A stretch of DNA of 64,000 bases from assembly GCA_022844475.1 (NCBI GenBank), contig JALHLR010000013.1, forward strand, positions 1 to 64,000. The letters run 5' to 3'. The translations under genes and the position numbers were made by a program. Each line of letters starts with the position of its first letter. The first letter of the stretch is position 1. The notes below the pieces were generated by a model. That model saw only the letters and a program-made list of their open reading frames with translations, was not told where the DNA came from and did no database searches. This document shows, one piece after another, positions 1-64,000 of this stretch. The stretch comes from Hyphomonadaceae bacterium. Lineage in GTDB: Bacteria > Pseudomonadota > Alphaproteobacteria > Caulobacterales > Hyphomonadaceae.

Positions 1-56
1 GAGAGCGTGGCGACCGACGCAAGCATCAGGCCGTTGCGGATCGTCAGGGCAGGCAT
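1..56 (-). CDS. Partial exported protein, N-terminus only
   Basis: On the minus strand an ATG at 54-56 is preceded by GGAG about eight bases upstream and opens a frame that runs off the left edge. The 18 readable residues, MPALTIRNGLMLASVATL, look like the start of a signal peptide: a short basic head followed by a hydrophobic stretch. Nothing can be said about function because the rest lies outside the window. It would be transcribed in the same direction as icd. Confidence 0.45.
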   Translation of the reverse strand, partial: MPALTIRNGLMLASVATL

Positions 57-176
57 CAATGTCTCCGATGCGCGTGATCAATCGCAACATCGCGTGCGGG
101 CGTTGAAGCTTGGCTGAGTGGCCGTGCGCCCTGCGGAAACCTGCAACGCTGCAGGACGCCGGCCCTAAACGCGAAA

Positions 177-202
177 GGGCGGAACGCTCTCGCATTCCGC
201 CC
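177..202 (-). terminator. Hairpin after icd, probable terminator
   Basis: GGGCGGAA (177-184) and TTCCGCCC (195-202) form a perfect 8-bp stem with a 10-base loop, 28 bases past the icd stop codon. Read on the minus strand the stem is followed by TTTCGCGTTT, a weak T-rich tail, so it may act as an intrinsic terminator for icd. Confidence 0.55.
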
Positions 203-229
203 GACCGATCTCGAGTTTGTAACGAAATG

Positions 230-1450
230 TCAGGCTTCCGACATCGCTTCCTGGAAGTTGGAGGCAATCTTCTCGATGAAGCCCTCGGTCGTCAACCAAG
301 GTTGCTCTGGCCCGATCAGCAGCGACAAATCCTTGGTCATGAAGCCAGCTTCCACCGTGGCGATCACGGTCTTTTCAAGCGTGTCGGAGAATTTGGCGAG
401 CTCCGCATTGCCGTCCAGCTTGGCGCGATGGGCGAGGCCGCGCGTCCATGCGAAGATTGAGGCGACCGAGTTGGTGGAAGTCGATTTGCCCTGCTGGTGC
501 GCGCGGTAGTGACGCGTCACGGTGCCGTGCGCAGCTTCCGCTTCCACTGTCTTGCCGTCCGGCGTCATCAGCACAGACGTCATCAGCCCGAGCGAGCCAT
601 AGCCCTGCGCCACGGTGTCGGATTGCACGTCGCCGTCATAATTCTTGCACGCCCAGACATAACCGCCAGACCATTTCAGGCAGGCCGCCACCATGTCGTC
701 GATCAGGCGATGCTCATACACGCCGCCGAACGCCTTGAACTTGTCCGCGAACTCCGCGTCGAACACTTCCTGGAAGATGTCCTTGAAGCGGCCATCATAG
801 GCTTTGAGGATCGTGTTCTTGGTCGACAGGTAAACCGGCCATTTGCGCTGCAGGCCGAAGTTGAACGAAGCGCGCGCAAAATCGCGGATCGACTTGTCGA
901 GGTTGAACATGCCCATGGCGATGCCTTCGCCCGGGAAATCAAACACCTCGTGCGTGATCGGCGCGCCGCCGTCGGACGGGGTGAACGTCATTGTCAGCTT
1001 GCCTTTGCCCGGCACGCGGAAGTCAGTCGCGCGGTACTGGTCGCCGAAGGCGTGACGGCCGATCACGACCGGCTGCGTCCAGCCCGGCACGAGGCGGGGC
1101 ACGTTCTTCATCACGATTGGCTCGCGGAACACGACGCCGTCCAGAATGTTGCGGATCGTGCCGTTGGGCGACTTCCACATCTTCTTGAGCTTGAATTCCT
1201 CAACCCGTGCCTCGTCCGGCGTAATGGTCGCGCACTTCACGGCGACGCCATATTTTTTGGTGGCCTCGGCGCTGTCGATCGTCACCTGATCGTTGGTTGC
1301 ATCGCGGTTCTCGATCGACAGATCGTAATACTTCAGGTCGATGTCGAGATAGGGCAGGATCAAGCGTTCCTTGATCAGCGCCCAGATGATCCGGGTCATC
1401 TCGTCGCCGTCCATTTCGACGACTGGATTCGCAACCTTGATGACGGCCAT
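230..1450 (-). CDS. icd: NADP-dependent isocitrate dehydrogenase
   Basis: This enzyme oxidatively decarboxylates isocitrate to 2-oxoglutarate in the cytosolic TCA cycle, making NADPH. At 406 residues it matches the homodimeric eukaryote-type family common in alphaproteobacteria. The substrate loop [11 protein letters not shown] (residues 93-103; Ser94, Asn96 and Arg100) is intact. The segment GTVTRHYR (about 309-316) is the usual NADP-binding motif. The metal-binding aspartates in NYDGDVQSD are also present. The start gives the standard [21 protein letters not shown]-terminus. It is transcribed alone, diverging from the TrmJ-like gene. Confidence 0.97.
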
Positions 1451-1597
1451 GAAGAAGCTCCTGAAACGCGATTCCGCGGGCTATACCAGACAAGCGCCGA
1501 TGCACAATGGGTCGGTGAGGCAGTTCCGGAATCCTGCCACTCCCACGATGGAATAACCAGCTTTCCTCTCGCAATGGTTCCACACTAGAAGGCCAGC

Positions 1598-2347
1598 ATG
1601 GTCCAACCCGCCTTCATCCTCGTCGCTCCTCAGATGGGCGAGAACATCGGCGCCGCTGCGCGCGTGATGGCAAATTTCGGTCTCACCGACCTGCGCCTAG
1701 TCGCCCCACGCGACGGCTGGCCCAACCCGGCAGCGGAAACGTTGAGCGCCGGTGCGCTGCCGGACGTCGTGACAGCCACAGTGTTCGGCACCGTCGAGCA
1801 GGCGATCGCGGACTGCGCGCTGGTGCTGGCAACGACGGCCCGGCCGCGCGGGATGGAGAAGCCGGTCCTGCGCACCGCCGAGGCTGTTGAAAAGCTGCAT
1901 AGCACTCCATCACGCTCAGGCATCCTGTTCGGGGCTGAAAGGGCAGGGTTACCGAACGAGGCGGTCGCGCTTGCCGACGCCATCCTGTCCTTTCCCGTTT
2001 CCCCGCGCTTCGCGTCGCTGAACCTGGCGCAAGCTGTCGCGCTCGTCGCCCATGCCATCGCCGAAGCAGGTGCCAGCGGCCCCCCGCCCACGTTCGAGGG
2101 CGTAGGCGCACCTGCGCCGCGTGAAGAGCTGGTCGGCATGATGGAACATTTCGAGGCGGAGCTTGACCGCGCCGGCTTCTTCTACCCGGACGCAAAGCGC
2201 GCACCCATGACTCAGAACCTGCGCAACGCCTTCACGCGGGCAGGGTGGACATCGCAGGAAGTCAGCACGTTCCGGGGCGCCATAAAGGCGCTGGCGCTTG
2301 GCCGGGGAAAGGCGCGCGTAACGCGCGATGCCGACGACGCTGACTAG
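1598..2347 (+). CDS. trmJ: TrmJ-like tRNA/rRNA 2'-O-methyltransferase (SpoU family)
   Basis: SPOUT-class methyltransferase of 249 residues, predicted to use SAM for 2'-O-ribose methylation of RNA. For TrmJ the target is position 32 of tRNA. The N-terminus PAFILVAPQMGENIGAAARV is the SpoU motif 1 region. LFGAERAGLPNEAV (about 110-123) is motif 2, and SLNLAQAVALVAHAI is motif 3 of the knotted SAM site. A helical C-terminal extension of about 80 residues is typical of TrmJ. Its last four bases overlap the convergent gene at 2344. TrmJ rather than another SpoU protein is inferred from length and extension. Confidence 0.88.
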   Translation: MVQPAFILVAPQMGENIGAAARVMANFGLTDLRLVAPRDGWPNPAAETLSAGALPDVVTATVFGTVEQAIADCALVLATTARPRGMEKPVLRTAEAVEKLHSTPSRSGILFGAERAGLPNEAVALADAILSFPVSPRFASLNLAQAVALVAHAIAEAGASGPPPTFEGVGAPAPREELVGMMEHFEAELDRAGFFYPDAKRAPMTQNLRNAFTRAGWTSQEVSTFRGAIKALALGRGKARVTRDADDAD

Positions 2348-2859
2348 GAAGGCGGAAGGTATGTCGCTTCGTCGACGATCAACTGGTCGGGTGAAATCTT
2401 CTCGGTGCGCAGGCGCTCCGCTTCTTCATCTGTCAGCACGGTGATCATCGGACGGCCGCTGTTCGCGGATGGCATTGGCGCATCCGGGTCGATGGCTCCA
2501 AGGCCCTGCACGCCAAGTGATACCAAGGGATCAACTGCATCGCCCTGGCGAGGCCGTCGCCAGCCGCGGCGCTGCATCTCGCGCAGGATCTCTTCCATCG
2601 CCGCGTCCGAAACTGCCCATGGATCGCATTGAAGGGTCGACTGTGAGCTCGGCGTGGCAGAGGCGATTTGCACGGAATTGGCCTGCGCTGGTTCAGCAGC
2701 GGTCTCGCTCCAGGCATCCACGTTGACGATGGGTGGGGCATGCGCTGGCGCGGCCGTATCTGAGGACACCATAACCCCACCCGCGAACGCCAGTGAAGCA
2801 ACACCGATCGCAGCGGCGCCCAGCAAGGTTCTGGAAGCTGGCATCCCGGGTCGCTCCAT
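2344..2859 (-). CDS. Hypothetical exported protein
   Basis: A 171-residue protein of unknown function. Residues 9-30 form one hydrophobic segment (LLGAAAIGVASLAFAGGVMV) that could be a signal anchor or signal peptide. The rest is Ala/Ser/Pro-rich and then acidic, with a segment EEILREMQRRGWRRP near the middle. No enzyme motif is visible. It converges on the TrmJ-like gene with a 4-base overlap. An alternative ATG six codons downstream (2841) would give a shorter N-terminus, and neither start has a clear ribosome site. Confidence 0.6.
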   Translation of the reverse strand: MERPGMPASRTLLGAAAIGVASLAFAGGVMVSSDTAAPAHAPPIVNVDAWSETAAEPAQANSVQIASATPSSQSTLQCDPWAVSDAAMEEILREMQRRGWRRPRQGDAVDPLVSLGVQGLGAIDPDAPMPSANSGRPMITVLTDEEAERLRTEKISPDQLIVDEATYLPPS

Positions 2860-3015
2860 GCGTGTGCCCCGCCCCGATCTGCCTCAGAAACGCGCTTAAC
2901 CCGATCCGGTTCAGCCCGGCCGGCGCCGGGGGCTGACTCGCCCGGGTTCCATGCCTAGGCTGGACGCACGGGGGCGGCCTTCCGCAGATCGCCCAAGGGG
3001 ACGGTGGAGGGGTAA

Positions 3016-4038
3016 ATGATCAAGACGCTGCTCGTGGCGGCCGTCGCTGGCGGTTCTGGTTTTGCCGGATGGCTTGGGGGCAGTATCTGGCCCGCGCCGC
3101 CCGAATGGACCGACACGGTCAGCCGCACGGCGACAGACCTCCGCACGAAATTCCGTCTCGAGAATGTCAGCTTCGATGGCCTGCGCGAACTCATTCCGGA
3201 AGCCAGGTTCGCGGCGATCAAGGACGAGATAACTGACCTCGCCGTTGCGACCGGCGATATGATCGTGATCGACCGAACGCCCAGCACGCTCGAAGAGCAG
3301 CTCGACAACCTCGCGCTCGATGAGGCTTCGGCAGTTCCGGCGGGCATGGAGGTGATCACCATCCCGGCCGCGCCGCCGCCCGCGCCCACAGATGCTCCCG
3401 CGCAACCCTCAGCGCCCGGCGCCGCGATCACGCCAGCGCCTTCGCCCGTGCCCACACGGCCTTCGACAACACAGGTCATCGCGCCGTCGATCCAGACAGC
3501 CAATGCCGCGCAGATCTTTCCGGCGAAGCTCGAACTTTGCCCGCGCATGAGCATCTCCAACGCGCCGCCGAACACAAATGGCACGGTCAGCGACTATCGC
3601 CAGATCGTGCGCGTCAAGGATGCGCGCATCGCAACCTTCCCGACGCCCGGCGCCTGTCTCTCGTCCGGCTATGGTCCGCGCAATGATCGGCTCCACAAGG
3701 GCCTCGATTTCCATGCGGATGTGGGGGTGCCCGTGCTCGCAGGTGGCGATGGCGAGATCCTCGAGATCAGTTATCGCGAAGACTACGGCAACATGATCCT
3801 CATCGACCACGGCGGCGGTGTTTACACGCGCTATGCGCACCTGGCCTCGTTCGGACGCGGCCTCTCGCCGGGGGTCACCGTGAGGGCGGGTGATGCGCTC
3901 GGCCTGATGGGAAACTCGGGGAGCTACCAGATCCCCATACACCTGCATTACGAGTTACTGATCGGGGACTACCGGACGCCAAAGGGGTCGTTCGGACTTC
4001 AGCCCGTCGATCCGATGTCGTTTCCACCGGCTGAATGA
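3016..4038 (+). CDS. M23 family zinc endopeptidase (LytM-type)
   Basis: Envelope peptidase predicted to cut peptide cross-links in peptidoglycan. The 340-residue protein starts with a hydrophobic, Gly-rich signal-like segment (residues 1-25). A Pro/Ala-rich linker (about 115-155) then precedes a C-terminal LytM domain. Zinc ligands are visible: HKGLDF (His and Asp near 227-231) and IHLHYEL (HxH near 309-311). Both parts of the metal site are therefore intact and the enzyme should be active rather than a regulatory EnvC/NlpD-type pseudopeptidase. A strong ribosome site, GGAGGGG, precedes the ATG. A GC-rich hairpin lies upstream near 2909-2934. Confidence 0.9.
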   Translation: MIKTLLVAAVAGGSGFAGWLGGSIWPAPPEWTDTVSRTATDLRTKFRLENVSFDGLRELIPEARFAAIKDEITDLAVATGDMIVIDRTPSTLEEQLDNLALDEASAVPAGMEVITIPAAPPPAPTDAPAQPSAPGAAITPAPSPVPTRPSTTQVIAPSIQTANAAQIFPAKLELCPRMSISNAPPNTNGTVSDYRQIVRVKDARIATFPTPGACLSSGYGPRNDRLHKGLDFHADVGVPVLAGGDGEILEISYREDYGNMILIDHGGGVYTRYAHLASFGRGLSPGVTVRAGDALGLMGNSGSYQIPIHLHYELLIGDYRTPKGSFGLQPVDPMSFPPAE

Positions 4039-4073
4039 GTGACCTCCGACCGCGCACAAAAAAGTACCACGCG

Positions 4074-4094
4074 CAACTAGAAGTCTAGTTGACA
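4074..4094 (+). promoter_or_regulatory. Predicted BlaI-type operator overlapping a consensus -35 box
   Basis: CAACTAG (4074-4080), spacer AAGT, CTAGTTG (4085-4091) is a perfect 7-bp inverted repeat. Its right arm runs into TTGACA (4089-4094), a consensus sigma-70 -35 element. A protein bound to the repeat would block the promoter, the expected arrangement for an autoregulated BlaI-family repressor. No clear -10 hexamer is visible 16-18 bases downstream. The same core AACTAG recurs at 4133-4138. Confidence 0.6.
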
Positions 4095-4130
4095 GTCATA
4101 TCGATAAACGGCAACACTCTCCTGACCTAA

Positions 4131-4145
4131 GGAACTAGTTGTTCC
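4131..4145 (+). promoter_or_regulatory. Second AACTAGTT palindrome upstream of blaI-like gene
   Basis: GGAAC-TAGTT-GTTCC carries a 5-bp inverted repeat around the perfect 8-bp palindrome AACTAGTT (4133-4140). It shares the AACTAG core with the operator at 4074-4091, about 55 bases away, and lies between that promoter and the blaI-like ATG at 4235. Two spaced half-related operators suit cooperative binding of a dimeric winged-helix repressor. This role is inferred. Confidence 0.4.
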
Positions 4146-4234
4146 GGCCAGGTCAGGACGTCGAACCTTCGGCGAAGGCCGCAGAAGCAGGAGAAGACCC
4201 GGTCCACCGGGCCCCGACAGAAGAGAAAAACGCA

Positions 4235-4630
4235 ATGCCGAAGCCCAAATCCGACGTTCTGACCGAAGCCGAGCAGCGCATCATGCGCGTGCTCTGGGAG
4301 AAGGGAGAGGCAAGCGTGCGGGACGTCACCGATGCGCTCGAGCCAACCTATCCCGTCGCCTACAATACCGTACTCACGCTGCTGCGCATCCTGACCGACA
4401 AGGACTATGTGGTCCCTCGCCAGGACGGGCGGGCATTCATCTACAAGCCGACCGTATCCCGCGCCGAGGCTCGCTCGCGCGCGCTGCGCAAGGTGGTGTC
4501 GACCTTCTTCGAAGGATCGCCGACCGCCCTTGCGCAACACCTCATCAGAAGCGAGACCCTCAGCACGGACGAACTCCAGGCGCTGAAGGACGAACTCGAC
4601 AGCATCTCCCTGGAGGACGGCAATGACTGA
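4235..4630 (+). CDS. BlaI/MecI/CopY family transcriptional repressor
   Basis: Winged-helix DNA-binding repressor of 131 residues, the usual family length. The wing-helix region LTEAEQRIMRVLWEKGEAS to YNTVLTLLRILTDKDYV (residues 8-65) matches the family. The C-terminal helices (ALRKVVSTFFEGSPTALAQ) form the dimer part that sensor proteases of the BlaR/MecR type cleave. I chose the ATG at 4235 because it gives the canonical family start (MPKPKSD...LTEAE); the reading frame also extends upstream to 4139. Its stop overlaps the M56 gene by eight bases, so the two are translationally coupled. Inverted repeats just upstream are probable operators. Confidence 0.92.
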   Translation: MPKPKSDVLTEAEQRIMRVLWEKGEASVRDVTDALEPTYPVAYNTVLTLLRILTDKDYVVPRQDGRAFIYKPTVSRAEARSRALRKVVSTFFEGSPTALAQHLIRSETLSTDELQALKDELDSISLEDGND

Positions 4631-7055
4631 CATCAGCCTGTCTCAGACAATGGTGTTCGGCCATCTCTGGCAGAGCGTCGCCATCGCTGCGGCGCTAGCT
4701 GCGGCTTTGATCATCGGCAAGCGCATGCGCGGGGCCACACGCTATGGCCTCGGGGTCGCGGCGTTTCTTGCGAGCCTCGCGCTGCCGCTCGCGGTCTTCA
4801 TCCCGGGCCAGACGATTGTTGCCGGGCTCCTGAAGCAGCTGAATGCGCCGGTTTCTATCGCAACATCCGCGCCCGCCCTTGAAACGGTCGCTGGCGAGAG
4901 CCTGCGGGTCGAGGCGCCGGCTGCGCCCGTGGCCCCGGCCGCACCCGTTATCGTCGATGGCGTTGAGCTCCTCCCGGTCACCATGGACTCCGTGCCGATG
5001 GCGCCAGCGCAACCGCGCCCCTCCATTATCCGCGAAGACCCGGTCGCGCCCGCACATCTCATCACACTGCCTGCGATCAGCATGCCTGATATCGGCCTGC
5101 CGCTCCTCCTCATCTGGGCCGGCGTTGCCGCCTTCCTTCTTGTCCGCACGGGTCGCGACCTGATCGCCGTCGAGCGCCTCGTCGCCCGCGCGCGCCCCGC
5201 AGAGCTGCCGTCCGCGCTCAAGACGCGCTTCGCCGGCGTCCGCGTGGTCGTCAGCGCAGATGCGCCCGGCCCCATGGCCGCTGGCCTCCTGCGTCCGTCC
5301 ATCGTTCTGCCCGAAGCGATTGCTCTCGGTTCGCCCGGCATGGCCGCGCTGCTGGAGCACGAAAACGCTCACATCCGCCGCCACGATATGCTGGCAGCGC
5401 TAAGCCAGCGCATCGCGCTTGCCCTCATTTGGTGGAGCCCTGCGCTCTACTGGATCAGCCGGCGTATCGATGAGGAGCGCGAAGTCGCCTGTGACGAGGC
5501 CGCAGTCGAACGCACCGGCGACGCACGCGCCTTCGCGCGCTCGCTTACAACGCAGGCAGAGAACCAGCTGTGGGTTCGCGCCCCGCGTCTCGCCGTCGGC
5601 GCCATTGGCCCGCGCTCACATTTCAGCCGCCGCGTCCGCCGCCTTATCGATCTCGCGAAGTCCGGCGGCTCGCCTGCGCGGTATTCCGGGCGGCTCGCCT
5701 TTGCTGGTCTTGCTGTCGCCGTGGGCATCGCTGCCATGGTCACGCCCCGCTTCACCGCTAACGCCCAGCAGGCAGATGCTGGCGCCATCGGCCTGATCGC
5801 GCCCGACGCCATCGACCTGGCGCGCGACGACATCCAGCCGCCCGATCCGCCGTCCCCGCCGTCCCCGCCGGACGCGCTTGACTTCGACAGCGCCGATTTT
5901 GCTGGCTTCGGCAAAGAACTCGAAGCGATGATGGCTGAGCTTGGCCCCGAGCTCGAACTCATGATGGCCGAACTCGGACCCGAACTCGAAGCCGAGCTGG
6001 CAGGACTTTCAACCGAACTGGCAGCGATGGGTGTTGAACTCGGCGCAATGGCCAGCCTCGAGGTGATGGAGCAGATGCCCGAAATCATGGATGAGGTCCG
6101 CCGCGCCCTATCCGAAGCCGGCATCGATGCCGACAACGTCGATGGCTGGGACCAGCTGTCAGAGATCGACCGGGAAGAACTTCGCGTTGAGCTTGAGCAG
6201 GCTCGCAAGGAGATCAAGCAGGTCCTCGGGCCGGAGCTTCAGGCCGAGATCCGCGCTGCGGTGGACGAGGCGCGCCAGGAACTCGCCGTCAACCGCGAGC
6301 AGATCGCCGAAGCAATGCGCGAACAGCACGATGGCCTCGCCATCGCACGGCAGGCGCTCGCCGCGGCCCGCGACGAACTCAAGGCCGCGCGCGAGAGGGG
6401 CGACTTCAAGACCTTCGGACCTGATGGCATCAGGTTCGACTTTGATTTCGACATGGACGTGATGGAGAGTCTGCGCAAGGCCGGGATCTCGCTTGACGAC
6501 GCCTCACTCGATGGCGGAGCGCCGCGCTTCAGCGCCAACCCGCACGCCACGGCCCGCCTGCTCATCCAGGCGGCCAGCGAGTGCGATGTCGACCAGCTCA
6601 ACAAGCTCGTTGTCGAGCAGAAGATTGGCGCCAACACCCTGCTGCCCGGCCAGGGCACCGCACTCATGGCCGCCGCAGATGCCAGCTGCGCTGATGCCGC
6701 CCGCATGCTGATCAACTCCGGCGCCGATGTGAATCTCGGCTTCCCGGGGCAGGGCACGCCCCTGTCAATCGCGGCCTCCAACAGCGCACTGTCCGTCGTG
6801 CAGCTGCTGCTCAACCGCGGCGCCGATCCAAACACATCTACGCCTGGCCAGGACACCCCGCTTGTCGAAGCGATCCGCGAAGGCAATCTCGAAATCGTGA
6901 AGGCGCTCGTCGAGAAGGGCGCCGATATCAGCCGCAAATCGCTCACATCCGCCAGTCGTACCCCACTCGATCTGGCCGATCGCCATGGAGATGCCGAAAT
7001 CTCCGCCTACCTCCGCAGCAAGGTTGCTGTTGCATCGAACCCCAAGGCCAACTGA
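4623..7055 (+). CDS. BlaR1/MecR1-like M56 metalloprotease with C-terminal coiled coil and ankyrin repeats
   Basis: Membrane zinc protease (810 residues), coupled to the BlaI-like repressor and probably its activator. Hydrophobic segments lie at about 12-32, 42-62 and 158-175. The zinc motif HENAH is at 246-250, followed by EEREVACDEAAV (284-295), which supplies the third ligand. A last membrane span is at 358-375. Beyond it BlaR1 would carry a penicillin-binding sensor. Here there is instead a Pro-rich linker (405-418), an acidic region with 11-residue repeats (ELEAMMAELGP, ELELMMAELGP, ELEAELAGLST; 432-464), a long charged helix region to about 590, and about four ankyrin repeats (640-800). 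The sensor part is therefore unusual and the ligand unknown. Topology puts it in the periplasm, by inference. Confidence 0.88.
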   Translation: MTDISLSQTMVFGHLWQSVAIAAALAAALIIGKRMRGATRYGLGVAAFLASLALPLAVFIPGQTIVAGLLKQLNAPVSIATSAPALETVAGESLRVEAPAAPVAPAAPVIVDGVELLPVTMDSVPMAPAQPRPSIIREDPVAPAHLITLPAISMPDIGLPLLLIWAGVAAFLLVRTGRDLIAVERLVARARPAELPSALKTRFAGVRVVVSADAPGPMAAGLLRPSIVLPEAIALGSPGMAALLEHENAHIRRHDMLAALSQRIALALIWWSPALYWISRRIDEEREVACDEAAVERTGDARAFARSLTTQAENQLWVRAPRLAVGAIGPRSHFSRRVRRLIDLAKSGGSPARYSGRLAFAGLAVAVGIAAMVTPRFTANAQQADAGAIGLIAPDAIDLARDDIQPPDPPSPPSPPDALDFDSADFAGFGKELEAMMAELGPELELMMAELGPELEAELAGLSTELAAMGVELGAMASLEVMEQMPEIMDEVRRALSEAGIDADNVDGWDQLSEIDREELRVELEQARKEIKQVLGPELQAEIRAAVDEARQELAVNREQIAEAMREQHDGLAIARQALAAARDELKAARERGDFKTFGPDGIRFDFDFDMDVMESLRKAGISLDDASLDGGAPRFSANPHATARLLIQAASECDVDQLNKLVVEQKIGANTLLPGQGTALMAAADASCADAARMLINSGADVNLGFPGQGTPLSIAASNSALSVVQLLLNRGADPNTSTPGQDTPLVEAIREGNLEIVKALVEKGADISRKSLTSASRTPLDLADRHGDAEISAYLRSKVAVASNPKAN

Positions 7056-7061
7056 CGCCTC

Positions 7062-7075
7062 CCGCGTTAACGCGG
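7062..7075. promoter_or_regulatory. 14-bp perfect palindrome between the M56 gene and the TonB receptor
   Basis: CCGCGTTAACGCGG is perfectly self-complementary and starts seven bases after the M56 stop codon. It could be part of a terminator or an operator for the receptor gene 140 bases downstream. No T-run follows, so a protein-binding site is as likely. A second near-palindrome, TTCCTT-G-AAGGAA (7169-7181), lies in the receptor leader. Confidence 0.35.
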
Positions 7076-7214
7076 CCTAAGGACGAGCGCAGCACATCGA
7101 ACGGTCTCATGCAGCCTCAGGGCCGCATGCGATCTCTGGAGTGAACGGCGCACTCCGGGCGGCGGTGGTTCCTTGAAGGAATCGTCTCGTGCAAAGGCCG
7201 CGCGGGGACTGAGA

Positions 7215-9371
7215 ATGCCGCTAAATCGTAAGGGCGCATCGCGCGCGGGCGTGCTGACTCTTGCAGGCGGGTTCGCCTTGCTTAGCGCTGCAGCGCCCTG
7301 TTTCGCGCAAGGGGTCGCCAAGCCCGTCTCCTCCGCGCAGGCGCAGGTCTACGAACCCGCTTTCTTTGCCCGCTTCGCCCCCCAGACTGCCGCCGACATG
7401 GTTGGCAATGTCCCCGGCTTCTCGATCAGCGGAAACGATGGCGACGAGCGAGGGTTCGGGCAGGCCAGCCAGAACGTGCTCATCAATGGCCGGCGGGTCT
7501 CAGGCAAGGCAAACGACGCTGCCACAGCGCTCGGCCGTATTGCAGCGGAAAGCGTCCTGCGTATCGAGATCGTCGACGGCGCCACGCTCAGCATACCCGG
7601 CCTCTCCGGTCAGGTGGCCAACGTCATCGCGAAGGTCGATGCGTTCAGTGGCAACTGGGACTGGAACCCCGAGTTCAAGGAAAGAGCACAGCCATCATGG
7701 TTTCGCGGCTCCGTGTCCGCGAACGGCAAGACGGAGGACGGCTGGGCATGGTCGGCCGAGCTTGGCGGCTTCGAGTTCAACAACCGGAATGACGGTAGGA
7801 GCTTCATCAGCGACGGCGCGGGCAACGTTATCGATGTCCGTCGCGAAGGTTTTACCGGTTCAGGCGACGGGCCAAGGCTCGCCGCCACGCTGACCTATGA
7901 GGCGGCTGAGGGCGCCATCGCCAATTTCAATCTTTCTCTCGGCGCCTTCAACTTCGTCGGCCGCGAGGATTCCTTCCGCGACCCGATTGATGCCGCCCCG
8001 TTTGTCCGCTTCGCAAACTTCGGCGGTGACAACAAAGAGGGCGAATTCGGCGCTGACTACGAATTCGACGTCGGCCCGGGCCGCCTGAAGCTGATAGCTT
8101 TGCAGCGCCATGAGGAGGAAGATGATCTCGTCACCGTCGAATCCTACGACCAGGTCGGCGCCTTCATTGATGACTCAGGCGTGCGCGTGCTGGAGCGCGC
8201 CGAAACCGGAGAAAGCATCGTCCGCGGCGAGTATGGGTTTGCGGCCTTCGGCGGCGACATCCAGCTTGCGGCCGAAGGCGCTTTCAACTTTTTCGATCTC
8301 GGCACCGGCATCGGCGAGCGTCAGCCGGGTGGCGCCTATCTGATGAGCCCGTTGCCGGAAGGCACGGCGCGTGTCGAGGAGCGCCGTGCCGAAACCAATC
8401 TCTCCTACAGCCGCCAGCTCGACAGCGCGTGGAGTATGCAGAGCTCGCTCGGTGTCGAATACTCGGAGCTGATGCAGAGCGGCGCCAACGGTCAGACGCG
8501 CGAATTCGTACGGCCAAAGGGCTTCGCATCGCTCGCATGGAAACCCGACGAAGATTTCGATCTCAACGTGAAGGGCGAACGCAAGGTTGGTCAGCTCGAC
8601 TTCGGCGACTTTCTCTCTTCGGTCGATATCCAGAACAACAACCAGTCTTCCGGCAATGCGGAGCTTGTGCCGGAGCAGGCCTGGATCCTTTCGTCCGAAA
8701 TCAACCGCAAGCTCGGCGCATGGGGCGCGGTGAAGCTGGCGGGGGAATATCAATGGATCGAGGACGTGGTCGATGGCGTGCCGATCAACGCCAGCGGTCA
8801 GCCCGTCCAGAACCCGATCCAGAATCTCGGCCAGATCGCAGGGCAGGGCGTCGGCAATATCGACAAGGCATGGGTCGCCTCGATCACTGGCTCCGGCACG
8901 CTCAACTTCGATCCGATCGGCGCGAAGGGCCTGCAGCTGGAGTTCAGCTATCGCTATCGCGACAGCGAACTGGAGGATCCGCTCACGGGGATTCCCCGCC
9001 AGATCAGCAGCTCGCCGAAAGTCAACGCCGGCGCCAATCTGCGCTGGGACATCCCGGAAACTCCCTGGGTGCTGGCCGCAGGCGTCGACGAAGGACAGAG
9101 CTACGCCAACTACCGGCTCGACCAGGTCTCGCAAGGCTGGACCGCGCCATCGATCAACTTCCTCTGGATCGAGAACAAGGACTTGTTCGGCGTTAGGGTG
9201 CGGCTGCAGGTGGCGAACCTCAACGACTCCTCGGAGAACTTCAGGCGCGAGGTCTACCGGTCAGCAGGGGCCGGGCAGGCGCGGCTTCGCACCAACCCGA
9301 TCGATTTTGTCGAAGAGCGCTACCGCACATCCGGCCCCAACGTACGCCTGAACGTGTCGGGTACCTTCTAG
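7215..9371 (+). CDS. TonB-dependent outer-membrane receptor
   Basis: Outer-membrane active transporter of 718 residues; the substrate cannot be read from the sequence. After a signal peptide (RAGVLTLAGGFALLSAAAPCFA, ending AQG) comes a plug domain: ADMVGNVPGFSI, VLINGRRVSGKANDAATAL and LRIEIVDGATLSIPGLSGQ are the usual plug motifs. Then follow about 550 residues of alternating aromatic beta strands ending in the required C-terminal Phe (LNVSGTF). I prefer the ATG at 7215, preceded by GGGGACTGAG, over an in-frame TTG at 7173. It follows the blaI/M56 pair in the same direction after 160 bases, so co-regulation is possible. No typical TonB box is obvious. Confidence 0.88.
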   Translation: MPLNRKGASRAGVLTLAGGFALLSAAAPCFAQGVAKPVSSAQAQVYEPAFFARFAPQTAADMVGNVPGFSISGNDGDERGFGQASQNVLINGRRVSGKANDAATALGRIAAESVLRIEIVDGATLSIPGLSGQVANVIAKVDAFSGNWDWNPEFKERAQPSWFRGSVSANGKTEDGWAWSAELGGFEFNNRNDGRSFISDGAGNVIDVRREGFTGSGDGPRLAATLTYEAAEGAIANFNLSLGAFNFVGREDSFRDPIDAAPFVRFANFGGDNKEGEFGADYEFDVGPGRLKLIALQRHEEEDDLVTVESYDQVGAFIDDSGVRVLERAETGESIVRGEYGFAAFGGDIQLAAEGAFNFFDLGTGIGERQPGGAYLMSPLPEGTARVEERRAETNLSYSRQLDSAWSMQSSLGVEYSELMQSGANGQTREFVRPKGFASLAWKPDEDFDLNVKGERKVGQLDFGDFLSSVDIQNNNQSSGNAELVPEQAWILSSEINRKLGAWGAVKLAGEYQWIEDVVDGVPINASGQPVQNPIQNLGQIAGQGVGNIDKAWVASITGSGTLNFDPIGAKGLQLEFSYRYRDSELEDPLTGIPRQISSSPKVNAGANLRWDIPETPWVLAAGVDEGQSYANYRLDQVSQGWTAPSINFLWIENKDLFGVRVRLQVANLNDSSENFRREVYRSAGAGQARLRTNPIDFVEERYRTSGPNVRLNVSGTF

Positions 9372-9374
9372 AAG

Positions 9375-10112
9375 CTAGTGTCCTGTCGGGACGTAGTCTG
9401 GACTGAGCGGGCACGCCGTCGTCATCTCTGTGCCCATGCCGAACCATGAAGGATTGCAGGCCTGCACTTGCAGATAGCCGTCCCACATCATCTTGAGCGC
9501 GACATAGAAGATGATGAGCAAACCGACATAAGCGATCCAGCGGTGCTTCTGCAGCAATCGCGCGATGAAGGTCGCGGCAACGCCCATCAGTATGACCGAC
9601 AGGGCGAGGCCGAAGATCAGGATGATGGGCGGGTGGCCCTGCGCTGCGCCGGCAACAGCCAGCACATTGTCCAGAGACATCGAGACGTCTGCGACGATGA
9701 TCTGAATGACGGCGTCACGCAGTGATTTCTTCTTGCCGACCGCATGCCCTGCGATCTTGCCGTCGCCGTCGATGTCGACGCCCGCAATCGCTTCCTCATC
9801 CGTATGGTGGGGCATGCGCAGCTCGCGCCACATCTTCCAGCACACCCACAGCAGCAGGATCCCGCCGACGATCAGCAATCCGATGATGGCCAGCAGTTGT
9901 GTCGCCACCAGCGCGAACAGGATTCGCAAGCCCGTTGCCGCGAGGATCCCGATCATGATCGCCTTGTTGCGTTGCTCCTTCGGCAGGCCGGCTGCGGCAA
10001 GCCCGATGATCACGGCATTGTCGCCCGCGAGGACAAGGTCGATCCAGATGATCGTGAAGAAGGCCCCCAACGTCTCTGGCGAAAACAGGTCGGGCGGAAA
10101 CAGATCGGGCAA
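9375..10112 (-). CDS. TerC family integral membrane protein
   Basis: Polytopic inner-membrane protein of 245 residues, in the YkoY/YjbE/TerC group linked to metal (notably manganese) export and tellurite resistance. The two hallmark acidic helices are present: IDLVLAGDNAVIIGLAA (about 24-40) and VADVSMSLDNVLAVAGAA (about 139-156), whose Asp/Asn residues line the metal path. Six or seven hydrophobic spans are visible. A charged loop (about 97-128) carries DIDGDGK, EF-hand-like in look but probably chance. It converges on the TonB receptor with three bases between the stops. Confidence 0.88.
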   Translation of the reverse strand: MPDLFPPDLFSPETLGAFFTIIWIDLVLAGDNAVIIGLAAAGLPKEQRNKAIMIGILAATGLRILFALVATQLLAIIGLLIVGGILLLWVCWKMWRELRMPHHTDEEAIAGVDIDGDGKIAGHAVGKKKSLRDAVIQIIVADVSMSLDNVLAVAGAAQGHPPIILIFGLALSVILMGVAATFIARLLQKHRWIAYVGLLIIFYVALKMMWDGYLQVQACNPSWFGMGTEMTTACPLSPDYVPTGH

Positions 10113-10251
10113 AGGCTTCTCTCCTGGCGCCTCGTCCCGGCGCGCAAGGCGCCCACCTTTGCGATATGCCGTCGCTTTTCAAGGGGCAGAGACGTTGCGC
10201 GGGCGCCTTGATCGGGAAAACCCCGAGTTTGCGCCTCTCCAGAAATCAGAA

Positions 10252-10279
10252 GGGCTCCCCTGATTGCTCAGGAGAGCCC
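10252..10279 (-). terminator. Hairpin terminator after the secreted gene at 10301
   Basis: GGGCTC-C-CCTGA (10252-10263) pairs with TCAGG-A-GAGCCC (10268-10279) around a TTGC loop, with a single C-A mismatch. On the minus strand it lies 21 bases past the stop of the gene at 10301-11401 and is followed by TTCTGATTTC. Confidence 0.6.
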
Positions 10280-10300
10280 GTTCCGGACGTGTCTGAACGT

Positions 10301-11401
10301 TTAGTTCTTCGCTTTGCCAGGCTTTGTCGCCGAAACCTTCTTCGCCGCGTCGGCCGCTTCCTGAGCTTCGATCACGCGTGCTCCGGCGAGAATGCCCGGC
10401 AGGGCATGGTTGCCTTCGTGGCAGGCATATTCGAACAGCGGGTTGCCGAGCGGGTTCATTTCGTACTCACCGCCCCAAGCCTTGTCCCACATCGTCGGGT
10501 CTTCGATCGTGAAGGCGTAGTGGAGCCTGTCCTCGGCCACGCGCGTGAAACGCTCTGTGACCTTGAGGTTCTCCCACGAGCCTGCAAATTGCTGCGAGCG
10601 CGGGATATGAGTGGTTTCCACCACGAGCGTGTCGCCATCCCACCGGCCGATCGAATCGCCGAAATAGGGACGTACGTTGTCGGTGCGGTGCTTGGAGTTC
10701 AGCCGAACGATGCGTGCATCATGGTTCATCTCCACTGTGATCACCACGTGATCCGGTGACTGCACAAACTGGTAGTTGTTGTTGTAGAACCCGTTCGCCA
10801 GCATGGGCGGGCCGCCATTGCGACCGAACGAGACGATGCAGCGCTCGCCCGCGGACCTGCGCTCATAGGAATCGAACGAATTCGATCCGGCCGGGTTCTG
10901 TGGCGCAGGCGATGTGGCGACACCAGCCTTGCGCGGCGGGAACTGGCCGTTTTCGGTCGTGAGGATCGATGTGCGACCCACTCCGCCAACGCGCATCACA
11001 TGGTTGCCGGGATCGAGCCACCCGCGATTGTATCCGCCAACTTCGCCGCCGGCGGCTGCGAATTCCGGACGTGTGGCAGTCGACGGCGCCTCGTAGGTGG
11101 CCGGCGCGTTCGGATCGGTGGGGGCATCACCCTCAGCAATTTCAATCTCGACCAGTGCTTCGAGCTTGGCGACCTCTTCCTCGGTATACGTCAGACCCGT
11201 CGTGCCAGCCCGGCGCGTGAGGGGCGTCAGCGATGCGTTCGACCAGACGCCCTGAAGGTCCGGCTGGCCGAAGGCAGTGCGCGGGGCCTTATAGCCATCC
11301 TTGACCACCGGCGTTCCGGCCGGGACAGGCGTGGTCTGGGCGTAGGCAAGCCCTGATGTGGCCAATGCCGTACCAAGGGCGAGGACAAGGGCAAATTTCA
11401 C
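10301..11401 (-). CDS. Secreted protein of unknown family (GDTLVVET family, copy 1)
   Basis: A 366-residue exported protein with a clean signal peptide (MKFALVLALGTALATSGLAYA). I do not recognise a named domain. It is the longest of four related proteins in this window (others at 41163, 48024 and 59373). Shared landmarks in order are FGQPDLQGVW after the signal peptide, GERC in the middle, YNNNYQFVQSPDHVVI, GRWDGDTLVVETTH, ERFTRV, FTIEDP and, near the end, YACHEGNHALPGIL. The lone Cys, His and Glu of the last motif and the central Cys could bind a metal or form a disulfide; this is inference. The C-terminal tail is Lys/Ala-rich. GGGAG lies nine bases before the ATG. A hairpin terminator follows. 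Confidence 0.85.
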   Translation of the reverse strand: MKFALVLALGTALATSGLAYAQTTPVPAGTPVVKDGYKAPRTAFGQPDLQGVWSNASLTPLTRRAGTTGLTYTEEEVAKLEALVEIEIAEGDAPTDPNAPATYEAPSTATRPEFAAAGGEVGGYNRGWLDPGNHVMRVGGVGRTSILTTENGQFPPRKAGVATSPAPQNPAGSNSFDSYERRSAGERCIVSFGRNGGPPMLANGFYNNNYQFVQSPDHVVITVEMNHDARIVRLNSKHRTDNVRPYFGDSIGRWDGDTLVVETTHIPRSQQFAGSWENLKVTERFTRVAEDRLHYAFTIEDPTMWDKAWGGEYEMNPLGNPLFEYACHEGNHALPGILAGARVIEAQEAADAAKKVSATKPGKAKN

Positions 11402-11490
11402 GGGCGTCTCCCTATCTGACCGCTCTTCCGCGGCGTTAAGGGTCTTCTAGGACTGATACTGGCGACACCGCAATGAGACAGAACCTCCCG

Positions 11491-11519
11491 AGCGGTCACA
11501 GGTCAGCGACCGCTTGACT
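11491..11519 (+). promoter_or_regulatory. Inverted repeat and -35-like element upstream of rpsD
   Basis: AGCGGTC (11491-11497) and GACCGCT (11508-11514) are a perfect 7-bp inverted repeat that abuts TTGACT (11514-11519), a good -35 hexamer. The expected -10 position holds only TCTTTC, so the promoter assignment is tentative. It lies 136 bases before the rpsD ATG, leaving room for a long leader. Confidence 0.3.
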
Positions 11520-11654
11520 TTGGACCCGCAATCCTGTCTTTCCGCGGCTTGCCGACCCCTGCAAGGGCCGGACATTACGGATTGGTGCGCCGCCGCCGTT
11601 GCAATCGTGGGAGCCACAGTGGCCCCGCCGGAGCGCGCCGAAATTGAGGTTACC

Positions 11655-12272
11655 ATGTCTCGGCGCCAGAACGCCAAGTACAAGCTCGACCGCCGCGTTG
11701 GTGAAAACGTCTGGGGTCGTCCCAAGTCTCCGATCAACAAGCGCCAGTCCCGCCCCGGTCAGCACGGCGCCCGTCGGTCGAACAAGCCGTCGGACTTCGG
11801 TATCCAGCTGATGGCCAAGCAGAAGCTCAAGGGCTTCTACGGCGACATCACCGAAAAACAGTTCCGCAAGACCTACGAAGAAGCCGCCCGCCGGACCGGC
11901 AACACCGCCGAACTGCTCGTCGGCCTGCTCGAGTCGCGTCTCGACACGGTAGTCTACCGCTCCAAGTTCGTTCCCACGATCTTCGCAGCGCGTCAGTTCG
12001 TGAACCACGGCCATGTCACGCTGAACGGCAAGAAGGCGAACATCGCCTCGATGCTCGTGAAGCCGGGCGACGTCATTCAGGTCCGTGAGCGTTCGCGCAA
12101 CATGGCGCTTGTGATCGAAGCCATGAGCTCGGGCGAGCGCGAAGTTCCGGAGTATGTGGAAGTCGACCAGAAGGCTGGTACGGCCAAGTTCATCCGCATG
12201 CCGGCCCTGTCCGACATTCCCTATGCGGCCCGCATGGAGCCGAACCTGGTGGTCGAATTCTACTCGTCGTAA
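11655..12272 (+). CDS. rpsD: 30S ribosomal protein S4
   Basis: Primary 16S rRNA-binding protein that starts assembly of the small-subunit body. The 205-residue length is standard. The N-terminus [20 protein letters not shown] and the S4 RNA-binding domain (about 95-155; [17 protein letters not shown]...[15 protein letters not shown]) are canonical. I chose the ATG at 11655 because the frame upstream is not S4-like and GAGGT sits five bases before it. In alphaproteobacteria rpsD commonly stands alone, away from the alpha operon, as here. A hairpin with a short T-run follows the stop. Confidence 0.97.
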
Positions 12273-12310
12273 GGCGACCTACCTTTCAACGCACTCGAGA
12301 AGGGGCGGCC

Positions 12311-12329
12311 GGGCGACTGGTCGCCCTTT
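12311..12329 (+). terminator. rpsD terminator
   Basis: GGGCGA (12311-12316), loop CTGG, TCGCCC (12321-12326) then TTTCGCTTT. A short stem with a T-rich tail 39 bases after the rpsD stop; the stem can extend by one pair if the loop is smaller. Confidence 0.5.
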
Positions 12330-12445
12330 CGCTTTGGTCCAATCGCCGGCTTCTCACTTGGCCACCGTAAACGTCGAATTCGCCGCTAGGTTGAATTGGC
12401 CGCGCGCGCATTGCTGACAAGGGCTTCCGGCGTGATAGTCCGCGG

Positions 12446-13282
12446 ATGACAAAGCACCCCGAGACCGAAGCCATTCGCGCCGCGACTCTGGTCGATCCGA
12501 AGGCGCGCAAATCCTTTTCGCTCAAGGATCGGAGCACGCGAGGCGACGAACTTTTCGAGTCCAAGAAGGATGCGAAAGCTTCACTCGACGAAGACGCACT
12601 CGCCATCAACGTGCTGCAGGATGCACTGTTCGCCTGCAAGGGCGGGGCGCTTCTGGTGGTGATGCAGGGCATCGACACGGCGGGCAAGGACGGTGCAACC
12701 AAGGAGGCCTTCCGCTACACCAGTCCACTCGGCGTCAACGTCTTCGGTTTTGTCAAGCCGACCGAGGAGGAACTCGCCCACGACTATCTCTGGCGTCTGC
12801 ACCTGCGCACGCCCAAGCGCGGCTACATCCACGTCTTCAATCGTTCGCACTACGAGGATGTTCTCGTGGTGAAGGTGCGAAATCTCGCGCCGCCCAAGAT
12901 GGTCGAGCAACGCTACGAGCAGATCAACGCCTTCGAGAAGCTGCTGGCCGAGAACGGTACGCGCGTGCTGAAGCTGATGCTCAACATCTCGAAGGAGGAG
13001 CAGGGTACGCGCCTGCGGGAACGACTTGAGGTTCCGGAAAAGCGCTGGAAGTTCAACCCGGGAGACCTGGAAGACCGGAAACTCTGGGATGATTATCAGG
13101 TCGCCTACGAAACCGCGATCCAGCGCTGCTCGACCACTCATGCCCCCTGGTACATCGTTCCAGCCGACAGCCGCTCCCGTCGCGACGCGATAGTTGCGCG
13201 ATTGATACGGTCTGAGCTGGAGGCGATGAACCCGCGTTATCCCGATCCCGGATACCGGCCGGACCAGTTCGAAATCATCTAG
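12446..13282 (+). CDS. Polyphosphate kinase 2 family protein
   Basis: Phosphotransferase that moves phosphate between inorganic polyphosphate and nucleotides in the cytosol. The 278-residue single-domain length is typical of PPK2. The Walker A-like GIDTAGKDG (residues 75-83) is intact. FNRSHYEDVLVVKVRNL (about 131-148) is the Walker B/lid region, and the usual arginines follow (VPEKRWKFNPGDLEDR). Class, and so preference for AMP, ADP or GDP, cannot be fixed by eye. It is monocistronic, 170 bases after rpsD in the same direction. Confidence 0.92.
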   Translation: MTKHPETEAIRAATLVDPKARKSFSLKDRSTRGDELFESKKDAKASLDEDALAINVLQDALFACKGGALLVVMQGIDTAGKDGATKEAFRYTSPLGVNVFGFVKPTEEELAHDYLWRLHLRTPKRGYIHVFNRSHYEDVLVVKVRNLAPPKMVEQRYEQINAFEKLLAENGTRVLKLMLNISKEEQGTRLRERLEVPEKRWKFNPGDLEDRKLWDDYQVAYETAIQRCSTTHAPWYIVPADSRSRRDAIVARLIRSELEAMNPRYPDPGYRPDQFEII

Positions 13283-13306
13283 AAGGCGGTCGCTGCGGGG
13301 CTGCAC

Positions 13307-13443
13307 CCCCAATTTGGGGAATGGGCGCCAGTCACTGGGCGCCGTAACTCCCAGTCGCTGGGATGGTGTTGGGACGGGCCTTGCCATCCGGGGTAGTCGG
13401 GGGCGCCGGTTGCCCGGCGCCCCTTTCCATCCCTGGCCCAGGG
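13307..13443. repeat. Cluster of five GC-rich hairpins
   Basis: Five stems occupy 137 bases. CCCCAA-T-TTGGGG lies at 13307-13319. GGCGCCAGT/ACTGGGCGCC lies at 13324-13343, with one bulged G. TCCCAG-TCG-CTGGGA lies at 13349-13363. GGGGCGCCGG-TTGC-CCGGCGCCCC lies at 13400-13423, a perfect 10-bp stem followed by TTTCC. CCCTGG-C-CCAGGG lies at 13431-13443. The second and third share CCAGTC(A/G)CTGGG. GGGACGGGCC occurs twice (13371-13380 and 13448-13457), suggesting duplicated modules. It could be a repeat cluster, a structured RNA or tandem transcription terminators for PPK2. Confidence 0.7.
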
Positions 13444-13635
13444 TTGGGGGACGGGCCAAGGAGCCGTCTTTCATCAACGCTTGGCCGACCGGTCAAGCAT
13501 TCCTTTCCTTGCGCGGAAAGTCTTCACCACTTCATCGTTGTGAATTTCGGGGCGTAGTGGCGGTTGCGCCGAAGTGACGCGCCTTTCGCGGTGCTTAGCG
13601 GGCTCCGCAGCAACGTGCCGGGGCCGAAGCGCGCC

Positions 13636-13672
13636 CCCGGAAATCGTCCGTAAACAGACGAAAATTTCCGGG
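13636..13672 (+). promoter_or_regulatory. Long hairpin in the leader of the lipoprotein gene
   Basis: CCCGGAAAT-CGTC (13636-13648), loop CGTAAACA, GACG-AAA-ATTTCCGGG (13657-13672): a 9-bp and a 4-bp stem joined by a three-base bulge. It lies 78 bases before the ATG at 13751. It has no T-run after it and could be an operator, an attenuator or the end of the upstream repeat region. Confidence 0.45.
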
Positions 13673-13750
13673 TTCCGGCAACGCACTGTTCATCCCGGGT
13701 TCATATCGAATATCGATAATGATCGCAGGACAGATCAAGAGGGACAGGAC

Positions 13751-14128
13751 ATGCGCAGACTCGCTTACATCGCAGCATCGGGCGTCGCCGCCGCGATGCT
13801 CACCGGCTGCGTCATCGTCGACGCGGACGTCCGTGAATCCGACTGGGGCGCCCACGGCGATTTTGGCTATCTTTTTGGCGCCGAGGTCAGCGGCCGCGAT
13901 CCGGAAATAACCATCATCGCGCGCTCAAATGGTTGCACCGAAAAGAGTGACTTCGACTTCGTCGTTCGCAACCGCGGCGACGATGAATTCGACGTCGGCT
14001 TCCGGCGCGAGCGTCAGGACAATTGCAAGGCGCTCGTCCCGGAAGGCCGGCGGATGACCTGGACCTTCGCCGAGCTCGGCATTCCGCGCCAGGCGCGCGT
14101 GATGATCCTCAATCCCGTGGGGCGATAG
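13751..14128 (+). CDS. Small lipoprotein, unknown function
   Basis: A 125-residue predicted lipoprotein: signal MRRLAYIAASGVAAAMLTGC with lipobox LTGC at residues 17-20. The mature part is short, acidic and contains two further cysteines (GCTEKSDFDF and RQDNCKALV) that could form a disulfide. DFVVRNRGDDEFDVGFRRE suggests a small beta sandwich, but I recognise no family. The ATG at 13751 is chosen because it starts the signal peptide; GAGGG lies upstream. It converges on the DUF2807-like lipoprotein gene, with a strong hairpin between. Confidence 0.75.
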   Translation: MRRLAYIAASGVAAAMLTGCVIVDADVRESDWGAHGDFGYLFGAEVSGRDPEITIIARSNGCTEKSDFDFVVRNRGDDEFDVGFRRERQDNCKALVPEGRRMTWTFAELGIPRQARVMILNPVGR

Positions 14129-14229
14129 CTCCGAAGGGCACAGCCTCGTCCCGCCAGCGTAGCGGGGCCCAGGGCCACCCAGCCGGCCGATCGCCCGATC
14201 TACACAACAAGAGGCGAATGCCACCCTGG

Positions 14230-14259
14230 ATCCCGCTCCGGTCCCCATCGGAGCGGGAT
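14230..14259. terminator. Shared hairpin between convergent lipoprotein genes
   Basis: ATCCCGCTCCG (14230-14240), eight-base loop, CGGAGCGGGAT (14249-14259): a perfect 11-bp stem between two converging genes. No T-run flanks it, so it may act as a Rho-assisted block or 3' end protector for both transcripts. Confidence 0.55.
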
Positions 14260-14278
14260 GAGTCTATGGAGGCCAGGC

Positions 14279-14932
14279 TCAGAGCGCCCGCACCGAGCCG
14301 CCGCTCGACGTGTCTTCGCGCACCTGCTTGGGCTGGCCGTGGAATGTCACATTCGCGCCGGAAGACGCTTCGCCGTCGGCACGCTGCGATGCGAACGCAT
14401 CCGCACTCGCGCCAGAGGACGCATCTACCTTCGCCGTGGCGCAGCGCATGCCCTCGCCATCGAAGCTTGCGCCCGATGAGATTTTCAGGTCGAGCGCATT
14501 GCACGCTCCGCCAAGCTCCATGCTCGCGCCGGAAGTCACCTCGATGCTCAGATCCTTCAGCGAAAGGTTCGTCCCCTCCATGCGTGAACCTGACGACGCT
14601 TCGAGTGCGGAATAAGCCGGCGCAGAGACTGTCACGCGATACTGCGCACCGCTCCAGTTCATCAGCGAGGACTTGCGGCTGATGCGCAGCGTGTCGCCCT
14701 TCACCTCCACGACAAGGTTGTCGAAATCTTCGCCCTTCGTGGTTTCGGCCTTCACATCGAAGGCGCCTTGCAACACCACCGCTTCGACGCCCGCCGACAC
14801 ATCGACCTTGTCGAAGTTTGTATAGGTATGGCGCTGGGATTCCACATAGGTCTGGCCTGTCGCCGAACCGACGACGCAGCCGGCGAGCGGAAAGGCAAGG
14901 ATGGCGGGGAGAACGATCAGAGTGCGGTGCAT
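14279..14932 (-). CDS. Head GIN domain (DUF2807-like) lipoprotein
   Basis: A 217-residue predicted lipoprotein; lipobox LAGC follows a short signal (MHRTLIVLPAILAFPLAGC). The mature protein is built from repeated short strands with SSG/SGA turns: EASSGSRMEG, EVTSGASMELGG, KISSGASFDGEG, DASSGASADAF and EASSGANV. This is the look of the DUF2807 (head GIN) right-handed beta-helix family, whose function is not established. The start FDKVDVSAGVEAVVLQG is also typical. I chose the ATG at 14932 because the longer frame adds an unrelated 30 residues. Envelope location is inferred. Confidence 0.85.
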   Translation of the reverse strand: MHRTLIVLPAILAFPLAGCVVGSATGQTYVESQRHTYTNFDKVDVSAGVEAVVLQGAFDVKAETTKGEDFDNLVVEVKGDTLRISRKSSLMNWSGAQYRVTVSAPAYSALEASSGSRMEGTNLSLKDLSIEVTSGASMELGGACNALDLKISSGASFDGEGMRCATAKVDASSGASADAFASQRADGEASSGANVTFHGQPKQVREDTSSGGSVRAL

Positions 14933-15066
14933 GAGTCTGCCCTTGTTATCTGTTTTGTTTTTTGCGTAGCCGCACAGCGCCGGGCGTTTGCGCCTCTGAC
15001 CCAGACGGTCACAAGCAACCAATAGCTTAGTTATTATCGTAAAACAATAACCCGTGAGGCCGCCGA

Positions 15067-16404
15067 CTAGGACACGACCTCAGCCCACAGGTCCACCTGC
15101 TCGCCGGCATGGACCTTCGCCTTGACGACGTCGCCCTGCTTGAGACCCGCTGCATCCGCCATGAACACCGACCCGTCGATCTCCGGCGCATCCGCCTTCG
15201 AACGACCGACAGCGCCATCTTCGTCGATCTCGTCGATGATCACATCGATCGTCTGGCCGACCATCGCCTGCGCGCGTGTATCTGCGATCTCGCTCTGCGC
15301 CTGCATGAAGCGATGCCAGCGTTCTTCCTTGACCTCTTCCGGAACATGGTCGGGCAGGGCGGCCGAGACCGCGCCGGTGACATTCTCGTACTTGAAGCAG
15401 CCCGCGCGCTCGATCCGCGTTTCCTTCATCCAGCCCAGCAGATGTTCGAAATCCTCGTCGGTCTCGCCCGGGAAGCCGACGATGAAGGACGAGCGCAGCA
15501 CGAGATCCGGAACTTCGCTCCGCCACTTCGCGATCCGCTCAGCCGTGCGGTCGATGTTCGCCGGCCGCCGCATCTGCTTCAGCACGGCAGGGCTCGAATG
15601 CTGGAAAGGAATGTCGAGATACGGCAGGATCCGACCGTCGGCCATCATCGGCATGACGTCGTCCACATGCGGATACGGATAGACATAGTGCAGGCGCACC
15701 CACACGCCGCTCTCGCGCTGCAACTCGCCTAGCCCCTCGCAAAGGTCCTTGAACCGCGTCTGCCTTTCCTTGTCGCGCCATTTGTGGGACGCGTACTTGA
15801 CGTCCAGCCCGTAGGCCGACGTGTCCTGACTGATGACGAGGATTTCCTTAACCCCCGCCTTCGTCAGCTGCTCCGCCTCGCGCAGCACCGCATCGATCCG
15901 GCGGGAGGCGAGATCGCCCCGGAGGCTCGGGATGATGCAGAACGAGCAGCGATTGTTGCAGCCTTCGGAAATCTTCAGGTAGGCATAATGCCGGGGCGTC
16001 AGGCGCACGCCGCTTTCCGGAACCAGCGACACGAACGGATGGTCCGGCGCCGGCAGGTGTGCGTGTACGGCCGTCATCACCTGTTCATACTGATGCGGCC
16101 CCGTAACGGCCAGCACGCCCGGGTGGCGCTCGGTGATCACATCGGCTTCTGCCCCGAGGCAGCCGGTCACGATAACCTTGCCGTTCTCGTTGATCGCCTC
16201 GCCGATGGCATCGAGGCTCTCGGCCCTGGCCGAGTCCAGGAATCCGCAGGTGTTTACCAGCACAAGGTCCGCGCCCTTGTAGTCGGCCGCGATCTGATAG
16301 CCCTCGGCCCGGAGGCGCGTGATGATCCGTTCGCTGTCGACCAGCGCTTTGGGGCAGCCGAGCGAAACAATGCCGACCTTGGGTTGGGTGAGGGTAGTGG
16401 CCAT
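15067..16404 (-). CDS. rimO: Ribosomal protein S12 methylthiotransferase RimO
   Basis: Radical SAM enzyme that adds a methylthio group to the conserved aspartate of ribosomal protein S12. It has 445 residues. The N-terminal domain holds the auxiliary cluster cysteines Cys17 (SLGCPKA), Cys53 (NTCGF) and Cys82 (TGCLGA). The radical SAM motif [10 protein letters not shown] has Cys149, Cys153 and Cys156. A TRAM-like C-terminal region ([16 protein letters not shown]...VKAKV) follows. All catalytic cysteines are present. RimO rather than MiaB is supported by [18 protein letters not shown] and overall length. Confidence 0.96.
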
Positions 16405-16661
16405 GGGCCGGGCCTATACAATCGATGCCCCCGGAAGACCAGCGTGCCTCCCCAAGCAGCCCCGGCGCCCGCCGGCTCGGCGCTTCCGCCAAGGTCAGCG
16501 CCGCCTTTTGCGCCAGTCGCGAAAAATTCCTGATGGCGCGGAGGATCTCTCCTTCGCCTGTGACCGCGGAATCGATTAACCAACCCTGCCTTGAAACGGG
16601 GCCTGGAATTGACCTCCCTCCCGGCCCTGCGGAACGGCCACACTAACCGTCAGAGAACGGA
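16405..16661. other. Intergenic region between rimO and the 70-residue gene
   Basis: A 257-base divergent spacer. It should hold the rimO promoter and that of the small gene at 16662. I see no convincing -35/-10 pair and no strong hairpin. Short frames here have no plausible ribosome site. Confidence 0.4.
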
Positions 16662-16874
16662 ATGCCTCCCGAGAGCCCGACCAAAGCGGACGCCATCCAT
16701 TTCCTGAGAGCCAGCATCGTCCGATACCGTCATCAGCTGGATACGCTCTCGCTGTCGTCGGGCCGCGGGGCGCGCAATGTCGTGAGTTTCGCCCAGGTCA
16801 CGACGGAGCGCGAGGAGCTGAACGCCCTCATTGAGGATGCACGCTCCCTCCTGTCCCAGCTGAAGGCCGGCTGA
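16662..16874 (+). CDS. Small hypothetical protein (70 residues)
   Basis: A short, mostly helical, charged protein: FLRASIVRYRHQLDTLSL and TTEREELNALIEDARSLLSQLKAG look like two amphipathic helices. There is no signal peptide and no recognised family. It lies 81 bases before the exported protein at 16956 in the same direction. The ribosome site is weak (AGAGAACGGA). The regular amphipathic pattern makes it more likely coding than not. Confidence 0.5.
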   Translation: MPPESPTKADAIHFLRASIVRYRHQLDTLSLSSGRGARNVVSFAQVTTEREELNALIEDARSLLSQLKAG

Positions 16875-16955
16875 AGACGTCGGATCTGCATCCGGCGCTG
16901 GAACGCAACGCCGATTTGCGCCAGAAGGTTGAAATCGACCTTCTGGGGAAATCAC

Positions 16956-17462
16956 ATGCGCCTTGTACTTGCCGTCGCCGTTCTCGCGGCGATTGCGCCT
17001 GACGCCCTGGCGCAGGCCGCCTGCAAGGTCGAGAACGCTGTCTACGCAGAGCGCGACAACGGTTACGAGCTGCACTTCCATAAGGGCAAGCCGTGGGAAT
17101 TTCGCGGAATGACGGACGTCGTGTTCGATCTCGTCGTGCCCGACGGCCGCAAGCTCTGGGGCAATATCAGCTCCAACATGGGCACAAGCCGTGATGTCGG
17201 CCGCATCTACCATGGTTGCCCGTCGCCCGCCGCCGACGCCGACCTGCTAACTGATGAGGAGTACGACGCCTGCCAGCAGTGGGAGGGCGTCGTCTACGCG
17301 CTGAACAAGGGCGAGCCCGACCTCATGCCCAGCGAAGGCGAGAAAGCGCCCGAGCGCATTCTGATGACCGATCTTGGCCGCAAGATCCGCTACTCAGATG
17401 TCGTCACGGGACCTGGCGAAGAACCGTGGGACGTCTTCGATTTCAAGCGCTGCGTCAAATAG
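16956..17462 (+). CDS. Exported hypothetical protein with four cysteines
   Basis: A 168-residue protein with a signal peptide (MRLVLAVAVLAAIAPDALAQA) and a mature part holding four Cys (ACKVEN, HGCPSP, DACQQW, KRCVK), which suggests two disulfides in the periplasm. WEFRGMTDVVFDLVVPDGRKLWG reads like beta strands. No family is recognised. I prefer the ATG at 16956, at the start of the signal sequence and after GGGGAAATC, over an in-frame ATG nine codons upstream. It converges on the aminotransferase gene across a hairpin. Confidence 0.7.
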   Translation: MRLVLAVAVLAAIAPDALAQAACKVENAVYAERDNGYELHFHKGKPWEFRGMTDVVFDLVVPDGRKLWGNISSNMGTSRDVGRIYHGCPSPAADADLLTDEEYDACQQWEGVVYALNKGEPDLMPSEGEKAPERILMTDLGRKIRYSDVVTGPGEEPWDVFDFKRCVK

Positions 17463-17484
17463 ATCTCTCTCCGCGAAAAGCAGA

Positions 17485-17510
17485 AGGCGGCGAGCCTGCG
17501 CCCGCCGCCT
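17485..17510. terminator. Hairpin between convergent genes
   Basis: AGGCGGCG (17485-17492), ten-base loop, CGCCGCCT (17503-17510). It lies between the stop of the exported protein gene (17462) and the stop of the aminotransferase gene (17536), so it may end both transcripts. No T-run. Confidence 0.45.
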
Positions 17511-17535
17511 CGAGTCGTTCGGGGAGAAAGCAGAT

Positions 17536-18732
17536 TCAGGCCAGGACCTTCTTGAGCGCTGCCTCGCAACGATCCATTTCCCAGTCCTCGCCCACGCAGA
17601 TGCGCGTCCACGTGTCGAAGCCCGGCCATGTGCGCCCGACGACTCGCACGCCTTCCGCCTTCATTTTCTCGGCGAAATCCCTGTGCGGCATGCCGACGTC
17701 GAAGAACACGAAGCTCGCCTGAGGATCGGCGGCGATCGGCCGGCCGAGGTCCTTGGCAATCTTGAACAACCGCTCGCGTCCCGCCTTGAACTTCGGCCGC
17801 ATGGTCGGCACGAAGTCAGCGTCCGCAATGCTGGCCATCGCCGCGACGATGCCGGCATGGTTGATGCCGCCGCCCCGCGTCGTCATCGCGATCGTCCGCG
17901 CGAGCTCCGGCTGGGCAATTCCATAGCCAAGCCGCTGTCCCGCCATGCCATAGATTTTCGAGAAGGTCCGGCAGATCACCACGTTGTGGCCCTCGCGGAT
18001 CAGCCCGGTCATCACGTTGGCATCGTAGTCGTCACACAGGTGGAGATACGCCTCGTCGATGAAGCAGGGCGCCGTCTTCGACGCATCGATGGCGAACGCC
18101 TTCAGCTTCACCGGGTCGACCATGTTGCCGGTCGGATTGTTCGGGTTGCAGACATAGGTCGCCGTCGTCCGGGACGAGACCTTTTTCAGCATAGCATCGA
18201 GGTCGATCCTGAAATCGGCCGTCAGCGGCGTCATGATCAGCTCGGCTTCGTACTGCTTCACGGTGCGCGGCACGCCTTCATAGGTAGCTTCAGACGTGAC
18301 CAGCTGGCCCTTGCCCTTCATCGAGATCATCTCGCCGAATGCCGAGAGGATCGGAGCTGACCCGTTCGCGAGAAAAACCTGGTCTGGCGCCACGCCCTCG
18401 ATCTTCGCGATCTGCGCTTTCAGTTCTTCACCCTCGCCGTCGGCATAGCGCGCCGTCATCGAGGCCTTCTCGATCATTGCAGCGACCGCTTTCTTGGATG
18501 GACCAAACGGGCTCTCATTCGCGCCCATGATCGCCATGGACTTGTCCGCGACCGGCGCAGCCGGCGCGGGCGTAGGGGCCGCCACAGCTTCGGTCCTGGC
18601 GCAGCCAGCGGCGAGGGCCGCCGCCCCCACGCTCGCCATGCCGAGGCCGCGCAGCAACGCACGGCGGGATGTCGCCGTCGGCTCCGCAACCCGGGGCGTG
18701 GGCGTTTCAGAAAGGGTGTCGGGGTGTCTCAT
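17536..18732 (-). CDS. Exported histidinol-phosphate aminotransferase-like PLP enzyme (Tat signal)
   Basis: Class I/II aminotransferase fold, 398 residues, closest in look to HisC. GANESPFGPSKKAV near the mature N-terminus is the substrate-binding start, CNPNNPTGN the PLP-binding segment, and CRTFSKIYGMAGQRLGYGI carries the Schiff-base lysine. Oddly, the N-terminus is an export signal: SRRALLRGLGMASVGAAALAAGC has twin arginines and a lipobox. This points to Tat export of a folded, PLP-loaded lipoprotein rather than a cytosolic histidine-pathway enzyme. The ATG at 18732 is chosen because the signal begins shortly after it. The substrate is unknown. Confidence 0.85.
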   Translation of the reverse strand: MRHPDTLSETPTPRVAEPTATSRRALLRGLGMASVGAAALAAGCARTEAVAAPTPAPAAPVADKSMAIMGANESPFGPSKKAVAAMIEKASMTARYADGEGEELKAQIAKIEGVAPDQVFLANGSAPILSAFGEMISMKGKGQLVTSEATYEGVPRTVKQYEAELIMTPLTADFRIDLDAMLKKVSSRTTATYVCNPNNPTGNMVDPVKLKAFAIDASKTAPCFIDEAYLHLCDDYDANVMTGLIREGHNVVICRTFSKIYGMAGQRLGYGIAQPELARTIAMTTRGGGINHAGIVAAMASIADADFVPTMRPKFKAGRERLFKIAKDLGRPIAADPQASFVFFDVGMPHRDFAEKMKAEGVRVVGRTWPGFDTWTRICVGEDWEMDRCEAALKKVLA

Positions 18733-18928
18733 TGTAGCGTCCTCCAGCAGCGCGCCGTCCTGCGCGAGGCGCACGGGCAGGGGGCGAAATGCCGGGGATC
18801 CCCACGTGTGCGTCGAGATCATCGGCACGCATTCGCCCGCGAGTCGCAACGCCAAACGTCCTGCGAGGCCGAAATCAAGCGCCAGAAGGTCCAACCTGCA
18901 TCCGCGCCGGGCGCCGCTTGCCGAATCC

Positions 18929-18955
18929 GCAGGCGCTCAGAAACCGGGCGCCTGC
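18929..18955 (-). terminator. Hairpin after the methyltransferase gene
   Basis: GCAGGCGC (18929-18936), 11-base loop, GCGCCTGC (18948-18955): a perfect 8-bp stem nine bases past the stop of the minus-strand methyltransferase gene at 18965. Confidence 0.45.
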
Positions 18956-18964
18956 AATCTGCGC

Positions 18965-19582
18965 TTAGCCTGGCTGCGCCGAGCCCCAGACATTGTATCC
19001 GGCAAAGCGTGGTGTTCCGGGCAGGTACATGCGTTCAGCCTGATCGATCCGCCATCCTGCCGCGGCGATCACCGCCTCTACGTCACGCGTCAGATGGCAT
19101 CCCCCTGCCATCGGCCGCCACACCGGCTCGATCCGCCGCTGCCACTTGGTCACGTCCGCGTCCGGCGCCAGCCCATGCTCGCAGAACAGCAGCCGCCCAT
19201 CGGGTTTCAGGGAGCGCCTCAACGCCGCCAGCGCGCTCACCGCATCCGGAATGGTGCACAGCGTGTAAGTCGTCACGATCGTATCCACTGAGCCGTCGGT
19301 GATGCCGGCATTCTCAGCGCCGCGCTGAAGCCATTCGAGAGGCAGTCCTTCCGGCGCGCGCGCCTTGCCGCGCTTCACCATGGCCGCGTCAGGCTCCAGC
19401 GCGATCACGCGCTCCACCTTCTCGCGGTCATACAACGCGAAGTTTCGCCCGCCGCCGGCGCCGATCTCCAGCACGACGCCGCTCGCCCGCGGAATGATCT
19501 TGCGGCGCTGGTATGCGATCGGCTTGGTTCCGCATGCGCAGTCCACAAGCCAGGGTGCAAGGTGTCGCGCGTAAAGTCCCAT
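18965..19582 (-). CDS. Class I SAM-dependent methyltransferase
   Basis: Methyltransferase of 205 residues with a standard Rossmann motif I, EIGAGGGRNFALY (about 41-53). ALEPDAAMVKRGKAR is motif II, and GSVDTIVTTYTLCTIPD precedes the acidic motif. The arrangement resembles the METTL7/phospholipid N-methyltransferase and UbiE-like group, with small lipids or quinones as possible substrates. This is inference from fold pattern only. Its ATG directly follows the stop of the 128-residue membrane protein gene upstream, so the two are co-translated. Confidence 0.82.
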   Translation of the reverse strand: MGLYARHLAPWLVDCACGTKPIAYQRRKIIPRASGVVLEIGAGGGRNFALYDREKVERVIALEPDAAMVKRGKARAPEGLPLEWLQRGAENAGITDGSVDTIVTTYTLCTIPDAVSALAALRRSLKPDGRLLFCEHGLAPDADVTKWQRRIEPVWRPMAGGCHLTRDVEAVIAAAGWRIDQAERMYLPGTPRFAGYNVWGSAQPG

Positions 19583-19969
19583 CTACGCCGCCTGTCCGAT
19601 TGTCGCGATCAGATAAACCGCAAACAGGAAAACCATGATCGAATCCACGACAAGCGCCACCCAGGCCTGTCGCTTCATCACGCCTGAGCCCAGCATCAGC
19701 GCGATGAACGCTGTCTTGGTGACGATCGCCAGCGCAATCGCAGCCAGCCGAACATCAGGCGCGAATGACGCCCAGATCAGCAGCGCGCCCGCCGCTGTGA
19801 TCAGCATCCCCCAGTTCCGCACAACAAGGTCGAACTGCGGACTGTCCGGCGCCTCCCCAAAATACGTCCGCACCGTCGCCCGCGGCGCAACCGTCGCCTG
19901 GATCATGCTGCAAGTCAGCAGCCCCGCCGCCAGCAGCATCCACTGGATGTTATCGACAAGAATGCCCAT
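19583..19969 (-). CDS. Small integral membrane protein (128 residues)
   Basis: Four hydrophobic spans are visible: MLLAAGLLTCSMIQATV, WGMLITAAGALLIWASF, LAAIALAIVTKTAFIALML and WVALVVDSIMVFLFAVYLIA. There is no recognised catalytic motif. The ATG at 19969 is preceded by GGGAGAAG, which decides against the 50-residue longer frame. It sits in a minus-strand group with the DoxX-like gene upstream (55 bases) and the methyltransferase downstream (adjacent). This hints at a small membrane lipid or quinone module, but the sequence does not prove it. Confidence 0.72.
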   Translation of the reverse strand: MGILVDNIQWMLLAAGLLTCSMIQATVAPRATVRTYFGEAPDSPQFDLVVRNWGMLITAAGALLIWASFAPDVRLAAIALAIVTKTAFIALMLGSGVMKRQAWVALVVDSIMVFLFAVYLIATIGQAA

Positions 19970-20024
19970 GTGCTTCTCCCGCCCGTTCCGGGGGAGTGTA
20001 CACCGCGCCAGCCGGGTAACACCA

Positions 20025-20426
20025 TCAGCCCCGCAAAGGCAGCAACGCACGCACCCGCGGATCGCGCAGCCACAGCCCGAGCCAAACCAGCACGCCAAGA
20101 TAGACGCCGAACAGCTCATGGCTGATCAGCGGATTGTCCACCCGTACATTCGTGGCGATCGCCCCGCCCAGCAGCGCCGTCTCCAGCACCGCCCCGAGCA
20201 CCGCCGTCTGCGGCACAAGATAAAGGACGACGCAAACCGTCTCGATGACCCCGATCATGAGATCGTGGTGAGCTGGCCATCCCAGCCCGCCCATCGTCTC
20301 GCGCACAATGTCCGGCGTGAAGAACTTGAAGCCAGCCGACATGGCTAGAAACGCCCCAACCAGCCCGCTGACCACCCAGCCCGCGATGGCCATCTTCCCA
20401 ACCGATGACTTCACTTCATCCGACAT
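20025..20426 (-). CDS. DoxX-like small membrane protein
   Basis: A 133-residue inner-membrane protein with four hydrophobic helices. The pattern AGWVVSGLVGAFLAMSAGFKFF, HHDLMIGVIETVCVVLYLVP, AVLGAVLETALLGGAIATNVRV and ELFGVYLGVLVWLGLWLRD matches the DoxX/DoxD-like family, in which G-K-F at the end of helix 1 and the helix 2 start G-x-x-E are conserved. Members associate with quinone or thiosulfate redox systems in some organisms; no such role is shown here. It is first in a three-gene minus-strand group. Confidence 0.78.
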   Translation of the reverse strand: MSDEVKSSVGKMAIAGWVVSGLVGAFLAMSAGFKFFTPDIVRETMGGLGWPAHHDLMIGVIETVCVVLYLVPQTAVLGAVLETALLGGAIATNVRVDNPLISHELFGVYLGVLVWLGLWLRDPRVRALLPLRG

Positions 20427-20657
20427 GCCTGCCTCCCTGATATGCTCCTAGGTCGATCGGAGGTTCGCCGAACCGACATCGGATGGAAAAAGAGAAGCGT
20501 TCAGGGACCCGCTTCGCGGTTCGATCACAATCCCTTCGTCGCCATGTGAATGATCTGGTTTGTCGGAGCCGGCGTCCGTCCCGCGCAAAGCCCTGGATTT
20601 CTCTGAACCAGCACACATCCCGCGCGTTGACGCCCCGGGCAGCAGAGAGAGACTCGC

Positions 20658-20834
20658 ATGGCGCCGCCGACAAGCACGGATATCGTGCGCCTGATCTTTG
20701 CAATCCTACTGCCGCCGGTGGGCGTCGCGATGCAGGTTGGCTTTACGACCCAGTTCTGGATCAACCTGCTGCTCACGCTGCTGGGCTACCTGCCCGGCGT
20801 GATCCATGCGGTCTGGATCATCGCCAGGCGGTAA
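20658..20834 (+). CDS. YqaE/Pmp3 family membrane peptide (58 residues)
   Basis: A tiny two-helix membrane protein. The ATG at 20658 opens 58 codons ending in TAA. Helix 1, DIVRLIFAILLPPVGVAMQV, has the LPPxGV signature. Helix 2, INLLLTLLGYLPGVIHAVWI, has the LLTLLGYxPGxIHA signature. Together these are diagnostic of the Pmp3/UPF0057 family, linked to membrane potential and salt or stress tolerance in yeast and plants. It ends three bases before the convergent pntB stop. Confidence 0.9.
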   Translation: MAPPTSTDIVRLIFAILLPPVGVAMQVGFTTQFWINLLLTLLGYLPGVIHAVWIIARR

Positions 20835-20837
20835 GCC

Positions 20838-22253
20838 CTAAATCCCCTTCACGATCTCTTCCGTCATTTTCTTGGCGTCGCCGAGAAGCATCATCGTGTT
20901 CTCGCGGAAGAAGAGGGGGTTCTCGACGCCGGCGTAGCCGCTGGCGAGCGATCGCTTGATGAAGAACACCGTCTTGGCGTTCCACACCTTAAGCACCGGC
21001 ATGCCGTAGATCGGGCTCGCGGTGTTTGTCTCGGCGTCCGGGTTGGTCACGTCGTTCGCGCCGATGACGAAGGCCACGTCCGCCTGCGCGAAGGATGAGT
21101 TGATGTCCTCCAGCTCGTGCACCTCGTCATAGGGTACCTGCGCTTCGGCCAGCAGCACGTTCATGTGCCCCGGCATCCGGCCGGCGACCGGGTGGATCGC
21201 ATAGGTTATCTCGACGCCTTCCGCCTTCAGCTTCTCGGCCATCTCCTTCAGTGCGTGCTGCGCCTGCGCCACTGCCATGCCATAGCCCGGCACGATGATG
21301 ACTTTGGATGCGTTCTTCATGATGAAGGCCGCATCGTCTGCCGAGCCGATCTTCACGGGCTTGGCCGGCCCGCCCCCTGCAGCCGCGGCAGCTGTCTCGC
21401 CGCCAAAGCCGCCGAGGATGACCGAGATAAAGCTGCGGTTCATCGCCTTGCACATGATGTAGGACAGGATCGCGCCCGACGACCCTACCAGCGATCCGGT
21501 GATGATCAGAGCGTTGTTCTCGAGCGTGAAGCCCAAGGCTGCCGCCGCCCAGCCCGAATACGAGTTGAGCATCGACACGACGACCGGCATGTCCGCCCCG
21601 CCGATCGGGATGATCAGCGTGATCCCAAGGATCAGCGCAATCGCCGTCAGCAGCAGGAACATCCAGGGCTGCGACCCCTGCGTCTGCACCATCATCACGA
21701 CCAGCACGACGATGGCGACGCCGAATGCAATGTTGATGAGATGCCGAGCCGGCAGCATGATGGGTGAGCCCGACATGTTGCCGTTGAGTTTCAGGAAGGC
21801 GATGACCGACCCGGTGAAGGTCAGAGCGCCGATGGCCGAGCCAAGCGACAGCTCGATGATCGAGGCCGTGTTGATCGCCCCCGTCACGCCAATACCGTAG
21901 CTCTCGGGCGCATACAGCGCCGCCGCCGCCACGAGCACGGCCGCAAGACCTACAAGCGAGTGGAAGAACGCCACGAGCTGCGGCATGGCCGTCATCTTGA
22001 TCTTCTGTGCAACCACCGCGCCCGCCACGCCGCCGACGGCAATGCCGCCCGCAATGATCAGCAGCGTCGGAGCATCCAGCCCGCCAGACCCGTCCCACAG
22101 CATCCACAGCGTGGTGCCGATCGCGAGCACCATCCCGATGATGCCGTTGTTCGCGCCGGCGCGACTGGTCTCAGGGCTTGAAAGTCCCCGCAGCGACAGG
22201 ATGAAGAGAACGCCCGATGCCAGGTAGAGCAGGGCGGCGATGTTCGCGTTCAT
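20838..22253 (-). CDS. pntB: NAD(P) transhydrogenase subunit beta
   Basis: Proton-translocating transhydrogenase beta subunit (471 residues). It carries membrane domain II helices and the C-terminal NADP(H)-binding domain III, transferring hydride from NADH to NADP+ at the expense of proton motive force. Residues 1-260 are strongly hydrophobic. VIIVPGYGMAVAQAQHAL and HPVAGRMPGHMNVLLAEA are the domain III nucleotide motifs, and VIGANDVTNPDA is also canonical. Last gene of the pnt operon; its start overlaps the dehalogenase stop by four bases (ATGA). Confidence 0.96.
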   Translation of the reverse strand: MNANIAALLYLASGVLFILSLRGLSSPETSRAGANNGIIGMVLAIGTTLWMLWDGSGGLDAPTLLIIAGGIAVGGVAGAVVAQKIKMTAMPQLVAFFHSLVGLAAVLVAAAALYAPESYGIGVTGAINTASIIELSLGSAIGALTFTGSVIAFLKLNGNMSGSPIMLPARHLINIAFGVAIVVLVVMMVQTQGSQPWMFLLLTAIALILGITLIIPIGGADMPVVVSMLNSYSGWAAAALGFTLENNALIITGSLVGSSGAILSYIMCKAMNRSFISVILGGFGGETAAAAAGGGPAKPVKIGSADDAAFIMKNASKVIIVPGYGMAVAQAQHALKEMAEKLKAEGVEITYAIHPVAGRMPGHMNVLLAEAQVPYDEVHELEDINSSFAQADVAFVIGANDVTNPDAETNTASPIYGMPVLKVWNAKTVFFIKRSLASGYAGVENPLFFRENTMMLLGDAKKMTEEIVKGI

Positions 22254-23206
22254 GAGTGGTCCGGTCCCCTAGGGTGTGTCTGGCTACCCAGCCCGAATGA
22301 TGTCAGGGCGGCGCGCGCAATCGGCTCGCCCCACTCCTGCAGAAAGTGTCCGCCCTCGGCGATCAGCATTGGCTCGGGGCAATTGCGGATCCAGGCGTGC
22401 AGCGCGCGCATGACAGGCTCGCCCAGCACAGGATCGGCCTGGCCGATCGCCATGAAGCTCTCGCCATTCCATTGGTCGCGAAAGAAAGCCGCAGACGCAC
22501 GACCATGCGCCACGCCCTCCATCGCCGGATCAACCGGTACGAGTTGCGGAAAGCGCCGCACGCCTGCCTTGTAGGTGATGTCCGGGAAGGGCGCGTTGTA
22601 GGCGTCCTGCTCGGCATCGGTCAGCACGGTCGTCCCGCGCCTCATCAGCGCGCCGACATCCATGTCGGGATTGGCGGCGGCATAGGCCTTCCATGCATTG
22701 AAGCCTGGCCCCGGCGATTCGCCGGTACCGATGCCCGTGTTCATGATCAGCAGCCGGGTGATCTCCGGACGGTCCTTGGGAAGCGTGAGTCCCAGAAGTC
22801 CGCCCCAGTCCTGCACGACACCGCAGACATTGCTGAGCGCCATGCGGTCGAGAAACGCCGTCATCGTGTCGCGATGGAAGTCGAACGTATAGATCTCGTC
22901 CTTCACCGGCTTGTCGGAGCGACCGAAGCCGAACCAGTCCGGCGCCACCACGCGGTGTCCCGCTGCAGTGAAAACCGGCAGCATCTTTCGATAGAGATAC
23001 GACCAGCTCGGCTCGCCATGCAGGCAGAGGAACGTCACCTCGGCGTGGCGCGGGCCTTCGTCGACATAGTGAAGGCGCAGGCCCTCACGGCCCTTCAGAT
23101 CGTCGATGTAACGCGGTGCAAACGTCCAGCCGGGCAGGTTCGCGAACCTTTCGTCCGGTGTGCGGACGATCGGGCCAAACCTTGGATGATCGAACGTCGC
23201 GACCAT
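22250..23206 (-). CDS. Haloalkane dehalogenase-like alpha/beta hydrolase (DhlA subfamily)
   Basis: A 318-residue alpha/beta hydrolase very similar to Xanthobacter DhlA as I recall it. LCLHGEPSWSYLYRKM holds the oxyanion residues (HGE 63-65). VVQDWGG has the Asp133 nucleophile and Trp134. GQADPVLG carries acid Asp258, and AEGGHFLQEWGE the catalytic His287. In APFPDITYKAGVRRFP the cap region also matches. One difference: the cap tryptophan of DhlA that binds halide appears as Gly191 (LMRRGTT). Starts at 23206 (MVATFDHPRFG), seven bases after the upstream pnt gene, and overlaps pntB by four, so it is a member of the pnt operon. Halide release activity is predicted, not shown. Confidence 0.85.
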   Translation of the reverse strand: MVATFDHPRFGPIVRTPDERFANLPGWTFAPRYIDDLKGREGLRLHYVDEGPRHAEVTFLCLHGEPSWSYLYRKMLPVFTAAGHRVVAPDWFGFGRSDKPVKDEIYTFDFHRDTMTAFLDRMALSNVCGVVQDWGGLLGLTLPKDRPEITRLLIMNTGIGTGESPGPGFNAWKAYAAANPDMDVGALMRRGTTVLTDAEQDAYNAPFPDITYKAGVRRFPQLVPVDPAMEGVAHGRASAAFFRDQWNGESFMAIGQADPVLGEPVMRALHAWIRNCPEPMLIAEGGHFLQEWGEPIARAALTSFGLGSQTHPRGPDHS

Positions 23207-23213
23207 CACAGCT

Positions 23214-23624
23214 TCACTTCGTCGCCGGCTTAACGGCGGGCTTTTCCTTCTTCTTGTACATCGCAAGCATCCGCTTGGTCACAAGGAAGCCGCCGAAGAT
23301 GTTCACGGCGGCGAGCGCCACCGCCACCCCGCCCATGCCCTTCGAGAGCCACAGGTCGCTGGTCATCTCCTGTCCTGCGCCCGCGCCCGCTGCAATCAGC
23401 GCGCCGACGATGATCACAGAGGAAATTGCATTCGTCACCGCCATGAGAGGCGTGTGCAGCGCTGGCGTCACCGACCACACCACATAGTACCCGACGAAGA
23501 TCGACAGCACGAAGATCGCGAGGCGGAAGATCAGCCCGTCAGGTTGTTCCGCCCCCGTTGCGGCGAGCGCGGGCGAGGCGATCAGGAGTGCCGCTAATCC
23601 CAGGACGGCGAGGCGCTTGATCAT
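23214..23624 (-). CDS. pntAB: NAD(P) transhydrogenase subunit alpha part 2
   Basis: A 136-residue membrane subunit forming the C-terminal (domain II) part of the alpha chain, which is a separate protein in alphaproteobacteria. A signal-like first helix (LAVLGLAALLIASPALA) precedes three membrane spans. FVGYYVVWSVTPALHTPLMAV with its conserved His and TNAISS are diagnostic. The C-terminus is Lys-rich (KKKEKPAVKPATK). Its start overlaps the stop of the upstream small membrane gene by four bases. Confidence 0.93.
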   Translation of the reverse strand: MIKRLAVLGLAALLIASPALAATGAEQPDGLIFRLAIFVLSIFVGYYVVWSVTPALHTPLMAVTNAISSVIIVGALIAAGAGAGQEMTSDLWLSKGMGGVAVALAAVNIFGGFLVTKRMLAMYKKKEKPAVKPATK

Positions 23625-23818
23625 GTTGGCGATCCTTCTTCCGGCTTTTTCTTCTTTTTCAGAATGTACCGTACACCGACGGAGATCATTGCGACAGCAA
23701 TTGCCGCCACCACAAAGCTCGGCAACGGCGCAGGGCCAGGGGCTGTCGTCATCTGTACGAAGTACCAGCCGAGCATCAGGCCGGTAATCGTCAGGATCAG
23801 GCCGATGGCCTTCGACAT
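23621..23818 (-). CDS. Small membrane protein in the pnt operon (65 residues)
   Basis: Two hydrophobic helices (IGLILTITGLMLGWYFVQM and SFVVAAIAVAMISVGVRYIL) followed by a basic, Lys-rich tail (KKKKKPEEGSPT). No family is recognised. It lies two bases after pntAA and overlaps pntAB by four bases, so it is certainly co-transcribed. It could be an accessory subunit stabilising the split transhydrogenase, by position only. Confidence 0.75.
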   Translation of the reverse strand: MSKAIGLILTITGLMLGWYFVQMTTAPGPAPLPSFVVAAIAVAMISVGVRYILKKKKKPEEGSPT

Positions 23819-23821
23819 GGC

Positions 23822-24949
23822 TTAGCCATCCTTCAGCGCGGGATGCACCACCTGCCCATCGCGCGTGAGGACCGCCGCCTTCACGATCTCATCGTCCCAT
23901 TTCGGCCCGAACGCTGCATTCTCGCCTGTGAACAGCGGCAGCAACGCCAGCAGGTTCTTGGCATAGAGCGCCGAAGCGTCCGCCGCGATCCGTCCTGGCA
24001 GGTTGGTGAAGCCGGCGACCTTCACGCCGTCCACATCCACCACAACGTCAGGCTTCGACATCGGGCAGTTGCCGCCCTGGCTGACCGCGAGGTCGACGAT
24101 CACCGACCCTGGCCGCATCGAGCGCACCATCGCTTCGGTCACCAGAACCGGCGCTGGCCGCCCCGGGATCAGCGCGGTGGTAACGACGATGTCCTGTTTG
24201 GCGATGTGACCCGCCACCAGTTCCGCCTGCAGCTTCTGGTATTCTGGCGACATCGGTTTGGCGTAGCCAGCCGCCGTCTCAGCCGCCTTGAACTCCTCGT
24301 TCTCGACCGCGATGAACTTGGCGCCCAGCGACGCCACCTGTTCCTTCGATGCGGGACGCACGTCTGTTGCAGACACGACCCCGCCCAGCCGCCGCGCAGT
24401 GGCGATCGCCTGCAGGCCGGCAACGCCCGCCCCCATCACGAACACCTTCGCCGCAGCCACCGTGCCGGCCGCAGTCATCATCATGGGAAGTGCGCGGCCA
24501 AACAGCTGCGAGCCTTCGATGACGGCGCGATAGCCTGCGAGGTTGGCCTGAGAGGACAGCACGTCCATCGACTGCGCCCGCGTGATCCGCGGCACGAACT
24601 CCATCGCGATGGCTGTGATCCCTGCAGCGGCATACCCAGCCGCTTCCGCCTTCGCTGAATAGGGTTCCAGCAGGCCGGCCATTGCCGCGCCCCTGGGATA
24701 CGTTGCCAGTTCAGCAGTGTCCGGCGCGCGCACCTTGAAGATCATGTCGGACCCGCCCAACACATCCGCCGCAGAACCGATCGTGGCGCCTGCAGCGACA
24801 TAGTCGGCGTCACGGATTCCGGCTGTCGCGCCTGCCCCCGTCTCGATGGCCACCGTGTGCTTAAGCGCCGTCAGCTTCTTCACCGTATCCGGTGTTGCTG
24901 CGACGCGGGTCTCGTTGAACCGCCGTTCCTTCAGGACCGCGATCTTCAT
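23822..24949 (-). CDS. pntAA: NAD(P) transhydrogenase subunit alpha part 1
   Basis: Peripheral NAD(H)-binding domain I of the proton-pumping transhydrogenase (375 residues), related to alanine dehydrogenase. MKIAVLKERRFNETRVAATPDTVKKL is the typical start, with the KERR and ETRVA motifs. VFVMGAGVAGLQAIATARRLGG is the dinucleotide fold, and ATDVRPASKEQVASLGAKF follows. RPAPVLVTEAMVRSMRPGSVIVDLA is also canonical. First large gene of the operon, 24 bases after the aa3-type subunit gene. Confidence 0.96.
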   Translation of the reverse strand: MKIAVLKERRFNETRVAATPDTVKKLTALKHTVAIETGAGATAGIRDADYVAAGATIGSAADVLGGSDMIFKVRAPDTAELATYPRGAAMAGLLEPYSAKAEAAGYAAAGITAIAMEFVPRITRAQSMDVLSSQANLAGYRAVIEGSQLFGRALPMMMTAAGTVAAAKVFVMGAGVAGLQAIATARRLGGVVSATDVRPASKEQVASLGAKFIAVENEEFKAAETAAGYAKPMSPEYQKLQAELVAGHIAKQDIVVTTALIPGRPAPVLVTEAMVRSMRPGSVIVDLAVSQGGNCPMSKPDVVVDVDGVKVAGFTNLPGRIAADASALYAKNLLALLPLFTGENAAFGPKWDDEIVKAAVLTRDGQVVHPALKDG

Positions 24950-24973
24950 TAATTCCCCTGTGGTTGCCGGGAA

Positions 24974-25315
24974 TCAGCCCAGCAGCAGGCCACCCAGCCA
25001 GATCAGAGTTTGCACGAAAACTGCGAGGACGCAGAGGCCGACGACGGTCGCGATCCACGCGCCGCCCATGTTCATCAGCATGCCGCAGGCGATGCCGAAC
25101 ACCGCAAAGCCGATCATCGCGCCGATCCAGGGAATGCCCATGGTCAGCGTGAAGGTCGCGTAGCCGACGATCATCAGGATCAGCAGGCTCGACCACGCAG
25201 TGATCGTCCCGAAGCCTTTCCACATGCCGCGTCGGGCGCCCATGTCCATATAGGCGTCAGTGTGCGCTGGCGGCGTTACGATCGGGCCTTTGTCGGCGTG
25301 TTCGGCGTGCGCCAT
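24974..25315 (-). CDS. aa3-type cytochrome oxidase subunit IV-like membrane protein
   Basis: A 113-residue membrane protein at the head of the pnt operon. The N-terminus (MAHAEHADKG, then YMDMGARRGMWKGFGTITAWSSLLILMIV) resembles the short bacterial aa3-type oxidase subunit IV, a single-helix protein starting with a His/Glu-rich tail. Unlike that subunit it continues with two further helices (IPWIGAMIGFAVFGIACGML and WIATVVGLCVLAVFVQTLIW), so it is about twice the usual length. The start at 25315 is chosen because GGGAG precedes it and the longer frame lacks similarity. Function within the operon is unproven. Confidence 0.7.
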   Translation of the reverse strand: MAHAEHADKGPIVTPPAHTDAYMDMGARRGMWKGFGTITAWSSLLILMIVGYATFTLTMGIPWIGAMIGFAVFGIACGMLMNMGGAWIATVVGLCVLAVFVQTLIWLGGLLLG

Positions 25316-25448
25316 CGAGGGTCGTCTCCCAGTGGTTTGGAGATTGGTTTCAACGTGTTGCGGACTCGCATGTAGCCGCATCGCGCTCGCCTGAAAAGCG
25401 CCTAAAGGGCCGCAGCGACCGAAAAAACGGCCAAAAAAGTAAGGTCAT

Positions 25449-25462
25449 GCGCCCGCGGGCGC
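25449..25462. promoter_or_regulatory. 14-bp palindrome in the divergent spacer
   Basis: GCGCCCGCGGGCGC is a perfect palindrome followed by CTTTCGG, in the 220-base region between the pnt operon (minus) and the methyltransferase gene (plus). It may be an operator or a GC-rich chance palindrome. Nothing else stands out in this spacer. Confidence 0.3.
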
Positions 25463-25535
25463 CTTTCGGATATCTCACCGCGCCGTGACTTTTTGGGATT
25501 GCCGCGAATTTGCGAAGTCTGCATATACCGTGTCC

Positions 25536-26363
25536 ATGCAACAAGACTTGGGTGGCGGCGGTCCCGCTGCGTCGACACTTCGTTTGAGGCGCGATTGCCC
25601 GTCCTGCACGGCGCAGGCCGAAGAGCCCTTGGAGCGTTACAGCCGCGACAGCTGGAAGATGGTCCGCTGCACGCAGTGCCGGCAGGTCTATCTCAACGAA
25701 GCGCCGCATTACGAAGCCTTGTCGAAGGACCTCGCCTGGACGCAGCAGTTCGCGCGCGAGGCCGTTCGCCGCAAGACCAAGGCGCCCTTCGTCCAGTGGC
25801 TCGACCAGAAGACCCGGTGGCGTCTCCACATCAAGCGTGACGATGAGTGGGCCTACATTGCCGAGCGCGTAAAAAGCGGAAACGTGCTGGATGTCGGATG
25901 CGGTCCCATCAACCGTGTCCCGGAGCAGTTCACCTCGTTCGGAATCGAGATCGAAGAGGCGACCGCCATTGTCGCTGACCAGAAGATGCGCGCGCGTGGC
26001 GGCTGGGCGGTGCACGCGCCAGCGCTCGAGGGGCTTCGCAGGTTTGACGATGGTTTCTTCCATGGCGTCATCATGCGCTCTTATCTCGAGCACGAATCCC
26101 ACCCTCGCGAAGTGCTGGAGACCTGCTTCCGGAAACTGGCGCCGGGCGGCACGGTCTATGTGAAGGTTCCCAACTACGGCACGCTCAACCGCGTTGTCCG
26201 TGGTCCCGAGTGGTGCGGGTTTCGCTATCCCGACCATCTCAACCTGTTCACGATCCCCAGCATGCGTCGCCTGGCCGAGAGCGTTGGCTACAGGTTCGAC
26301 CTCAAGAACCGGGTCACGCAGTTCACCAACGACAATCTCCACTGCTTCCTGACTCGCCCATAG
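25536..26363 (+). CDS. Class I SAM methyltransferase with N-terminal cysteine pairs
   Basis: A 275-residue protein. Two CxxC pairs near the N-terminus (DCPSCTAQ and RCTQCRQVY) suggest a small zinc ribbon, as in many sugar or O-antigen methyltransferases. VLDVGCGPINRVPEQF is SAM motif I. GVIMRSYLEHESHPREVLE is the acidic/post-II region, and GTVYVKVPNYGTLNRVV follows. The C-terminus (GFRYPDHLNLFTIPSMRRLAE) also fits methyltransferases acting on surface polysaccharide. The ATG at 25536 or an in-frame ATG at 25485 could be the start; neither has a clear ribosome site. Confidence 0.82.
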   Translation: MQQDLGGGGPAASTLRLRRDCPSCTAQAEEPLERYSRDSWKMVRCTQCRQVYLNEAPHYEALSKDLAWTQQFAREAVRRKTKAPFVQWLDQKTRWRLHIKRDDEWAYIAERVKSGNVLDVGCGPINRVPEQFTSFGIEIEEATAIVADQKMRARGGWAVHAPALEGLRRFDDGFFHGVIMRSYLEHESHPREVLETCFRKLAPGGTVYVKVPNYGTLNRVVRGPEWCGFRYPDHLNLFTIPSMRRLAESVGYRFDLKNRVTQFTNDNLHCFLTRP

Positions 26364-26376
26364 GCACGCCGGGTCG

Positions 26377-27381
26377 CTATGACCGGGGAATGACCCGGTC
26401 CGAGGTCGAATACCGCCATTCCTGCAGCAGCGTGCGCAACGCGGCCACGAAGGCCAGCGGCTGGTCCAGCATCACGTGATGCCGCGCTTCGGGAATCTCG
26501 ATGAACGGCACCTGCCGGTTCAGCAGGTCGCGCATGTAGTCGCCGACATCGTCTTCCCATAGGATCGACTTCTCGCCCTTGAACAGGGCGATCCGGCATC
26601 GCGTCGCCTTCAGCAATTCCTGGGGCGGCCGCGAGACAGAGAAGCGCCGCCAGATCGACGGATCGAACTTCCAGCCCCAGCCATCGCCGGATCCGTCGGG
26701 CGCCGGCTTCTTCGCCAGGCTCCAGCGTGCGATGTAGTCCATGATGAAATGGTTCTCGCACGCCTGCGGCGGAGCGAGGCGAAAGCGCGCCAGCGCCGCT
26801 TCCAAGTTGGGGTAGACCTTGCCGCCCCGCACAGGCGGCGGGCCATGACGCTGTCGGTCGGGAGGGTTGACCGGCGAGTCGACAATCACGATGCCGCCGA
26901 AGAGGTCGCCATACTCGGCACCGGTCAGGATTGTCACGAAGCCGCCGAATGAATGCGCCACGACTATCGGCTTTTCGGCGTGTGCAAACAGCCCTGCAGC
27001 CTCGCATACGGCCAGCTGTTCCTTGGCGAACACGTCCATCATGTATTGCGGGCGCCAGTCGGAATCGCCCATGCCGGAAAACGTCATCGCGACCACATGA
27101 AAGTCGTCGGTGAGATAGGGCGCGACGAAGTCCCACCAGTGCGCGTGCGCCCCATTGCCATGCACAAGCAGAAGCCCCGGCTTCGACCGGTCGCCCCAGC
27201 TCTGGTAATGGATCTTCGCGCCCTCGCAGTCGACGAACGCGGTCTCATAGGGCGTCGCGACTGCAGTCTCGAACCATTGCGGCGCAGGCGGGTGCGCACC
27301 TTTGTAGACGGCGAGCGGACCCTGCTCCGCCGGCATCTCCGCCGGCTGGTCACGAACGACCTTGTCCCTGCTGTCAGTCAC
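26377..27381 (-). CDS. Alpha/beta hydrolase
   Basis: Cytosolic serine hydrolase of 334 residues, no signal peptide. LLLVHGNGAHAHWWDFV is the oxyanion loop, VVAHSFGGFVTIL the nucleophile elbow with Ser, and ARHHVMLDQPLAFV carries the catalytic His. The cap region is rich in Pro and Trp (PPDRQRHGPPPVRGGKVYPN). Substrate cannot be assigned; esters or ring-cleavage products are possible. It converges on the methyltransferase gene and lies downstream of the first PQQ dehydrogenase gene, separated from it by an 11-bp terminator hairpin. Confidence 0.88.
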   Translation of the reverse strand: MTDSRDKVVRDQPAEMPAEQGPLAVYKGAHPPAPQWFETAVATPYETAFVDCEGAKIHYQSWGDRSKPGLLLVHGNGAHAHWWDFVAPYLTDDFHVVAMTFSGMGDSDWRPQYMMDVFAKEQLAVCEAAGLFAHAEKPIVVAHSFGGFVTILTGAEYGDLFGGIVIVDSPVNPPDRQRHGPPPVRGGKVYPNLEAALARFRLAPPQACENHFIMDYIARWSLAKKPAPDGSGDGWGWKFDPSIWRRFSVSRPPQELLKATRCRIALFKGEKSILWEDDVGDYMRDLLNRQVPFIEIPEARHHVMLDQPLAFVAALRTLLQEWRYSTSDRVIPRS

Positions 27382-27429
27382 GCGCGCCTCCGCTCTGAAG
27401 GTGATTAGGCGCGTGCGAAGGGTAGGGCA

Positions 27430-27456
27430 AGCTGAGCCGGGATATCCGGCTCAGCT
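27430..27456 (-). terminator. Strong hairpin after the first PQQ dehydrogenase gene
   Basis: AGCTGAGCCGG (27430-27440), loop GATAT, CCGGCTCAGCT (27446-27456): a perfect 11-bp stem nine bases past the stop at 27465. The tail on the minus strand is TTGCCC rather than a T-run. Confidence 0.65.
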
Positions 27457-27464
27457 CCGAGACT

Positions 27465-29399
27465 TCAGGATTTGGGCTTGAAAGCGATCATCACATTGCC
27501 CGGGCCCTGGCCGAACAGTCCGTAGCCCGAGTTCATGATCACCAGGCCATTGGCTGCGATGATCGACGCATTGTCGACGGCCGCGCCATTGCCCTTGACG
27601 CCGTTGATCGTGTCGAACTCGCGCGCCGTGCTGTATTGCCAGACCAGCTTCCCGGTCTTGCGCTCCAGCATGTAGACGCGGCCATCGAGCCCGCCGGTGA
27701 TAACGTGGTCGCCGATCACGGTCGGTGCGCCCGAGAGGCCATAGAGACCTGCGCAGCGCGCCACGAACTTCTTCTCTTCCGGCGTGCATGAGCCCTTGAC
27801 GGAGAAGGACCAGTCGATCGACCCGTCATTGAGGTTCACCGCATAGAGGCCCGGCTTGATCGTGTCGTCGACCTCCTGCCCGGGGATCGAACGGCCAGCG
27901 TTCGAGATCGGCACGTAGACGTGCGTGCTATCTGCAGCGAGTCCCCAGTGGACGCCGCCCATCGCGCCGCCCGTGCCGATGTCGCGGCGCCAGACGACTT
28001 TGCCGGTATCGGGGTCCATCGCCCACACCGTTCCGGATTTCTGACCGGCGAGTACCAGGTCCTTGCCGTTCGGAGCCTTGGCGATGATGGTCGAGGCGCC
28101 GAAATCGACATCGCGGAAGACCGACTCGTTCGCTTTCGGGCAGTTAAGTCCGCCGCCGCGCGGGCCGCATCCGACGTTGTAGACGTCATCGGCTGTGGCC
28201 TGATGAGACCACTTGATCGAGCCGTCCTTGAGGCTGAAGGCCATGATGGCGTTCGTGTTCGGGTGCGCCGGCGCCGAGTTCGCCTCGCCCGTTCCAACGT
28301 AGAGCAGGTTGCGCTTGAGATCGATCGAGGGCGAATTCCACACCGGTGCGCCGGACGGACCCCAGATCATCTTGCCATCACCGCGATCGCGCAGCGGCTT
28401 GGCCTGCTCCATCGTGTGGCCTTCCCACACGCGCTTGCCCGTCATCGCGTCGAGGGCCACCACGCCGCCATGGATCTTGCAGCACTCATGGCTGTCCTGC
28501 GCCGCGAGCATGATCTCGTACTGCGAGGAGGGCGCGATCACCTTGTCGCCCACCAGAACTGGCGTGCCGGTTGAGACCGAGGCCGGGAAGAGGCCCATGT
28601 GCGCGGCCCACAGCTCCTTGCCGTTCATCGCGTCGATCATGTGGACGAAGCCGCCCATGTCGCCGACGAGCACAACCTTCTTGCCGTCGCTGCGCGTGCC
28701 GAAGCCTGCGCTTGTGCGCAGCGTCTGCTTGCCCTCGTAGATCCACTGGATGCACGGCTTGGCATTGTCCGAGATATCGAAGGCGAACAGCCGGTTGTTG
28801 CTCTCGCCCACCGGCACGAACAGCGAGTTGCCGACCACCGCCGCCTGGCTGCGCATGGTGATGGTGTTCGGGAATGCGATGGTCCAGGCAACGTCCAGCG
28901 TGCTGAGGTCCTTGCCCGCAAGGCCGACCTTGGCAGGATCCAGCATGCGTGTGTTGTTCATGTCGAAGCCGAACGTCGCCACCGTCGGCGCAGCGCTCAG
29001 CTTCGGCGTCGCGCGTGACGCCGGGCAGCGCATCGCGGTCGTCCAGCTGTCGTCCTGTTCGCCGCCCTTGGCGAGATAGTTCGAGACGTCCGACACATCC
29101 TTCGATGTCAGCCCCACCGCCTGCGGGATCATGATCCCCGTCATCAGCGCGTTGGTGATGTGTCCCTGCGTCAGCCGTGCCATCGTGGCGGCCGAGGGCG
29201 CCTTGGTCGCCTCGGAATTGTCATGGCAGACCGCGCACCGTGCCTTGTAGACCAACTCGCCAGGATGCGGCCCGGCAGGCGCGGCCTGCGCCACCGTCAT
29301 CGGCTCGGCCGCCGGATCCGAGGCCGGTGTCGTGCAGGAAACCGCGAGCGCCATCGCCGAAACAGCCGCCGCCGAAGCAAGCATACGAAGCATGGTCAT
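27465..29399 (-). CDS. PQQ- and heme-c-dependent dehydrogenase, polyvinyl-alcohol-dehydrogenase type (copy 1)
   Basis: Periplasmic quinohemoprotein of 644 residues. The signal peptide ends AVSC (Cys22), possibly a lipoprotein. The N-terminal cytochrome domain has CAVCH at 55-59. The rest is an eight-bladed PQQ propeller with repeated W motifs (GKLVWQYS, GSIDWSFS, GKVVWRRD). The vicinal pair in HECCKIHGG (near 304) matches the Cys-Cys ring above PQQ in quinoprotein alcohol dehydrogenases. Domain order and length fit cytochrome-type PVA dehydrogenase (PvaA), which oxidises secondary alcohols. The true substrate may be another alcohol. Paralogous to the gene at 32120. Divergent from the acyl-CoA ligase gene. 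Confidence 0.88.
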   Translation of the reverse strand: MTMLRMLASAAAVSAMALAVSCTTPASDPAAEPMTVAQAAPAGPHPGELVYKARCAVCHDNSEATKAPSAATMARLTQGHITNALMTGIMIPQAVGLTSKDVSDVSNYLAKGGEQDDSWTTAMRCPASRATPKLSAAPTVATFGFDMNNTRMLDPAKVGLAGKDLSTLDVAWTIAFPNTITMRSQAAVVGNSLFVPVGESNNRLFAFDISDNAKPCIQWIYEGKQTLRTSAGFGTRSDGKKVVLVGDMGGFVHMIDAMNGKELWAAHMGLFPASVSTGTPVLVGDKVIAPSSQYEIMLAAQDSHECCKIHGGVVALDAMTGKRVWEGHTMEQAKPLRDRGDGKMIWGPSGAPVWNSPSIDLKRNLLYVGTGEANSAPAHPNTNAIMAFSLKDGSIKWSHQATADDVYNVGCGPRGGGLNCPKANESVFRDVDFGASTIIAKAPNGKDLVLAGQKSGTVWAMDPDTGKVVWRRDIGTGGAMGGVHWGLAADSTHVYVPISNAGRSIPGQEVDDTIKPGLYAVNLNDGSIDWSFSVKGSCTPEEKKFVARCAGLYGLSGAPTVIGDHVITGGLDGRVYMLERKTGKLVWQYSTAREFDTINGVKGNGAAVDNASIIAANGLVIMNSGYGLFGQGPGNVMIAFKPKS

Positions 29400-29607
29400 T
29401 CCTCCCGAAAGCCCCGCCGCATCTCCTGTGCAGCGTCGGGCAGCCGCAGCGAGAGTTCTACCTCCCTGCCGCCGACGTCAACTGCTAACGTGGGGCCGCA
29501 AGCTTCCGCCGCGTGCCACCGGTGTCCCGCCCGCGCAGAACTCCGCCTTGCCAATGAACGAACGGCATTCGACCATTAGCCGCACACATCCTGTGGAGAC
29601 TGAGACA

Positions 29608-31065
29608 ATGGCGATGATTTCGCTGTCACGCATTGTCGCCTTCTGGGCAGGCATCCAGCCGGGCCGCGTGGCGATCGATCACGAGGGCGCCTCGGTAACC
29701 TGGGCCGAATTCGAGGAGCGCACCAACCGCCTCGCGCGCGCTTATGAGGCGCTGGGCGTCGGGCAGGACGACTTCGTCACCATCGGCCTGCCCAATGGCA
29801 TCGAGTTCATCGAAGCCTGCTTTGCGACCTGGAAGCTGGGCGCCACGCCGCAGCCGATCTCCGCCAAACTGCCAAAGCTGGAGCGCGACCAGATCGTCGA
29901 TCTCGCAAAGCCCGCCCTGGTGGTTGGCTGCGCTCCAGACGAATATGCGCCAACGCCGTCCGTGCCTCAATCCTTCGCGCCGGATGCCAGTCTCTCCGGC
30001 GCGCCCTTGCCCGAACGCACCGCCGCATCCCTGAAAGCGATGACATCCGGCGGCTCCACCGGCCGCCCAAAACTCATCGTCTCCAAAAGCCCCGGCGCGT
30101 ACGACCCGGAGACCGTCACGCTCGAAATCCAGAACGGCGGCGTGATGCTTGTGCCGGGACCGCTCTACCATAACGGTCCTTTCCTGTGGGCCATGGTCGC
30201 GCTCTTCAAGGGCTGCACGGTCGCCATCACCACGCGCTTCGACGCCGAGCAGACGCTCCGCACGGTCGAGCGCCTGCGCGCCGACACCTGCTACATGGTC
30301 CCCACCATGATGCGCCGCATCTGGTCGATGCCCGAAGCCACGCGCAACAGGTTCGACCTCTCCAGCCTTCGCACGCTCTGGCATCTCGCCGAGCCATGCC
30401 CCGCCTGGCTGAAGGAGCGCTTCATCGAATGGCTCGGGCCCTCAGTGATCTGGGAGCTGTACGGCGGCACCGAAGGGCAGGGCTCCACCACCATCCAGGG
30501 CCAGGACTGGCTCACCCATAAAGGCTCGGTTGGAAAGCCCGTCGACACCTGCGAGATGAAGATTGTCGGTGAGGACGGCCGGCAGCTTCCACCGGGAGAA
30601 GTCGGCGAAGTGTATATCCGGCCGTTCACCGGCCCCGGCACGACCTATCGCTATCTCGGCGCCAGCGCCAAGGCGATCGATGGCGGCTGGGAAAGCCTCG
30701 GCGACATGGGCTGGATGGACACTGAAGGCTATCTCTATCTCGCCGACCGCCTCTCCGACATGATCATCGTCGGCGGCGCCAACATTTACCCCGCCGAAGT
30801 CGAAGCAGCCCTCGACGCCTTTCCCGGCGTTCGCTCCTCCGCCGTCATCGGCCTGCCCGATGACAATACCGGCAACCGCCTCCACGCCATCATCGACCGC
30901 CCGGAAGGGCCTGCCGACGAGGCGGCGCTGATGGTGCATCTCGGCAAGCATCTCGTCCGCTACAAGACGCCACGCACCTTCGAATGGGTCAGCGAACCGC
31001 TACGCGATGAAGCGGGAAAGGTGAGACGGAATGCGCTTAGGAAGGCGAGGTTGGCGGCGGTGTAG
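29608..31065 (+). CDS. AMP-dependent acyl-CoA synthetase/ligase
   Basis: Adenylate-forming enzyme (485 residues) that activates a carboxylic acid with ATP and joins it to CoA. MTSGGSTGRPKLIV is the ATP loop, WELYGGTEGQGST motif A5, and LGDMGWMDTEGYLYLADR motif A7/A8 with the hinge. GGANIYPAEVEAALD follows, and the catalytic lysine is in DEAGKVRRNAL near the C-terminus. It resembles bile-acid/aryl-CoA ligase types, but substrate is not decidable. The ATG at 29608 is chosen because GTGGAG lies upstream and the family start (SLSRIVAFWAGIQPGRVAI) follows at once; the frame itself runs back to 29332. Diverges from the PQQ dehydrogenase. Confidence 0.9.
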   Translation: MAMISLSRIVAFWAGIQPGRVAIDHEGASVTWAEFEERTNRLARAYEALGVGQDDFVTIGLPNGIEFIEACFATWKLGATPQPISAKLPKLERDQIVDLAKPALVVGCAPDEYAPTPSVPQSFAPDASLSGAPLPERTAASLKAMTSGGSTGRPKLIVSKSPGAYDPETVTLEIQNGGVMLVPGPLYHNGPFLWAMVALFKGCTVAITTRFDAEQTLRTVERLRADTCYMVPTMMRRIWSMPEATRNRFDLSSLRTLWHLAEPCPAWLKERFIEWLGPSVIWELYGGTEGQGSTTIQGQDWLTHKGSVGKPVDTCEMKIVGEDGRQLPPGEVGEVYIRPFTGPGTTYRYLGASAKAIDGGWESLGDMGWMDTEGYLYLADRLSDMIIVGGANIYPAEVEAALDAFPGVRSSAVIGLPDDNTGNRLHAIIDRPEGPADEAALMVHLGKHLVRYKTPRTFEWVSEPLRDEAGKVRRNALRKARLAAV

Positions 31066-31264
31066 ACTGTAACAGTCCGCACGAAACTCTAACGCCTTCA
31101 GTCTGAAAGTCGCCCAGGTGCAGTCACTTCAGACCCAGCGGTGGGGGGCGAGTTCCGCTCAGGTATTGATCCGTGACGACAGCTGCGCAATGCATCTTCA
31201 GTGAGCAAAAGCCGGAAAGGCCGGTAACCTGCTTCGGAATCGACATGGGCGACCAGTTCGGTCT

Positions 31265-31975
31265 GTGCTAACGGACCGCCTAAGAGGATCAAAGAAGAAT
31301 AGGCCCGTGGCTGCAGACGGTATCCGAGATGATACTTCACATAGCTTCATCGACGTATTGAAGCGTATTGACGGTGACGCTGGCGCTGACGGCATGAGCG
31401 TAGCAAAAATCATCGATCGGCTGGACGAACGCGCGTTCGGGCTGATGATCCTGCTCTTGACCATTCCGTGTCTGGCGCCAGGTCTGCCAGGGGCGCAGAT
31501 CATCGCCGTCCCTATTTTCCTCCTCGCGGTCCAGATGGTGTTCGGTCGCAATGAGCCCTGGTTGCCCGGCGTGTTCATGCGTGCCCGCATAAAGAAGTCA
31601 TGGATCGCCTCAGTCGCAGCGTTTGCTGACAAGCGCCTAAACTGGACAGGACGGCTCGCACGGCCACGTTGGCAGGCGCTCGCGAGCGGCCTGGGTGAGC
31701 GAATAGCGGCGCTGTTCATGGCGCTAGCGGCAATCACGCTAATGCTGCCGATCACCAACACCATTCCATCGTTGGCGCTGCTTCTGCTCGCGTTGGGCAT
31801 CATAGAGCGCGATGGCGTGTTCACGGCGCTGGGCGCGCTAGTGGCGACGGCGTGGCTATCGGCCCTCGCCGCATTGATCGCCGGAGTATTGATGGGCAGT
31901 GGAGTTGTCGCCAACTTCCTGGCTGAACACGCCCCATGGCTGGCATTTGGCTTGGGTGCCGAGCCACCGACCTGA
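31265..31975 (+). CDS. ExoD-like exopolysaccharide synthesis membrane protein
   Basis: A 236-residue membrane protein matching the ExoD family, required for normal exopolysaccharide in rhizobia. A cytosolic N-terminus (SFIDVLKRIDGDAGADGMSVAKIIDRLDERAFG) leads into hydrophobic segments LMILLLTIPCLAPGLPGAQI, then ALFMALAAITLMLPITNTIP and LALLLLALGIIERDG. These are the characteristic ExoD motifs, including the paired PGLPG and IERDG. The start is uncertain; in-frame GTG codons downstream (about 31304) are also possible. Codon use is a little less GC-biased than in neighbours. It stands alone between the ligase and the second PQQ dehydrogenase. Confidence 0.85.
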   Translation: MLTDRLRGSKKNRPVAADGIRDDTSHSFIDVLKRIDGDAGADGMSVAKIIDRLDERAFGLMILLLTIPCLAPGLPGAQIIAVPIFLLAVQMVFGRNEPWLPGVFMRARIKKSWIASVAAFADKRLNWTGRLARPRWQALASGLGERIAALFMALAAITLMLPITNTIPSLALLLLALGIIERDGVFTALGALVATAWLSALAALIAGVLMGSGVVANFLAEHAPWLAFGLGAEPPT

Positions 31976-32119
31976 AGACCGAACGGCGGCCAAGCGCCCT
32001 ATGCAGGCGATTGGCAACTGCTGCATGCTGTGCAGCGCACGCGAAGGTGACTGAGGCTCGCCTCCCCGCCGAACAACGACCGAATGGGGCCCCCGAACTG
32101 CCGTTCAAACTATCCGCCA

Positions 32120-34117
32120 CTACCCCTTCGGCTTGAACGCCAGAAGCATGTTGCCGCCCGTCTGACCGAACATCGCATAGCCCGAGTTCACCAGCAGCAG
32201 GCCGTTCAACGCGGTGATCGAGTTCGAGTCGATCGCGCCGCCCTTGCCCTTCACGCCGTTGATCCCGTCGAACTCACGCGCCGTCTCGAATGACCAGAGC
32301 AGCTTCCCGGTCTTGGCGTCGTTGACATAGACCGCTCCATTCAGCGCAGCAGAGACAATCGCGCCATCGATGATGGACGGCGCCGCCGACAGTAGGTTGC
32401 CACGCCAGCCGCCGCGCGTGCCGGGCGCCGGAGCAGGGGTTCCCGGCGGCGGTTCGGGATTGAACTGCCACTTGATCTTTCCGGTCTTCGCATCGAGCGC
32501 ATACAGACCTGACTTGATGCTCGGATCGCCTTCCCACTCGCCCGCGATGGGACGGCCAACCTGCGTGATCGGCGCATAAACCGTGTCGTTGTCGAACGCG
32601 ATGCCCCAATGGACGCCGCCCAGCGGCCCGCCCGTGCCCAGCGGCGTGCGCCACACCACCTTGCCGGTATCAGGCTCGAACGCCCAAACCGATCCCGACT
32701 TCTGCCCCGCATAGAGCAGCTCCTTCCCATCGCTGCCCTTGCCGAGGATCACCGACGCGCCGAAGTCGACATCGCGATAGACCGTCTCGTCGGGGCCAAC
32801 GCAGTTCAGCCGCTCCTTCGCAGGGTTCGGTCCACAGCCTGAGTTGAAGATGTCCTTCGGCGTCGCGTGGAAGCTCCACTTCTCCTTGCCGGTCTTGAGG
32901 TCGATGGCGATCACCGCATTGGTGTTCTTGTGCGCTGGCGGCGAATTGCTCTCGCCCGTTGCAAAGAACACCAGCCCGCGCGTCTCATCGACCACCGGCG
33001 AGTTCCAGATCGGCGCGCCCGACGGGCCCATCAGCATCTTCCCGTCGCCGCGGTCGCGCAGCGGTTTGGCGTCTTCCATCGTGTCATAGCGCCACTGCTG
33101 CGCGCCCGTCTTCGGATCGAGCGACAGCACATAGCCGTGGTTGGTGCAGCAAGGATGGTTGTTGTCCGCCGCGACCGAGATCTCGAACTGCGCTACCGGC
33201 ACGATCACGCGATCCTTCAGGATGCTCGGCGTGCCCGTCGTCATCGAATGCGAATAGACGCCGACCGGCTTGGTCCACAGCGCCTTGCCCGTGCGCGGGT
33301 CAACCGCATGCACCGTGGAGTCGATGCCCGAGAACACCAGCAGCGGCGTCCCATCGCCCAGTACGCCATACGCCACGCTCGTGCGCAGCGGCGCCTCGCC
33401 CGGGGTCGAATAGACCCACTGCACACAGGGCTTGGCTGGATCCGAGAGATCGAGGGCGTACATCTTGCCGGCTTCCGCCACCGGATAGAACAGGTTCTTG
33501 CCGACGATCGCGCCCTGGCTGCGCATGATCGACGCATCGGGGAATGCGATGGCCCACGCCAGCTCCATGTCGCCCATCTGCGCCGTCGTGAGTCCCGCCT
33601 GCTTCGCCGTCAGCTTGCGTGTGTTGCGCCAGTCATAGCCAAAGTGCGTCGCCGTCGCCGCATCGGGACCTTCAAGATCCACGGCCGCCCGCGCGCCGGT
33701 GCACTTCAGGTTCGGCGTCCAGTCCGGCGTCTTCGTCGTGTCGCGCCCGGTGACATAGCTCACCACCGCCGCGCGTTGGTCCGCGGAGAGTCCCGCCGCC
33801 ATGTCCTTCATCTTGCCGTTGGTCAGCGCGTAATTGACGAACTGAAAGCTCATCGCCTTCATGTTGTCGCGCGTCGGCGAGCGCGTCGCCTCCGCATTGT
33901 CGTGACACACCGCGCAGGTCTGCTTGTAGACAACCTCGCCCGGATGCACGCCGGGACCCGCCGCAACCTGCGTCGGTGCAGGAGCTGCTGGCGGCGCCGG
34001 AGCGACCGCAACCGGCGCAACATCCGCCACGGGCGTCGTCGTCTCCGGCGTGGCACACGACATCAGCGCGATCATCGAGGCGCACCCAAGGGCCGCCGCC
34101 AAAACGGATTTCCGCAT
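32120..34117 (-). CDS. PQQ- and heme-c-dependent dehydrogenase, polyvinyl-alcohol-dehydrogenase type (copy 2)
   Basis: Second quinohemoprotein, 665 residues, colinear with the copy at 27465. The signal peptide has lipobox LMSC (Cys21), followed by a long Ala/Pro linker. Heme motif CAVCH is at 68-72. The PQQ propeller has W-motif blades (GKVVWRTP, GKIKWQFN, GKLLWSFE) and the vicinal cysteine pair PCCTNHGY near 322. It differs by an insertion of about 15 residues, rich in Pro and Gly (NPEPPPGTPAPAPGTRGG), late in the propeller. The ATG at 34117 has GGGAGAAG upstream. Divergent from the DUF3089 lipoprotein gene, 183 bases apart. Predicted to pass electrons to periplasmic cytochromes. Confidence 0.88.
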   Translation of the reverse strand: MRKSVLAAALGCASMIALMSCATPETTTPVADVAPVAVAPAPPAAPAPTQVAAGPGVHPGEVVYKQTCAVCHDNAEATRSPTRDNMKAMSFQFVNYALTNGKMKDMAAGLSADQRAAVVSYVTGRDTTKTPDWTPNLKCTGARAAVDLEGPDAATATHFGYDWRNTRKLTAKQAGLTTAQMGDMELAWAIAFPDASIMRSQGAIVGKNLFYPVAEAGKMYALDLSDPAKPCVQWVYSTPGEAPLRTSVAYGVLGDGTPLLVFSGIDSTVHAVDPRTGKALWTKPVGVYSHSMTTGTPSILKDRVIVPVAQFEISVAADNNHPCCTNHGYVLSLDPKTGAQQWRYDTMEDAKPLRDRGDGKMLMGPSGAPIWNSPVVDETRGLVFFATGESNSPPAHKNTNAVIAIDLKTGKEKWSFHATPKDIFNSGCGPNPAKERLNCVGPDETVYRDVDFGASVILGKGSDGKELLYAGQKSGSVWAFEPDTGKVVWRTPLGTGGPLGGVHWGIAFDNDTVYAPITQVGRPIAGEWEGDPSIKSGLYALDAKTGKIKWQFNPEPPPGTPAPAPGTRGGWRGNLLSAAPSIIDGAIVSAALNGAVYVNDAKTGKLLWSFETAREFDGINGVKGKGGAIDSNSITALNGLLLVNSGYAMFGQTGGNMLLAFKPKG

Positions 34118-34300
34118 CGTCTTCTCCCGGCTGACGCGCTGCGTGAACCGCAACTGCGCCTTGATTATGCGCGCGCAACCTGCCCCAAGGGGAACCGCTT
34201 GCAAAGGCCATCCGTCGCCACAGTCGCGCGGTTGTGTTTGACCCTCTGCGATCTGGCGTCACTATGCGGATGCCGCGAGCGTGCGGGAGAGGAGCCGTCG

Positions 34301-35557
34301 ATGAGTCGCAGCCTCGTGTCCGCCGCTCTGGCGGCTTTCGCGCTCGCCGCATGCGGGCGGGAAGCGCCAGCCGCCTCTGCTGCCGCCATGTCGACCGCAG
34401 ACTCCGCGCTCGCCCCCGCCATCGTCGCCGTGCCGCCGCTCGACTACGCCCAGCCCGCCCACTGGCTCTGCCGCCCCGATGCAGATGTCGATCTCTGCAA
34501 ACAGGTCGAGCTCATCAGGTCCGTCCAGGCGGACGGGTCTCTTCTGGACTTACTTGTCCTCGACAGCCGCCAGGACCCGCTCATCGATTGCTTCTATGTC
34601 TATCCGACCATCTCGCGCGACCCGGGGGGCAATTCAGACGCCACTCCAGGTGCTGAAGAGACTGAGGTCATTGGCCAGCAGCTTGCCCATTTTGCCCGCA
34701 GCTGTCGTCTCTTTGCGCCGGTCTACCGGCAGGTGACGCTCACCGCGCTCCGGAAACTCCGCGCTGGTGAGACGATCGAGACCAATCGCGAGATGGCCTA
34801 CGCCGATGTGAAAGCCGCCTGGCTGCATTACCTCGCCAACGACAATGCTGGCCGCGGCGTCGTCCTCATCGGCCACGATCAGGGCGCCGGTCTCCTCACC
34901 CGTCTGATCGCCTCGGAGGTCGACGGCAAGCCGGAGCAGGGCAGGCTGGTCTCCGCCATCCTGCCCGGCGCCGACATCGAGGTTCCGCAGAACTTCAATG
35001 TCGGCGGCTCCTTCACCTCCATCCCGCTTTGCACAAGCGCGACAAGCACGGGCTGCGTCATCGCCTGGTCCGCCTTCCGGGCCGAGGCGCCACCGCCAGC
35101 CGACACGCTGTTCGGCCGCGCCGCCACCACCGGCATGAAAGTGGCCTGCGTGAACCCTGCCGATCTCGACGGCTCAAACCAGATCAACCCCTATCTCCCC
35201 ACAATGTCTGTCCTGTTCGAGGGGGTTGTCGCCCACGCGCCCTGGACCACGGTGCCCGACGCGCCAGCAATCGAGAGCCCCTTCGTCGCGCTGCCCGGCC
35301 TCGTCTCGGGCCAGTGCATCAGCCGCGAGGGCGCCAGCTACCTCGCCATCACCGTCAACGCCGACCCGGCCGACCCGCGCACCGACACGATCAACGGAGA
35401 CATCGTCGTCGACGGCAAGGTCCGCCCCGAATGGGGGCTGCACCCGTTCGACCTGCACCTCGTCATGGGCAATCTGCAGCAGATCGTCAGTTCCCAGTCA
35501 GCGGCGTGGCTGATGCAACACGCCGCATCCGGCCCACTGCCAACCGACCTTCAGTAG
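34301..35557 (+). CDS. DUF3089-like alpha/beta hydrolase lipoprotein with Asp at the nucleophile position
   Basis: A 418-residue exported protein: MSRSLVSAALAAFALAACG is a lipoprotein signal. The mature part matches the DUF3089 hydrolase group: HWLCRPDADVDLC near the start, DCFYVYPTISRD, AYADVKAAWLHYLAN and a C-terminal WGLHPFDLHLVMGNL. At the nucleophile elbow, where related proteins have GHSQG, it reads VLIGHDQGAG, putting Asp193 in place of Ser. Several cysteines could form disulfides. GGAGAGGAG before the ATG at 34301 fixes the start; the frame extends upstream but there it is antisense to the PQQ dehydrogenase. Divergent from that dehydrogenase, so a shared exported pathway is possible. 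Confidence 0.85.
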   Translation: MSRSLVSAALAAFALAACGREAPAASAAAMSTADSALAPAIVAVPPLDYAQPAHWLCRPDADVDLCKQVELIRSVQADGSLLDLLVLDSRQDPLIDCFYVYPTISRDPGGNSDATPGAEETEVIGQQLAHFARSCRLFAPVYRQVTLTALRKLRAGETIETNREMAYADVKAAWLHYLANDNAGRGVVLIGHDQGAGLLTRLIASEVDGKPEQGRLVSAILPGADIEVPQNFNVGGSFTSIPLCTSATSTGCVIAWSAFRAEAPPPADTLFGRAATTGMKVACVNPADLDGSNQINPYLPTMSVLFEGVVAHAPWTTVPDAPAIESPFVALPGLVSGQCISREGASYLAITVNADPADPRTDTINGDIVVDGKVRPEWGLHPFDLHLVMGNLQQIVSSQSAAWLMQHAASGPLPTDLQ

Positions 35558-35585
35558 CGGCGCCAAATCACGCTATCGTGCCTCC

Positions 35586-36152
35586 ATGACCGGCTGGACC
35601 ATCAACGCTGCTGAGCTGCGCATTCCGCGCCGCTCGCGAATCGCCGCGCACCGGATGATTGTGATCGCCGACCCGTCAGGCCGCGCCGTTCGCCAGCTCA
35701 ACGGTCTTGCCTCCTGGTTCGACAACGAGCTTCACGCCTGGCGCCACAAGCCGATCGGCTACCTGCCGACCGACCGCCTGCGCGGCTACGACACGAAAAC
35801 CCACCCGCGCACCTTCATGCCGATCAACGGCGCGGTCCTGCCCGACTGGAACATCGCCCCCGCCATCGCCACCGGCGCCGCATGCGTGCTGGCCGATGAC
35901 CTCACGCGCGACGAGGTCGATCTCCGCCTCGCCCCCGCCCTCGACGCGCTCCGCCGCATCAACGCGCTGGCCAAGGGGCCCGACGGCGGAGCAGGGCTGC
36001 CCTATCCCTTCATGGGTTTCGGCCGCAACTCGAACTCCTTCTTCGCGACAATGCTGCACGCTATGGACTTCGACCACCCGACCTTCGCCAATGCGGCGTG
36101 GCTGGTTCCGGGCGCGCGGGGGCTGCTGTTGCCTGCGTCCGAGATCCGCTAG
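35586..36152 (+). CDS. Hypothetical protein (188 residues)
   Basis: No signal peptide or membrane span. WFDNELHAWRHKPIGYLPTDRLRGYD carries a His and aromatic residues. FMGFGRNSNSFFATMLHAM contains a GxNSNSF motif reminiscent of small papain-like or permuted NlpC/PPPDE-type folds. I would not assign an activity. It begins 28 bases after the DUF3089 gene in the same direction and may be co-transcribed. A REP-like repeat follows it. Confidence 0.65.
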   Translation: MTGWTINAAELRIPRRSRIAAHRMIVIADPSGRAVRQLNGLASWFDNELHAWRHKPIGYLPTDRLRGYDTKTHPRTFMPINGAVLPDWNIAPAIATGAACVLADDLTRDEVDLRLAPALDALRRINALAKGPDGGAGLPYPFMGFGRNSNSFFATMLHAMDFDHPTFANAAWLVPGARGLLLPASEIR

Positions 36153-36183
36153 CGTCGAGCCATCCGTCTGCTTCGCGCGCCAC

Positions 36184-36294
36184 CTTCCCCAGCTCCATTG
36201 GGGTATGACCGCAGCAATGTGGGGAAGTCCTCCTTCGCCGAAGGCGGGGGACGTGGTCCGAAGGGTCGGAGGGGGCTGCCTGCGAAGCAGGCAG
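36184..36294. repeat. REP-like palindromic repeat cluster, copy A
   Basis: Three nested or tandem inverted repeats: CTTCCCCA/TGGGGAAG (36184-36191/36220-36227), CCTTCG-C-CGAAGG (36232-36244), and CTGCCTGC-GAA-GCAGGCAG (36276-36294, perfect 8-bp). The string GGCGGGGGACGT then CCGAAGGGTCGGAGGGGG is shared in variant form with copies at about 38360, 43110 and 62335. It lies in the 207-base gap before the ABC ATPase gene. Confidence 0.65.
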
Positions 36295-36359
36295 ATCGGG
36301 CGACAAGTCACGAATGTCCGTTGGCTCCCCACCAGAACTCCTGATATCGCCCACACCAG

Positions 36360-37025
36360 ATGAACCCCGCACTCTCCCTCCAAGGCGTCTACCTCACGCT
36401 CCCCGCCGCCTCCGGCCCGGTGGAGATCCTCAAGGGCGTGAGTTTCCGCGCCATGCCAGGCGAGAGCGTCGCCGTCATCGGACCGTCCGGCTCGGGCAAG
36501 TCCTCGCTCATCGCGGTCGCGACCGGCATCGAGCGCACGACCTCCGGAGAGGTCGAACTCCTTGGCGAAAGCCTCATCGGCAAGAGCGAGGATCAGCTCG
36601 CCCGCCTGCGGCGCGGCCGCGTAAGCCTCGTCTTCCAGTCCTTCCACCTGCTCGGCACAATGAGCGCCTTCGACAATGTGCGCGCGCCGCTCGAGATCGC
36701 CGGCCTCGCCAATGTCGATGATCTCGCCCGCTCGGCCCTGTCCGCCGTCGGCCTCGCCCAGCGCATGGACCACTATCCCGGCCAGCTCTCCGGCGGCGAG
36801 CGCCAGCGCGTCGCCGTCGCCCGCGCCCTCGCCAGCAATCCCGCCATCGTCTTCGCCGACGAACCAACCGGCAATCTTGACCGCGCTACCGGCGCCATGG
36901 TCGCCGACATGCTCTTCGCCATCGCCCGCCAGCGCAACGCAACCCTCGTCGTCGTCACCCACGACGCCGAGATCGCCAAGCGCGCCGACCGCATTGTGGA
37001 GATGAGTGACGGGAAGGTCGTCTAG
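36360..37025 (+). CDS. ABC transporter ATP-binding protein (LolD/MacB/YbbA type)
   Basis: ATPase of 221 residues with all motifs: Walker A GPSGSGKSS (41-49), Q-loop VFQSFHLLG, signature LSGGE (143-147) and Walker B IVFADE (163-168), plus the H-loop VVVTHD. The Q-loop context and length place it with ATPases that pair with FtsX-like permeases in lipoprotein release or macrolide-type export. The matching permease is 38494-41028, but an Hsp70-like gene lies between. Its stop is only four bases before that gene. The closest E. coli analogue in size and partner is the YbbA-YbbP pair. Confidence 0.93.
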   Translation: MNPALSLQGVYLTLPAASGPVEILKGVSFRAMPGESVAVIGPSGSGKSSLIAVATGIERTTSGEVELLGESLIGKSEDQLARLRRGRVSLVFQSFHLLGTMSAFDNVRAPLEIAGLANVDDLARSALSAVGLAQRMDHYPGQLSGGERQRVAVARALASNPAIVFADEPTGNLDRATGAMVADMLFAIARQRNATLVVVTHDAEIAKRADRIVEMSDGKVV

Positions 37026-37029
37026 CCAG

Positions 37030-38310
37030 ATGACAGACTCGCTCGGCCTCGATTTCGGCACGACGAACACCGTCGCGACCATGGTCAACGCCGAGGGCCG
37101 CGTGGAAGCCATTCATTTCAGGCATGACGACACCGCATTTGACGCCTTCCGCTCAGTCCTGTGTTTTTCGGAAGCCGAGGGCGCAGGCCGCCGCGCCGAC
37201 ATGACCGCCGGCCCATGGGCCATCGACAAATTCGTCGAACAGGCCGGCGACTGCCGCTTCATCCAGTCCTTCAAGACCTTCGCAGCCAGCCCGCTCTTCG
37301 CCGACACGCTGATCTACAACCGCCGCTACAGGTTCGAGGACCTGCTCGCGAGCTTCCTCCATCAGGTCCGCACCCACGCGGGCATCGACTTCCCAAAGCG
37401 CGTCGTGATCGGCCGCCCCGTCAGCTTCGCAGGCGCAGCCCCCGACGAAGCGCTCGCCCGCACGCGCTATGAGACCGCCCTGCGCACAATCGGCTTCGAG
37501 GAAATCCACCACGTCTACGAACCGGTCGCTGCAGCCTACTACTTCGCCCAGCGCCTCAACACCGACGCCACCATCCTCGTCGCCGACTTCGGCGGCGGCA
37601 CCAGCGACTTCTCCATCGTCCGCTTCACGGTCAGCTCTTCAGGCCTAGGCTACACACCGCTCGCACACACCGGCGTCGGCGTTGCAGGCGACGCCTTTGA
37701 CTACCGCATCATCGATCGCGTGGTCGCGCGCGCTTTCGGCAAGGACTCCGAATACATGAGCTGGGGCAAGATCCTCCCAGTGCCCAACGTCTACTTCACC
37801 AGGTTCGCACGCTGGAACGAGCTCTCCGTCATGCGCCACTCGCGCGACTATCGCGAACTCGAACAACTCCTTCGCGACAGCCTCGACCCCGCCCGCATCC
37901 GCAGCTTCCTCGCCTTCCTCGACGCAGACGCGGGCTACGCAATGTACCGCGCCGTCTCCGCCGCCAAGATGCAGCTGTCACAGGCAGAGCAGGGCACGCT
38001 CTCTCTGCACGTCGCCGGCGTCGACATCGAGCGCACGATTCTGCGCACCGAGTTCGAAAAATGGATCGCCCCCGAACTTGAGGAAATCTCCGCCTGCGTC
38101 GGCCGCGCCCTTAGCGAGGCAGGCATCGCCGAATCCCAGGTCGACCGCGTCTTCCTAACCGGCGGCACCTCCTTCGTCCCCGCCGTCCGCGCCCAGTTCG
38201 AAGACCGCTTCGGCGCCGCAAAGATCGAAACCGGCGACCAGCTCGTCTCGATCGCCTACGGCCTGTCGCTGATCGGGCGCGAGACAGACATTGCGCGGTG
38301 GGCAGCCTGA
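37030..38310 (+). CDS. Hsp70-family protein (YegD-like), ATPase domain only
   Basis: Actin/Hsp70-fold ATPase of 426 residues. Phosphate 1 motif LGLDFGTTNTVA is at 5-16. Phosphate 2 is VADFGGGTSDFSIV (about 180-193) and the adenosine motif VFLTGGTSFVPAVR (about 373-386). There is no C-terminal peptide-binding domain, so it belongs with YegD-like stand-alone Hsp70 relatives of poorly known function. The ATG at 37030 follows the ABC ATPase stop by four bases, so the two are one operon. Its placement between an ABC ATPase and its FtsX-type permease is unusual. Confidence 0.88.
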   Translation: MTDSLGLDFGTTNTVATMVNAEGRVEAIHFRHDDTAFDAFRSVLCFSEAEGAGRRADMTAGPWAIDKFVEQAGDCRFIQSFKTFAASPLFADTLIYNRRYRFEDLLASFLHQVRTHAGIDFPKRVVIGRPVSFAGAAPDEALARTRYETALRTIGFEEIHHVYEPVAAAYYFAQRLNTDATILVADFGGGTSDFSIVRFTVSSSGLGYTPLAHTGVGVAGDAFDYRIIDRVVARAFGKDSEYMSWGKILPVPNVYFTRFARWNELSVMRHSRDYRELEQLLRDSLDPARIRSFLAFLDADAGYAMYRAVSAAKMQLSQAEQGTLSLHVAGVDIERTILRTEFEKWIAPELEEISACVGRALSEAGIAESQVDRVFLTGGTSFVPAVRAQFEDRFGAAKIETGDQLVSIAYGLSLIGRETDIARWAA

Positions 38311-38317
38311 GCGTCAG

Positions 38318-38425
38318 CCCGGCCTCGCCGGGCAGTCCCTCCCACCGGCCCGTCAGTCCTCGACCGGCGAAGCCGGGGGAGGTCGACGCGAAGCGGCCGG
38401 AGGGGGGGGGCGGCCGCGAAGCGAT
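38318..38425. repeat. REP-like palindromic repeat, copy B
   Basis: Contains CCCGGC-CTC-GCCGGG (38318-38332) and the variant string CGACCGGCGAAGCCGGGGG, then AGGTCGACGCGAAG and CGGCCGGAGGGGGGGGG. This has the same order of elements as copy A at 36231-36294. It fills most of the 183-base gap between the Hsp70-like gene and the permease gene. A run of nine G (38402-38410) is notable for replication slippage. Confidence 0.6.
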
Positions 38426-38493
38426 CAGATAGTTCAACGCTCACCAATAAGCGTCCAGCGTGACTTCCGCCGCAACCGGCCCTACCCATCCTC

Positions 38494-41028
38494 ATGCCCC
38501 AGACCAAGACCTCCGTCCCCTGGCTCCGCATCGCGATGCGCGAACTCTCCGGCGGCATTGCCGGTTTCTGGATCTATCTCGCCTGTCTTGCGCTCGGCGC
38601 CTGGGCCATCGCATCCGCCGGCTCGATCACCGACGCGCTGCAGGCGGGGCTGACACAGCAATCGCGCGCGCTCCTCGGCGGCGACGCCGCGATCCAGATT
38701 TCCCAGCGCGCCGCCACCGCCGAGGAACGCGCCTGGCTCGATGAGCGCGGAACCGTCAGCGAGGCCGCGCAGGCCGACCTGATGGCCCGCAACGGCGACA
38801 AGGTAGCCCAGGTCGATGTCCGCGGCATCGACGATGCCTTCCCCCTCGTCGGCGTCTTCACCTTCGACCGGGCCATCAGCACGCCCGACGTCATCGCCCG
38901 TACCAACAACGTCTGGGGCATCGCCGGCAGCGAGAGCCTAGCCCGCGATCTCGGCATCAAGGTGGGAGACCGTTTCAGCCTCAGCGGCATCGACGTCCAA
39001 CTCCGCGCCATCCTCGTGCGCGAACCCGACCGCATCGGCGAGCCCGGCATGTTCGAGCCGCGCGTCGTCATCGACATCGAGTCCCTGCGCGAAGCCGGCC
39101 AGATGCAGCCCGGCGCACTCTTCCGCACGGCTTACCGCATCCTGCTCAAGCCAGAGACAGCAGCCACCTTCAAGGACGATCTCAACGCGAAGTGGGAAGC
39201 TGAAGGCCTGCGCCATCGCGGCCCCGAAGATGCCATCGACGGCCTGCGCGGCCTGCTCGACATGCTCAACACCTTCATGACGGTCGTCGGCATCAGCGCC
39301 CTCATCGCCGGCGGCGTCGGCGTATCACAGGCAACATCCTCCTTCCTAGAGACCCGCCTCGATTCCATCGCCACGCTGAAAGCCCTCGGCGCTGACGGCG
39401 GCACGATCCGCGCCGCCTACGCAACGCAACTCGCCGTCCTCGCAGGCGTCGGCGCACTCGCAGGCATAGCGCTTGGTGCTCTCTCCCCCTGGATTGTCGA
39501 CGCCATCGCGGGCAAGGACATCCCACTGCCCATGGTGCTGGGCGTATACCCCCTCGCACTGCTGAAGGCCTTTGTCCTGACGCTCCTTGCCGCCGCGATG
39601 TTCGCAACACCGCCCCTCGGCCGCGCCCGCGCGACACCTCCCGCCGCGCTCTTCCGCCGCGAAAGCGGTGAGACCAGCCAGAGCACGCCGTGGGCCGAAC
39701 GCCTCGTCGCCCTCGGCGCAGCGCTCCTTCTCGTCGCCATCGCCATGGCCGGATCACAGCGGCCGCTTGTCGTCCTTGGACTGCTGGTCGGCGCTGCCGT
39801 CGCCTACGCCATCCTCGTCGGCGCGGCGATCATCGTGAAGCGCCTCGCCCGCCGCGCCTCCAGTCATGCGCGCGGCAAGATGCGGCTGATCCTCTCCAAT
39901 CTCGGCGGTCCCGGCTCGCTCGCCCCCATCGTCGCGCCTGCGCTAGGCCTCGGCCTCGGCCTGCTCACGCTCATCATCGTCGTCCAGTCAAATCTGCTGG
40001 GCCAGCTCACCGAGACGGGCCCCTCCGAAGCCCCCTCCGTCTTCTTCCGCCAGATCGCCGAGCGTGACACCGAAGCCTTCGACGCCCTCATGCGCGAGCA
40101 GGGCATCGACACCACGGACCAACTCTCCTACCGCCGCGCGCCCGTCCTCCTCGGGCGGGTCACAACGATCGATGGCAAAAGGCTTGAGGAACAGGCCGTG
40201 CCAATGGAGGAGCGCTGGATCACGCGCACCGAAGTGCCGATGACCATCCTCTCCCAGAAGCCGGTCGAGGCCGTCCTGAGCCAGGGCCAGTGGTGGCCCT
40301 CAGACTATTCCGGCCCGCCGCGCGTATCGGTGGAGGAGGGCGCAGCGCAGGGCCTCGGCCTCAAGGTCGGCAGCCGCATCGGTCTGCGCATCTTCATGCT
40401 GGAGCTGGAGGCCGAAGTCGGGAACATCCGGAAGGTCGACTGGACCGGCTTTGGCGCAAACGTGGCATTCATCCTGTCGCCTGGGTCTGTGAAGGGCTTC
40501 AGCCCCGCCCATGCGGCCATTGTTCGCATCCCGCCCGAAAACGAGGAAGCCGTGGTCGCCGCCGTTGCGGAACGCTTCCCGCGCGTGCTTGTCTTCCAGG
40601 TCCGTCGCACGCTGGAGACCGCGGCCGATCTTTTTGCGCAGGTCTCAGTCATAATCACAGCGCTTGCCAGCGTTGTTCTCGCAGCGGGCGTGCTCGTCCT
40701 CTTCGGCGCCTTTGCTGCAGCTGCACGCCGTCGCCGCCGCGAGTCGGCGCTGCTCAAGGTGTTCGGCGCGACGCGCCCCGCGATTCTCTTTTTCTATGCG
40801 TTCGAGTTCGCGCTTGCGGCATTGCTCGCAGTCGTCCTCGGAGTCGGCTTCGGAGCGCTCGCGGCTCACCCGATTGTGATTGTCCTGTTCGAAGCTGAGT
40901 GGCGGCTCGAATGGGCGCCGGTGCTGTCCGTTGCATTCATCACAGTGTTTGCAGCCGCTGCGGGGGGCGCCGCGGTCGGTTGGTCGACTTTGTCCCACCG
41001 CCCGGCGCGCGTATTGCGCTCGGCATGA
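38494..41028 (+). CDS. FtsX-like ABC transporter permease (YbbP type)
   Basis: Inner-membrane permease of 844 residues with two FtsX units. After an N-terminal helix (about 16-40) comes a periplasmic domain, then helices near 250-275, 310-345 and 350-375. A central pair lies at about 405-450, and a second periplasmic domain at about 500-710. The last three helices span about 714-830 (VIITALASVVLAAGVLVLFGAFAAAARRR, FFYAFEFALAALLAVVLGVGFGALAA). The duplicated layout matches YbbP-like permeases partnered with YbbA ATPases. It is predicted to move or extract lipids or lipoproteins with the ATPase at 36360. Substrate unknown. Confidence 0.9.
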   Translation: MPQTKTSVPWLRIAMRELSGGIAGFWIYLACLALGAWAIASAGSITDALQAGLTQQSRALLGGDAAIQISQRAATAEERAWLDERGTVSEAAQADLMARNGDKVAQVDVRGIDDAFPLVGVFTFDRAISTPDVIARTNNVWGIAGSESLARDLGIKVGDRFSLSGIDVQLRAILVREPDRIGEPGMFEPRVVIDIESLREAGQMQPGALFRTAYRILLKPETAATFKDDLNAKWEAEGLRHRGPEDAIDGLRGLLDMLNTFMTVVGISALIAGGVGVSQATSSFLETRLDSIATLKALGADGGTIRAAYATQLAVLAGVGALAGIALGALSPWIVDAIAGKDIPLPMVLGVYPLALLKAFVLTLLAAAMFATPPLGRARATPPAALFRRESGETSQSTPWAERLVALGAALLLVAIAMAGSQRPLVVLGLLVGAAVAYAILVGAAIIVKRLARRASSHARGKMRLILSNLGGPGSLAPIVAPALGLGLGLLTLIIVVQSNLLGQLTETGPSEAPSVFFRQIAERDTEAFDALMREQGIDTTDQLSYRRAPVLLGRVTTIDGKRLEEQAVPMEERWITRTEVPMTILSQKPVEAVLSQGQWWPSDYSGPPRVSVEEGAAQGLGLKVGSRIGLRIFMLELEAEVGNIRKVDWTGFGANVAFILSPGSVKGFSPAHAAIVRIPPENEEAVVAAVAERFPRVLVFQVRRTLETAADLFAQVSVIITALASVVLAAGVLVLFGAFAAAARRRRRESALLKVFGATRPAILFFYAFEFALAALLAVVLGVGFGALAAHPIVIVLFEAEWRLEWAPVLSVAFITVFAAAAGGAAVGWSTLSHRPARVLRSA

Positions 41029-41162
41029 AGGTGGGTATGTTCCCGGTGCGTCAGCCCGACGCGATGTCCTCGAAAGAACCGGCCCGCAGCGGTTTGCGGA
41101 GACGGCGACGGAGACCCGTCACTGAGGTCGTTGATAGATGGTTGGGCGAACGGGGAGGAGTC

Positions 41163-42116
41163 ATGAATAAGCTCGTATCTGTACTTGCGTTGGCGACTGC
41201 GCTTGGCGCGTGCCAGACGATGCCAATGGATGGGTCCTCGACGATGTCGAGCGCCGATTCATCCACTGCCGCCGTGTGGAAGGCAAAACGCGGACCCGAT
41301 GGCGTCCATCCGGACCTGAACGGCGTCTGGAAGGTGATGAACACCGCGAACTACAACATCGAGGCGCATCCTGCGTCCGCCGCGCTGCAGCTTCGTCCGG
41401 GCCCCTACGTGCCCGTGCCGGATGCTTCGGTCGTGGCCCTTGGCGCAATCGGCGCCGTGCCGGCTGGCGTCGGCATCGTGCAGGGCGACGGCAAGATTCC
41501 GTACACCGCCGACGCACTGGCCGTTCGCGACGCGAACCGCGCCAAGGCCGTCGAAATGGACCCGGAAGTGAAATGCTATCTGCCGGGCGTTCCGCGCGCC
41601 AACTACATGGACAAGCCCTTCCAGATCTTCCACTCGGACAAGGCCGTGTTCATCGCCTATGAATTCGCGGGCGCTGTCCGCAATATCTTCCTGGAAGAGC
41701 CGGATCCGGCTCCTGCGCAGTCGTGGATGGGACAGTCCTACGGCCGCTGGGAGGGCGACACCTTCGTCGTCGAAGTCACCGACCAGCTCCCCACCACCTG
41801 GCTCGACCGTTCGGGCAACATCAAGGGCGAAGACACCAAGATCGTCGAGCGCTGGACGCCCACCTCCGACTACACGATGCGCTACGAAGCAGAGATCTCG
41901 GATCCGTCAGTCTACACGAAGCCGTGGAAGGTCGCCTTCAACCTGTACAAGGCCTCGGGCGAAGATGCCCAGCTGCAGCAGTTCAAGTGCGTCGAGTTCG
42001 TAGAAGAGCTGATGTACGGCCACTTGCGCAAGAACCCGCTGCCGGGCCCTGCGCTGGAGCGTGCGAAGCGTGAAGCCGAAGAGCGCGCCGCCGAAGAGGC
42101 CGAGCTCGGGGAATAA
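41163..42116 (+). CDS. Secreted lipoprotein of unknown family (GDTLVVET family, copy 2)
   Basis: A 317-residue predicted lipoprotein: MNKLVSVLALATALGAC has lipobox LGAC. It belongs to the same family as genes at 10301, 48024 and 59373: HPDLNGVW near the start, YGRWEGDTFVVEVTD in the core, ERWTPTSDYTMRYEAEISDP after it. It diverges at the C-terminus, where the CHEGN motif of the others becomes KCVEFVEELMYGHL, then an acidic Glu/Ala tail. A central KCYLPGVPRANY has a Cys aligned with the GERC Cys. GGGAGGAG before the ATG at 41163 fixes the start. The DUF6152-like gene follows. Confidence 0.85.
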   Translation: MNKLVSVLALATALGACQTMPMDGSSTMSSADSSTAAVWKAKRGPDGVHPDLNGVWKVMNTANYNIEAHPASAALQLRPGPYVPVPDASVVALGAIGAVPAGVGIVQGDGKIPYTADALAVRDANRAKAVEMDPEVKCYLPGVPRANYMDKPFQIFHSDKAVFIAYEFAGAVRNIFLEEPDPAPAQSWMGQSYGRWEGDTFVVEVTDQLPTTWLDRSGNIKGEDTKIVERWTPTSDYTMRYEAEISDPSVYTKPWKVAFNLYKASGEDAQLQQFKCVEFVEELMYGHLRKNPLPGPALERAKREAEERAAEEAELGE

Positions 42117-42122
42117 CAACGA

Positions 42123-42172
42123 GGCCTGCGGCGTTCCGTCCTCGCTGACGCGAGACGGAGCTGTTGCAGGCC
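42123..42172 (+). terminator. Two-part hairpin after copy-2 secreted gene
   Basis: Outer stem GGCCTGC/GCAGGCC (42123-42129/42166-42172) encloses CCGTC-C-TCGC/GCGA-GACGG with a TGAC loop (42136-42158, one bulged C). It begins six bases after the stop at 42116. No T-run follows, so it may be a Rho-type end, an attenuator, or a processing/stability element between two genes of one transcript. Confidence 0.45.
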
Positions 42173-42297
42173 GACGTTGAATAAAGCGTGATGGCGGTCG
42201 CTGTTAGCGTCATTTGGCCGAGCAGCACCGCCAGAACACAACGGAATACGGGCGATCCAGGGCTGGAGCCGGCAGACAAAGTGCCGGAAGGATGCGG

Positions 42298-42365
42298 GCG
42301 CCCCATGTGTCAGACCCTTGAGAACCCGGTCTTCTGGGTTTAAAACAAGGGTAACTCAGGGGCGC
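42298..42365 (+). ncRNA. Nested three-helix structured leader of the DUF6152-like gene
   Basis: Three helices nest around one axis. The outermost is GCGCCCC (42298-42304) with GGGGCGC (42359-42365). The middle one is ACCCTTG (42314-42320) with CAAGGGT (42346-42352). The innermost is AACCCGG with CTGGGTT (42323-42329/42334-42340, one G-U pair) around TCTT. All pairs are 7 bp. It sits 70 bases before the ATG at 42436 and is followed by a second hairpin at the ribosome site. It looks like a cis-acting leader element; whether it senses a ligand, temperature or a protein is unknown. A long DNA inverted repeat is the alternative. Confidence 0.5.
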
Positions 42366-42403
42366 TGGCAGGTCATTCCAGTCAAGCGCATAGATAAGAT
42401 GGA

Positions 42404-42419
42404 CGACGGCAAGCCGTCG
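42404..42419 (+). promoter_or_regulatory. Hairpin next to the ribosome site
   Basis: CGACGG (42404-42409), loop CAAG, CCGTCG (42414-42419) ends five bases before TGGAGGAAG (42424-42432), the ribosome site of the gene at 42436. Pairing here could set access to the ribosome site. Confidence 0.4.
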
Positions 42420-42435
42420 GTTCTGGAGGAAGTAG

Positions 42436-43011
42436 ATGAAAACCAAAACTCGTCTGGTCGTCGCCGGGGCCGCCTTCGCCGCCCTGACCGCCGCGGGCGC
42501 CGGCACCGCCGCTTACGCGCACCACGCGTTTGCCGCTGAGTTCGACGCCAACCGCCCCGTCCTGCTGAAGGGCGCGGTGGAGTTTGTCGAATGGACCAAC
42601 CCGCACACCTGGATCCACATCAAGGTCAAGGACGTGAACAAGTTCGGCCAGCCGAAAGCCGGATCGACCCTGAACTGGGCGATCGAAGGCGGCACGCCGA
42701 ATACGATCTTCCGCCTGCCGAACGCCGGCCAGGGCATGACCGCCGCCGACCAGGCGAAGGCTCGCTCGGTCGCGATCCCGAAAGGCACAGAAGTTGTCGT
42801 CCGCGGTTATCAGTCGAAAGACACCGTTTGCTCGCGCAAATGGGGCACGGGCGCTGCTCTGAAGGACATCACCTGCAAGGCCAACGGCCGTGACGTGACC
42901 TTCCCGAACGGTTGCAAACTGTTCGTCGGCGGCTCGTCCACGGGCGCTCCGAAAGATGGTGCCGACGCTGGTGCCCGTACCGATTGCACGGCAGCCTCGC
43001 CGCCGGCGTAG
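42436..43011 (+). CDS. Exported DUF6152-like protein
   Basis: A 191-residue exported protein. The signal peptide (LVVAGAAFAALTAAGAGTAAYA) ends before HHAFAAEFDANRPVLLKGAVEFVEW. The start HHxFxAEFD, the segment LKGxVxxVEWTNPHTWI and the following beta strands are the features I associate with DUF6152, a small periplasmic beta barrel of unknown role. The paired His after the signal cleavage and the NPH motif could bind a metal. Three Cys in the second half (TVCSRKW, ITCKANG, NGCKLFVG) are extra. The tail is Gly/Ala/Asp-rich. GGAGGAAG precedes the ATG. A perfect terminator follows. Confidence 0.82.
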   Translation: MKTKTRLVVAGAAFAALTAAGAGTAAYAHHAFAAEFDANRPVLLKGAVEFVEWTNPHTWIHIKVKDVNKFGQPKAGSTLNWAIEGGTPNTIFRLPNAGQGMTAADQAKARSVAIPKGTEVVVRGYQSKDTVCSRKWGTGAALKDITCKANGRDVTFPNGCKLFVGGSSTGAPKDGADAGARTDCTAASPPA

Positions 43012-43032
43012 GCTTCAAAAGCAACCAGACCA

Positions 43033-43064
43033 AAGAGCCCGCCGTCGCAAGACGGCGGGCTTTT
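43033..43064 (+). terminator. Rho-independent terminator of the DUF6152-like gene
   Basis: GCCCGCCGTC (43037-43046), GNRA-type loop GCAA, GACGGCGGGC (43051-43060), then TTTTCG, with AAAG on the other side extending the stem. It lies 26 bases after the stop. Confidence 0.9.
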
Positions 43065-43104
43065 CGTTCGCCCCTTGCGCCGCCGAAGCTGAGTGAGGCA
43101 ATGG

Positions 43105-43160
43105 GGAGGCCCTTCTCGAAGGCGGGGGGAGGTGATTCCGAAGCAGCGGAGGAGTTGAGC
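43105..43160. repeat. REP-like palindromic repeat, copy C
   Basis: CCCTTCTCGAAGGCGGGGGG then AGGTGATTCCGAAGCAGCGGAGGAG has the same order of elements as copies A, B and D. It lies just past the terminator at 43033-43064 and before the decayed gene. Confidence 0.5.
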
Positions 43161-43429
43161 GACGGTGCCGAGGGCGCGATTTTGTCCGGTGAACCAGAGC
43201 GAGCAGGAAGCGACTTCGCGGTAGAAGCAAGAGAACGACACCGACCATGTCGCGCGAGTTGGAGCCAACGGGCTACGGGCCTACGCCGACCCTACTCCGG
43301 CGCCGAGTTTGGGGTAGAGCCGTTGTTCGAGTTTGGGGGAAACCCAGCGACGAACCCCGAGCCGATCAACCAATTGCGCCAAGAATTTGGGGAAGTACCG
43401 ACGCCGGGTTGGCGGAGGAACATACCCCC

Positions 43430-43907
43430 CCTCACAATCGGCCGCACGAAGCGTGGAAACTTCCTCTCGTGGCTCCTGCGCGATCTGCCGGGTCTGATCG
43501 GCATCGCGTGGAGCTTCTGGCCGCTGATGATCATGGAGATCAGGAACGGTCGGTGCGCCAGGCTCAGCAAGAAGATCAGCCCGCGGATCGACGACTTCAT
43601 CATGCACCTGCTGCCGATCGCCGAAGCGCACCCGCGCTTTGCTCAGCATGGGCAAGCCTGACGGGCCCTCGGCTGGGATCGCCGCGCCATCAGGCCCGAC
43701 CCTCCCGATCCCATCACCCGCTGGCTATACGTCGACGGCCACTTCGAGGCCTATCGCGGCTCGATGATGGACCTGCACGCAAGCGCCGCACTCTTCCTCA
43801 ACGAACACCGCCACCGCCTCCGCAATCGCGTCGCTCCAAACGCTGTGCGCGTGAGCGATGCGCGGATCGCGCGCAACGCTGCCGCACATGACCTGGCAAG
43901 TGCTGCC
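43430..43907 (+). pseudogene. Decayed gene of unknown type with an in-frame TGA
   Basis: One frame reads like real protein across an internal stop. Before TGA (43659-43661) it gives RGNFLSWLLRDLPG, LIGIAWSFWPLMIMEIRN and SPRIDDFIMHLLPIAEAHP. After it the frame continues with GWDRRAIRPD, PDPITRWLYVDGHFEAYRG and SMMDLHASAALFLNEHR before becoming low-complexity. There is no ATG or ribosome site at the left end and no conserved motif. The first part has one hydrophobic segment (about 43480-43540). I read it as a remnant with a nonsense mutation. The boundaries are approximate, and the wider gene-free area 43012-44160 holds nothing else I can name. Confidence 0.4.
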
Positions 43908-44104
43908 GCATCCAACAGCTATCAACCGGCGCGCGTGCCAAACAGCGCCCGCCGTGCGCGTCCGTCCAGGCGGGCGGGCTCGCGAAGGCTCGCAGCCCGC
44001 CCGCAGTCCCCAATCTCGAAGTGTCGTCACCCTCCACCTCAGGGTCCCCGCTCATCTGGGAGCGTTTCCCCACCCGCAGCAGCCGAGTCGCAAACCGACA
44101 ATCA

Positions 44105-44137
44105 AAAGCCCCGGAAGGACGAACCTTCCGGGGCTTT
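44105..44137 (-). terminator. Terminator after the membrane gene at 44161
   Basis: AAAGCCCCGGAAGG (44105-44118), loop ACGAA, CCTTCCGGGGCTTT (44124-44137): a perfect 14-bp stem. On the minus strand it is followed by TTTTG-type sequence and lies 23 bases past the stop at 44161. Confidence 0.85.
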
Positions 44138-44160
44138 CGCAACTCTGATTGTCGGCCAGA

Positions 44161-44979
44161 TCAGCTGAAGCCGATCCACCGTCCACCAGCCGCCGTTGCG
44201 ACCCAGCTCAGGATTGAGAGCATAGCGATCAACCGCGCGACACGCCCGCCGGGCGTTGCATCCTGCTTGTAGATTTCGAAACTCGTGAGCCCAACGAACA
44301 GCAGGCCCGCAATCCAGCTTGCGGCAATGCTCCAGGTCTGGAGAGCCATGTTTTCGCTCGCGAAGCCGTCGATCCAGTAGCTGATCAGGACCGAGCCAAA
44401 CAGGAGGACAAACGCTCCAAGCGCGATCCAGCGCGTACGCGTGCCGAAGATGAACAGCACCGCATAGGCCGCAGCGATGATGTAGAATGTGCCGGGGTTC
44501 AGGCCGTCGCCAGTTGCGAATACACCCATGGCGAGCAGGAACAAGGCGATGGCGAAAGCGCCCAGATACATGGTGTTCTTGCCGATCTGCCCGTCGGCCT
44601 TTGCGATCGCGTTGACAACGCCGAAGGTGAAGATCAGCGCGGCGATCATCGAGACCATCTTCACGAAGAAAGCGGCCGACGTGTAGAGCCGCTCGGCGTT
44701 CAGTCCCCCGATCACAAGGCCGGTGCCGATTACGATGGCCGCGCCGACGATGTGCCAGAGGCGCAGGTTGCGTTCGATGGTCGACGGCGTCTCGTCGGTG
44801 AGACCCGCCCCGAGCAGGCGCAGGTTCATGACGATCACGCAGCCGCCCAGCAGCGCGAGCCCGACCAGGTGGATAGCTCCGAATGGCGCATAAAGGTCGC
44901 CGATATAGGAGAAGGGCGGTGTCTTGCCGATGTTGGCGACGAAATCGGCTGCGCCGGGGAAGAGTTGTGAGAAGGTCAT
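44161..44979 (-). CDS. Polytopic membrane protein, DUF6644-like (B)
   Basis: A 272-residue inner-membrane protein with about seven hydrophobic helices. The N-terminal half shares a pattern with the gene just upstream: FGAIHLVGLALLGGCVIVMNLRLLG here against EGTHVLTLMFFAGTIWIIDLRMMG there, followed in both by a G-rich helix and a KM-containing helix (FFVKMVSMIAALIF against FRLKMIFLLIAVI). I associate this with DUF6644. The conserved His in helix 1 and others (LRLWHIVGAA) could ligate heme b, as in cytochrome b-like proteins; that is inference. Three bases separate it from the upstream gene, so the pair is one operon, ending in a strong terminator. Confidence 0.75.
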   Translation of the reverse strand: MTFSQLFPGAADFVANIGKTPPFSYIGDLYAPFGAIHLVGLALLGGCVIVMNLRLLGAGLTDETPSTIERNLRLWHIVGAAIVIGTGLVIGGLNAERLYTSAAFFVKMVSMIAALIFTFGVVNAIAKADGQIGKNTMYLGAFAIALFLLAMGVFATGDGLNPGTFYIIAAAYAVLFIFGTRTRWIALGAFVLLFGSVLISYWIDGFASENMALQTWSIAASWIAGLLFVGLTSFEIYKQDATPGGRVARLIAMLSILSWVATAAGGRWIGFS

Positions 44980-44982
44980 GTG

Positions 44983-45789
44983 TTACTCCTGACCCGGGGT
45001 CGGTGCTGCAGGTTCGGCGGCTCCATCCGGACCGGGCGGACGCGCGTCTGGAAAGACGTCGCTTGGCGCTGGCGCAGGCTCTCCGAGCGGGTTTTCAGGC
45101 GGGACTGCGAAGGGGTTGGCACCGCCGCTCTTGAGCGGGTCCTCGTCCTCTTGTTCCAGCAGCAGGCGCTCTTCTTCCTCCATCGCATCGAGATCGAGGT
45201 CCCGATAGAGCAGGTCGCATTCCTGGAACGCGTACAAGAAGGAGCCGCGTTCGACCTTGTCGCACTTGTACCAGTCGTAAGCGATGAAGCGGCCGAAGAT
45301 GATGATGAGAATCCAGCACGACATGGACAGCGCGCCAGAAATCTTAACCTTCATCGGCGGGTTCGGGGCCGCATCCCATTCGACTTGCGACTTCTGCACC
45401 ATGTAGTGAAACCAGAAGATGTTGATCACCGCGATCAGCAGGAAGATCATTTTCAGGCGGAACCACATGTCGTGGTAGAAGAAGGTCGCCGGCTGGCGGC
45501 CGAACATGGTGACGATTCCCGTAAAGACCATCATCCCGAAGGCTGCCATGGTGATCGGCAACACGCGGTCGTTCAGCTTGGAGAAGGGGGTATTGCGGAA
45601 GGCGATGCCCATCATCCGCAAGTCGATGATCCAGATTGTTCCCGCGAAGAACATCAGCGTCAGAACATGCGTGCCCTCGAACATCGGCCACAGGTTCTTT
45701 GAGCTGTTCAGCGCCTGCGACCAGGACTGGCCGTCCTCGCTGGTTCGGCCCAGATCAAACTGGAGCCAGTTCAGGAAATCATACAGCAC
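44983..45789 (-). CDS. Membrane protein, DUF6644-like (A), with Pro/Glu-rich tail
   Basis: A 268-residue protein. Residues 1-185 hold about five hydrophobic helices with the DUF6644 pattern: LWPMFEGTHVLTLMFFAGTIWIIDLRMMG, then FGMMVFTGIVTMFG and WFRLKMIFLLIAVINIFWFHYM. Conserved His residues occur in helices 1 and 4. After a Cys-rich segment (YKCDKVERGSFLYAFQECDLLYRD) comes an acidic stretch (DAMEEEERLLLEQEDED) and a Pro-rich tail of about 50 residues, probably disordered. First gene of a two-gene operon, with a perfect FNR/FixK box centred 65 bases upstream of the ATG. Function is unknown; a redox role is suggested by context. Confidence 0.78.
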   Translation of the reverse strand: MLYDFLNWLQFDLGRTSEDGQSWSQALNSSKNLWPMFEGTHVLTLMFFAGTIWIIDLRMMGIAFRNTPFSKLNDRVLPITMAAFGMMVFTGIVTMFGRQPATFFYHDMWFRLKMIFLLIAVINIFWFHYMVQKSQVEWDAAPNPPMKVKISGALSMSCWILIIIFGRFIAYDWYKCDKVERGSFLYAFQECDLLYRDLDLDAMEEEERLLLEQEDEDPLKSGGANPFAVPPENPLGEPAPAPSDVFPDARPPGPDGAAEPAAPTPGQE

Positions 45790-45840
45790 GCGTCTCTCCC
45801 CTCAGCGGCCCCGCAATTACGGTGACCCAGGCGTAAGCTC

Positions 45841-45868
45841 TAGAGCCTTGATATGGATCAAGGCTCTA
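45841..45868 (-). promoter_or_regulatory. FNR/FixK-type box inside a 12-bp inverted repeat
   Basis: TAGAGCCTTGAT (45841-45852), ATGG, ATCAAGGCTCTA (45857-45868) is a perfect 12-bp inverted repeat. Its core TTGAT-ATGG-ATCAA (45848-45861) is an exact match to the FNR/FixK consensus TTGATN4ATCAA. It is centred about 65 bases upstream of the ATG of the membrane gene at 45789, so a site at -41.5 would give a leader of about 24 bases. It also overlaps the stop codon of the cytochrome gene (45866-45868), and the repeat could fold as an RNA hairpin there. Confidence 0.7.
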
Positions 45869-46426
45869 CTGGTTAGGTGGCGGCGGTCCGCCCGGCATGG
45901 GTCTCAATGTCGTATCGGGCTGGCCCATGTCGCCTGCAACATAGCGATTATGGCAGGCGACGCACGCCTGATACATGTCGGAACCCGCATAAAAGAAGGC
46001 GACCTTGTCCCTCGCCAGGGCGGCTGCCTGTGCTTTCATGGAGGCCTCATAGAGCATGTGAGTGGCATCGACCCACGCTCGGTCATCGTCGAGCGGCCGG
46101 CCAGGGAGGAGAAGCAGGTTTGTCGCCTCTGCAATCGAAAACGCAGCGCTTTCAGCTGCGAGCCAGCCGTCATCGTCGGCCGGGAACAGCTCCTGCACCG
46201 TGTCGCCGATGATCCAGCCCTGACGATGCCAGACGCCGAAGGCGTTGTAGTCGATCACATGGGCCATAAGGTCGGCCATCGAGATGTCTGTGCGGAAATC
46301 GGCCATCGTGGCGCCGCCCATGCCTTCGACAGCGGCGCCGGTCGGCGTCGACGTCGCGGGTGCAGATTGCGGCGAACAGGCGCCAAGGAATAGCGCTGCA
46401 ACGAGCGCCGTGGACGAACGGATCAT
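45866..46426 (-). CDS. c-type cytochrome lipoprotein (C-terminal CxxCH)
   Basis: A 186-residue predicted lipoprotein: MIRSSTALVAALFLGAC with lipobox LGAC (Cys17). Near the C-terminus is one heme c site, CVACH at 155-159, after a mainly helical body. Four helices with a C-terminal heme motif recall cytochrome c'/c556. WHRQGWIIGDTVQELFP and ATHMLYEASMKAQAAALA are helical segments. The heme faces the periplasm. The ATG at 46426 is chosen because GGGGAG precedes it and the lipobox follows. It lies directly upstream of the two DUF6644-like genes in the same direction, a likely electron partner. Confidence 0.85.
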   Translation of the reverse strand: MIRSSTALVAALFLGACSPQSAPATSTPTGAAVEGMGGATMADFRTDISMADLMAHVIDYNAFGVWHRQGWIIGDTVQELFPADDDGWLAAESAAFSIAEATNLLLLPGRPLDDDRAWVDATHMLYEASMKAQAAALARDKVAFFYAGSDMYQACVACHNRYVAGDMGQPDTTLRPMPGGPPPPNQ

Positions 46427-46665
46427 CACCACTCCCCTCGGGCGCTGCGGCCTGGACGGCATATTCGCCTGTCTCGACCAACTGCGCGATTGTTCCTCCG
46501 ACGGCAAACTAGACCGCCATGTGACGCTGCGCCATGGGCTAGGTGTCGCACGCCTTGGTAATTCAACGCCTCAGGTTGACTATGTCCGTCGTTGCTGCGG
46601 GTCTTTCCAGCAGCGCCGGAATGGCTGTAGAGCCTAGGGAAATAGCCCGTCCAGACAGGACGGCT

Positions 46666-46682
46666 AAGGAGGGAAAAACGTG
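46666..46682 (+). promoter_or_regulatory. Ribosome site fixing a GTG start
   Basis: AAGGAGGG (46666-46673) lies six bases before GTG (46680-46682). An ATG at 46692 would be 18 bases away, which favours the GTG. A small hairpin, CCGTCC-AGACA-GGACGG (46648-46664), precedes it. Confidence 0.7.
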
Positions 46683-47948
46683 TTCAACCTAATGTCCCGT
46701 CGCGGCATGATTGCCGCAAGTGCAGCATTGATGCTCGCGGCCTCCGCCGCCTGCCAGTCCATCCCTGCAACTGTCGATCCATCGACCTCCTCGATCGTGC
46801 CGGGCGACGCGGCTTCGCTGGGCTTCGATCCGGCCAAGCTGGATGCAATCCGGACGGCGCTGAACGCCGACGTGCAGAGTGGCAAGATTCCCGGAGCGTA
46901 CCTGATGATCGGCCGGAAGGGCCAGGTCGCGTTCCAGCAGGGTTTCGGCGTCCAGGGCCCCGGCCAGACCACGCCGATGTCCGACGAAACCATCTTCCGC
47001 ATCTTTTCGATGACCAAGCCTGTCGTTGCCGTCACGGCGATGACGTTGGTTGAGGAGGGCAAGCTCAATCTCGACGCGCCGGTCTCCGACTACCTCCCGG
47101 CGTTCAAGGACATCAAGGTCTGGCAGAAGGACGGCGATCCGGTCCCGGCCACGAAGCCGATGCTTATCCGTCACCTGATGAGCCACACGTCGGGGATCAT
47201 CTACTCCTTCATCCAGCCTCAGCTGCCGATCTCCAGGGCCTGGGTCGCCGGCGGCGAGCAGCGTCAGGATCTCACGGCGAAGGACTGGTCGGAGCAGGTT
47301 GTCGCCAAGCTGCCGATGGCAGCCGAACCGGGCGCAGCCTGGAACTACAGCCAGGGCCTCGATGTTCTTGGCGGGGTAATCGAGAAGATTACCGGGCAGA
47401 CGCTCGAACAGGCTATCCGAGAGCGCGTCACCGGCCCGCTCGGCATGACCGACACCGGCTTCATCCAGCCCAAGGACAAGGCTCCTCGCTTCGCCCAGTC
47501 GCAGAAGCAGGATGCGCTGTACTACGACTACACAATGGACCGGGTCCTCTTCGCGGGCGGCGGCGGCCTGTCGTCGACGGCTGAGGACTACCTGCGCTTC
47601 GTCCACATGCTGGCCAATGACGGCGAATATCGCGGCGTACGCATCCTCAAGCCGGAAACTGTCGATCTGATGATGATTGACCAGACCACTGCGGAAGTTC
47701 GCGGCAAGGGCCTGTTCTTTCCGGGCGCCGGCATGGGCTTCGGCCTTGGCGTGTCGCTGGTGATCGACGACACGAAGACAAAGACCACCGGCAACGGCAC
47801 GTTCTCTTGGAACGGCATCGCCGGCACCGAATGGTGGTACGACCCGAAGAACGATGTCTTCATGGTCTTCCTGATCCAGGACCGCGCGCTTCTCTCGGAA
47901 TACCAGAGGAAGAACCGCACCTGGATCTACGACGCGCTGAAGAAGTAG
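46680..47948 (+). CDS. Exported serine hydrolase, class C beta-lactamase fold (EstB/penicillin-binding-like)
   Basis: A 422-residue protein starting at GTG. Signal SRRGMIAASAALMLAASAAC has paired arginines and ends in a cysteine (possible Tat lipoprotein). The catalytic SxxK is in FRIFSMTKPVVAVT (Ser and Lys near 102-105). The second motif reads WNYSQGLDVLG, Tyr-Ser-Gln where beta-lactamases have Tyr-x-Asn. The third region FSWNGIAGTEWWYDPK lacks the KTG triad and has WNG-AG. This pattern suits an esterase or D-aminopeptidase-type enzyme rather than a true beta-lactamase. Divergent from the cytochrome lipoprotein gene, convergent with a secreted-family gene. Confidence 0.88.
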   Translation: MFNLMSRRGMIAASAALMLAASAACQSIPATVDPSTSSIVPGDAASLGFDPAKLDAIRTALNADVQSGKIPGAYLMIGRKGQVAFQQGFGVQGPGQTTPMSDETIFRIFSMTKPVVAVTAMTLVEEGKLNLDAPVSDYLPAFKDIKVWQKDGDPVPATKPMLIRHLMSHTSGIIYSFIQPQLPISRAWVAGGEQRQDLTAKDWSEQVVAKLPMAAEPGAAWNYSQGLDVLGGVIEKITGQTLEQAIRERVTGPLGMTDTGFIQPKDKAPRFAQSQKQDALYYDYTMDRVLFAGGGGLSSTAEDYLRFVHMLANDGEYRGVRILKPETVDLMMIDQTTAEVRGKGLFFPGAGMGFGLGVSLVIDDTKTKTTGNGTFSWNGIAGTEWWYDPKNDVFMVFLIQDRALLSEYQRKNRTWIYDALKK

Positions 47949-47970
47949 GCGCTCGCAGAAGCTGGAACAG

Positions 47971-47999
47971 GAAAGGGCGGCTCCCGGGGAGCCGCCCTT
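47971..47999. terminator. Bidirectional Rho-independent terminator
   Basis: AAAGGGCGGCTCC (47971-47983), CGG, GGAGCCGCCCTTT (47987-47999), followed by TTTTT to 48004. A perfect 13-bp stem between convergent genes. The plus strand has a T-run of eight after the stem; the minus strand has only a short one. Confidence 0.9.
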
Positions 48000-48023
48000 T
48001 TTTTGTTTCGATCCTGCGTGGTG

Positions 48024-49016
48024 TCAGTTGCTCGCCACTCGCGCATCCGCCATTCGCTGCCCCAACAGGATGTTGGGCAGCGAATGATTGTGCTCGTGGC
48101 AGGGCGAGGCGAACATGCCCGTATCCGACGCCTTGAACGAGAACTCTGCGAGCCACGGTTCGGAATAGGCGACCGGGTCCTCGATTGTGAACTGGTAAAG
48201 CAGCTCGCTCGTCGACAGGCGCGTGTAGCGTTCGATGATCCGCGCGTCTTCGTTGATGACGAACTTGGTGAACAGTCCTCGCACCCGCTCCTCCGGCGGC
48301 GTCCGGATCGTGTCGATCACCAGTGTGTCGCCCTCCCAACGTGCGATGGACTCGCCATACCAGGAGCGTGGACCCGCCGCGCCATGTTGGCTGGCGAAGG
48401 GGATGATCCGCGCTTCATCGCCGTTCTCGTTGTGGATCACCACATGCATCGGCGTCTGGATGATGCGCTGGCGGTTGTATGAGATCACGGCGTGGATCGG
48501 CGGCACTCCGCTTACCACGAGACAGCGTTCGCCTGCTGGCCGTTGCTCGTAGTCATCCTTCGGTCCGTCCATGATGTCCGCGTCCTTGGCGATCCGTCGC
48601 GCATCCTCCGTGAGCGGCAACTTTCCGTTCGCCGGAAGCACGATCAGCCGTGTGCGCCTTTCGCCGCGCACGACAGGCAGCCCGTCCGTCTCGCCCATGA
48701 TCACATGAGCCTCCGGGTCGATGCTCTCCTCGAGAAAAGGCTGCATGCCCGCGTATGTCGTCGCCACGATGCGGCGCGCTTCGTCCTCGGGCACGATGAG
48801 GTTCGGGTTCATCGGCGACGCTTCAAACACCGGGAAGTAATTCGTCGCCCAGACGACATTCTGGAAATCCGGCTTGCCATCAGGCATTCGCGGGATTTTC
48901 TCCATCGGCGCGAGGGAGGTCGGCGACATGGCAAAGGGATCTGTCGAGGAGGTCTGCGCCATTGCGATGGGCGCGCAGGCGATGGTTGCGGCAATCAGGA
49001 AGGGGAGGCGTATCAT
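48024..49016 (-). CDS. Secreted protein of unknown family (GDTLVVET family, copy 3)
   Basis: A 330-residue exported protein: signal MIRLPFLIAATIACAPIAMA ending AQ. Family landmarks are MPDGKPDFQNVVW near the start, GERCLV in the middle, YNRQRIIQTPMHVVIH, then ARWEGDTLVIDTIR, ERYTRL, YQFTIEDP and SPCHEHNHSLPNILLGQR at the end. The terminal Cys-His-Glu-His-Asn cluster is the most His-rich of the four. The ATG at 49016 has GAGGGA upstream. Divergent from the AraC regulator at 49168, which may control it. Confidence 0.85.
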   Translation of the reverse strand: MIRLPFLIAATIACAPIAMAQTSSTDPFAMSPTSLAPMEKIPRMPDGKPDFQNVVWATNYFPVFEASPMNPNLIVPEDEARRIVATTYAGMQPFLEESIDPEAHVIMGETDGLPVVRGERRTRLIVLPANGKLPLTEDARRIAKDADIMDGPKDDYEQRPAGERCLVVSGVPPIHAVISYNRQRIIQTPMHVVIHNENGDEARIIPFASQHGAAGPRSWYGESIARWEGDTLVIDTIRTPPEERVRGLFTKFVINEDARIIERYTRLSTSELLYQFTIEDPVAYSEPWLAEFSFKASDTGMFASPCHEHNHSLPNILLGQRMADARVASN

Positions 49017-49045
49017 CGGGGTTGTCCCTCTCGCTTTGTTATGAC

Positions 49046-49084
49046 CCATTCATCGTGGGTTGGCCGTGAGTGCGACATGAATGG
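49046..49084. promoter_or_regulatory. Inverted repeat between divergent genes
   Basis: CCATTCAT (49046-49053) and ATGAATGG (49077-49084) are perfect 8-bp arms 23 bases apart in the spacer between the copy-3 secreted gene (minus) and the AraC gene (plus). A possible operator for the AraC protein; AraC sites are often direct repeats, so this is tentative. Confidence 0.3.
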
Positions 49085-49167
49085 ATGTGCAGCGGCGAGC
49101 GGTTCGTCGTGATCGGGGACGACAAAACCATGATCGCAGGTTGCAGGTGGACAGAACGGTGCCAGCG

Positions 49168-50181
49168 ATGGAAGCCCTGACCGTCGGCGCCGGCCTCGCA
49201 CGCGGCCTAGTCGCCATCGCCGTGAAGAAGGGCGCGCGCGCCGAAGACCTCGCCGAGCGGGCGGGCGTCAGCCTTGCGGACCTGCAGGACCAGGACAGCC
49301 GCATCGCCATGCCGAACTACATCGCGCTGATGTGCGCGGCGAAGGAGCTGACGGGCGATTCCGCAATCGCCCTTCACTATGGTGAAGAGGTCGACCTGGG
49401 CGAGTTGTCGATCACCGGCCTGATCATGAATGCGTCCGAGACGATGGGTGACGCCTTCGTCCAGATGAATCGCTTCGGCCGCCTCGCCATCGAGGTGGAA
49501 GGCGTCGCGGCAGGCGCAAACCGCTTCCGCCACGTGGCCGATGCGCGTGGCGTCTGGCTGGTCGATGACCGCGCCAATCCAAACGCCTTTCCAGAACTCA
49601 CCGAAGTGACCTTCGCACGCATGTGCTGCCACCCGCGCCGCTTCCTGCCGCGCCCGCACTTTCTCGAAGTGCACGTCACCCACCCGGAGCCGCCGCACCG
49701 CTTCGAATACGATCGCATCTTCCAGTGCCCCGTCGTGTTCAACGCTGAGTGGAACGCCTGGCGGGGCGATCCCGAGCTGGCGGGCCACCGCATCCAGTTG
49801 CATTCGAAATACGTCTTCGGCGTCCTGAGCGAGAAGGCCGAAGCGCTGCTGAAGGAGCTGGAGACATCCAGGTCAACGCGTGGCCGCGTCGAGAGCCTGC
49901 TGATGCCCATTCTTCACACCGGCGATATCGGCATGGATGCCATCGCGGTGAAGATGGCGGTCAGCCGGCAGACGTTGTTCCGCCGCCTCAAGGCGGAGGA
50001 GGCGACCTTCGAGAAGGTGCTCGATGACCTTCGCCATCGCCTGTCGCTCCACTATCTCAGCGGACGCAAGACGTCGGTGAACGAGACCGCCTATCTCGTC
50101 GGCTTCTCGGACCCGGCGGCGTTCTCGCGCGCATTCAAGCGCTGGACCGGCAAGAGCCCCAGCGAGATGCGCGGCAAGTAG
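49168..50181 (+). CDS. AraC family transcriptional regulator
   Basis: A 337-residue regulator. The N-terminal 200 residues (AGLARGLVAIAVKKGARAEDLAERAGV...LTGDSAIALHYGEEV) match the arabinose-binding-like AraC_binding_2 type seen in OruR/ArgR-like regulators. The C-terminal tandem helix-turn-helix (about 245-335) includes DIGMDAIAVKMAVSRQTLFRRLK and VNETAYLVGFSDPAAFSRAFKRWTGKSPSE, the AraC signature. The ATG at 49168 is preferred since the frame upstream lacks similarity; the ribosome site is weak. It diverges from the copy-3 secreted gene and converges on the RND pump, either of which it might control. Confidence 0.9.
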   Translation: MEALTVGAGLARGLVAIAVKKGARAEDLAERAGVSLADLQDQDSRIAMPNYIALMCAAKELTGDSAIALHYGEEVDLGELSITGLIMNASETMGDAFVQMNRFGRLAIEVEGVAAGANRFRHVADARGVWLVDDRANPNAFPELTEVTFARMCCHPRRFLPRPHFLEVHVTHPEPPHRFEYDRIFQCPVVFNAEWNAWRGDPELAGHRIQLHSKYVFGVLSEKAEALLKELETSRSTRGRVESLLMPILHTGDIGMDAIAVKMAVSRQTLFRRLKAEEATFEKVLDDLRHRLSLHYLSGRKTSVNETAYLVGFSDPAAFSRAFKRWTGKSPSEMRGK

Positions 50182-50190
50182 CGCTGTCGT

Positions 50191-53100
50191 TTACTCCGCA
50201 GGTGCAACCTGAGCAGGCGTCGACAGCTCTTCCTTCGCAAGCTTGCGCTCCACGTCGCGGGGCGAGCCCGTGCGGCGAGCCAGCAGCGCGTAGGCGGCCG
50301 GCACGAGAACAAGCGTGACGAGCATCGCCGCGATGACGCCGAACAGGATCACGACGCCGATGGCCGAACGCGTTTCCGAGCCTGCGCCATGGCTGAAGAT
50401 CAGCGGGATGGCGCCGGCGACGGCGGTGAGCGAGGTCATGACGATCGGGCGGAAGCGGGTGAGAGCGGCTTCCTTGAGCGCGGCGTTGAACTCCTTGCCC
50501 TCGTCACGCAGCTGGTTTGCGAACTCGACGATCAGAATGCCGTTCTTTGCGGCCAGTCCCACAAGCATGATCAGGCCAATCTGCGTGTAGATGTTCAGCG
50601 TGTTGCCTGTCAGCCAGATGCCAAGCAGGCCGCCGCCGACCGTCACTGGCACACAAAGCATGATGACGAACGGGTGGATCCAGCTCTCGAACTGTGCTGC
50701 GAGCACGAGGAAGACGACGAGGATGCCGAAGGCGAACACGAACAGGATCGATGATCCCGCCCGCTTGTAGTCAAGCGACTGGCCCTTGTAGTCGATCGTC
50801 GCCTCTTCCGGCAGCACATTGCGGGCGATGGCTTCCATCTTGTCCAGCGCAACGCCAAGCGACACGCCGGGGTTGAGCGTCGCGTCGATCGTGATTGCGC
50901 GCACACGGTTGTAGCGGTTGAGGCGCCGCGAGTCGGCCATCTGTTCGACAGTCACCAGGTTGGACAGCGGGATCAGCTGTTGCGTGCGCGAGGAGCGGAC
51001 ATAGATGTTCTCCATGTCCGATGGCGTCGCCTGTTCGGTGCGCTCGCCCTCGAAGATCACGTAACGCTCTTCACCGTTCTGGATGAAGGTGCCGACGCGC
51101 TTGGATCCCAGCATGGTCTGCAGCGTCGAGCCGATCTCCTGCACCGTCACGCCGAGATCGGAGGCGCGGTTGTAGTCGACGTTTACGCGGAACTGCTGCT
51201 GGGTTTCCTTGTAGTCCCAGTCGATCTGGCCGATGCCGGGGTTCTGGGCGTTCAGCGCGGTCAGGAATGTGTCGCGCCATTCGACCAGCGTCTCGTAGGA
51301 TGGCCCCTTGAGCACGAACTGGATCGGCTTGCCGCCGCCGCCGCCACGCCCGAACGCCGAAGACATGTTCGCAAAGGCGCGCACGCCCGGGATGTCCGAG
51401 AGCTGGCGGTTGATGTCATTGATGATCAGGAAGCCGTTGCGGCGATATCCCCACTCAGACAGAACCACCTGGATTGAGCCGGAGTTGAAGCCGCCCCCGC
51501 CGGGCCCGAATCCGCCCGGTGCGCGCACGGAAATCCGCTCGATCTCGCCCTTGTCGATCATCGGCAGGAGGCGTGCCTCGATCTGCTCGACGAACGGGAC
51601 CATGTATTCGTAGGACGCGCCCTCGGGTCCCGTGATCATCACCTGGAACGAGCCGCGATCTTCCTGTGGCGTGTACTCGCCGGGGATGGTGACGAACAGG
51701 AAGTAGGTCCCGACCAGAGCGCCGAAGAAGCCCACGGCGATGATGATAGGACGCTTCACGGTCGAGTCGTAGATGCCGCCATAGAAGCGGCGCAGCCCAG
51801 CGAACGCCTGGTCGACGCGGTAGGCAAAGCCTTTTTTCTGCTTCTCGCCGCCATCATGGCGGGGGCTGAGCAGCTTCGAGGCCATCATTGGCGAGATGGT
51901 CAGCGCGACCAGCATCGAGAAGGCGATCGCCGCCGCCATGGCGATGGCGAATTCCGAGAACAGCCGGCCCATCTGGCCCTGCATGAAGGTGATCGGCACG
52001 AACACGGCGATGAGCACCATCGTCGTCGCGACAACGGCGAAGCCCACCTGGCGCGTTCCGCGGTAGGCGGCGACCAGAGGCGTCTCGCCATGCTCCTCGA
52101 TCCTGCGGTGGATGTTCTCGAGCACCACGATCGCGTCATCCACGACCAGGCCGATGGCCAGGACGAGCGCCAGAAGGGTCAGCATGTTGATCGACAGGCC
52201 GAGGGCGACCAGCACCATGAAAGACGCGATCAGGGAGATCGGAACCGTAACGGCCGGGATAATCGTGGCCTTGAACGAGCCAAGGAACATGTAGATCACG
52301 CCGACGACCAGCAGCACCGCGATGCCGAGCGTGATGAACACCTCGTTGATTGCGGCGTTCACGAAGACGGAGCCGTCGAAGTTCACTTCCAGCTTCATGT
52401 CTTCGGGCAGGGTCGCGCCGACTTCGAGGGCGCGTTCGCGTGCGACGCGCGCAACTTCCACAACGTTGGCGGTCGATTGCTTGACGATGCCGATGCCGAC
52501 CGTATCGCGACCATTGCCACGGAAGATCGAGCGATCCTCTTCGGCGCCGAACTCGACACGGGCGACGTCGCTCAACCGGACGACCACGCCGTCATCGCCC
52601 TTGGCGACAACAAGCTGGCCGAACTGTTCCGGCGTACGGAAGGGTCGCTCTGTCCGCATCGTGAAGATCAGGTCCTGGGATGTCAGCGAGCCTGCGGGCG
52701 TCTCGACGTTCTCTGTCCGGACGGCGCGTTCGATATCACCCACGGTGAGCCCGCGCGCCGCTATGGCCCGGCGGTCAAGCCAGACGCGCATGGCGGGCGT
52801 TCGCTGCCCGCCGATCTGGATGCGTGCGACGCCGTCGATGGAGGAGAAACGGTCGACCAGATAACGTTCGGCATAGTCAGTCAGCTCGAGCGCCGTGCGC
52901 TTGTCCGACGACATCTGCAGCCAGAGGACGATCTCTTCGGAGGCGTCCGCCTTCTGCACGTCTGGCGGATCGGCCTCTTCCGGCAACTGTCGCAGTACGC
53001 CGCCGACGCGGTCGCGTACATCGTTGGCGGCGCTGTCCATGTCGCGGGAAATGTCGAACTCGATCGCGATGGCTGACTGGCCATCCTGGCTGGACGAGTT

Positions 53101-53340
53101 GATGAAACGGATGCCTTCGACGCCGGCGATGCGGTCCTCGATCACTTCCGTGATGCGGGATTCAACGACGTTGGCGGATGCACCAGGATAGGTCGTGCGG
53201 ATCGAGACGATCGGCGGGTCGATGTCGGGGTATTCGCGCAGGGCAAGGCGCGTGAACGCCACCGCGCCCATGGCGATCAGCAAGAGGCCGATGACGGTCG
53301 CGAAGACCGGGCGCTTGATGGAAACGTCCGAAAGTAGCAT
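50191..53340 (-). CDS. RND efflux transporter, inner-membrane permease (HAE1 family)
   Basis: Proton-driven multidrug efflux permease of 1049 residues, the usual AcrB/MexB length. The N-terminus MLLSDVSIKRPVFATVIGLLLIAMG and LVVDDAIVVLENIHRR (TM4, with the paired Asp of the proton relay) are diagnostic. So are FVPITFMQGQMGRLF and LGIWLTGNTLNIYTQIGLIMLVGLAAKNGILIVEFA. Twelve membrane helices and two large periplasmic loops are visible. The C-terminus is acidic/basic mixed (LAKEELSTPAQ). It follows its adaptor gene by 18 bases; no outer-membrane TolC-type gene is present here. Confidence 0.96.
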   Translation of the reverse strand: MLLSDVSIKRPVFATVIGLLLIAMGAVAFTRLALREYPDIDPPIVSIRTTYPGASANVVESRITEVIEDRIAGVEGIRFINSSSQDGQSAIAIEFDISRDMDSAANDVRDRVGGVLRQLPEEADPPDVQKADASEEIVLWLQMSSDKRTALELTDYAERYLVDRFSSIDGVARIQIGGQRTPAMRVWLDRRAIAARGLTVGDIERAVRTENVETPAGSLTSQDLIFTMRTERPFRTPEQFGQLVVAKGDDGVVVRLSDVARVEFGAEEDRSIFRGNGRDTVGIGIVKQSTANVVEVARVARERALEVGATLPEDMKLEVNFDGSVFVNAAINEVFITLGIAVLLVVGVIYMFLGSFKATIIPAVTVPISLIASFMVLVALGLSINMLTLLALVLAIGLVVDDAIVVLENIHRRIEEHGETPLVAAYRGTRQVGFAVVATTMVLIAVFVPITFMQGQMGRLFSEFAIAMAAAIAFSMLVALTISPMMASKLLSPRHDGGEKQKKGFAYRVDQAFAGLRRFYGGIYDSTVKRPIIIAVGFFGALVGTYFLFVTIPGEYTPQEDRGSFQVMITGPEGASYEYMVPFVEQIEARLLPMIDKGEIERISVRAPGGFGPGGGGFNSGSIQVVLSEWGYRRNGFLIINDINRQLSDIPGVRAFANMSSAFGRGGGGGKPIQFVLKGPSYETLVEWRDTFLTALNAQNPGIGQIDWDYKETQQQFRVNVDYNRASDLGVTVQEIGSTLQTMLGSKRVGTFIQNGEERYVIFEGERTEQATPSDMENIYVRSSRTQQLIPLSNLVTVEQMADSRRLNRYNRVRAITIDATLNPGVSLGVALDKMEAIARNVLPEEATIDYKGQSLDYKRAGSSILFVFAFGILVVFLVLAAQFESWIHPFVIMLCVPVTVGGGLLGIWLTGNTLNIYTQIGLIMLVGLAAKNGILIVEFANQLRDEGKEFNAALKEAALTRFRPIVMTSLTAVAGAIPLIFSHGAGSETRSAIGVVILFGVIAAMLVTLVLVPAAYALLARRTGSPRDVERKLAKEELSTPAQVAPAE

Positions 53341-53358
53341 GGCGCTGATCTCCAGACG

Positions 53359-54561
53359 CTATTGATCGAGTCCGGTCTTGTCGGACGATCCCGGGCCTGT
53401 CGCCATCTGTCCGGCGACAGCGCCGCTCCCGGCTGGACGGACCATGACCGCGCTGCCGGGGCGCACCTTGAGGACGCCGTCCGTCACGACGACGTCGCCA
53501 GACTTGAGGCCCGCAAGGACTTCCACCGTTCCACGCTCGCGCGTACCGAGCGTCACTTCCGTCTTCACGGTCTTGGCTGGCTGCTGCGACTGGTCGACGA
53601 CGTAGACAAAGTTCTTCGAGCCCTCGGCGATCACGGATATTTCGGAGACTGCAAGCGAGGTCCGCGGCTTCGAGACGAGCTGCACGCTCATCGACGAACC
53701 AGCCTTCAGCGCGCCATCCGTGTTCGGCAGCGTGGCCCGGACCTTGACTGCGAGGGTGACCGGGTCGATCGCATTGTCGATCGAAGTAAGCTTGCCCACG
53801 AAAGTGCGGCCGGGGATGTCCTTGGTAACAGCGTTGATTTCGAGGCCGGGACGAAGATCGGCGAGGTATATCGAAGGCACGCCGAATTCGAGGCGCATCT
53901 GGCTATCATCAATCAGTGTCGCGACCGCCTGGCCAGGCGACACATAAGCGCCCATGCTGATCTGCCGGAAACCGAGCACACCGGAGAATGGCGCTACCAA
54001 CACCCGGTCCCGCAACCGCGCCTGCACTGCGCCGACGTTGGCCGAGGCGGCTTCGTAGGAGGATCTTGTTCGTTCGAGCTCCAGTTCGGCCACAGCCTCG
54101 GCGGAGGCGAGGCGCTCATTGCGCTCGAAAACCAGCTTTGCGTTGGCCTCGGCCGCCTTGGCCGATGCGAGCTGGCTCTGCTCTTCCTCGTTGACGAGGG
54201 TGACCAGTACCTTGCCCCTGGTGACGCGCTGGCCGTCCTCGAAGAAAATCCCCGTAACGCGATCGGCTGCGTTGGCTGTCAGGATGACGCGTTCGCGCGG
54301 TTCAAGCGTGCCCAGTGCTTCGATGCGGGAGGAGAAGACACGGGCTTCTGTGACAACCGCCTCGACCTGTGTCGGCGGGCCGCCGCGTCCACCGCCGGGA
54401 CCGCCCGGACCACCGCCGGGTCCAACCGGACGACCGCCGGCCATTTGTGGCGCGCCTTTGCTGTCGCCGCCGCTGTTCAGCGCCGCATAACCGATGCCGC
54501 CGACGACGAGTACACCCGCCGCGACCGCGCCAATGATGATCTGCTTCCTGGTCAGCGCCAT
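53359..54561 (-). CDS. RND efflux periplasmic adaptor (membrane fusion protein)
   Basis: Adaptor of 400 residues linking the RND permease to an outer-membrane channel. The N-terminal membrane anchor (QIIIGAVAAGVLVVGGIGYAAL) is followed by an unusual Gly/Pro-rich stretch (MAGGRPVGPGGGPGGPGGG, residues 40-60). The lipoyl half-motifs, hairpin (QLASAKAAEANAKLVFERNERLASAEAV) and beta-barrel (VKVRATLPNTDGALKAGSSMSV) come next. First gene of the two-gene efflux operon. No regulator gene is adjacent on this side; the large TonB receptor is divergent. Confidence 0.93.
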   Translation of the reverse strand: MALTRKQIIIGAVAAGVLVVGGIGYAALNSGGDSKGAPQMAGGRPVGPGGGPGGPGGGRGGPPTQVEAVVTEARVFSSRIEALGTLEPRERVILTANAADRVTGIFFEDGQRVTRGKVLVTLVNEEEQSQLASAKAAEANAKLVFERNERLASAEAVAELELERTRSSYEAASANVGAVQARLRDRVLVAPFSGVLGFRQISMGAYVSPGQAVATLIDDSQMRLEFGVPSIYLADLRPGLEINAVTKDIPGRTFVGKLTSIDNAIDPVTLAVKVRATLPNTDGALKAGSSMSVQLVSKPRTSLAVSEISVIAEGSKNFVYVVDQSQQPAKTVKTEVTLGTRERGTVEVLAGLKSGDVVVTDGVLKVRPGSAVMVRPAGSGAVAGQMATGPGSSDKTGLDQ

Positions 54562-55006
54562 AAAGCCTGCGACTCCGCCACTACACTACACAAACATGCC
54601 ACAGCCGCCATCCTTGCGACCTTTGTCTCGCACGGACCTAATACGCGGCACACATGGTATCCCGTCTGCGGCCCGCCGACGCGGTTTGCACATAATCGAT
54701 GACGTTTCCGCGATGACGGGGCAGAACAGCAATTCACCGGGCGCCGCCTCACCCTCAGGCCGGGACCATAGAGTTCCCGGCTTGAAGTTCCGTCAATGCG
54801 CAGCCGCAACGGCCAACAGATCCTCGCTTCAGTTTGCCGTGAAGTGGGGCGGAATGTTGGCTGACCTGCCCGATCGTCCGCCATCCCCCCTTGCGCCTGA
54901 AGAGAGGAATCGCCGCGCGGGAAGTGGGTTGACACGCCTCGCGGCCAAGATGATGTCGCGCCAAGCCCTGTCGCAGCGCTGCGCAGGGCGATGATAGGGG
55001 ATTGGC
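54562..55006. other. 445-base divergent spacer between the efflux operon and the TonB receptor
   Basis: It must hold both promoters. TTGACA (54929-54934) with GATGTC 17 bases later (54952-54957) is a candidate promoter for the receptor; the -10 is poor. A perfect 12-bp palindrome CGCAGCGCTGCG (54972-54983) lies between it and the ATG and may be an operator. No cobalamin or other riboswitch core is recognisable. Frames across the region have no plausible start. Confidence 0.45.
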
Positions 55007-58000
55007 ATGCGCTTAGCGCCTGGTGGACTTGCAGCCCGTTGCATTCTGATGACGTCGACCGCGCTGGCGGTGGCAGGCGTCGGCTGGGCCCAGGAGCAGC
55101 CGCCCGCAGATGATTCCGATGGAGGCGACAGGGTCGTTATCGTTGGCTCGCAGATCGTCGGCGCCCGGCCAACCGACGCCTTGCCGGTAACTGTCATCGG
55201 CGAGGAGGAGCTGGACGCTATCGGGGCGAGTTCCGGGGATGAACTGTTCCGCTCTATCCCCCAGCTGGGCGATGTCGGGTTCAACAGCGCCAGCGGCGTC
55301 AACAATGTCGGAGGGGTTAACGCAGCGCGGGGCGATACGGCATCGATCAACCTTCGCGCACTCGGCACCGGGAATACACTCGTGCTGTTGAACGGGCGGC
55401 GGATGGTCAACCATCCGGGAACGCAGGCCGAGAATCTGGTGCCGGTCGTCACAGTCAACGCCAACGCCATTCCCACCAGTGGCGTAAGCCGGATCGAAGT
55501 CCTGCTGGACGGCGCCTCGGCGCTGTACGGGGCCGATGCGGTCGCGGGCGTGGTCAATACGGTGCTGAAGGATGACATCGAAGGTTTCACCCTCGACCTG
55601 ACCTATGGCAGCGAAGACGGCGCATCGGCTGACGATTTTGCCGCGTCCTGGGAGCTGGGCGTCCAGTCGGATGATGGCGCCACGCGCCTGTCGCTGCTGG
55701 GCTCATATTTCACGCGCGATCCTGTCTTCGCAGGCGATCGCGATTTCTCCGCCAATGCAGACCTGCGCTCGCGCCTGCCAGCCGATTGGGCGGCGAATAC
55801 GACGGTAGCGGGACAGTTCGACAACCGCACCGCCACGACGGCGTGGGGCGGCTTTGACCGTTTCAGCACCGGCAACATCACGGTGGGCGGCGTGCCCGTG
55901 ACCGACGCGAGCGGTCGGTTCCACACCCAGCCCAACACACTGCCCGGATGCAGGGTGCAGCTTGGCAATGGTGTCTGCATTGACAACAATCTCTGGACCC
56001 TGGCGCCGGCCGATCCGGTGAGCCCGCAATTTCCGAGTGGACAGATTACGGACGTGACCAACGGGTCAACGCGCGATGCCGCGCTTCGTTACAACACGAA
56101 TGCGGCGACGACGGTCAGCAACGGCGTCGATCGCTACAACCTGTTCGCCTTCTTCAATCATGACCTTGGCGAGAGTCTGGAACTGTTCGCCGAAGCGGGC
56201 GTGTACCTCGCCGATTCGGTCGGCTATCGCGAACAGACCGCGATGCTGGCTGCCGTGCCTATCGTGATTCCGGCCAGCAATTACTGGAACCCGTTCGGAC
56301 CCGTGGGCTCGCCGAATCGGCTGGCCAATACCAACGCGCCGGCGCAGGGCCTCGACATAACGCTTACAGCCTACCGGCCGATCGATGCCGGCCCGCGCAA
56401 GACCGAAGTCGAGAACCTGACGACGCGCGTGCTCGGCGGACTGCGCGGCGATGTCGCCGGGTGGGACTGGGAATCGGCTCTGCTCTATTCCGAAGCCACC
56501 ACAGAAGATCGCGAGAATCGCGTCTCCAACACCCTGTTCCAGCAGGCGCTCGCGCTTGCGACGCCGGATGCCTACAATCCCTTCAACGGGGGATGCGTCG
56601 ATGATGTCTCGGCAGGCGACTGCACGCCAAATCCGCCAGGCGTGATCAGCTCTTTCGTCGTTCCCTCATTCCGCCGCAGTGGTACGTCGCTCGCCACATG
56701 GGACGTCAAGGTCTCGAGGCCGGACCTTTTCACGCTGTGGGCCGGCGATGTCGGAGCGGCCTTCGGGATCGAGGCGCGCCGCGAGTCCTTCTACGACGAT
56801 CGCGATCCGCGGCAGGACGGGACCATCCTGTTCGACGATATCATCGGCACGGGTCCGCTGACCAACGACCTGCAGGGCAACAACCAGTCGCTCGACACGC
56901 GCGGCAGCCGCACGGTGCAGTCGGCCTATGCGGAGATTCAGGTTCCGCTCGTGTCTGAGAGCATGGGCATTCCGCTTGCTCAGACCGTCGACATGCAGCT
57001 CGCCGTTCGCCACGAAAACTTCGATACGTTCGGCGATGTCACCAAGCCGAAGGTGGCGCTGTCCTGGCGGCCGTTCGACTTCCTGATGTTCCGATCGGCA
57101 TGGTCCGAAGGTTTCCGCGCGCCCAACCTGCAGCAACAATTCGAGAGTGGTCTCCAGCGATCCAACAACCGGTTCGATCTGATTCGCTGCGAGGCTGCTG
57201 TCCGGCAGGGACGGATCGCCAGCTTCACGACATCCTGCCCGACCGTGCCAGGCGTGCAGCAGTCGGTTACATCAAGCCGGCAAGGCAGCGCTGACCTCGA
57301 ACCCGAGGAGTCCACCAACCTCACCTATGGCGCGGTCTTCGAGACGACCTTCATTCCCGAAGAGTGGGGCAATCTGACCTTCACCGCCGACTGGTGGCGT
57401 GTGGAGCAGGAGAACGTTATCGGCATCTTCGGCGACGACAACCAGATCCTGCTCGACTACGTCCTGCGCCTCAATGGCGGATCGAACCCAGCCGTCGTCC
57501 GTGCGGCCCCGATCGCGGATGACATTGCGGAATTCGCAGGCACGCGCATCGATCCGGTTGGTGAGATCCAGTTCGTCAACGACAACTACCTGAACCTCGA
57601 CACACGCCAGGTCGAAGGTTGGGACTTCGGGCTCTACTATGAACTGAACAGCACGCCCGCCGGCGACTTTGCCTTCCGCGCCAATGCGGCCTATCTCGAC
57701 ACATTCTTCCAGGATGTTTCGGGGAACGGTGCGCTGATCAACGCTGCGGCGGCTGCCGGCGCTATTCCGGTCGCACTCGAAGTCGACGGGCAGGGTGAGC
57801 TGGTGCGCGATTTCGGCCGGCCGGAATGGCGCTATTCGGCGTCGCTGACCTGGCGTCTGAATGAGTTTGGCGCCGGCTGGTTCACGTCCTACGTGGGCGA
57901 CGTCTATGACGACTCCAACCTGCTGAACGGCCAGCCATGGATCATCGACGAGTACCAAACGCACAATCTCTATGTGCAGTACGAGCTTGGATATGACAGC

Positions 58001-58144
58001 GATGCGCCGACTCGCCTCCGCTTTGGCGTTCGCAATCTCACCGATGAAGCGCCGCCGCTGGCCGACACCACGTTCGGCTTCCTCGGTGACCTGCACAGCG
58101 CGCAGGGCCGGTATGTCTATCTGAATGTGCGGAAGACGTTTTGA
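55007..58144 (+). CDS. Large TonB-dependent outer-membrane receptor
   Basis: A 1045-residue receptor. The signal peptide (CILMTSTALAVAGVGWAQ) is followed by a TonB-box-like DRVVIVGSQI (about 42-51). The plug domain contains TVIGEEELDAIGA, ASINLRALGTGNTLVLLNGR and ISRIEVL-type elements (SRIEVLLDGASALYGADA). The long barrel ends YVYLNVRKTF with the C-terminal Phe. Length and plug style fit receptors for large or complex ligands (oligosaccharides, peptides) in Caulobacterales and sphingomonads; substrate unknown. AGGGGAT precedes the ATG. Divergent from the efflux operon. Confidence 0.92.
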   Translation: MRLAPGGLAARCILMTSTALAVAGVGWAQEQPPADDSDGGDRVVIVGSQIVGARPTDALPVTVIGEEELDAIGASSGDELFRSIPQLGDVGFNSASGVNNVGGVNAARGDTASINLRALGTGNTLVLLNGRRMVNHPGTQAENLVPVVTVNANAIPTSGVSRIEVLLDGASALYGADAVAGVVNTVLKDDIEGFTLDLTYGSEDGASADDFAASWELGVQSDDGATRLSLLGSYFTRDPVFAGDRDFSANADLRSRLPADWAANTTVAGQFDNRTATTAWGGFDRFSTGNITVGGVPVTDASGRFHTQPNTLPGCRVQLGNGVCIDNNLWTLAPADPVSPQFPSGQITDVTNGSTRDAALRYNTNAATTVSNGVDRYNLFAFFNHDLGESLELFAEAGVYLADSVGYREQTAMLAAVPIVIPASNYWNPFGPVGSPNRLANTNAPAQGLDITLTAYRPIDAGPRKTEVENLTTRVLGGLRGDVAGWDWESALLYSEATTEDRENRVSNTLFQQALALATPDAYNPFNGGCVDDVSAGDCTPNPPGVISSFVVPSFRRSGTSLATWDVKVSRPDLFTLWAGDVGAAFGIEARRESFYDDRDPRQDGTILFDDIIGTGPLTNDLQGNNQSLDTRGSRTVQSAYAEIQVPLVSESMGIPLAQTVDMQLAVRHENFDTFGDVTKPKVALSWRPFDFLMFRSAWSEGFRAPNLQQQFESGLQRSNNRFDLIRCEAAVRQGRIASFTTSCPTVPGVQQSVTSSRQGSADLEPEESTNLTYGAVFETTFIPEEWGNLTFTADWWRVEQENVIGIFGDDNQILLDYVLRLNGGSNPAVVRAAPIADDIAEFAGTRIDPVGEIQFVNDNYLNLDTRQVEGWDFGLYYELNSTPAGDFAFRANAAYLDTFFQDVSGNGALINAAAAAGAIPVALEVDGQGELVRDFGRPEWRYSASLTWRLNEFGAGWFTSYVGDVYDDSNLLNGQPWIIDEYQTHNLYVQYELGYDSDAPTRLRFGVRNLTDEAPPLADTTFGFLGDLHSAQGRYVYLNVRKTF

Positions 58145-58148
58145 GATC

Positions 58149-58179
58149 GTGAGCCCGAGCCAAGTGTGGCCGGGCTCAC
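58149..58179. terminator. Hairpin terminator between convergent genes
   Basis: GTGAGCCCG (58149-58157), bulged A, GCCA, loop AGTG, TGGC, CGGGCTCAC (58171-58179): 13 pairs with one bulge, five bases after the receptor stop and just past the M14 peptidase stop on the other strand. Confidence 0.65.
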
Positions 58180-58182
58180 AGG

Positions 58183-59376
58183 CTAACGCGCGAAATAGTC
58201 GATCATCGCATCTGCCGCCGCGGCCCCGAGCGCGCGTGCGTCTTCCAGCGAGATCTGATCCCATAACTCGACTGTGATGCCTGGCGCCTTCAGCGCTTCG
58301 AGCGCCCAGCCTTTTGATGTGCCGCCAGCGGGGTTGTGCGAATAGCTCCACTCGGGCGGCGCCTTGAGACGCGTGTCGAAGGCCTGCTTGAGCTGCGGCA
58401 GGAAGCCGATCGTGGGCGAAGGCGATTCCAGCGGCGGCGCGTAGATAACGGTGCGGTCGGTAGAGTGAAAATCCATCATCGCGACGACGCGGCGGTCGCC
58501 GGCCTGCGTCACGATCCAGTCGGACAGGGCCTTCGTCTCGGGCTGGGTGAACTGGCCCCAGTCGCGGTTGAGATCAACGCCGCCGGAATTGAGGCGCCAG
58601 TTGCCGCCGTCGACGCCATCTGGGTTCGGCATGGGCGCAAGGATCATGCGGTGGCGGGCGCGGAAGGCGTTGGCCCTGGCGTCGTCGCGCTTCATCAGGC
58701 GCTCGACAAAGCCGCGATAGGCTTCCTGGCCTGTGGTCTCCGGTGGGTGCTGGCGGGTGAGGGCTACGATTACCTCGATGCCCCCGCCGCCAACGAAGCC
58801 GACAAGGTCGCGGCCCTCACGCGAGACGCCGTACTTTGTTTCCGTGAAGCCGCGGCCGGACAGTGAGTTGCGCGTCCAGCCGATGTTATCGCCCGCGGAT
58901 GAGATAGGCTGAGCGGCAATGTAGGTTTCGCCCTGCGACAGGGGAAGTTTGATGGTTGCCCGTGTCTTGCGCTCATTGAGCGCAAGGCTGGCTTCCGGAA
59001 GTTTTTCCCACGCCGCGCCGCCGCGCTTGATCCAGGGGGCGTAGCGATGGGTGTAGTCCGTGTAGTCTAGGGTGATCGTGGCCTCGCGGGGCGTGTCGCT
59101 GTTGAGTTTGAAGGCGTACCAGGGGCTCGGGTTGATGCCTTCGGTCACTGCGGGCTCGTGATCGACCGACACAACGATTGCGCCGCCGGGTGCGATCGCG
59201 CAGTCATGCCGTCCGGCCGCGGGGAAGCTGGTCTCGACGCGAAGGCCGGCGTCCGCGCAGATTGGCGGCGGGCCCAGCGAGGGCAGGCTCATCGCCGGCA
59301 GGTTTTCGCACGCGCTCGTCAGCATTGCCGCCAGCCCTGCCGCAGCTCCGAGTCCACCCTGCCACAGCCGGATCAT
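58183..59376 (-). CDS. M14 family zinc carboxypeptidase lipoprotein
   Basis: Predicted periplasmic metallocarboxypeptidase of 397 residues. The signal peptide MIRLWQGGLGAAAGLAAMLTSAC ends in a lipobox Cys. An N-terminal beta domain of about 150 residues precedes the catalytic domain, as in cytosolic carboxypeptidase-like M14 members. Zinc ligands are HPPE (about 210-213) and the His in MMDFHS (about 302). NPDGVDGGNWRLNSGGVDLNRDW carries the substrate-binding Asn-Arg, and TVELWD (about 369) has the catalytic Glu. All key residues are present. Its start overlaps the stop of the copy-4 secreted gene by four bases, so they are co-translated. Confidence 0.9.
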   Translation of the reverse strand: MIRLWQGGLGAAAGLAAMLTSACENLPAMSLPSLGPPPICADAGLRVETSFPAAGRHDCAIAPGGAIVVSVDHEPAVTEGINPSPWYAFKLNSDTPREATITLDYTDYTHRYAPWIKRGGAAWEKLPEASLALNERKTRATIKLPLSQGETYIAAQPISSAGDNIGWTRNSLSGRGFTETKYGVSREGRDLVGFVGGGGIEVIVALTRQHPPETTGQEAYRGFVERLMKRDDARANAFRARHRMILAPMPNPDGVDGGNWRLNSGGVDLNRDWGQFTQPETKALSDWIVTQAGDRRVVAMMDFHSTDRTVIYAPPLESPSPTIGFLPQLKQAFDTRLKAPPEWSYSHNPAGGTSKGWALEALKAPGITVELWDQISLEDARALGAAAADAMIDYFAR

Positions 59377-60257
59377 TCCTCAGCCTCGCGTGTCTGTTCC
59401 GCGAGTCTGTGCCCGAGGAGCTGGTTGGGGAAGGAATAATTCCCTTCGTGGCACGCATACTCGTAGACCGGGCCCGGCATCGCGTTGAACGCAAGTTCAC
59501 CCCGGATCGGCGCGGTGAACACGCCGGGCTCATTGATGTCGAACGAGTAGAGGACCTGTGTGTCGCTTATGCGACGGAAGCGCTCGATGACGGTGATGGT
59601 TTCTGGCGCGCCGCGGAAAGCGAGATTGGGTTTGAAGTTGGTGGTCTCAACCACAAGCGTGTCGCCTTCATAGCGGCCAGTGGAATCGCCCATCCACGGG
59701 CGAATGACATCGTCGCGATGTTTGTCGGTCAGCGGGATTATGCGGGCGTCGTGGATCATCTCGACAAGGATGATCGCGTGGTCCTTTGTCTGGATGATCT
59801 GGTAATTGTTGTTGTAGCCGACCGGCATCATCGGCGGGCCGAGGAGCGAGCCGTAGTCGCGCAGGCAGCGTTCGGCGAGGGTGAAGCTTTCGGGATGGTC
59901 GCCGCGCTGGAAGCCCAGCCCACGTGGATAGGCGGCGAGGCGATCGGCGCGATCCGCCCTGGCGGCGGGTGTCAGGTCAGGCAGCTGGCCGTTTGCGGGC
60001 ACCACGAGGAAGGAGGTACGGTGCTCGGCGCCGATCACCATTTCGTCGAGGGCGGCTTCGGCCTCTTCTGCGGTCATCACCAGGCGGTCGCCGAATTCTG
60101 GATTGCGCTCGAGCGTGGTCGCGGTCGCATGCGTCCAGTAGCCGGAGAGATCGGGCTGGCCGGCGCTGTTGAGCGGCGCGGAGTACGATTGCGCAATCGC
60201 TGCGGGCGTCGCCGCCAGCGCGAGTGCGAAAAGGGTGAGCAGACCCAGCGTCTTCAT
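59373..60257 (-). CDS. Secreted protein of unknown family (GDTLVVET family, copy 4)
   Basis: The shortest copy, 294 residues, with signal MKTLGLLTLFALALAATPAAIA ending AQ. Landmarks: AGQPDLSGYW right after the signal, AERCLR, YNNNYQIIQTKDHAII, HDARIIPL, TGRYEGDTLVVETTN, ERFRRI, FDINEP and YACHEGNYSFPNQLLGHR near the C-terminus. Its spacing is nearly identical to copy 1, which suggests the closest pair. It is translationally coupled (ATGA) to the M14 carboxypeptidase, the only copy with such a clear partner. No ribosome site is evident before the ATG. Confidence 0.85.
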   Translation of the reverse strand: MKTLGLLTLFALALAATPAAIAQSYSAPLNSAGQPDLSGYWTHATATTLERNPEFGDRLVMTAEEAEAALDEMVIGAEHRTSFLVVPANGQLPDLTPAARADRADRLAAYPRGLGFQRGDHPESFTLAERCLRDYGSLLGPPMMPVGYNNNYQIIQTKDHAIILVEMIHDARIIPLTDKHRDDVIRPWMGDSTGRYEGDTLVVETTNFKPNLAFRGAPETITVIERFRRISDTQVLYSFDINEPGVFTAPIRGELAFNAMPGPVYEYACHEGNYSFPNQLLGHRLAEQTREAEE

Positions 60258-60389
60258 CGAGTCGGACAGTGCCCGGCTCGGGGCTGGCGGTAAAGGGCGC
60301 GCGCAGGATCAGAAAAACTGCTCGGTTCGAACAGGTGCCGGTTCCTGCAGGGCGGCGTAGTGAGGAGCCAGCACTCGCGGAGCGATCAG

Positions 60390-60839
60390 ATGAACAACGT
60401 GCTTGTCCTTGCTGCATGGTCTGCTCTGGCGGGCGGGTTAATCCCCGTTATGGCGGCGCTTCAGGGAACCCTCGGCAGGACCATCCAGTCGCCGATCCAC
60501 GCTTCACTGATTGCGGTGGGTATGTCGTTCGTGGCGGTTGGGTTGGTGTTCATGGCGGTCAGGCCAGCCATGCCGGCGAGCAATATGTTCGCCGCGGTGC
60601 CGCCGATTGCGTGGCTGGGAGGGATGGCGATGGCGTTCTATGCGATCAGCGCGACATATGTGACGCCGAGTTTCGGGGTCGGGAACTTCGTTATGTGCGT
60701 CGTGATCGCGCAGCTGGCGGTGTCAACGCTGATCGACCAGTTCGGGCTCTTCGGCGCGCCGCTGCATCCCGTGGAATTGAGGCGGTTGGGCGGGCTTGCG
60801 CTTCTGGGCGTTGGCGCTGCGCTGGTGGCGATCAAGTAG
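60390..60839 (+). CDS. DMT-type transporter, YdcZ/DUF606-like (149 residues)
   Basis: A five-helix inner-membrane protein of the half-size DMT group. LVLAAWSALAGGLIPVMAALQGTLGR is the first helix and loop with the family pattern (GxxxPxxxxxNxxLG). IHASLIAVGMSFVAVGLVFM, IAWLGGMAMAFYAISATYVTP and LAVSTLIDQFGLFG follow. The conserved FxxxxxxxP and DxFG-type elements are present. The ATG at 60390 has GGAG upstream and gives the family start. Substrate unknown. Confidence 0.85.
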   Translation: MNNVLVLAAWSALAGGLIPVMAALQGTLGRTIQSPIHASLIAVGMSFVAVGLVFMAVRPAMPASNMFAAVPPIAWLGGMAMAFYAISATYVTPSFGVGNFVMCVVIAQLAVSTLIDQFGLFGAPLHPVELRRLGGLALLGVGAALVAIK

Positions 60840-60842
60840 AGC

Positions 60843-61628
60843 CTAGCGTTTGGGTGGAACGATCGGCAGGGATGACGACAGGCCGCCATCGACGGGCAGG
60901 ACCTGGCCATTGACGTAGCTTGCATCGTCGCTGGCAAGGAAGAGGGCGACCTTTGCGATTTCCTCGGGTTGGCCGGCGCGGCGCATGGCGTTCAGCTGGC
61001 CGATCTTGTCGTCGGTGCCTTTTTCGCGGGCGCGGTCGAAGATCGGTTTGGTCATGCCGGTTTCGATAAGCCCAGGCGCGACGCCGTTCACACGCACGCC
61101 GGTGCCGGCAAGATTGTTGGCGGCGAGCGAGACAAGCGAGATGACGCCGGCTTTCGAGGCGGAGTAGGCGGGTGAGCCCGCGCCGTTGCGGATGCCCGCG
61201 ACGCTGGCGGTGCAGACGATGGCGCCCTTGCCCTGCTTGATCATGTGCGGAGCGCCGAGCTGGATCGCAAGCATCGGGCCGATGAGGTTGACCTGCAGGA
61301 TGTTGAGCCACTGGTCCTCTGTCTGTTCGAAGAGGCCGGGTGTGCCGCCGGAGATACCGGCATTGGCATAGATGATATCGAGCCTGCCGTTGGTGGTGAG
61401 CGCGAGGTCGATGAGCTTCTGTACGTCGGGGGAGGCGCCTGCATCCATCTCCATCGCGATGGCCTTGCCGCCCGCCTTGGTGATGTTGGCGACGGTGTCG
61501 TTGACAGCGGCGGACTTGTCGGCGGCGATGACCGAGGCGCCTTCCGCCGCAAACAGTCTTGCCGAGGCGCGGCCGATACCGGAGGCGGCGCCGGTGACGA
61601 TGACGGATTTGCCGGTGAAGCGGGCCAT
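60843..61628 (-). CDS. SDR family NAD(P)-dependent oxidoreductase
   Basis: Classical short-chain dehydrogenase of 261 residues. The Rossmann glycine motif TGAASGIG is at 12-19. NAG (109-111) is in YANAGIS, catalytic Ser is in CTASVAG, and YSASK (Tyr and Lys about 154-158) is intact. The segment PGLIETGMTKP follows as usual. The cofactor is probably NAD(H), since GASVIAADKS has Asp at the end of beta 2. Substrate is not decidable. Convergent with the YdcZ-like gene, three bases apart. Confidence 0.92.
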   Translation of the reverse strand: MARFTGKSVIVTGAASGIGRASARLFAAEGASVIAADKSAAVNDTVANITKAGGKAIAMEMDAGASPDVQKLIDLALTTNGRLDIIYANAGISGGTPGLFEQTEDQWLNILQVNLIGPMLAIQLGAPHMIKQGKGAIVCTASVAGIRNGAGSPAYSASKAGVISLVSLAANNLAGTGVRVNGVAPGLIETGMTKPIFDRAREKGTDDKIGQLNAMRRAGQPEEIAKVALFLASDDASYVNGQVLPVDGGLSSSLPIVPPKR

Positions 61629-61679
61629 GCGCGTGTCCTCTTTATGTTTGGGGCTTCTTCGGACGTGGGGGGCGGGGCG

Positions 61680-61943
61680 TCAACAGGCGGGCAACGGCGT
61701 TCTCAGTCGCGCGCGTGGGCGGGGCGCGGGCTTGTGCGGCGAACCCGGGCCGGCTGCTGCCCCCTCCGTCATACGCGATGAACGGGCGTGCCGGAGGGGG
61801 CAGAAGCTGGACCAGCGCCCGCGCAGCATGTCGGTGTAGTGCGCTGAGGCGCGCGACAGGTTCTGCGCCTGGTCCAAGCAGGAGCGGATGCGGGCCATGA
61901 GTTCGATGCTATCGGTGGGGAGGTCTGTTAGTTCAAGCTTCAC
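61680..61943 (-). CDS. Small hypothetical protein, GTG start, with a repeat-derived C-terminus
   Basis: GTG at 61941-61943 overlaps the TGA of the 72-residue gene (GTGA), typical of translational coupling. The first 45 residues (VKLELTDLPTDSIELMARI, then RSCLDQAQNLSRASAHYTDM) look like a natural helical protein. From about residue 48 the sequence is encoded by a GC-rich inverted repeat (61757-61803) and turns Pro/Arg-rich. This suggests a repeat inserted in or near the original 3' end. Function unknown. Confidence 0.4.
   Translation of the reverse strand: MKLELTDLPTDSIELMARIRSCLDQAQNLSRASAHYTDMLRGRWSSFCPLRHARSSRMTEGAAAGPGSPHKPAPRPRARLRTPLPAC
61757..61803. repeat. REP-like palindrome inside a small gene
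   Basis: CTGCCCCCTCCG (61757-61768) and CGGAGGGGGCAG (61792-61803) form a perfect 12-bp inverted repeat with a 23-base loop. The CGGAGGGGG arm resembles the 3' part of the REP-like copies at 36 kb and 38 kb. It is translated in the small minus-strand frame at 61680-61943. Confidence 0.6.
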
Positions 61944-62158
61944 CAGCTTCGGATCGCAGCAGCGACGAACGGGTCTACGAGGGCGTCGAACCTGCACTGG
62001 TCCGGCCTGTAACCTCTGAAGAGACGGGAGCCTTCGGTGACCAGCGGAATGACGAACAACCAGAAGCCAGCGAGTATTCCGGCGAGGGGCGAAAGGTTGC
62101 GCCATAGCCATGCGCTTGTGCGGCGCTCGTGCTTATCGGCGCGAACATAGGTCCGCAT
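61940..62158 (-). CDS. Small single-span membrane protein (72 residues)
   Basis: Starts MRTYVRADKHERRTSAWLWR, a basic cytosolic head, followed by one membrane span (LSPLAGILAGFWLFVIPLVT) and a 28-residue tail. No family is recognised. The ribosome site GGGGAAG is very close to the ATG, which lowers confidence. Coupled by GTGA to the next small gene. The segment WLWRNLSPLAGILAGFW faintly recalls WLLRDLPGLIGIAWSFW of the decayed gene near 43.5 kb. Confidence 0.4.
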   Translation of the reverse strand: MRTYVRADKHERRTSAWLWRNLSPLAGILAGFWLFVIPLVTEGSRLFRGYRPDQCRFDALVDPFVAAAIRSW

Positions 62159-62488
62159 CTTCCCCGCCGATCTGGCGCCACTAGTTACCCCGCAGAATTC
62201 CGAACAAGTCTTTGAAATCGGACGTGAAGAATTCTGAGCCTCTCCACACTTGAACAACGGTTTTCCGCCAGATTCTGGCGCCTGCCCGGTCCACGGCCGA
62301 AGGAGGACATCTCCGTAGAACATGAAGAAGTCTTTCCTCGTCGAAGGCGGCGGGGACGCGCCCGAAGGGCAGAGGGGGCCGCGTGCGGCGTGGATCGAGC
62401 CACGTGGGTCGCCCCGCGTGACAGTGGCGGAATCATCGCGCTATATCGGCGGCAAGTCAGGGCAGGTCATTCCAGTGGGGTATGCAGT
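62159..62488. other. 330-base gene-free stretch with REP-like copy D
   Basis: Divergent spacer between the small membrane gene and the DUF885 gene. It contains REP-like copy D at about 62331-62385: TCGTCGAAGGCGGCGGGGA, then CGCCCGAAGGGCAGAGGGGG. Near its right end, GGCAGGTCATTCCAGT (62461-62476) also occurs at 42367-42382. No coding frame is convincing. Confidence 0.5.
62331..62385. repeat. REP-like palindromic repeat, copy D
   Basis: Same order of elements as copies A-C: a CGAAGGCGG block, a CCCGAAGGG block and a run AGAGGGGGC, then GCCGCGTGCGGC. Sequence identity to the others is partial, so family membership rests on pattern rather than alignment. Confidence 0.45.
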
Positions 62489-64000
62489 ATGAGGTCGATT
62501 TTTGGCGCGGTCGCGATGGCGGCGCTCCTTGCGGCGTGCGCGCCAGCGGCGCCGGTGGGGCCCACGGCGGAGGAGATCGCGAAGAACAGCGCTGACCTCG
62601 TGGCGTATCTGGACGCTGAATATGAGGAGGAGCTCAAGGAATCTCCTCAGGAGATGACCTCGCAGGGGCGCAAGGAGCGCTATGGCGAGCTCGACGATCG
62701 CTCGGAAGCGGCGATGGAGCGCGAACTCGCCTGGCGGCGCGAGTCCGTTGCCGACATGAAGGCCAAGTTCGAGCCGGAAGCGCTCAGCGAGGATGCGCGG
62801 CTGTCCTACGAGATCTGGGAACTGGAACTGGCGCGTGCAGAGAAGTCTGCCGAGTTCCGTCGCCATCGCTACATCTTCGGACGTGGCGGCGCACATACGG
62901 GCCTCGTCAACTTCATGGTCAACCAGCATCGCGTGGACGAGAAGCCGGACGTTGAGGCCTATCTTTCGCGAGTCAATGCGATCGGGCCGACGATCGACGT
63001 TTTGATCGATCGCGCCAAGCTGGCGGCGGCCGATGGCATTCGCATGCCGGGCTTTGCGTATGACATGACAATTTCGGAAGTGAAGCGGGTGCTGACAGGC
63101 GCACCGTTTGGTCCGGGGCCAGACTCCGCGCTGTTTGCGGACGGCAAGGGCAAGATCAAGGCGCTGGGTGATGCGGGCAAGCTGAAGCCTGAAGAGGTTG
63201 TGGCGCTGACCGAGCAGCTTCGGCTTGCGATGGTCGACAAGATGAAGCCGGCCTATGACCGGCTGACGGCCTGGGTTGCCGAAGACAAGGCGAATGCCTC
63301 GGCTACGCCGCAGGGCGTCGGTTCGCTGCCGAAGGGCGAGGCGTACTACAACGCTATGCTGAACCTGATGACGACGACGGACATGACGGCGGACGAGATC
63401 CACAATCTCGGCCTGGCGGAAGTCGCGCGCATCCAGGGCGAGATGGAGAAGGTGAAGGAGCAGGCGGGCTTCAAGGGCACGCTGCAGGAGTTCTTCACCT
63501 TCATGCGGACTGACAAGCAGTTCTACCTGCCGAATAACGATGCGGGGGCGCAGGAGTATATCGACCGCGCCACCAAGCACATCGAGGAGATGAAGCTGGC
63601 GCTGCCGAAGTATTTCGGTCGCCTGCCGAAAGCGGATCTCATCGTGAAGCGGGTTGAGCCCTATCGCGAGGAGCCGGGCGGCGCGCAGCACTATCAGGCA
63701 GGCACGCCGGATGGAACGCGGCCGGGCATCTACTACGCGCACCTCTCCGACATGAACGCGATGCCGACCTACATGCTGGAAGACATCGCCTATCATGAAG
63801 GCCTGCCGGGCCACCACATGCAGATCTCTATCCAGCAGGAGCTGGAAGCGGAGACGGGGCCGAACAAGCTGCCGAAATTCCGGACGCAGTATGGCTATAC
63901 GGCTTACTCGGAAGGGTGGGGGCTGTATTCGGAAGCGCTGTCGAAGGAGATGGGCTTCCTGAAGGATCCCTATAGCCATTACGGCCAGCTTTCGGGAGAG
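62489..64000 (+). CDS. DUF885 family metallopeptidase-like lipoprotein, truncated by window end
   Basis: An open frame of 504 codons from ATG 62489 to the window edge with no stop. Signal MRSIFGAVAMAALLAAC has lipobox LAAC. The rest matches DUF885: YLDAEYEEELKESPQEMTSQ near the start and IYYAHLSDMNAMPTYMLEDIA. HEGLPGHHMQ (about 436-445) follows, an HExxxxHH-like zinc motif, and YSEGWGLYSEALSKEMG supplies the downstream glutamate. The usual length is about 600 residues, so the last part is missing. Predicted periplasmic peptidase of unknown specificity. An alternative ATG at 62482 is out of frame. Confidence 0.9.
   Translation, partial: MRSIFGAVAMAALLAACAPAAPVGPTAEEIAKNSADLVAYLDAEYEEELKESPQEMTSQGRKERYGELDDRSEAAMERELAWRRESVADMKAKFEPEALSEDARLSYEIWELELARAEKSAEFRRHRYIFGRGGAHTGLVNFMVNQHRVDEKPDVEAYLSRVNAIGPTIDVLIDRAKLAAADGIRMPGFAYDMTISEVKRVLTGAPFGPGPDSALFADGKGKIKALGDAGKLKPEEVVALTEQLRLAMVDKMKPAYDRLTAWVAEDKANASATPQGVGSLPKGEAYYNAMLNLMTTTDMTADEIHNLGLAEVARIQGEMEKVKEQAGFKGTLQEFFTFMRTDKQFYLPNNDAGAQEYIDRATKHIEEMKLALPKYFGRLPKADLIVKRVEPYREEPGGAQHYQAGTPDGTRPGIYYAHLSDMNAMPTYMLEDIAYHEGLPGHHMQISIQQELEAETGPNKLPKFRTQYGYTAYSEGWGLYSEALSKEMGFLKDPYSHYGQLSGE

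Follow-up and report, generated by a model that had tools for sequence, protein, structure and literature searches.

Results

Genes of the window

The window, the whole stretch of 64,000 nucleotides of a Hyphomonadaceae bacterium contig that was analysed, harbours four genes of a family of exported proteins, each an open reading frame at the position and on the strand given here. Copy 1 (10301..11401, minus strand, 366 aa), for which an AlphaFold2 model matches barrel proteins of the PDB, copy 3 (48024..49016, minus strand, 330 aa) and copy 4 (59373..60257, minus strand, 294 aa) are members of one subfamily, type A, and copy 2 (41163..42116, plus strand, 317 aa), which possesses a lipobox-like signal (LGAC), is a member of a second one, type B. 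The start of copy 2 is an internal start within the ORF 40899-42116, and for the ORF of copy 3 an alternative start is possible at 49049.

Copies 2 and 3 mark the opposite ends of a group of genes termed the module below. The first gene downstream of copy 2 encodes a DUF6152 protein (42436..43011, plus strand; PF19649, E 3.8e-21), followed on the minus strand by a DUF6644 membrane protein (a; 44161..44979; PF20349, E 1.1e-22), a DUF6644-like membrane protein (b; 44983..45789; PF20349, E 1.4e-5 and 25.8 bits, slightly below the cut-off of 27, with 27 bits in the genome search) and a small cytochrome c'-like protein with one C-terminal CxxCH (45866..46507; sub-threshold for Cytochrom_C_2, E 0.19). 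A serine hydrolase of the beta-lactamase fold (46680..47948, plus strand; PF00144, E 5.7e-69) precedes copy 3, from which an AraC-type regulator (49081..50181, plus strand; PF12625/PF12833) is divergently encoded. An M14 peptidase gene (58183..59376, minus strand; PF00246, E 3.5e-17) adjoins and overlaps copy 4.

A large family in two subfamilies

The four genes are homologous, with a similarity far above chance, as copy 2 as the sole query of a whole-genome search retrieved copy 3 (E 4e-13), copy 4 (E 1e-9) and copy 1 (E 2e-8). The four paralogues of the preliminary description are thus real and related but an undercount, since the family profile gave 22 matches in the searched genome (3.17 Mb, 78% complete), corresponding to 21 genes with copy 4 matched as two halves. 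Family matches were found in each of 15 genus genomes searched (17-47 per genome), with copy 2 matched in 13 of the 15, and outside the genus up to 62 matches per genome occur. In line with the motif order described previously, the four-way alignment is collinear, with G45, P47, D48, W53, C188, G256-D257-T258, E283-R284, C327 and E329 (copy 1 numbering) invariant.

That no named domain covers the pattern holds, as sequence searches of Pfam, NCBIfam and the PDB gave no relative. Pfam at E 1 over the 21 members returned only DUF5849, Pox_Rif and DUF4748, in one member each and with a best E of 0.13, and no calycin Pfam family matched by sequence among these members. An assignment of copy 4 to the ketosteroid isomerases (TIGR02096, E 0.0096) was dismissed as chance at 16 bits versus a cut-off of 97. 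Literature searches by accession or motif gave nothing related among the matches listed, and a broad search on the family found no related paper. Tandem or recent duplication was rejected as the origin of the window copies: copies 1, 2 and 4 are nearest to members of other genomes, in a tree that left out the genus orthologues, which are even closer to the window copies. The partner of copy 3 is an old paralogue at a distance of 1.37, and no other copy of its own genome comes closer to copy 2 than 4.3 substitutions per site.

Type A and type B are two clades. Type A proteins end in C-H-E-x-N, and in a set of 100 of them E159, R166, E203, R209, E262 and E308 are present in 100/100 and H206, H307 and N310 in 97-98/100. 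Copy 2 had been described as having lost this end motif; the motif His is indeed absent, but the second Cys and the Glu are kept (K-C-V-E-F), and C-x-E-F is the rule of its subfamily (19/19 type B rows), three remote type B proteins having Pro in place of this Glu. As the 19 rows form one clade with a support of 1.0, type B is a separate clade and not a degraded type A.

Both Cys are invariant in 21/21 members of the own genome, in 100/100 type A and 19/19 type B rows, and are present in 12/12 complete further relatives, remote ones among them; beyond residue 25, 20/21 own members contain two Cys and no more. On the other hand, the first motif His is replaced by Asp in copy 3 and both motif His are missing from type B. 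With the Cys pair fixed and the His residues variable, the pattern is more consistent with a disulfide than with a metal site, and of the two options of the preliminary description for these residues, a disulfide between the two invariant Cys is likely, judged by sequence conservation, while the metal site composed of two Cys and His/Glu is not supported.

Predicted fold

The AlphaFold2 model of copy 1 (pLDDT 86.8, pTM 0.84) predicts an eight-strand meander followed by a C-terminal helix. The best 50 of its 1312 PDB matches consist of fatty-acid- and retinoid-binding barrels, a single designed barrel and monomeric forms of streptavidin, reaching at best an E of 1.4e-3, with a probability of 0.93-1.00 and a TMt of 0.40-0.53. 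None of the 1312 Foldseek matches reaches an E of 0.001 and TMt values are mostly below 0.5; the up-and-down beta-barrel of the calycin type predicted for the family thus has a marginal fold score. The model of copy 2, built from 32 sequences (pLDDT 75.2), gave no significant or consistent match in the fold search. G-x-W in the first strand is a signature of calycins (fatty-acid-binding proteins, lipocalins and streptavidin), and a G-x-W-like motif is its candidate counterpart in the family; in the type A set (n=100) the Gly is found in 98 proteins and the Trp position is W in 76, Y in 21, F in 2 and V in 1. However, about 150 residues separate the strand of this motif from the strand meander in the copy 1 model. 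Unlike calycins, to which they show no detectable sequence similarity, the family proteins are about twice as large owing to a long N-terminal part and carry an invariant Cys pair and conserved Glu/Arg.

Conserved and variable gene neighbourhoods

The coupling of one copy to a DUF6152-like gene was borne out, as the match to PF19649 is firm and the link is conserved across loci: DUF6152 is encoded in 15/18 loci with type B versus 4/62 without, in 12/13 genus loci with type B and in 11/12 loci of nine genomes chosen through type B. The DUF6644 pair together with the cytochrome c'-like protein is found in 6/18, 8/13 (genus) and 4/12 of these type B loci, with the pair in 7 and the cytochrome in 5 of the last set; the full module is thus present in only 18/43 loci, many of the stretches ending at contig ends. 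As labelled in the sequence records, the type B module occurs in three phyla, Pseudomonadota, Acidobacteriota and Gemmatimonadota. In several genus genomes an orthologue of copy 3 is located at the same module end, where a serine hydrolase is encoded in 8/13 genus stretches.

DUF6152 (PF19649) and DUF6644 (PF20349), the conserved neighbours of type B, are both uncharacterised families; the literature search found no paper naming either of them and no description of the function of the module. In the DUF6152 protein of the window, the signal peptide is expected to end, as judged by eye, at a His-His pair, and HHxF and NPH are each conserved in 39/42 distinct ORFs, a number that includes genus orthologues and one truncated ORF. 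Its sequence fits the pattern of N-terminal-His metalloproteins, in which a His is exposed after signal cleavage and a further His is conserved. In each of the two DUF6644 sets, which share members, one His, Arg, Phe and Lys are invariant (40/40 and 35/35), with the one His sitting in a hydrophobic segment. For one DUF6644 protein, DUF2214 was matched at an E of 0.0011 and UPF0093 at an E of 0.18, both far below the cut-offs, and a literature search linking HemJ found no paper. Similar to cytochrome c' (PF01322), the small module protein has a single C-terminal CxxCH, kept in 24/24 aligned sequences, and the haem end of the profile is matched in 6/6 proteins scanned; unlike cytochrome c', all six stay below the curated cut-off of 26.5 bits.

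The regulator facing copy 3 is conserved in 9/12 close orthologue loci, the own one included. The peptidase claimed as a partner of copy 4 is adjacent in 8/8 loci whose copy 4 orthologue has an identity of 70% or more, the own one included, but in 0/5 loci of weaker matches, and is convergent rather than co-directional in three of the eight. For 20/21 own copies, hardly any of the two nearest genes on each side share a family. Among the best 25 families ranked by members, the 75 neighbour proteins gave only TonB receptors (5), a lyase (2), a short-chain dehydrogenase (2) and TetR (2) as recurring, so that a common partner in the own genome was discarded, as was TonB-receptor coupling (4/26 receptors within 5 kb of a copy versus 1.6 expected, P 0.075). 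Serine hydrolase genes are no more than 300 bp away from a family gene in 5/10 cases, PQQ dehydrogenase genes in 3/7 and sulfatase genes in 5/7, versus 156/648 for all called neighbours, these being small counts with sulfatase loci related to one another.

Discussion

We propose, with confidence that is evenly balanced, that the family consists of barrel proteins with a Cys-Cys tie, of which type B is fixed in an envelope module for metal or haem redox chemistry and type A copies are ligand-specific. The exported envelope proteins would fold into a calycin-type up-and-down beta-barrel resembling fatty-acid-binding proteins or streptavidin, followed by a C-terminal helix which the invariant disulfide may tie to the segment preceding the barrel. 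Of the two old subfamilies, type B would be the fixed component of a module which further comprises DUF6152, the c'-like cytochrome, a pair of DUF6644 membrane proteins and, often, type A. DUF6152 may hold a metal, probably copper or nickel, through the His-His exposed at its N-terminus. Electrons or haem might be carried by the cytochrome together with the two DUF6644 proteins, each of which has a single invariant His, and the barrel proteins would present or protect a small ligand that the module acts on. Solitary type A copies, some of which adjoin hydrolases, PQQ dehydrogenases or TonB receptors, would be ligand-specific versions. Against this proposal, the conserved Glu, Arg and His of type A resemble an active or structural site more than a ligand-tuned pocket, the searches found no sequence link to calycins or any known protein, the fold score is marginal for copy 1 and no consistent match was obtained for copy 2, and most own-genome copies have unrelated neighbour genes. 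The long segment ahead of the strand meander, the complete module in a minority of the type B loci and the sub-threshold Pfam match of the cytochrome also speak against it.

The same conserved residues can be read as those of exported enzymes, in which Glu, Arg and His catalyse one type of reaction (hydration, isomerisation or cleavage) on a lipophilic substrate and paralogues differ in the substrate. The frequent serine hydrolase, PQQ dehydrogenase and sulfatase neighbours are above the baseline and agree with such a role, which we nevertheless consider rather unlikely, as type B does without both motif His, copy 3 replaces the first, the sequence searches gave no enzyme family and the conserved residues may be structural. 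Metal-binding or sensory proteins acting through the two Cys and His/Glu, as suggested in the preliminary description, seem improbable: type A nearly always keeps its C-H-E-x-N and H-D-A-R motifs and the regulator opposite copy 3 is largely retained, but the Cys rather than the His are invariant, and sensors adapted to different partners find no support in neighbours that are mostly unrelated, TonB receptors that are not significantly enriched and a peptidase gene of variable orientation.

A doubtful alternative, rated no higher than the enzymes, is that type B, DUF6152, DUF6644 and the cytochrome handle copper or haem like YcnI-YcnJ or CopC-CopD, with the barrels as metallophore- or haem-binding partners. 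DUF4198 and DUF6702, N-terminal-His families, are metal binders (PMC12537917), and Cu(II) is exchanged between YcnI and the CopC domain of YcnJ (PMC12362106). YcnI/YcnJ, CopC/CopD, DUF4198 and DUF6702 share an exported protein with a metal-binding N-terminal His, where DUF6152 has His-His, and YcnI/YcnJ includes a membrane partner in the operon; the sub-threshold DUF2214 and UPF0093 hits point in the same direction. However, these hits are far below their cut-offs, the scan of the module genes revealed neither a copper regulator nor an exporter, none of these copper or N-terminal-His families appeared in the scans and metal binding by DUF6152 is putative.

Within the preferred reading of a barrel family with a type B module, a wider claim is more tentative than the proposal itself, though it appears less doubtful than either the enzymes or copper handling: type B, often with type A, DUF6152, the DUF6644 pair and the c'-like cytochrome might cooperate as an envelope metallo-redox system in at least three phyla, of which solitary type A genes would be radiated substrate-specific offshoots. 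A family of this size per genome without a Pfam or NCBIfam model represents a large annotation blind spot. As type B joins two named, uncharacterised families and a small cytochrome-like protein in one conserved neighbourhood, it provides a concrete first handle, through metal, redox and co-expression, on DUF6152 and DUF6644 too. Some relatives carry a type A gene at the position that matches the gap 43011-44161 of the window module, but a degraded remnant of such a gene in this gap was rejected, the lowest E listed (0.003) being not significant after 100 queries.

Paralogue family and subfamilies

The four genes preliminarily described as paralogues are all present as open reading frames, at 10301-11401 (copy 1), 48024-49016 (copy 3) and 59373-60257 (copy 4) on the reverse strand and at 41163-42116 (copy 2) on the forward strand, and their shared motifs are collinear, with the PD..G.W start, two cysteines, G-D-T, E-R and the C-x-E end invariant in the four-way alignment. 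Copy 2 as a single query against the whole genome retrieves the other three copies with E values of 4e-13, 1e-9 and 2e-8, so that the resemblance among the four is, as judged from sequence, homology, and the original observation holds. A four-copy profile gives 22 matches in the own genome (3.17 Mb, 78% complete), two of which are halves of copy 4, leaving therefore 21 genes, all with open frames, from which an alignment (A2) was built.

The family has no entry of its own in the databases searched, in agreement with the earlier statement that no named domain applies. Pfam yields no family for the four copies at E 1 and, for all 21 members, three matches only, each to one member (best E 0.13); NCBIfam gives six single-member matches (best E 0.0096, far below the cut-off of that family). 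PDB sequences match none of the profiles of 4, 21 and 19 members, and match the 100-row profile twice at chance level (E 0.59 and 1.1). Plasmid records encode a few remote relatives, all from Novosphingobium and annotated, if at all, as hypothetical.

A scan of named genomes shows at least 577 relatives encoded among the 591 pattern matches listed, of which the best 80 loci were retained. These harbour 116 family stretches, 98 long (type A, like copies 1, 3 and 4) and 18 short (type B, like copy 2). Copy 2 is 45-60% identical to type B rows versus 21-27% to 14 type A rows, and in a tree of 136 sequences the 19 type B sequences form one clade with support 1.0. Previously regarded as a copy that had lost its end motif, copy 2 has one or two matches in 13/15 genomes of the genus (own included), among them all 12 with a completeness of 90% or more and a contamination of 5% or less; on these sequence comparisons it is therefore a conserved orthologue rather than a decayed copy.

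A conserved type B gene module

The strongest finding of the analysis is the conserved module around type B; the function proposed for it is inferred. In loci found via A2, the gene immediately downstream of type B is mostly a type A gene, with DUF6152 following. With profiles built here and flanks of at most 6 kb (less where a contig ends), DUF6152 is present in 15/18 of the best-80 loci with type B versus 4/62 without. The DUF6152 neighbour, noticed initially beside one copy, recurs in 12/13 genus loci, the thirteenth locus lying near a contig end, and, once on the other strand, in 11 of 12 further loci picked through type B from nine genomes (four loci share a genome, and one of these lies on a contig that had already supplied a locus). 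Each of the two DUF6152 genes of the own genome has a family gene within 2.5 kb. A pair of DUF6644 membrane protein genes together with a cytochrome-like gene accompanies type B in 6/18 best-80, 8/13 genus and 4/12 further loci, the latter containing the pair in seven and the cytochrome-like gene in five cases.

In the window, type B (copy 2, from 41163) is followed by DUF6152 (42436-43011), while DUF6644 (44161), a DUF6644-like gene (44983) and a CxxCH protein gene (45866) occupy the opposite strand, with a serine hydrolase gene (46680) between the latter and copy 3. Two SAR86 loci show the order B, A, DUF6152, cytochrome, DUF6644, DUF6644, all in one direction; one acidobacterial and two Gemmatimonadetes loci (L038; L044 and L093) possess the same genes, but there the DUF6644 pair and the cytochrome are in convergent orientation. 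On a Novosphingobium plasmid, DUF6152 is overlapped by a remote family member, and two DUF6644 genes and a cytochrome-like gene lie nearby. An FtsX-like permease (window 38494-41028) is encoded directly upstream of copy 2 in 9/13 genus loci; its profile finds none in the 18 best-80 type B loci or in five further loci.

Distribution

At E 1e-10, 19 of 41 genomes near that of the window (own included) have family matches, namely all 15 of the genus with 17-47 matches each, 3/10 others of the family and 1/16 others of the order. According to record titles, from which taxa were taken, the best 80 loci, mostly from metagenome bins, include Phenylobacterium, Hyphomonas, Povalibacter, Steroidobacter, SAR86 and Pseudohongiella as well as Acidobacteria/Thermoanaerobaculia and Gemmatimonadetes. 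Thirty-five genomes chosen from these loci contain 2 to 62 matches each, scoring in the richest genomes having covered the best candidates only. Few genomes of the phylum carry type B (6/249 sampled, own included), but 24/41 relatives of one Thermoanaerobaculia genome do, 22 of these having it 3-7 times.

Conserved residues and predicted fold

Numbered as in mature copy 1, C167 and C306 are invariant in 100/100 type A rows, as are E159, R166, E203, R209, E262 and E308; H206 (97/100), H307 (98/100) and N310 (97/100) are near-invariant, and copy 3 has Asp in place of the first motif His. Type B retains both Cys in 19/19 rows but lacks the two motif His. All 12 complete further relatives likewise have the two Cys, a thirteenth being a fragment; three remote type B proteins among the 12 have Pro at the position of the last Glu. 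Exactly two Cys are found after residue 25 in 20/21 own members; 75/100 type A and 14/19 type B stretches contain exactly two. Between the disulfide and the metal site considered earlier, the fixed two-Cys pattern in exported proteins points to a disulfide, while the His, which are not fixed, argue against a metal site involving them; the initial interpretation holds in part, the absence of a named domain, the DUF6152 link and the AraC association (see below) being supported and the metal site with the motif His not.

The AlphaFold2 model of copy 1 (100 window and related-locus sequences; pLDDT 86.8, pTM 0.84) has eight consecutive strands (188-296) and then, at the C-terminus, a helix (308-337). 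Foldseek against the PDB gives 1312 matches, none of which reaches E 0.001 (best 1.4e-3); the 50 listed, with probability 0.93-1.00 and TMt 0.40-0.53, comprise fatty-acid- and retinoid-binding proteins, monomeric streptavidins and one designed barrel. Calycins are up-and-down barrels including lipocalins, FABP, triabin and avidins, as stated in PMC3367933. The case from the model for a calycin-type barrel in copy 1 is good but not conclusive, and the family fold is probably a known one. The copy 2 model (32 sequences, pLDDT 75.2) retrieves thioesterases, lipocalins and others, all at E 0.029 or worse and none of them usable.

Module partners

In the literature searched, no paper names DUF6152 or DUF6644. 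Among 42 distinct DUF6152 ORFs of the fetched loci, many of them orthologues of one genus and one truncated, HHxF is present in 39, with Ala just before in 37, and NPH in 39. The His-His at the likely mature N-terminus is a pattern of N-terminal-His metalloproteins, which DUF6152 may on this ground resemble. An N-terminal His freed by signal cleavage is an established means of binding metal, reported for DUF4198 and DUF6702 (PMC12537917), and YcnI is reported to exchange Cu(II) with the CopC domain of YcnJ (PMC12362106).

One His, Arg, Phe and Lys are invariant in two DUF6644 sets with shared members (40/40 and 35/35), and one DUF6644 protein weakly matches DUF2214 (E 0.0011) and UPF0093 (E 0.18). 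C-x-x-C-H is kept in 24/24 cytochrome-like proteins, and all six scanned match cytochrome c' below threshold.

Other neighbours

Copy 3, described as facing an AraC regulator, does so more widely, with AraC in 9/12 and a serine hydrolase in 8/12 loci of close orthologues (61-100% identical, own included). The proposed tie of copy 4 to a peptidase is confirmed among orthologues with 70% identity or more (own included), an M14 peptidase being encoded in 8/8 loci, convergently in three, but not at 45-59% identity (0/5). Neighbours were compared for 20 of the 21 own copies, copy 2 having been missed by that gene calling; the 75 nearest proteins belong mostly to different families, and TonB receptors are not significantly close to family copies in the own genome. 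Between copies 3 and 4 lie an RND efflux pump with a membrane-fusion partner and a TonB-dependent receptor (window 50191-54561 and 55007-58144).

In the 80 fetched loci, 5/10 serine hydrolase, 3/7 PQQ dehydrogenase and 5/7 sulfatase genes have a family gene within 300 bp, compared with 156/648 of all called neighbours; the sulfatase loci are not independent because they come from related acidobacterial bins. In five acidobacterial loci (L067, L074, L076, L086, L087), type A is followed by a sulfatase (5/5) and preceded by DUF6152 (5/5) and a TonB C-terminal protein (4/5), the sulfatase and TonB clusters being identified from one scanned member each. In L052, L068 and L092 a distance of 30-55 bp separates a PQQ dehydrogenase gene from a co-directional type A or B gene.
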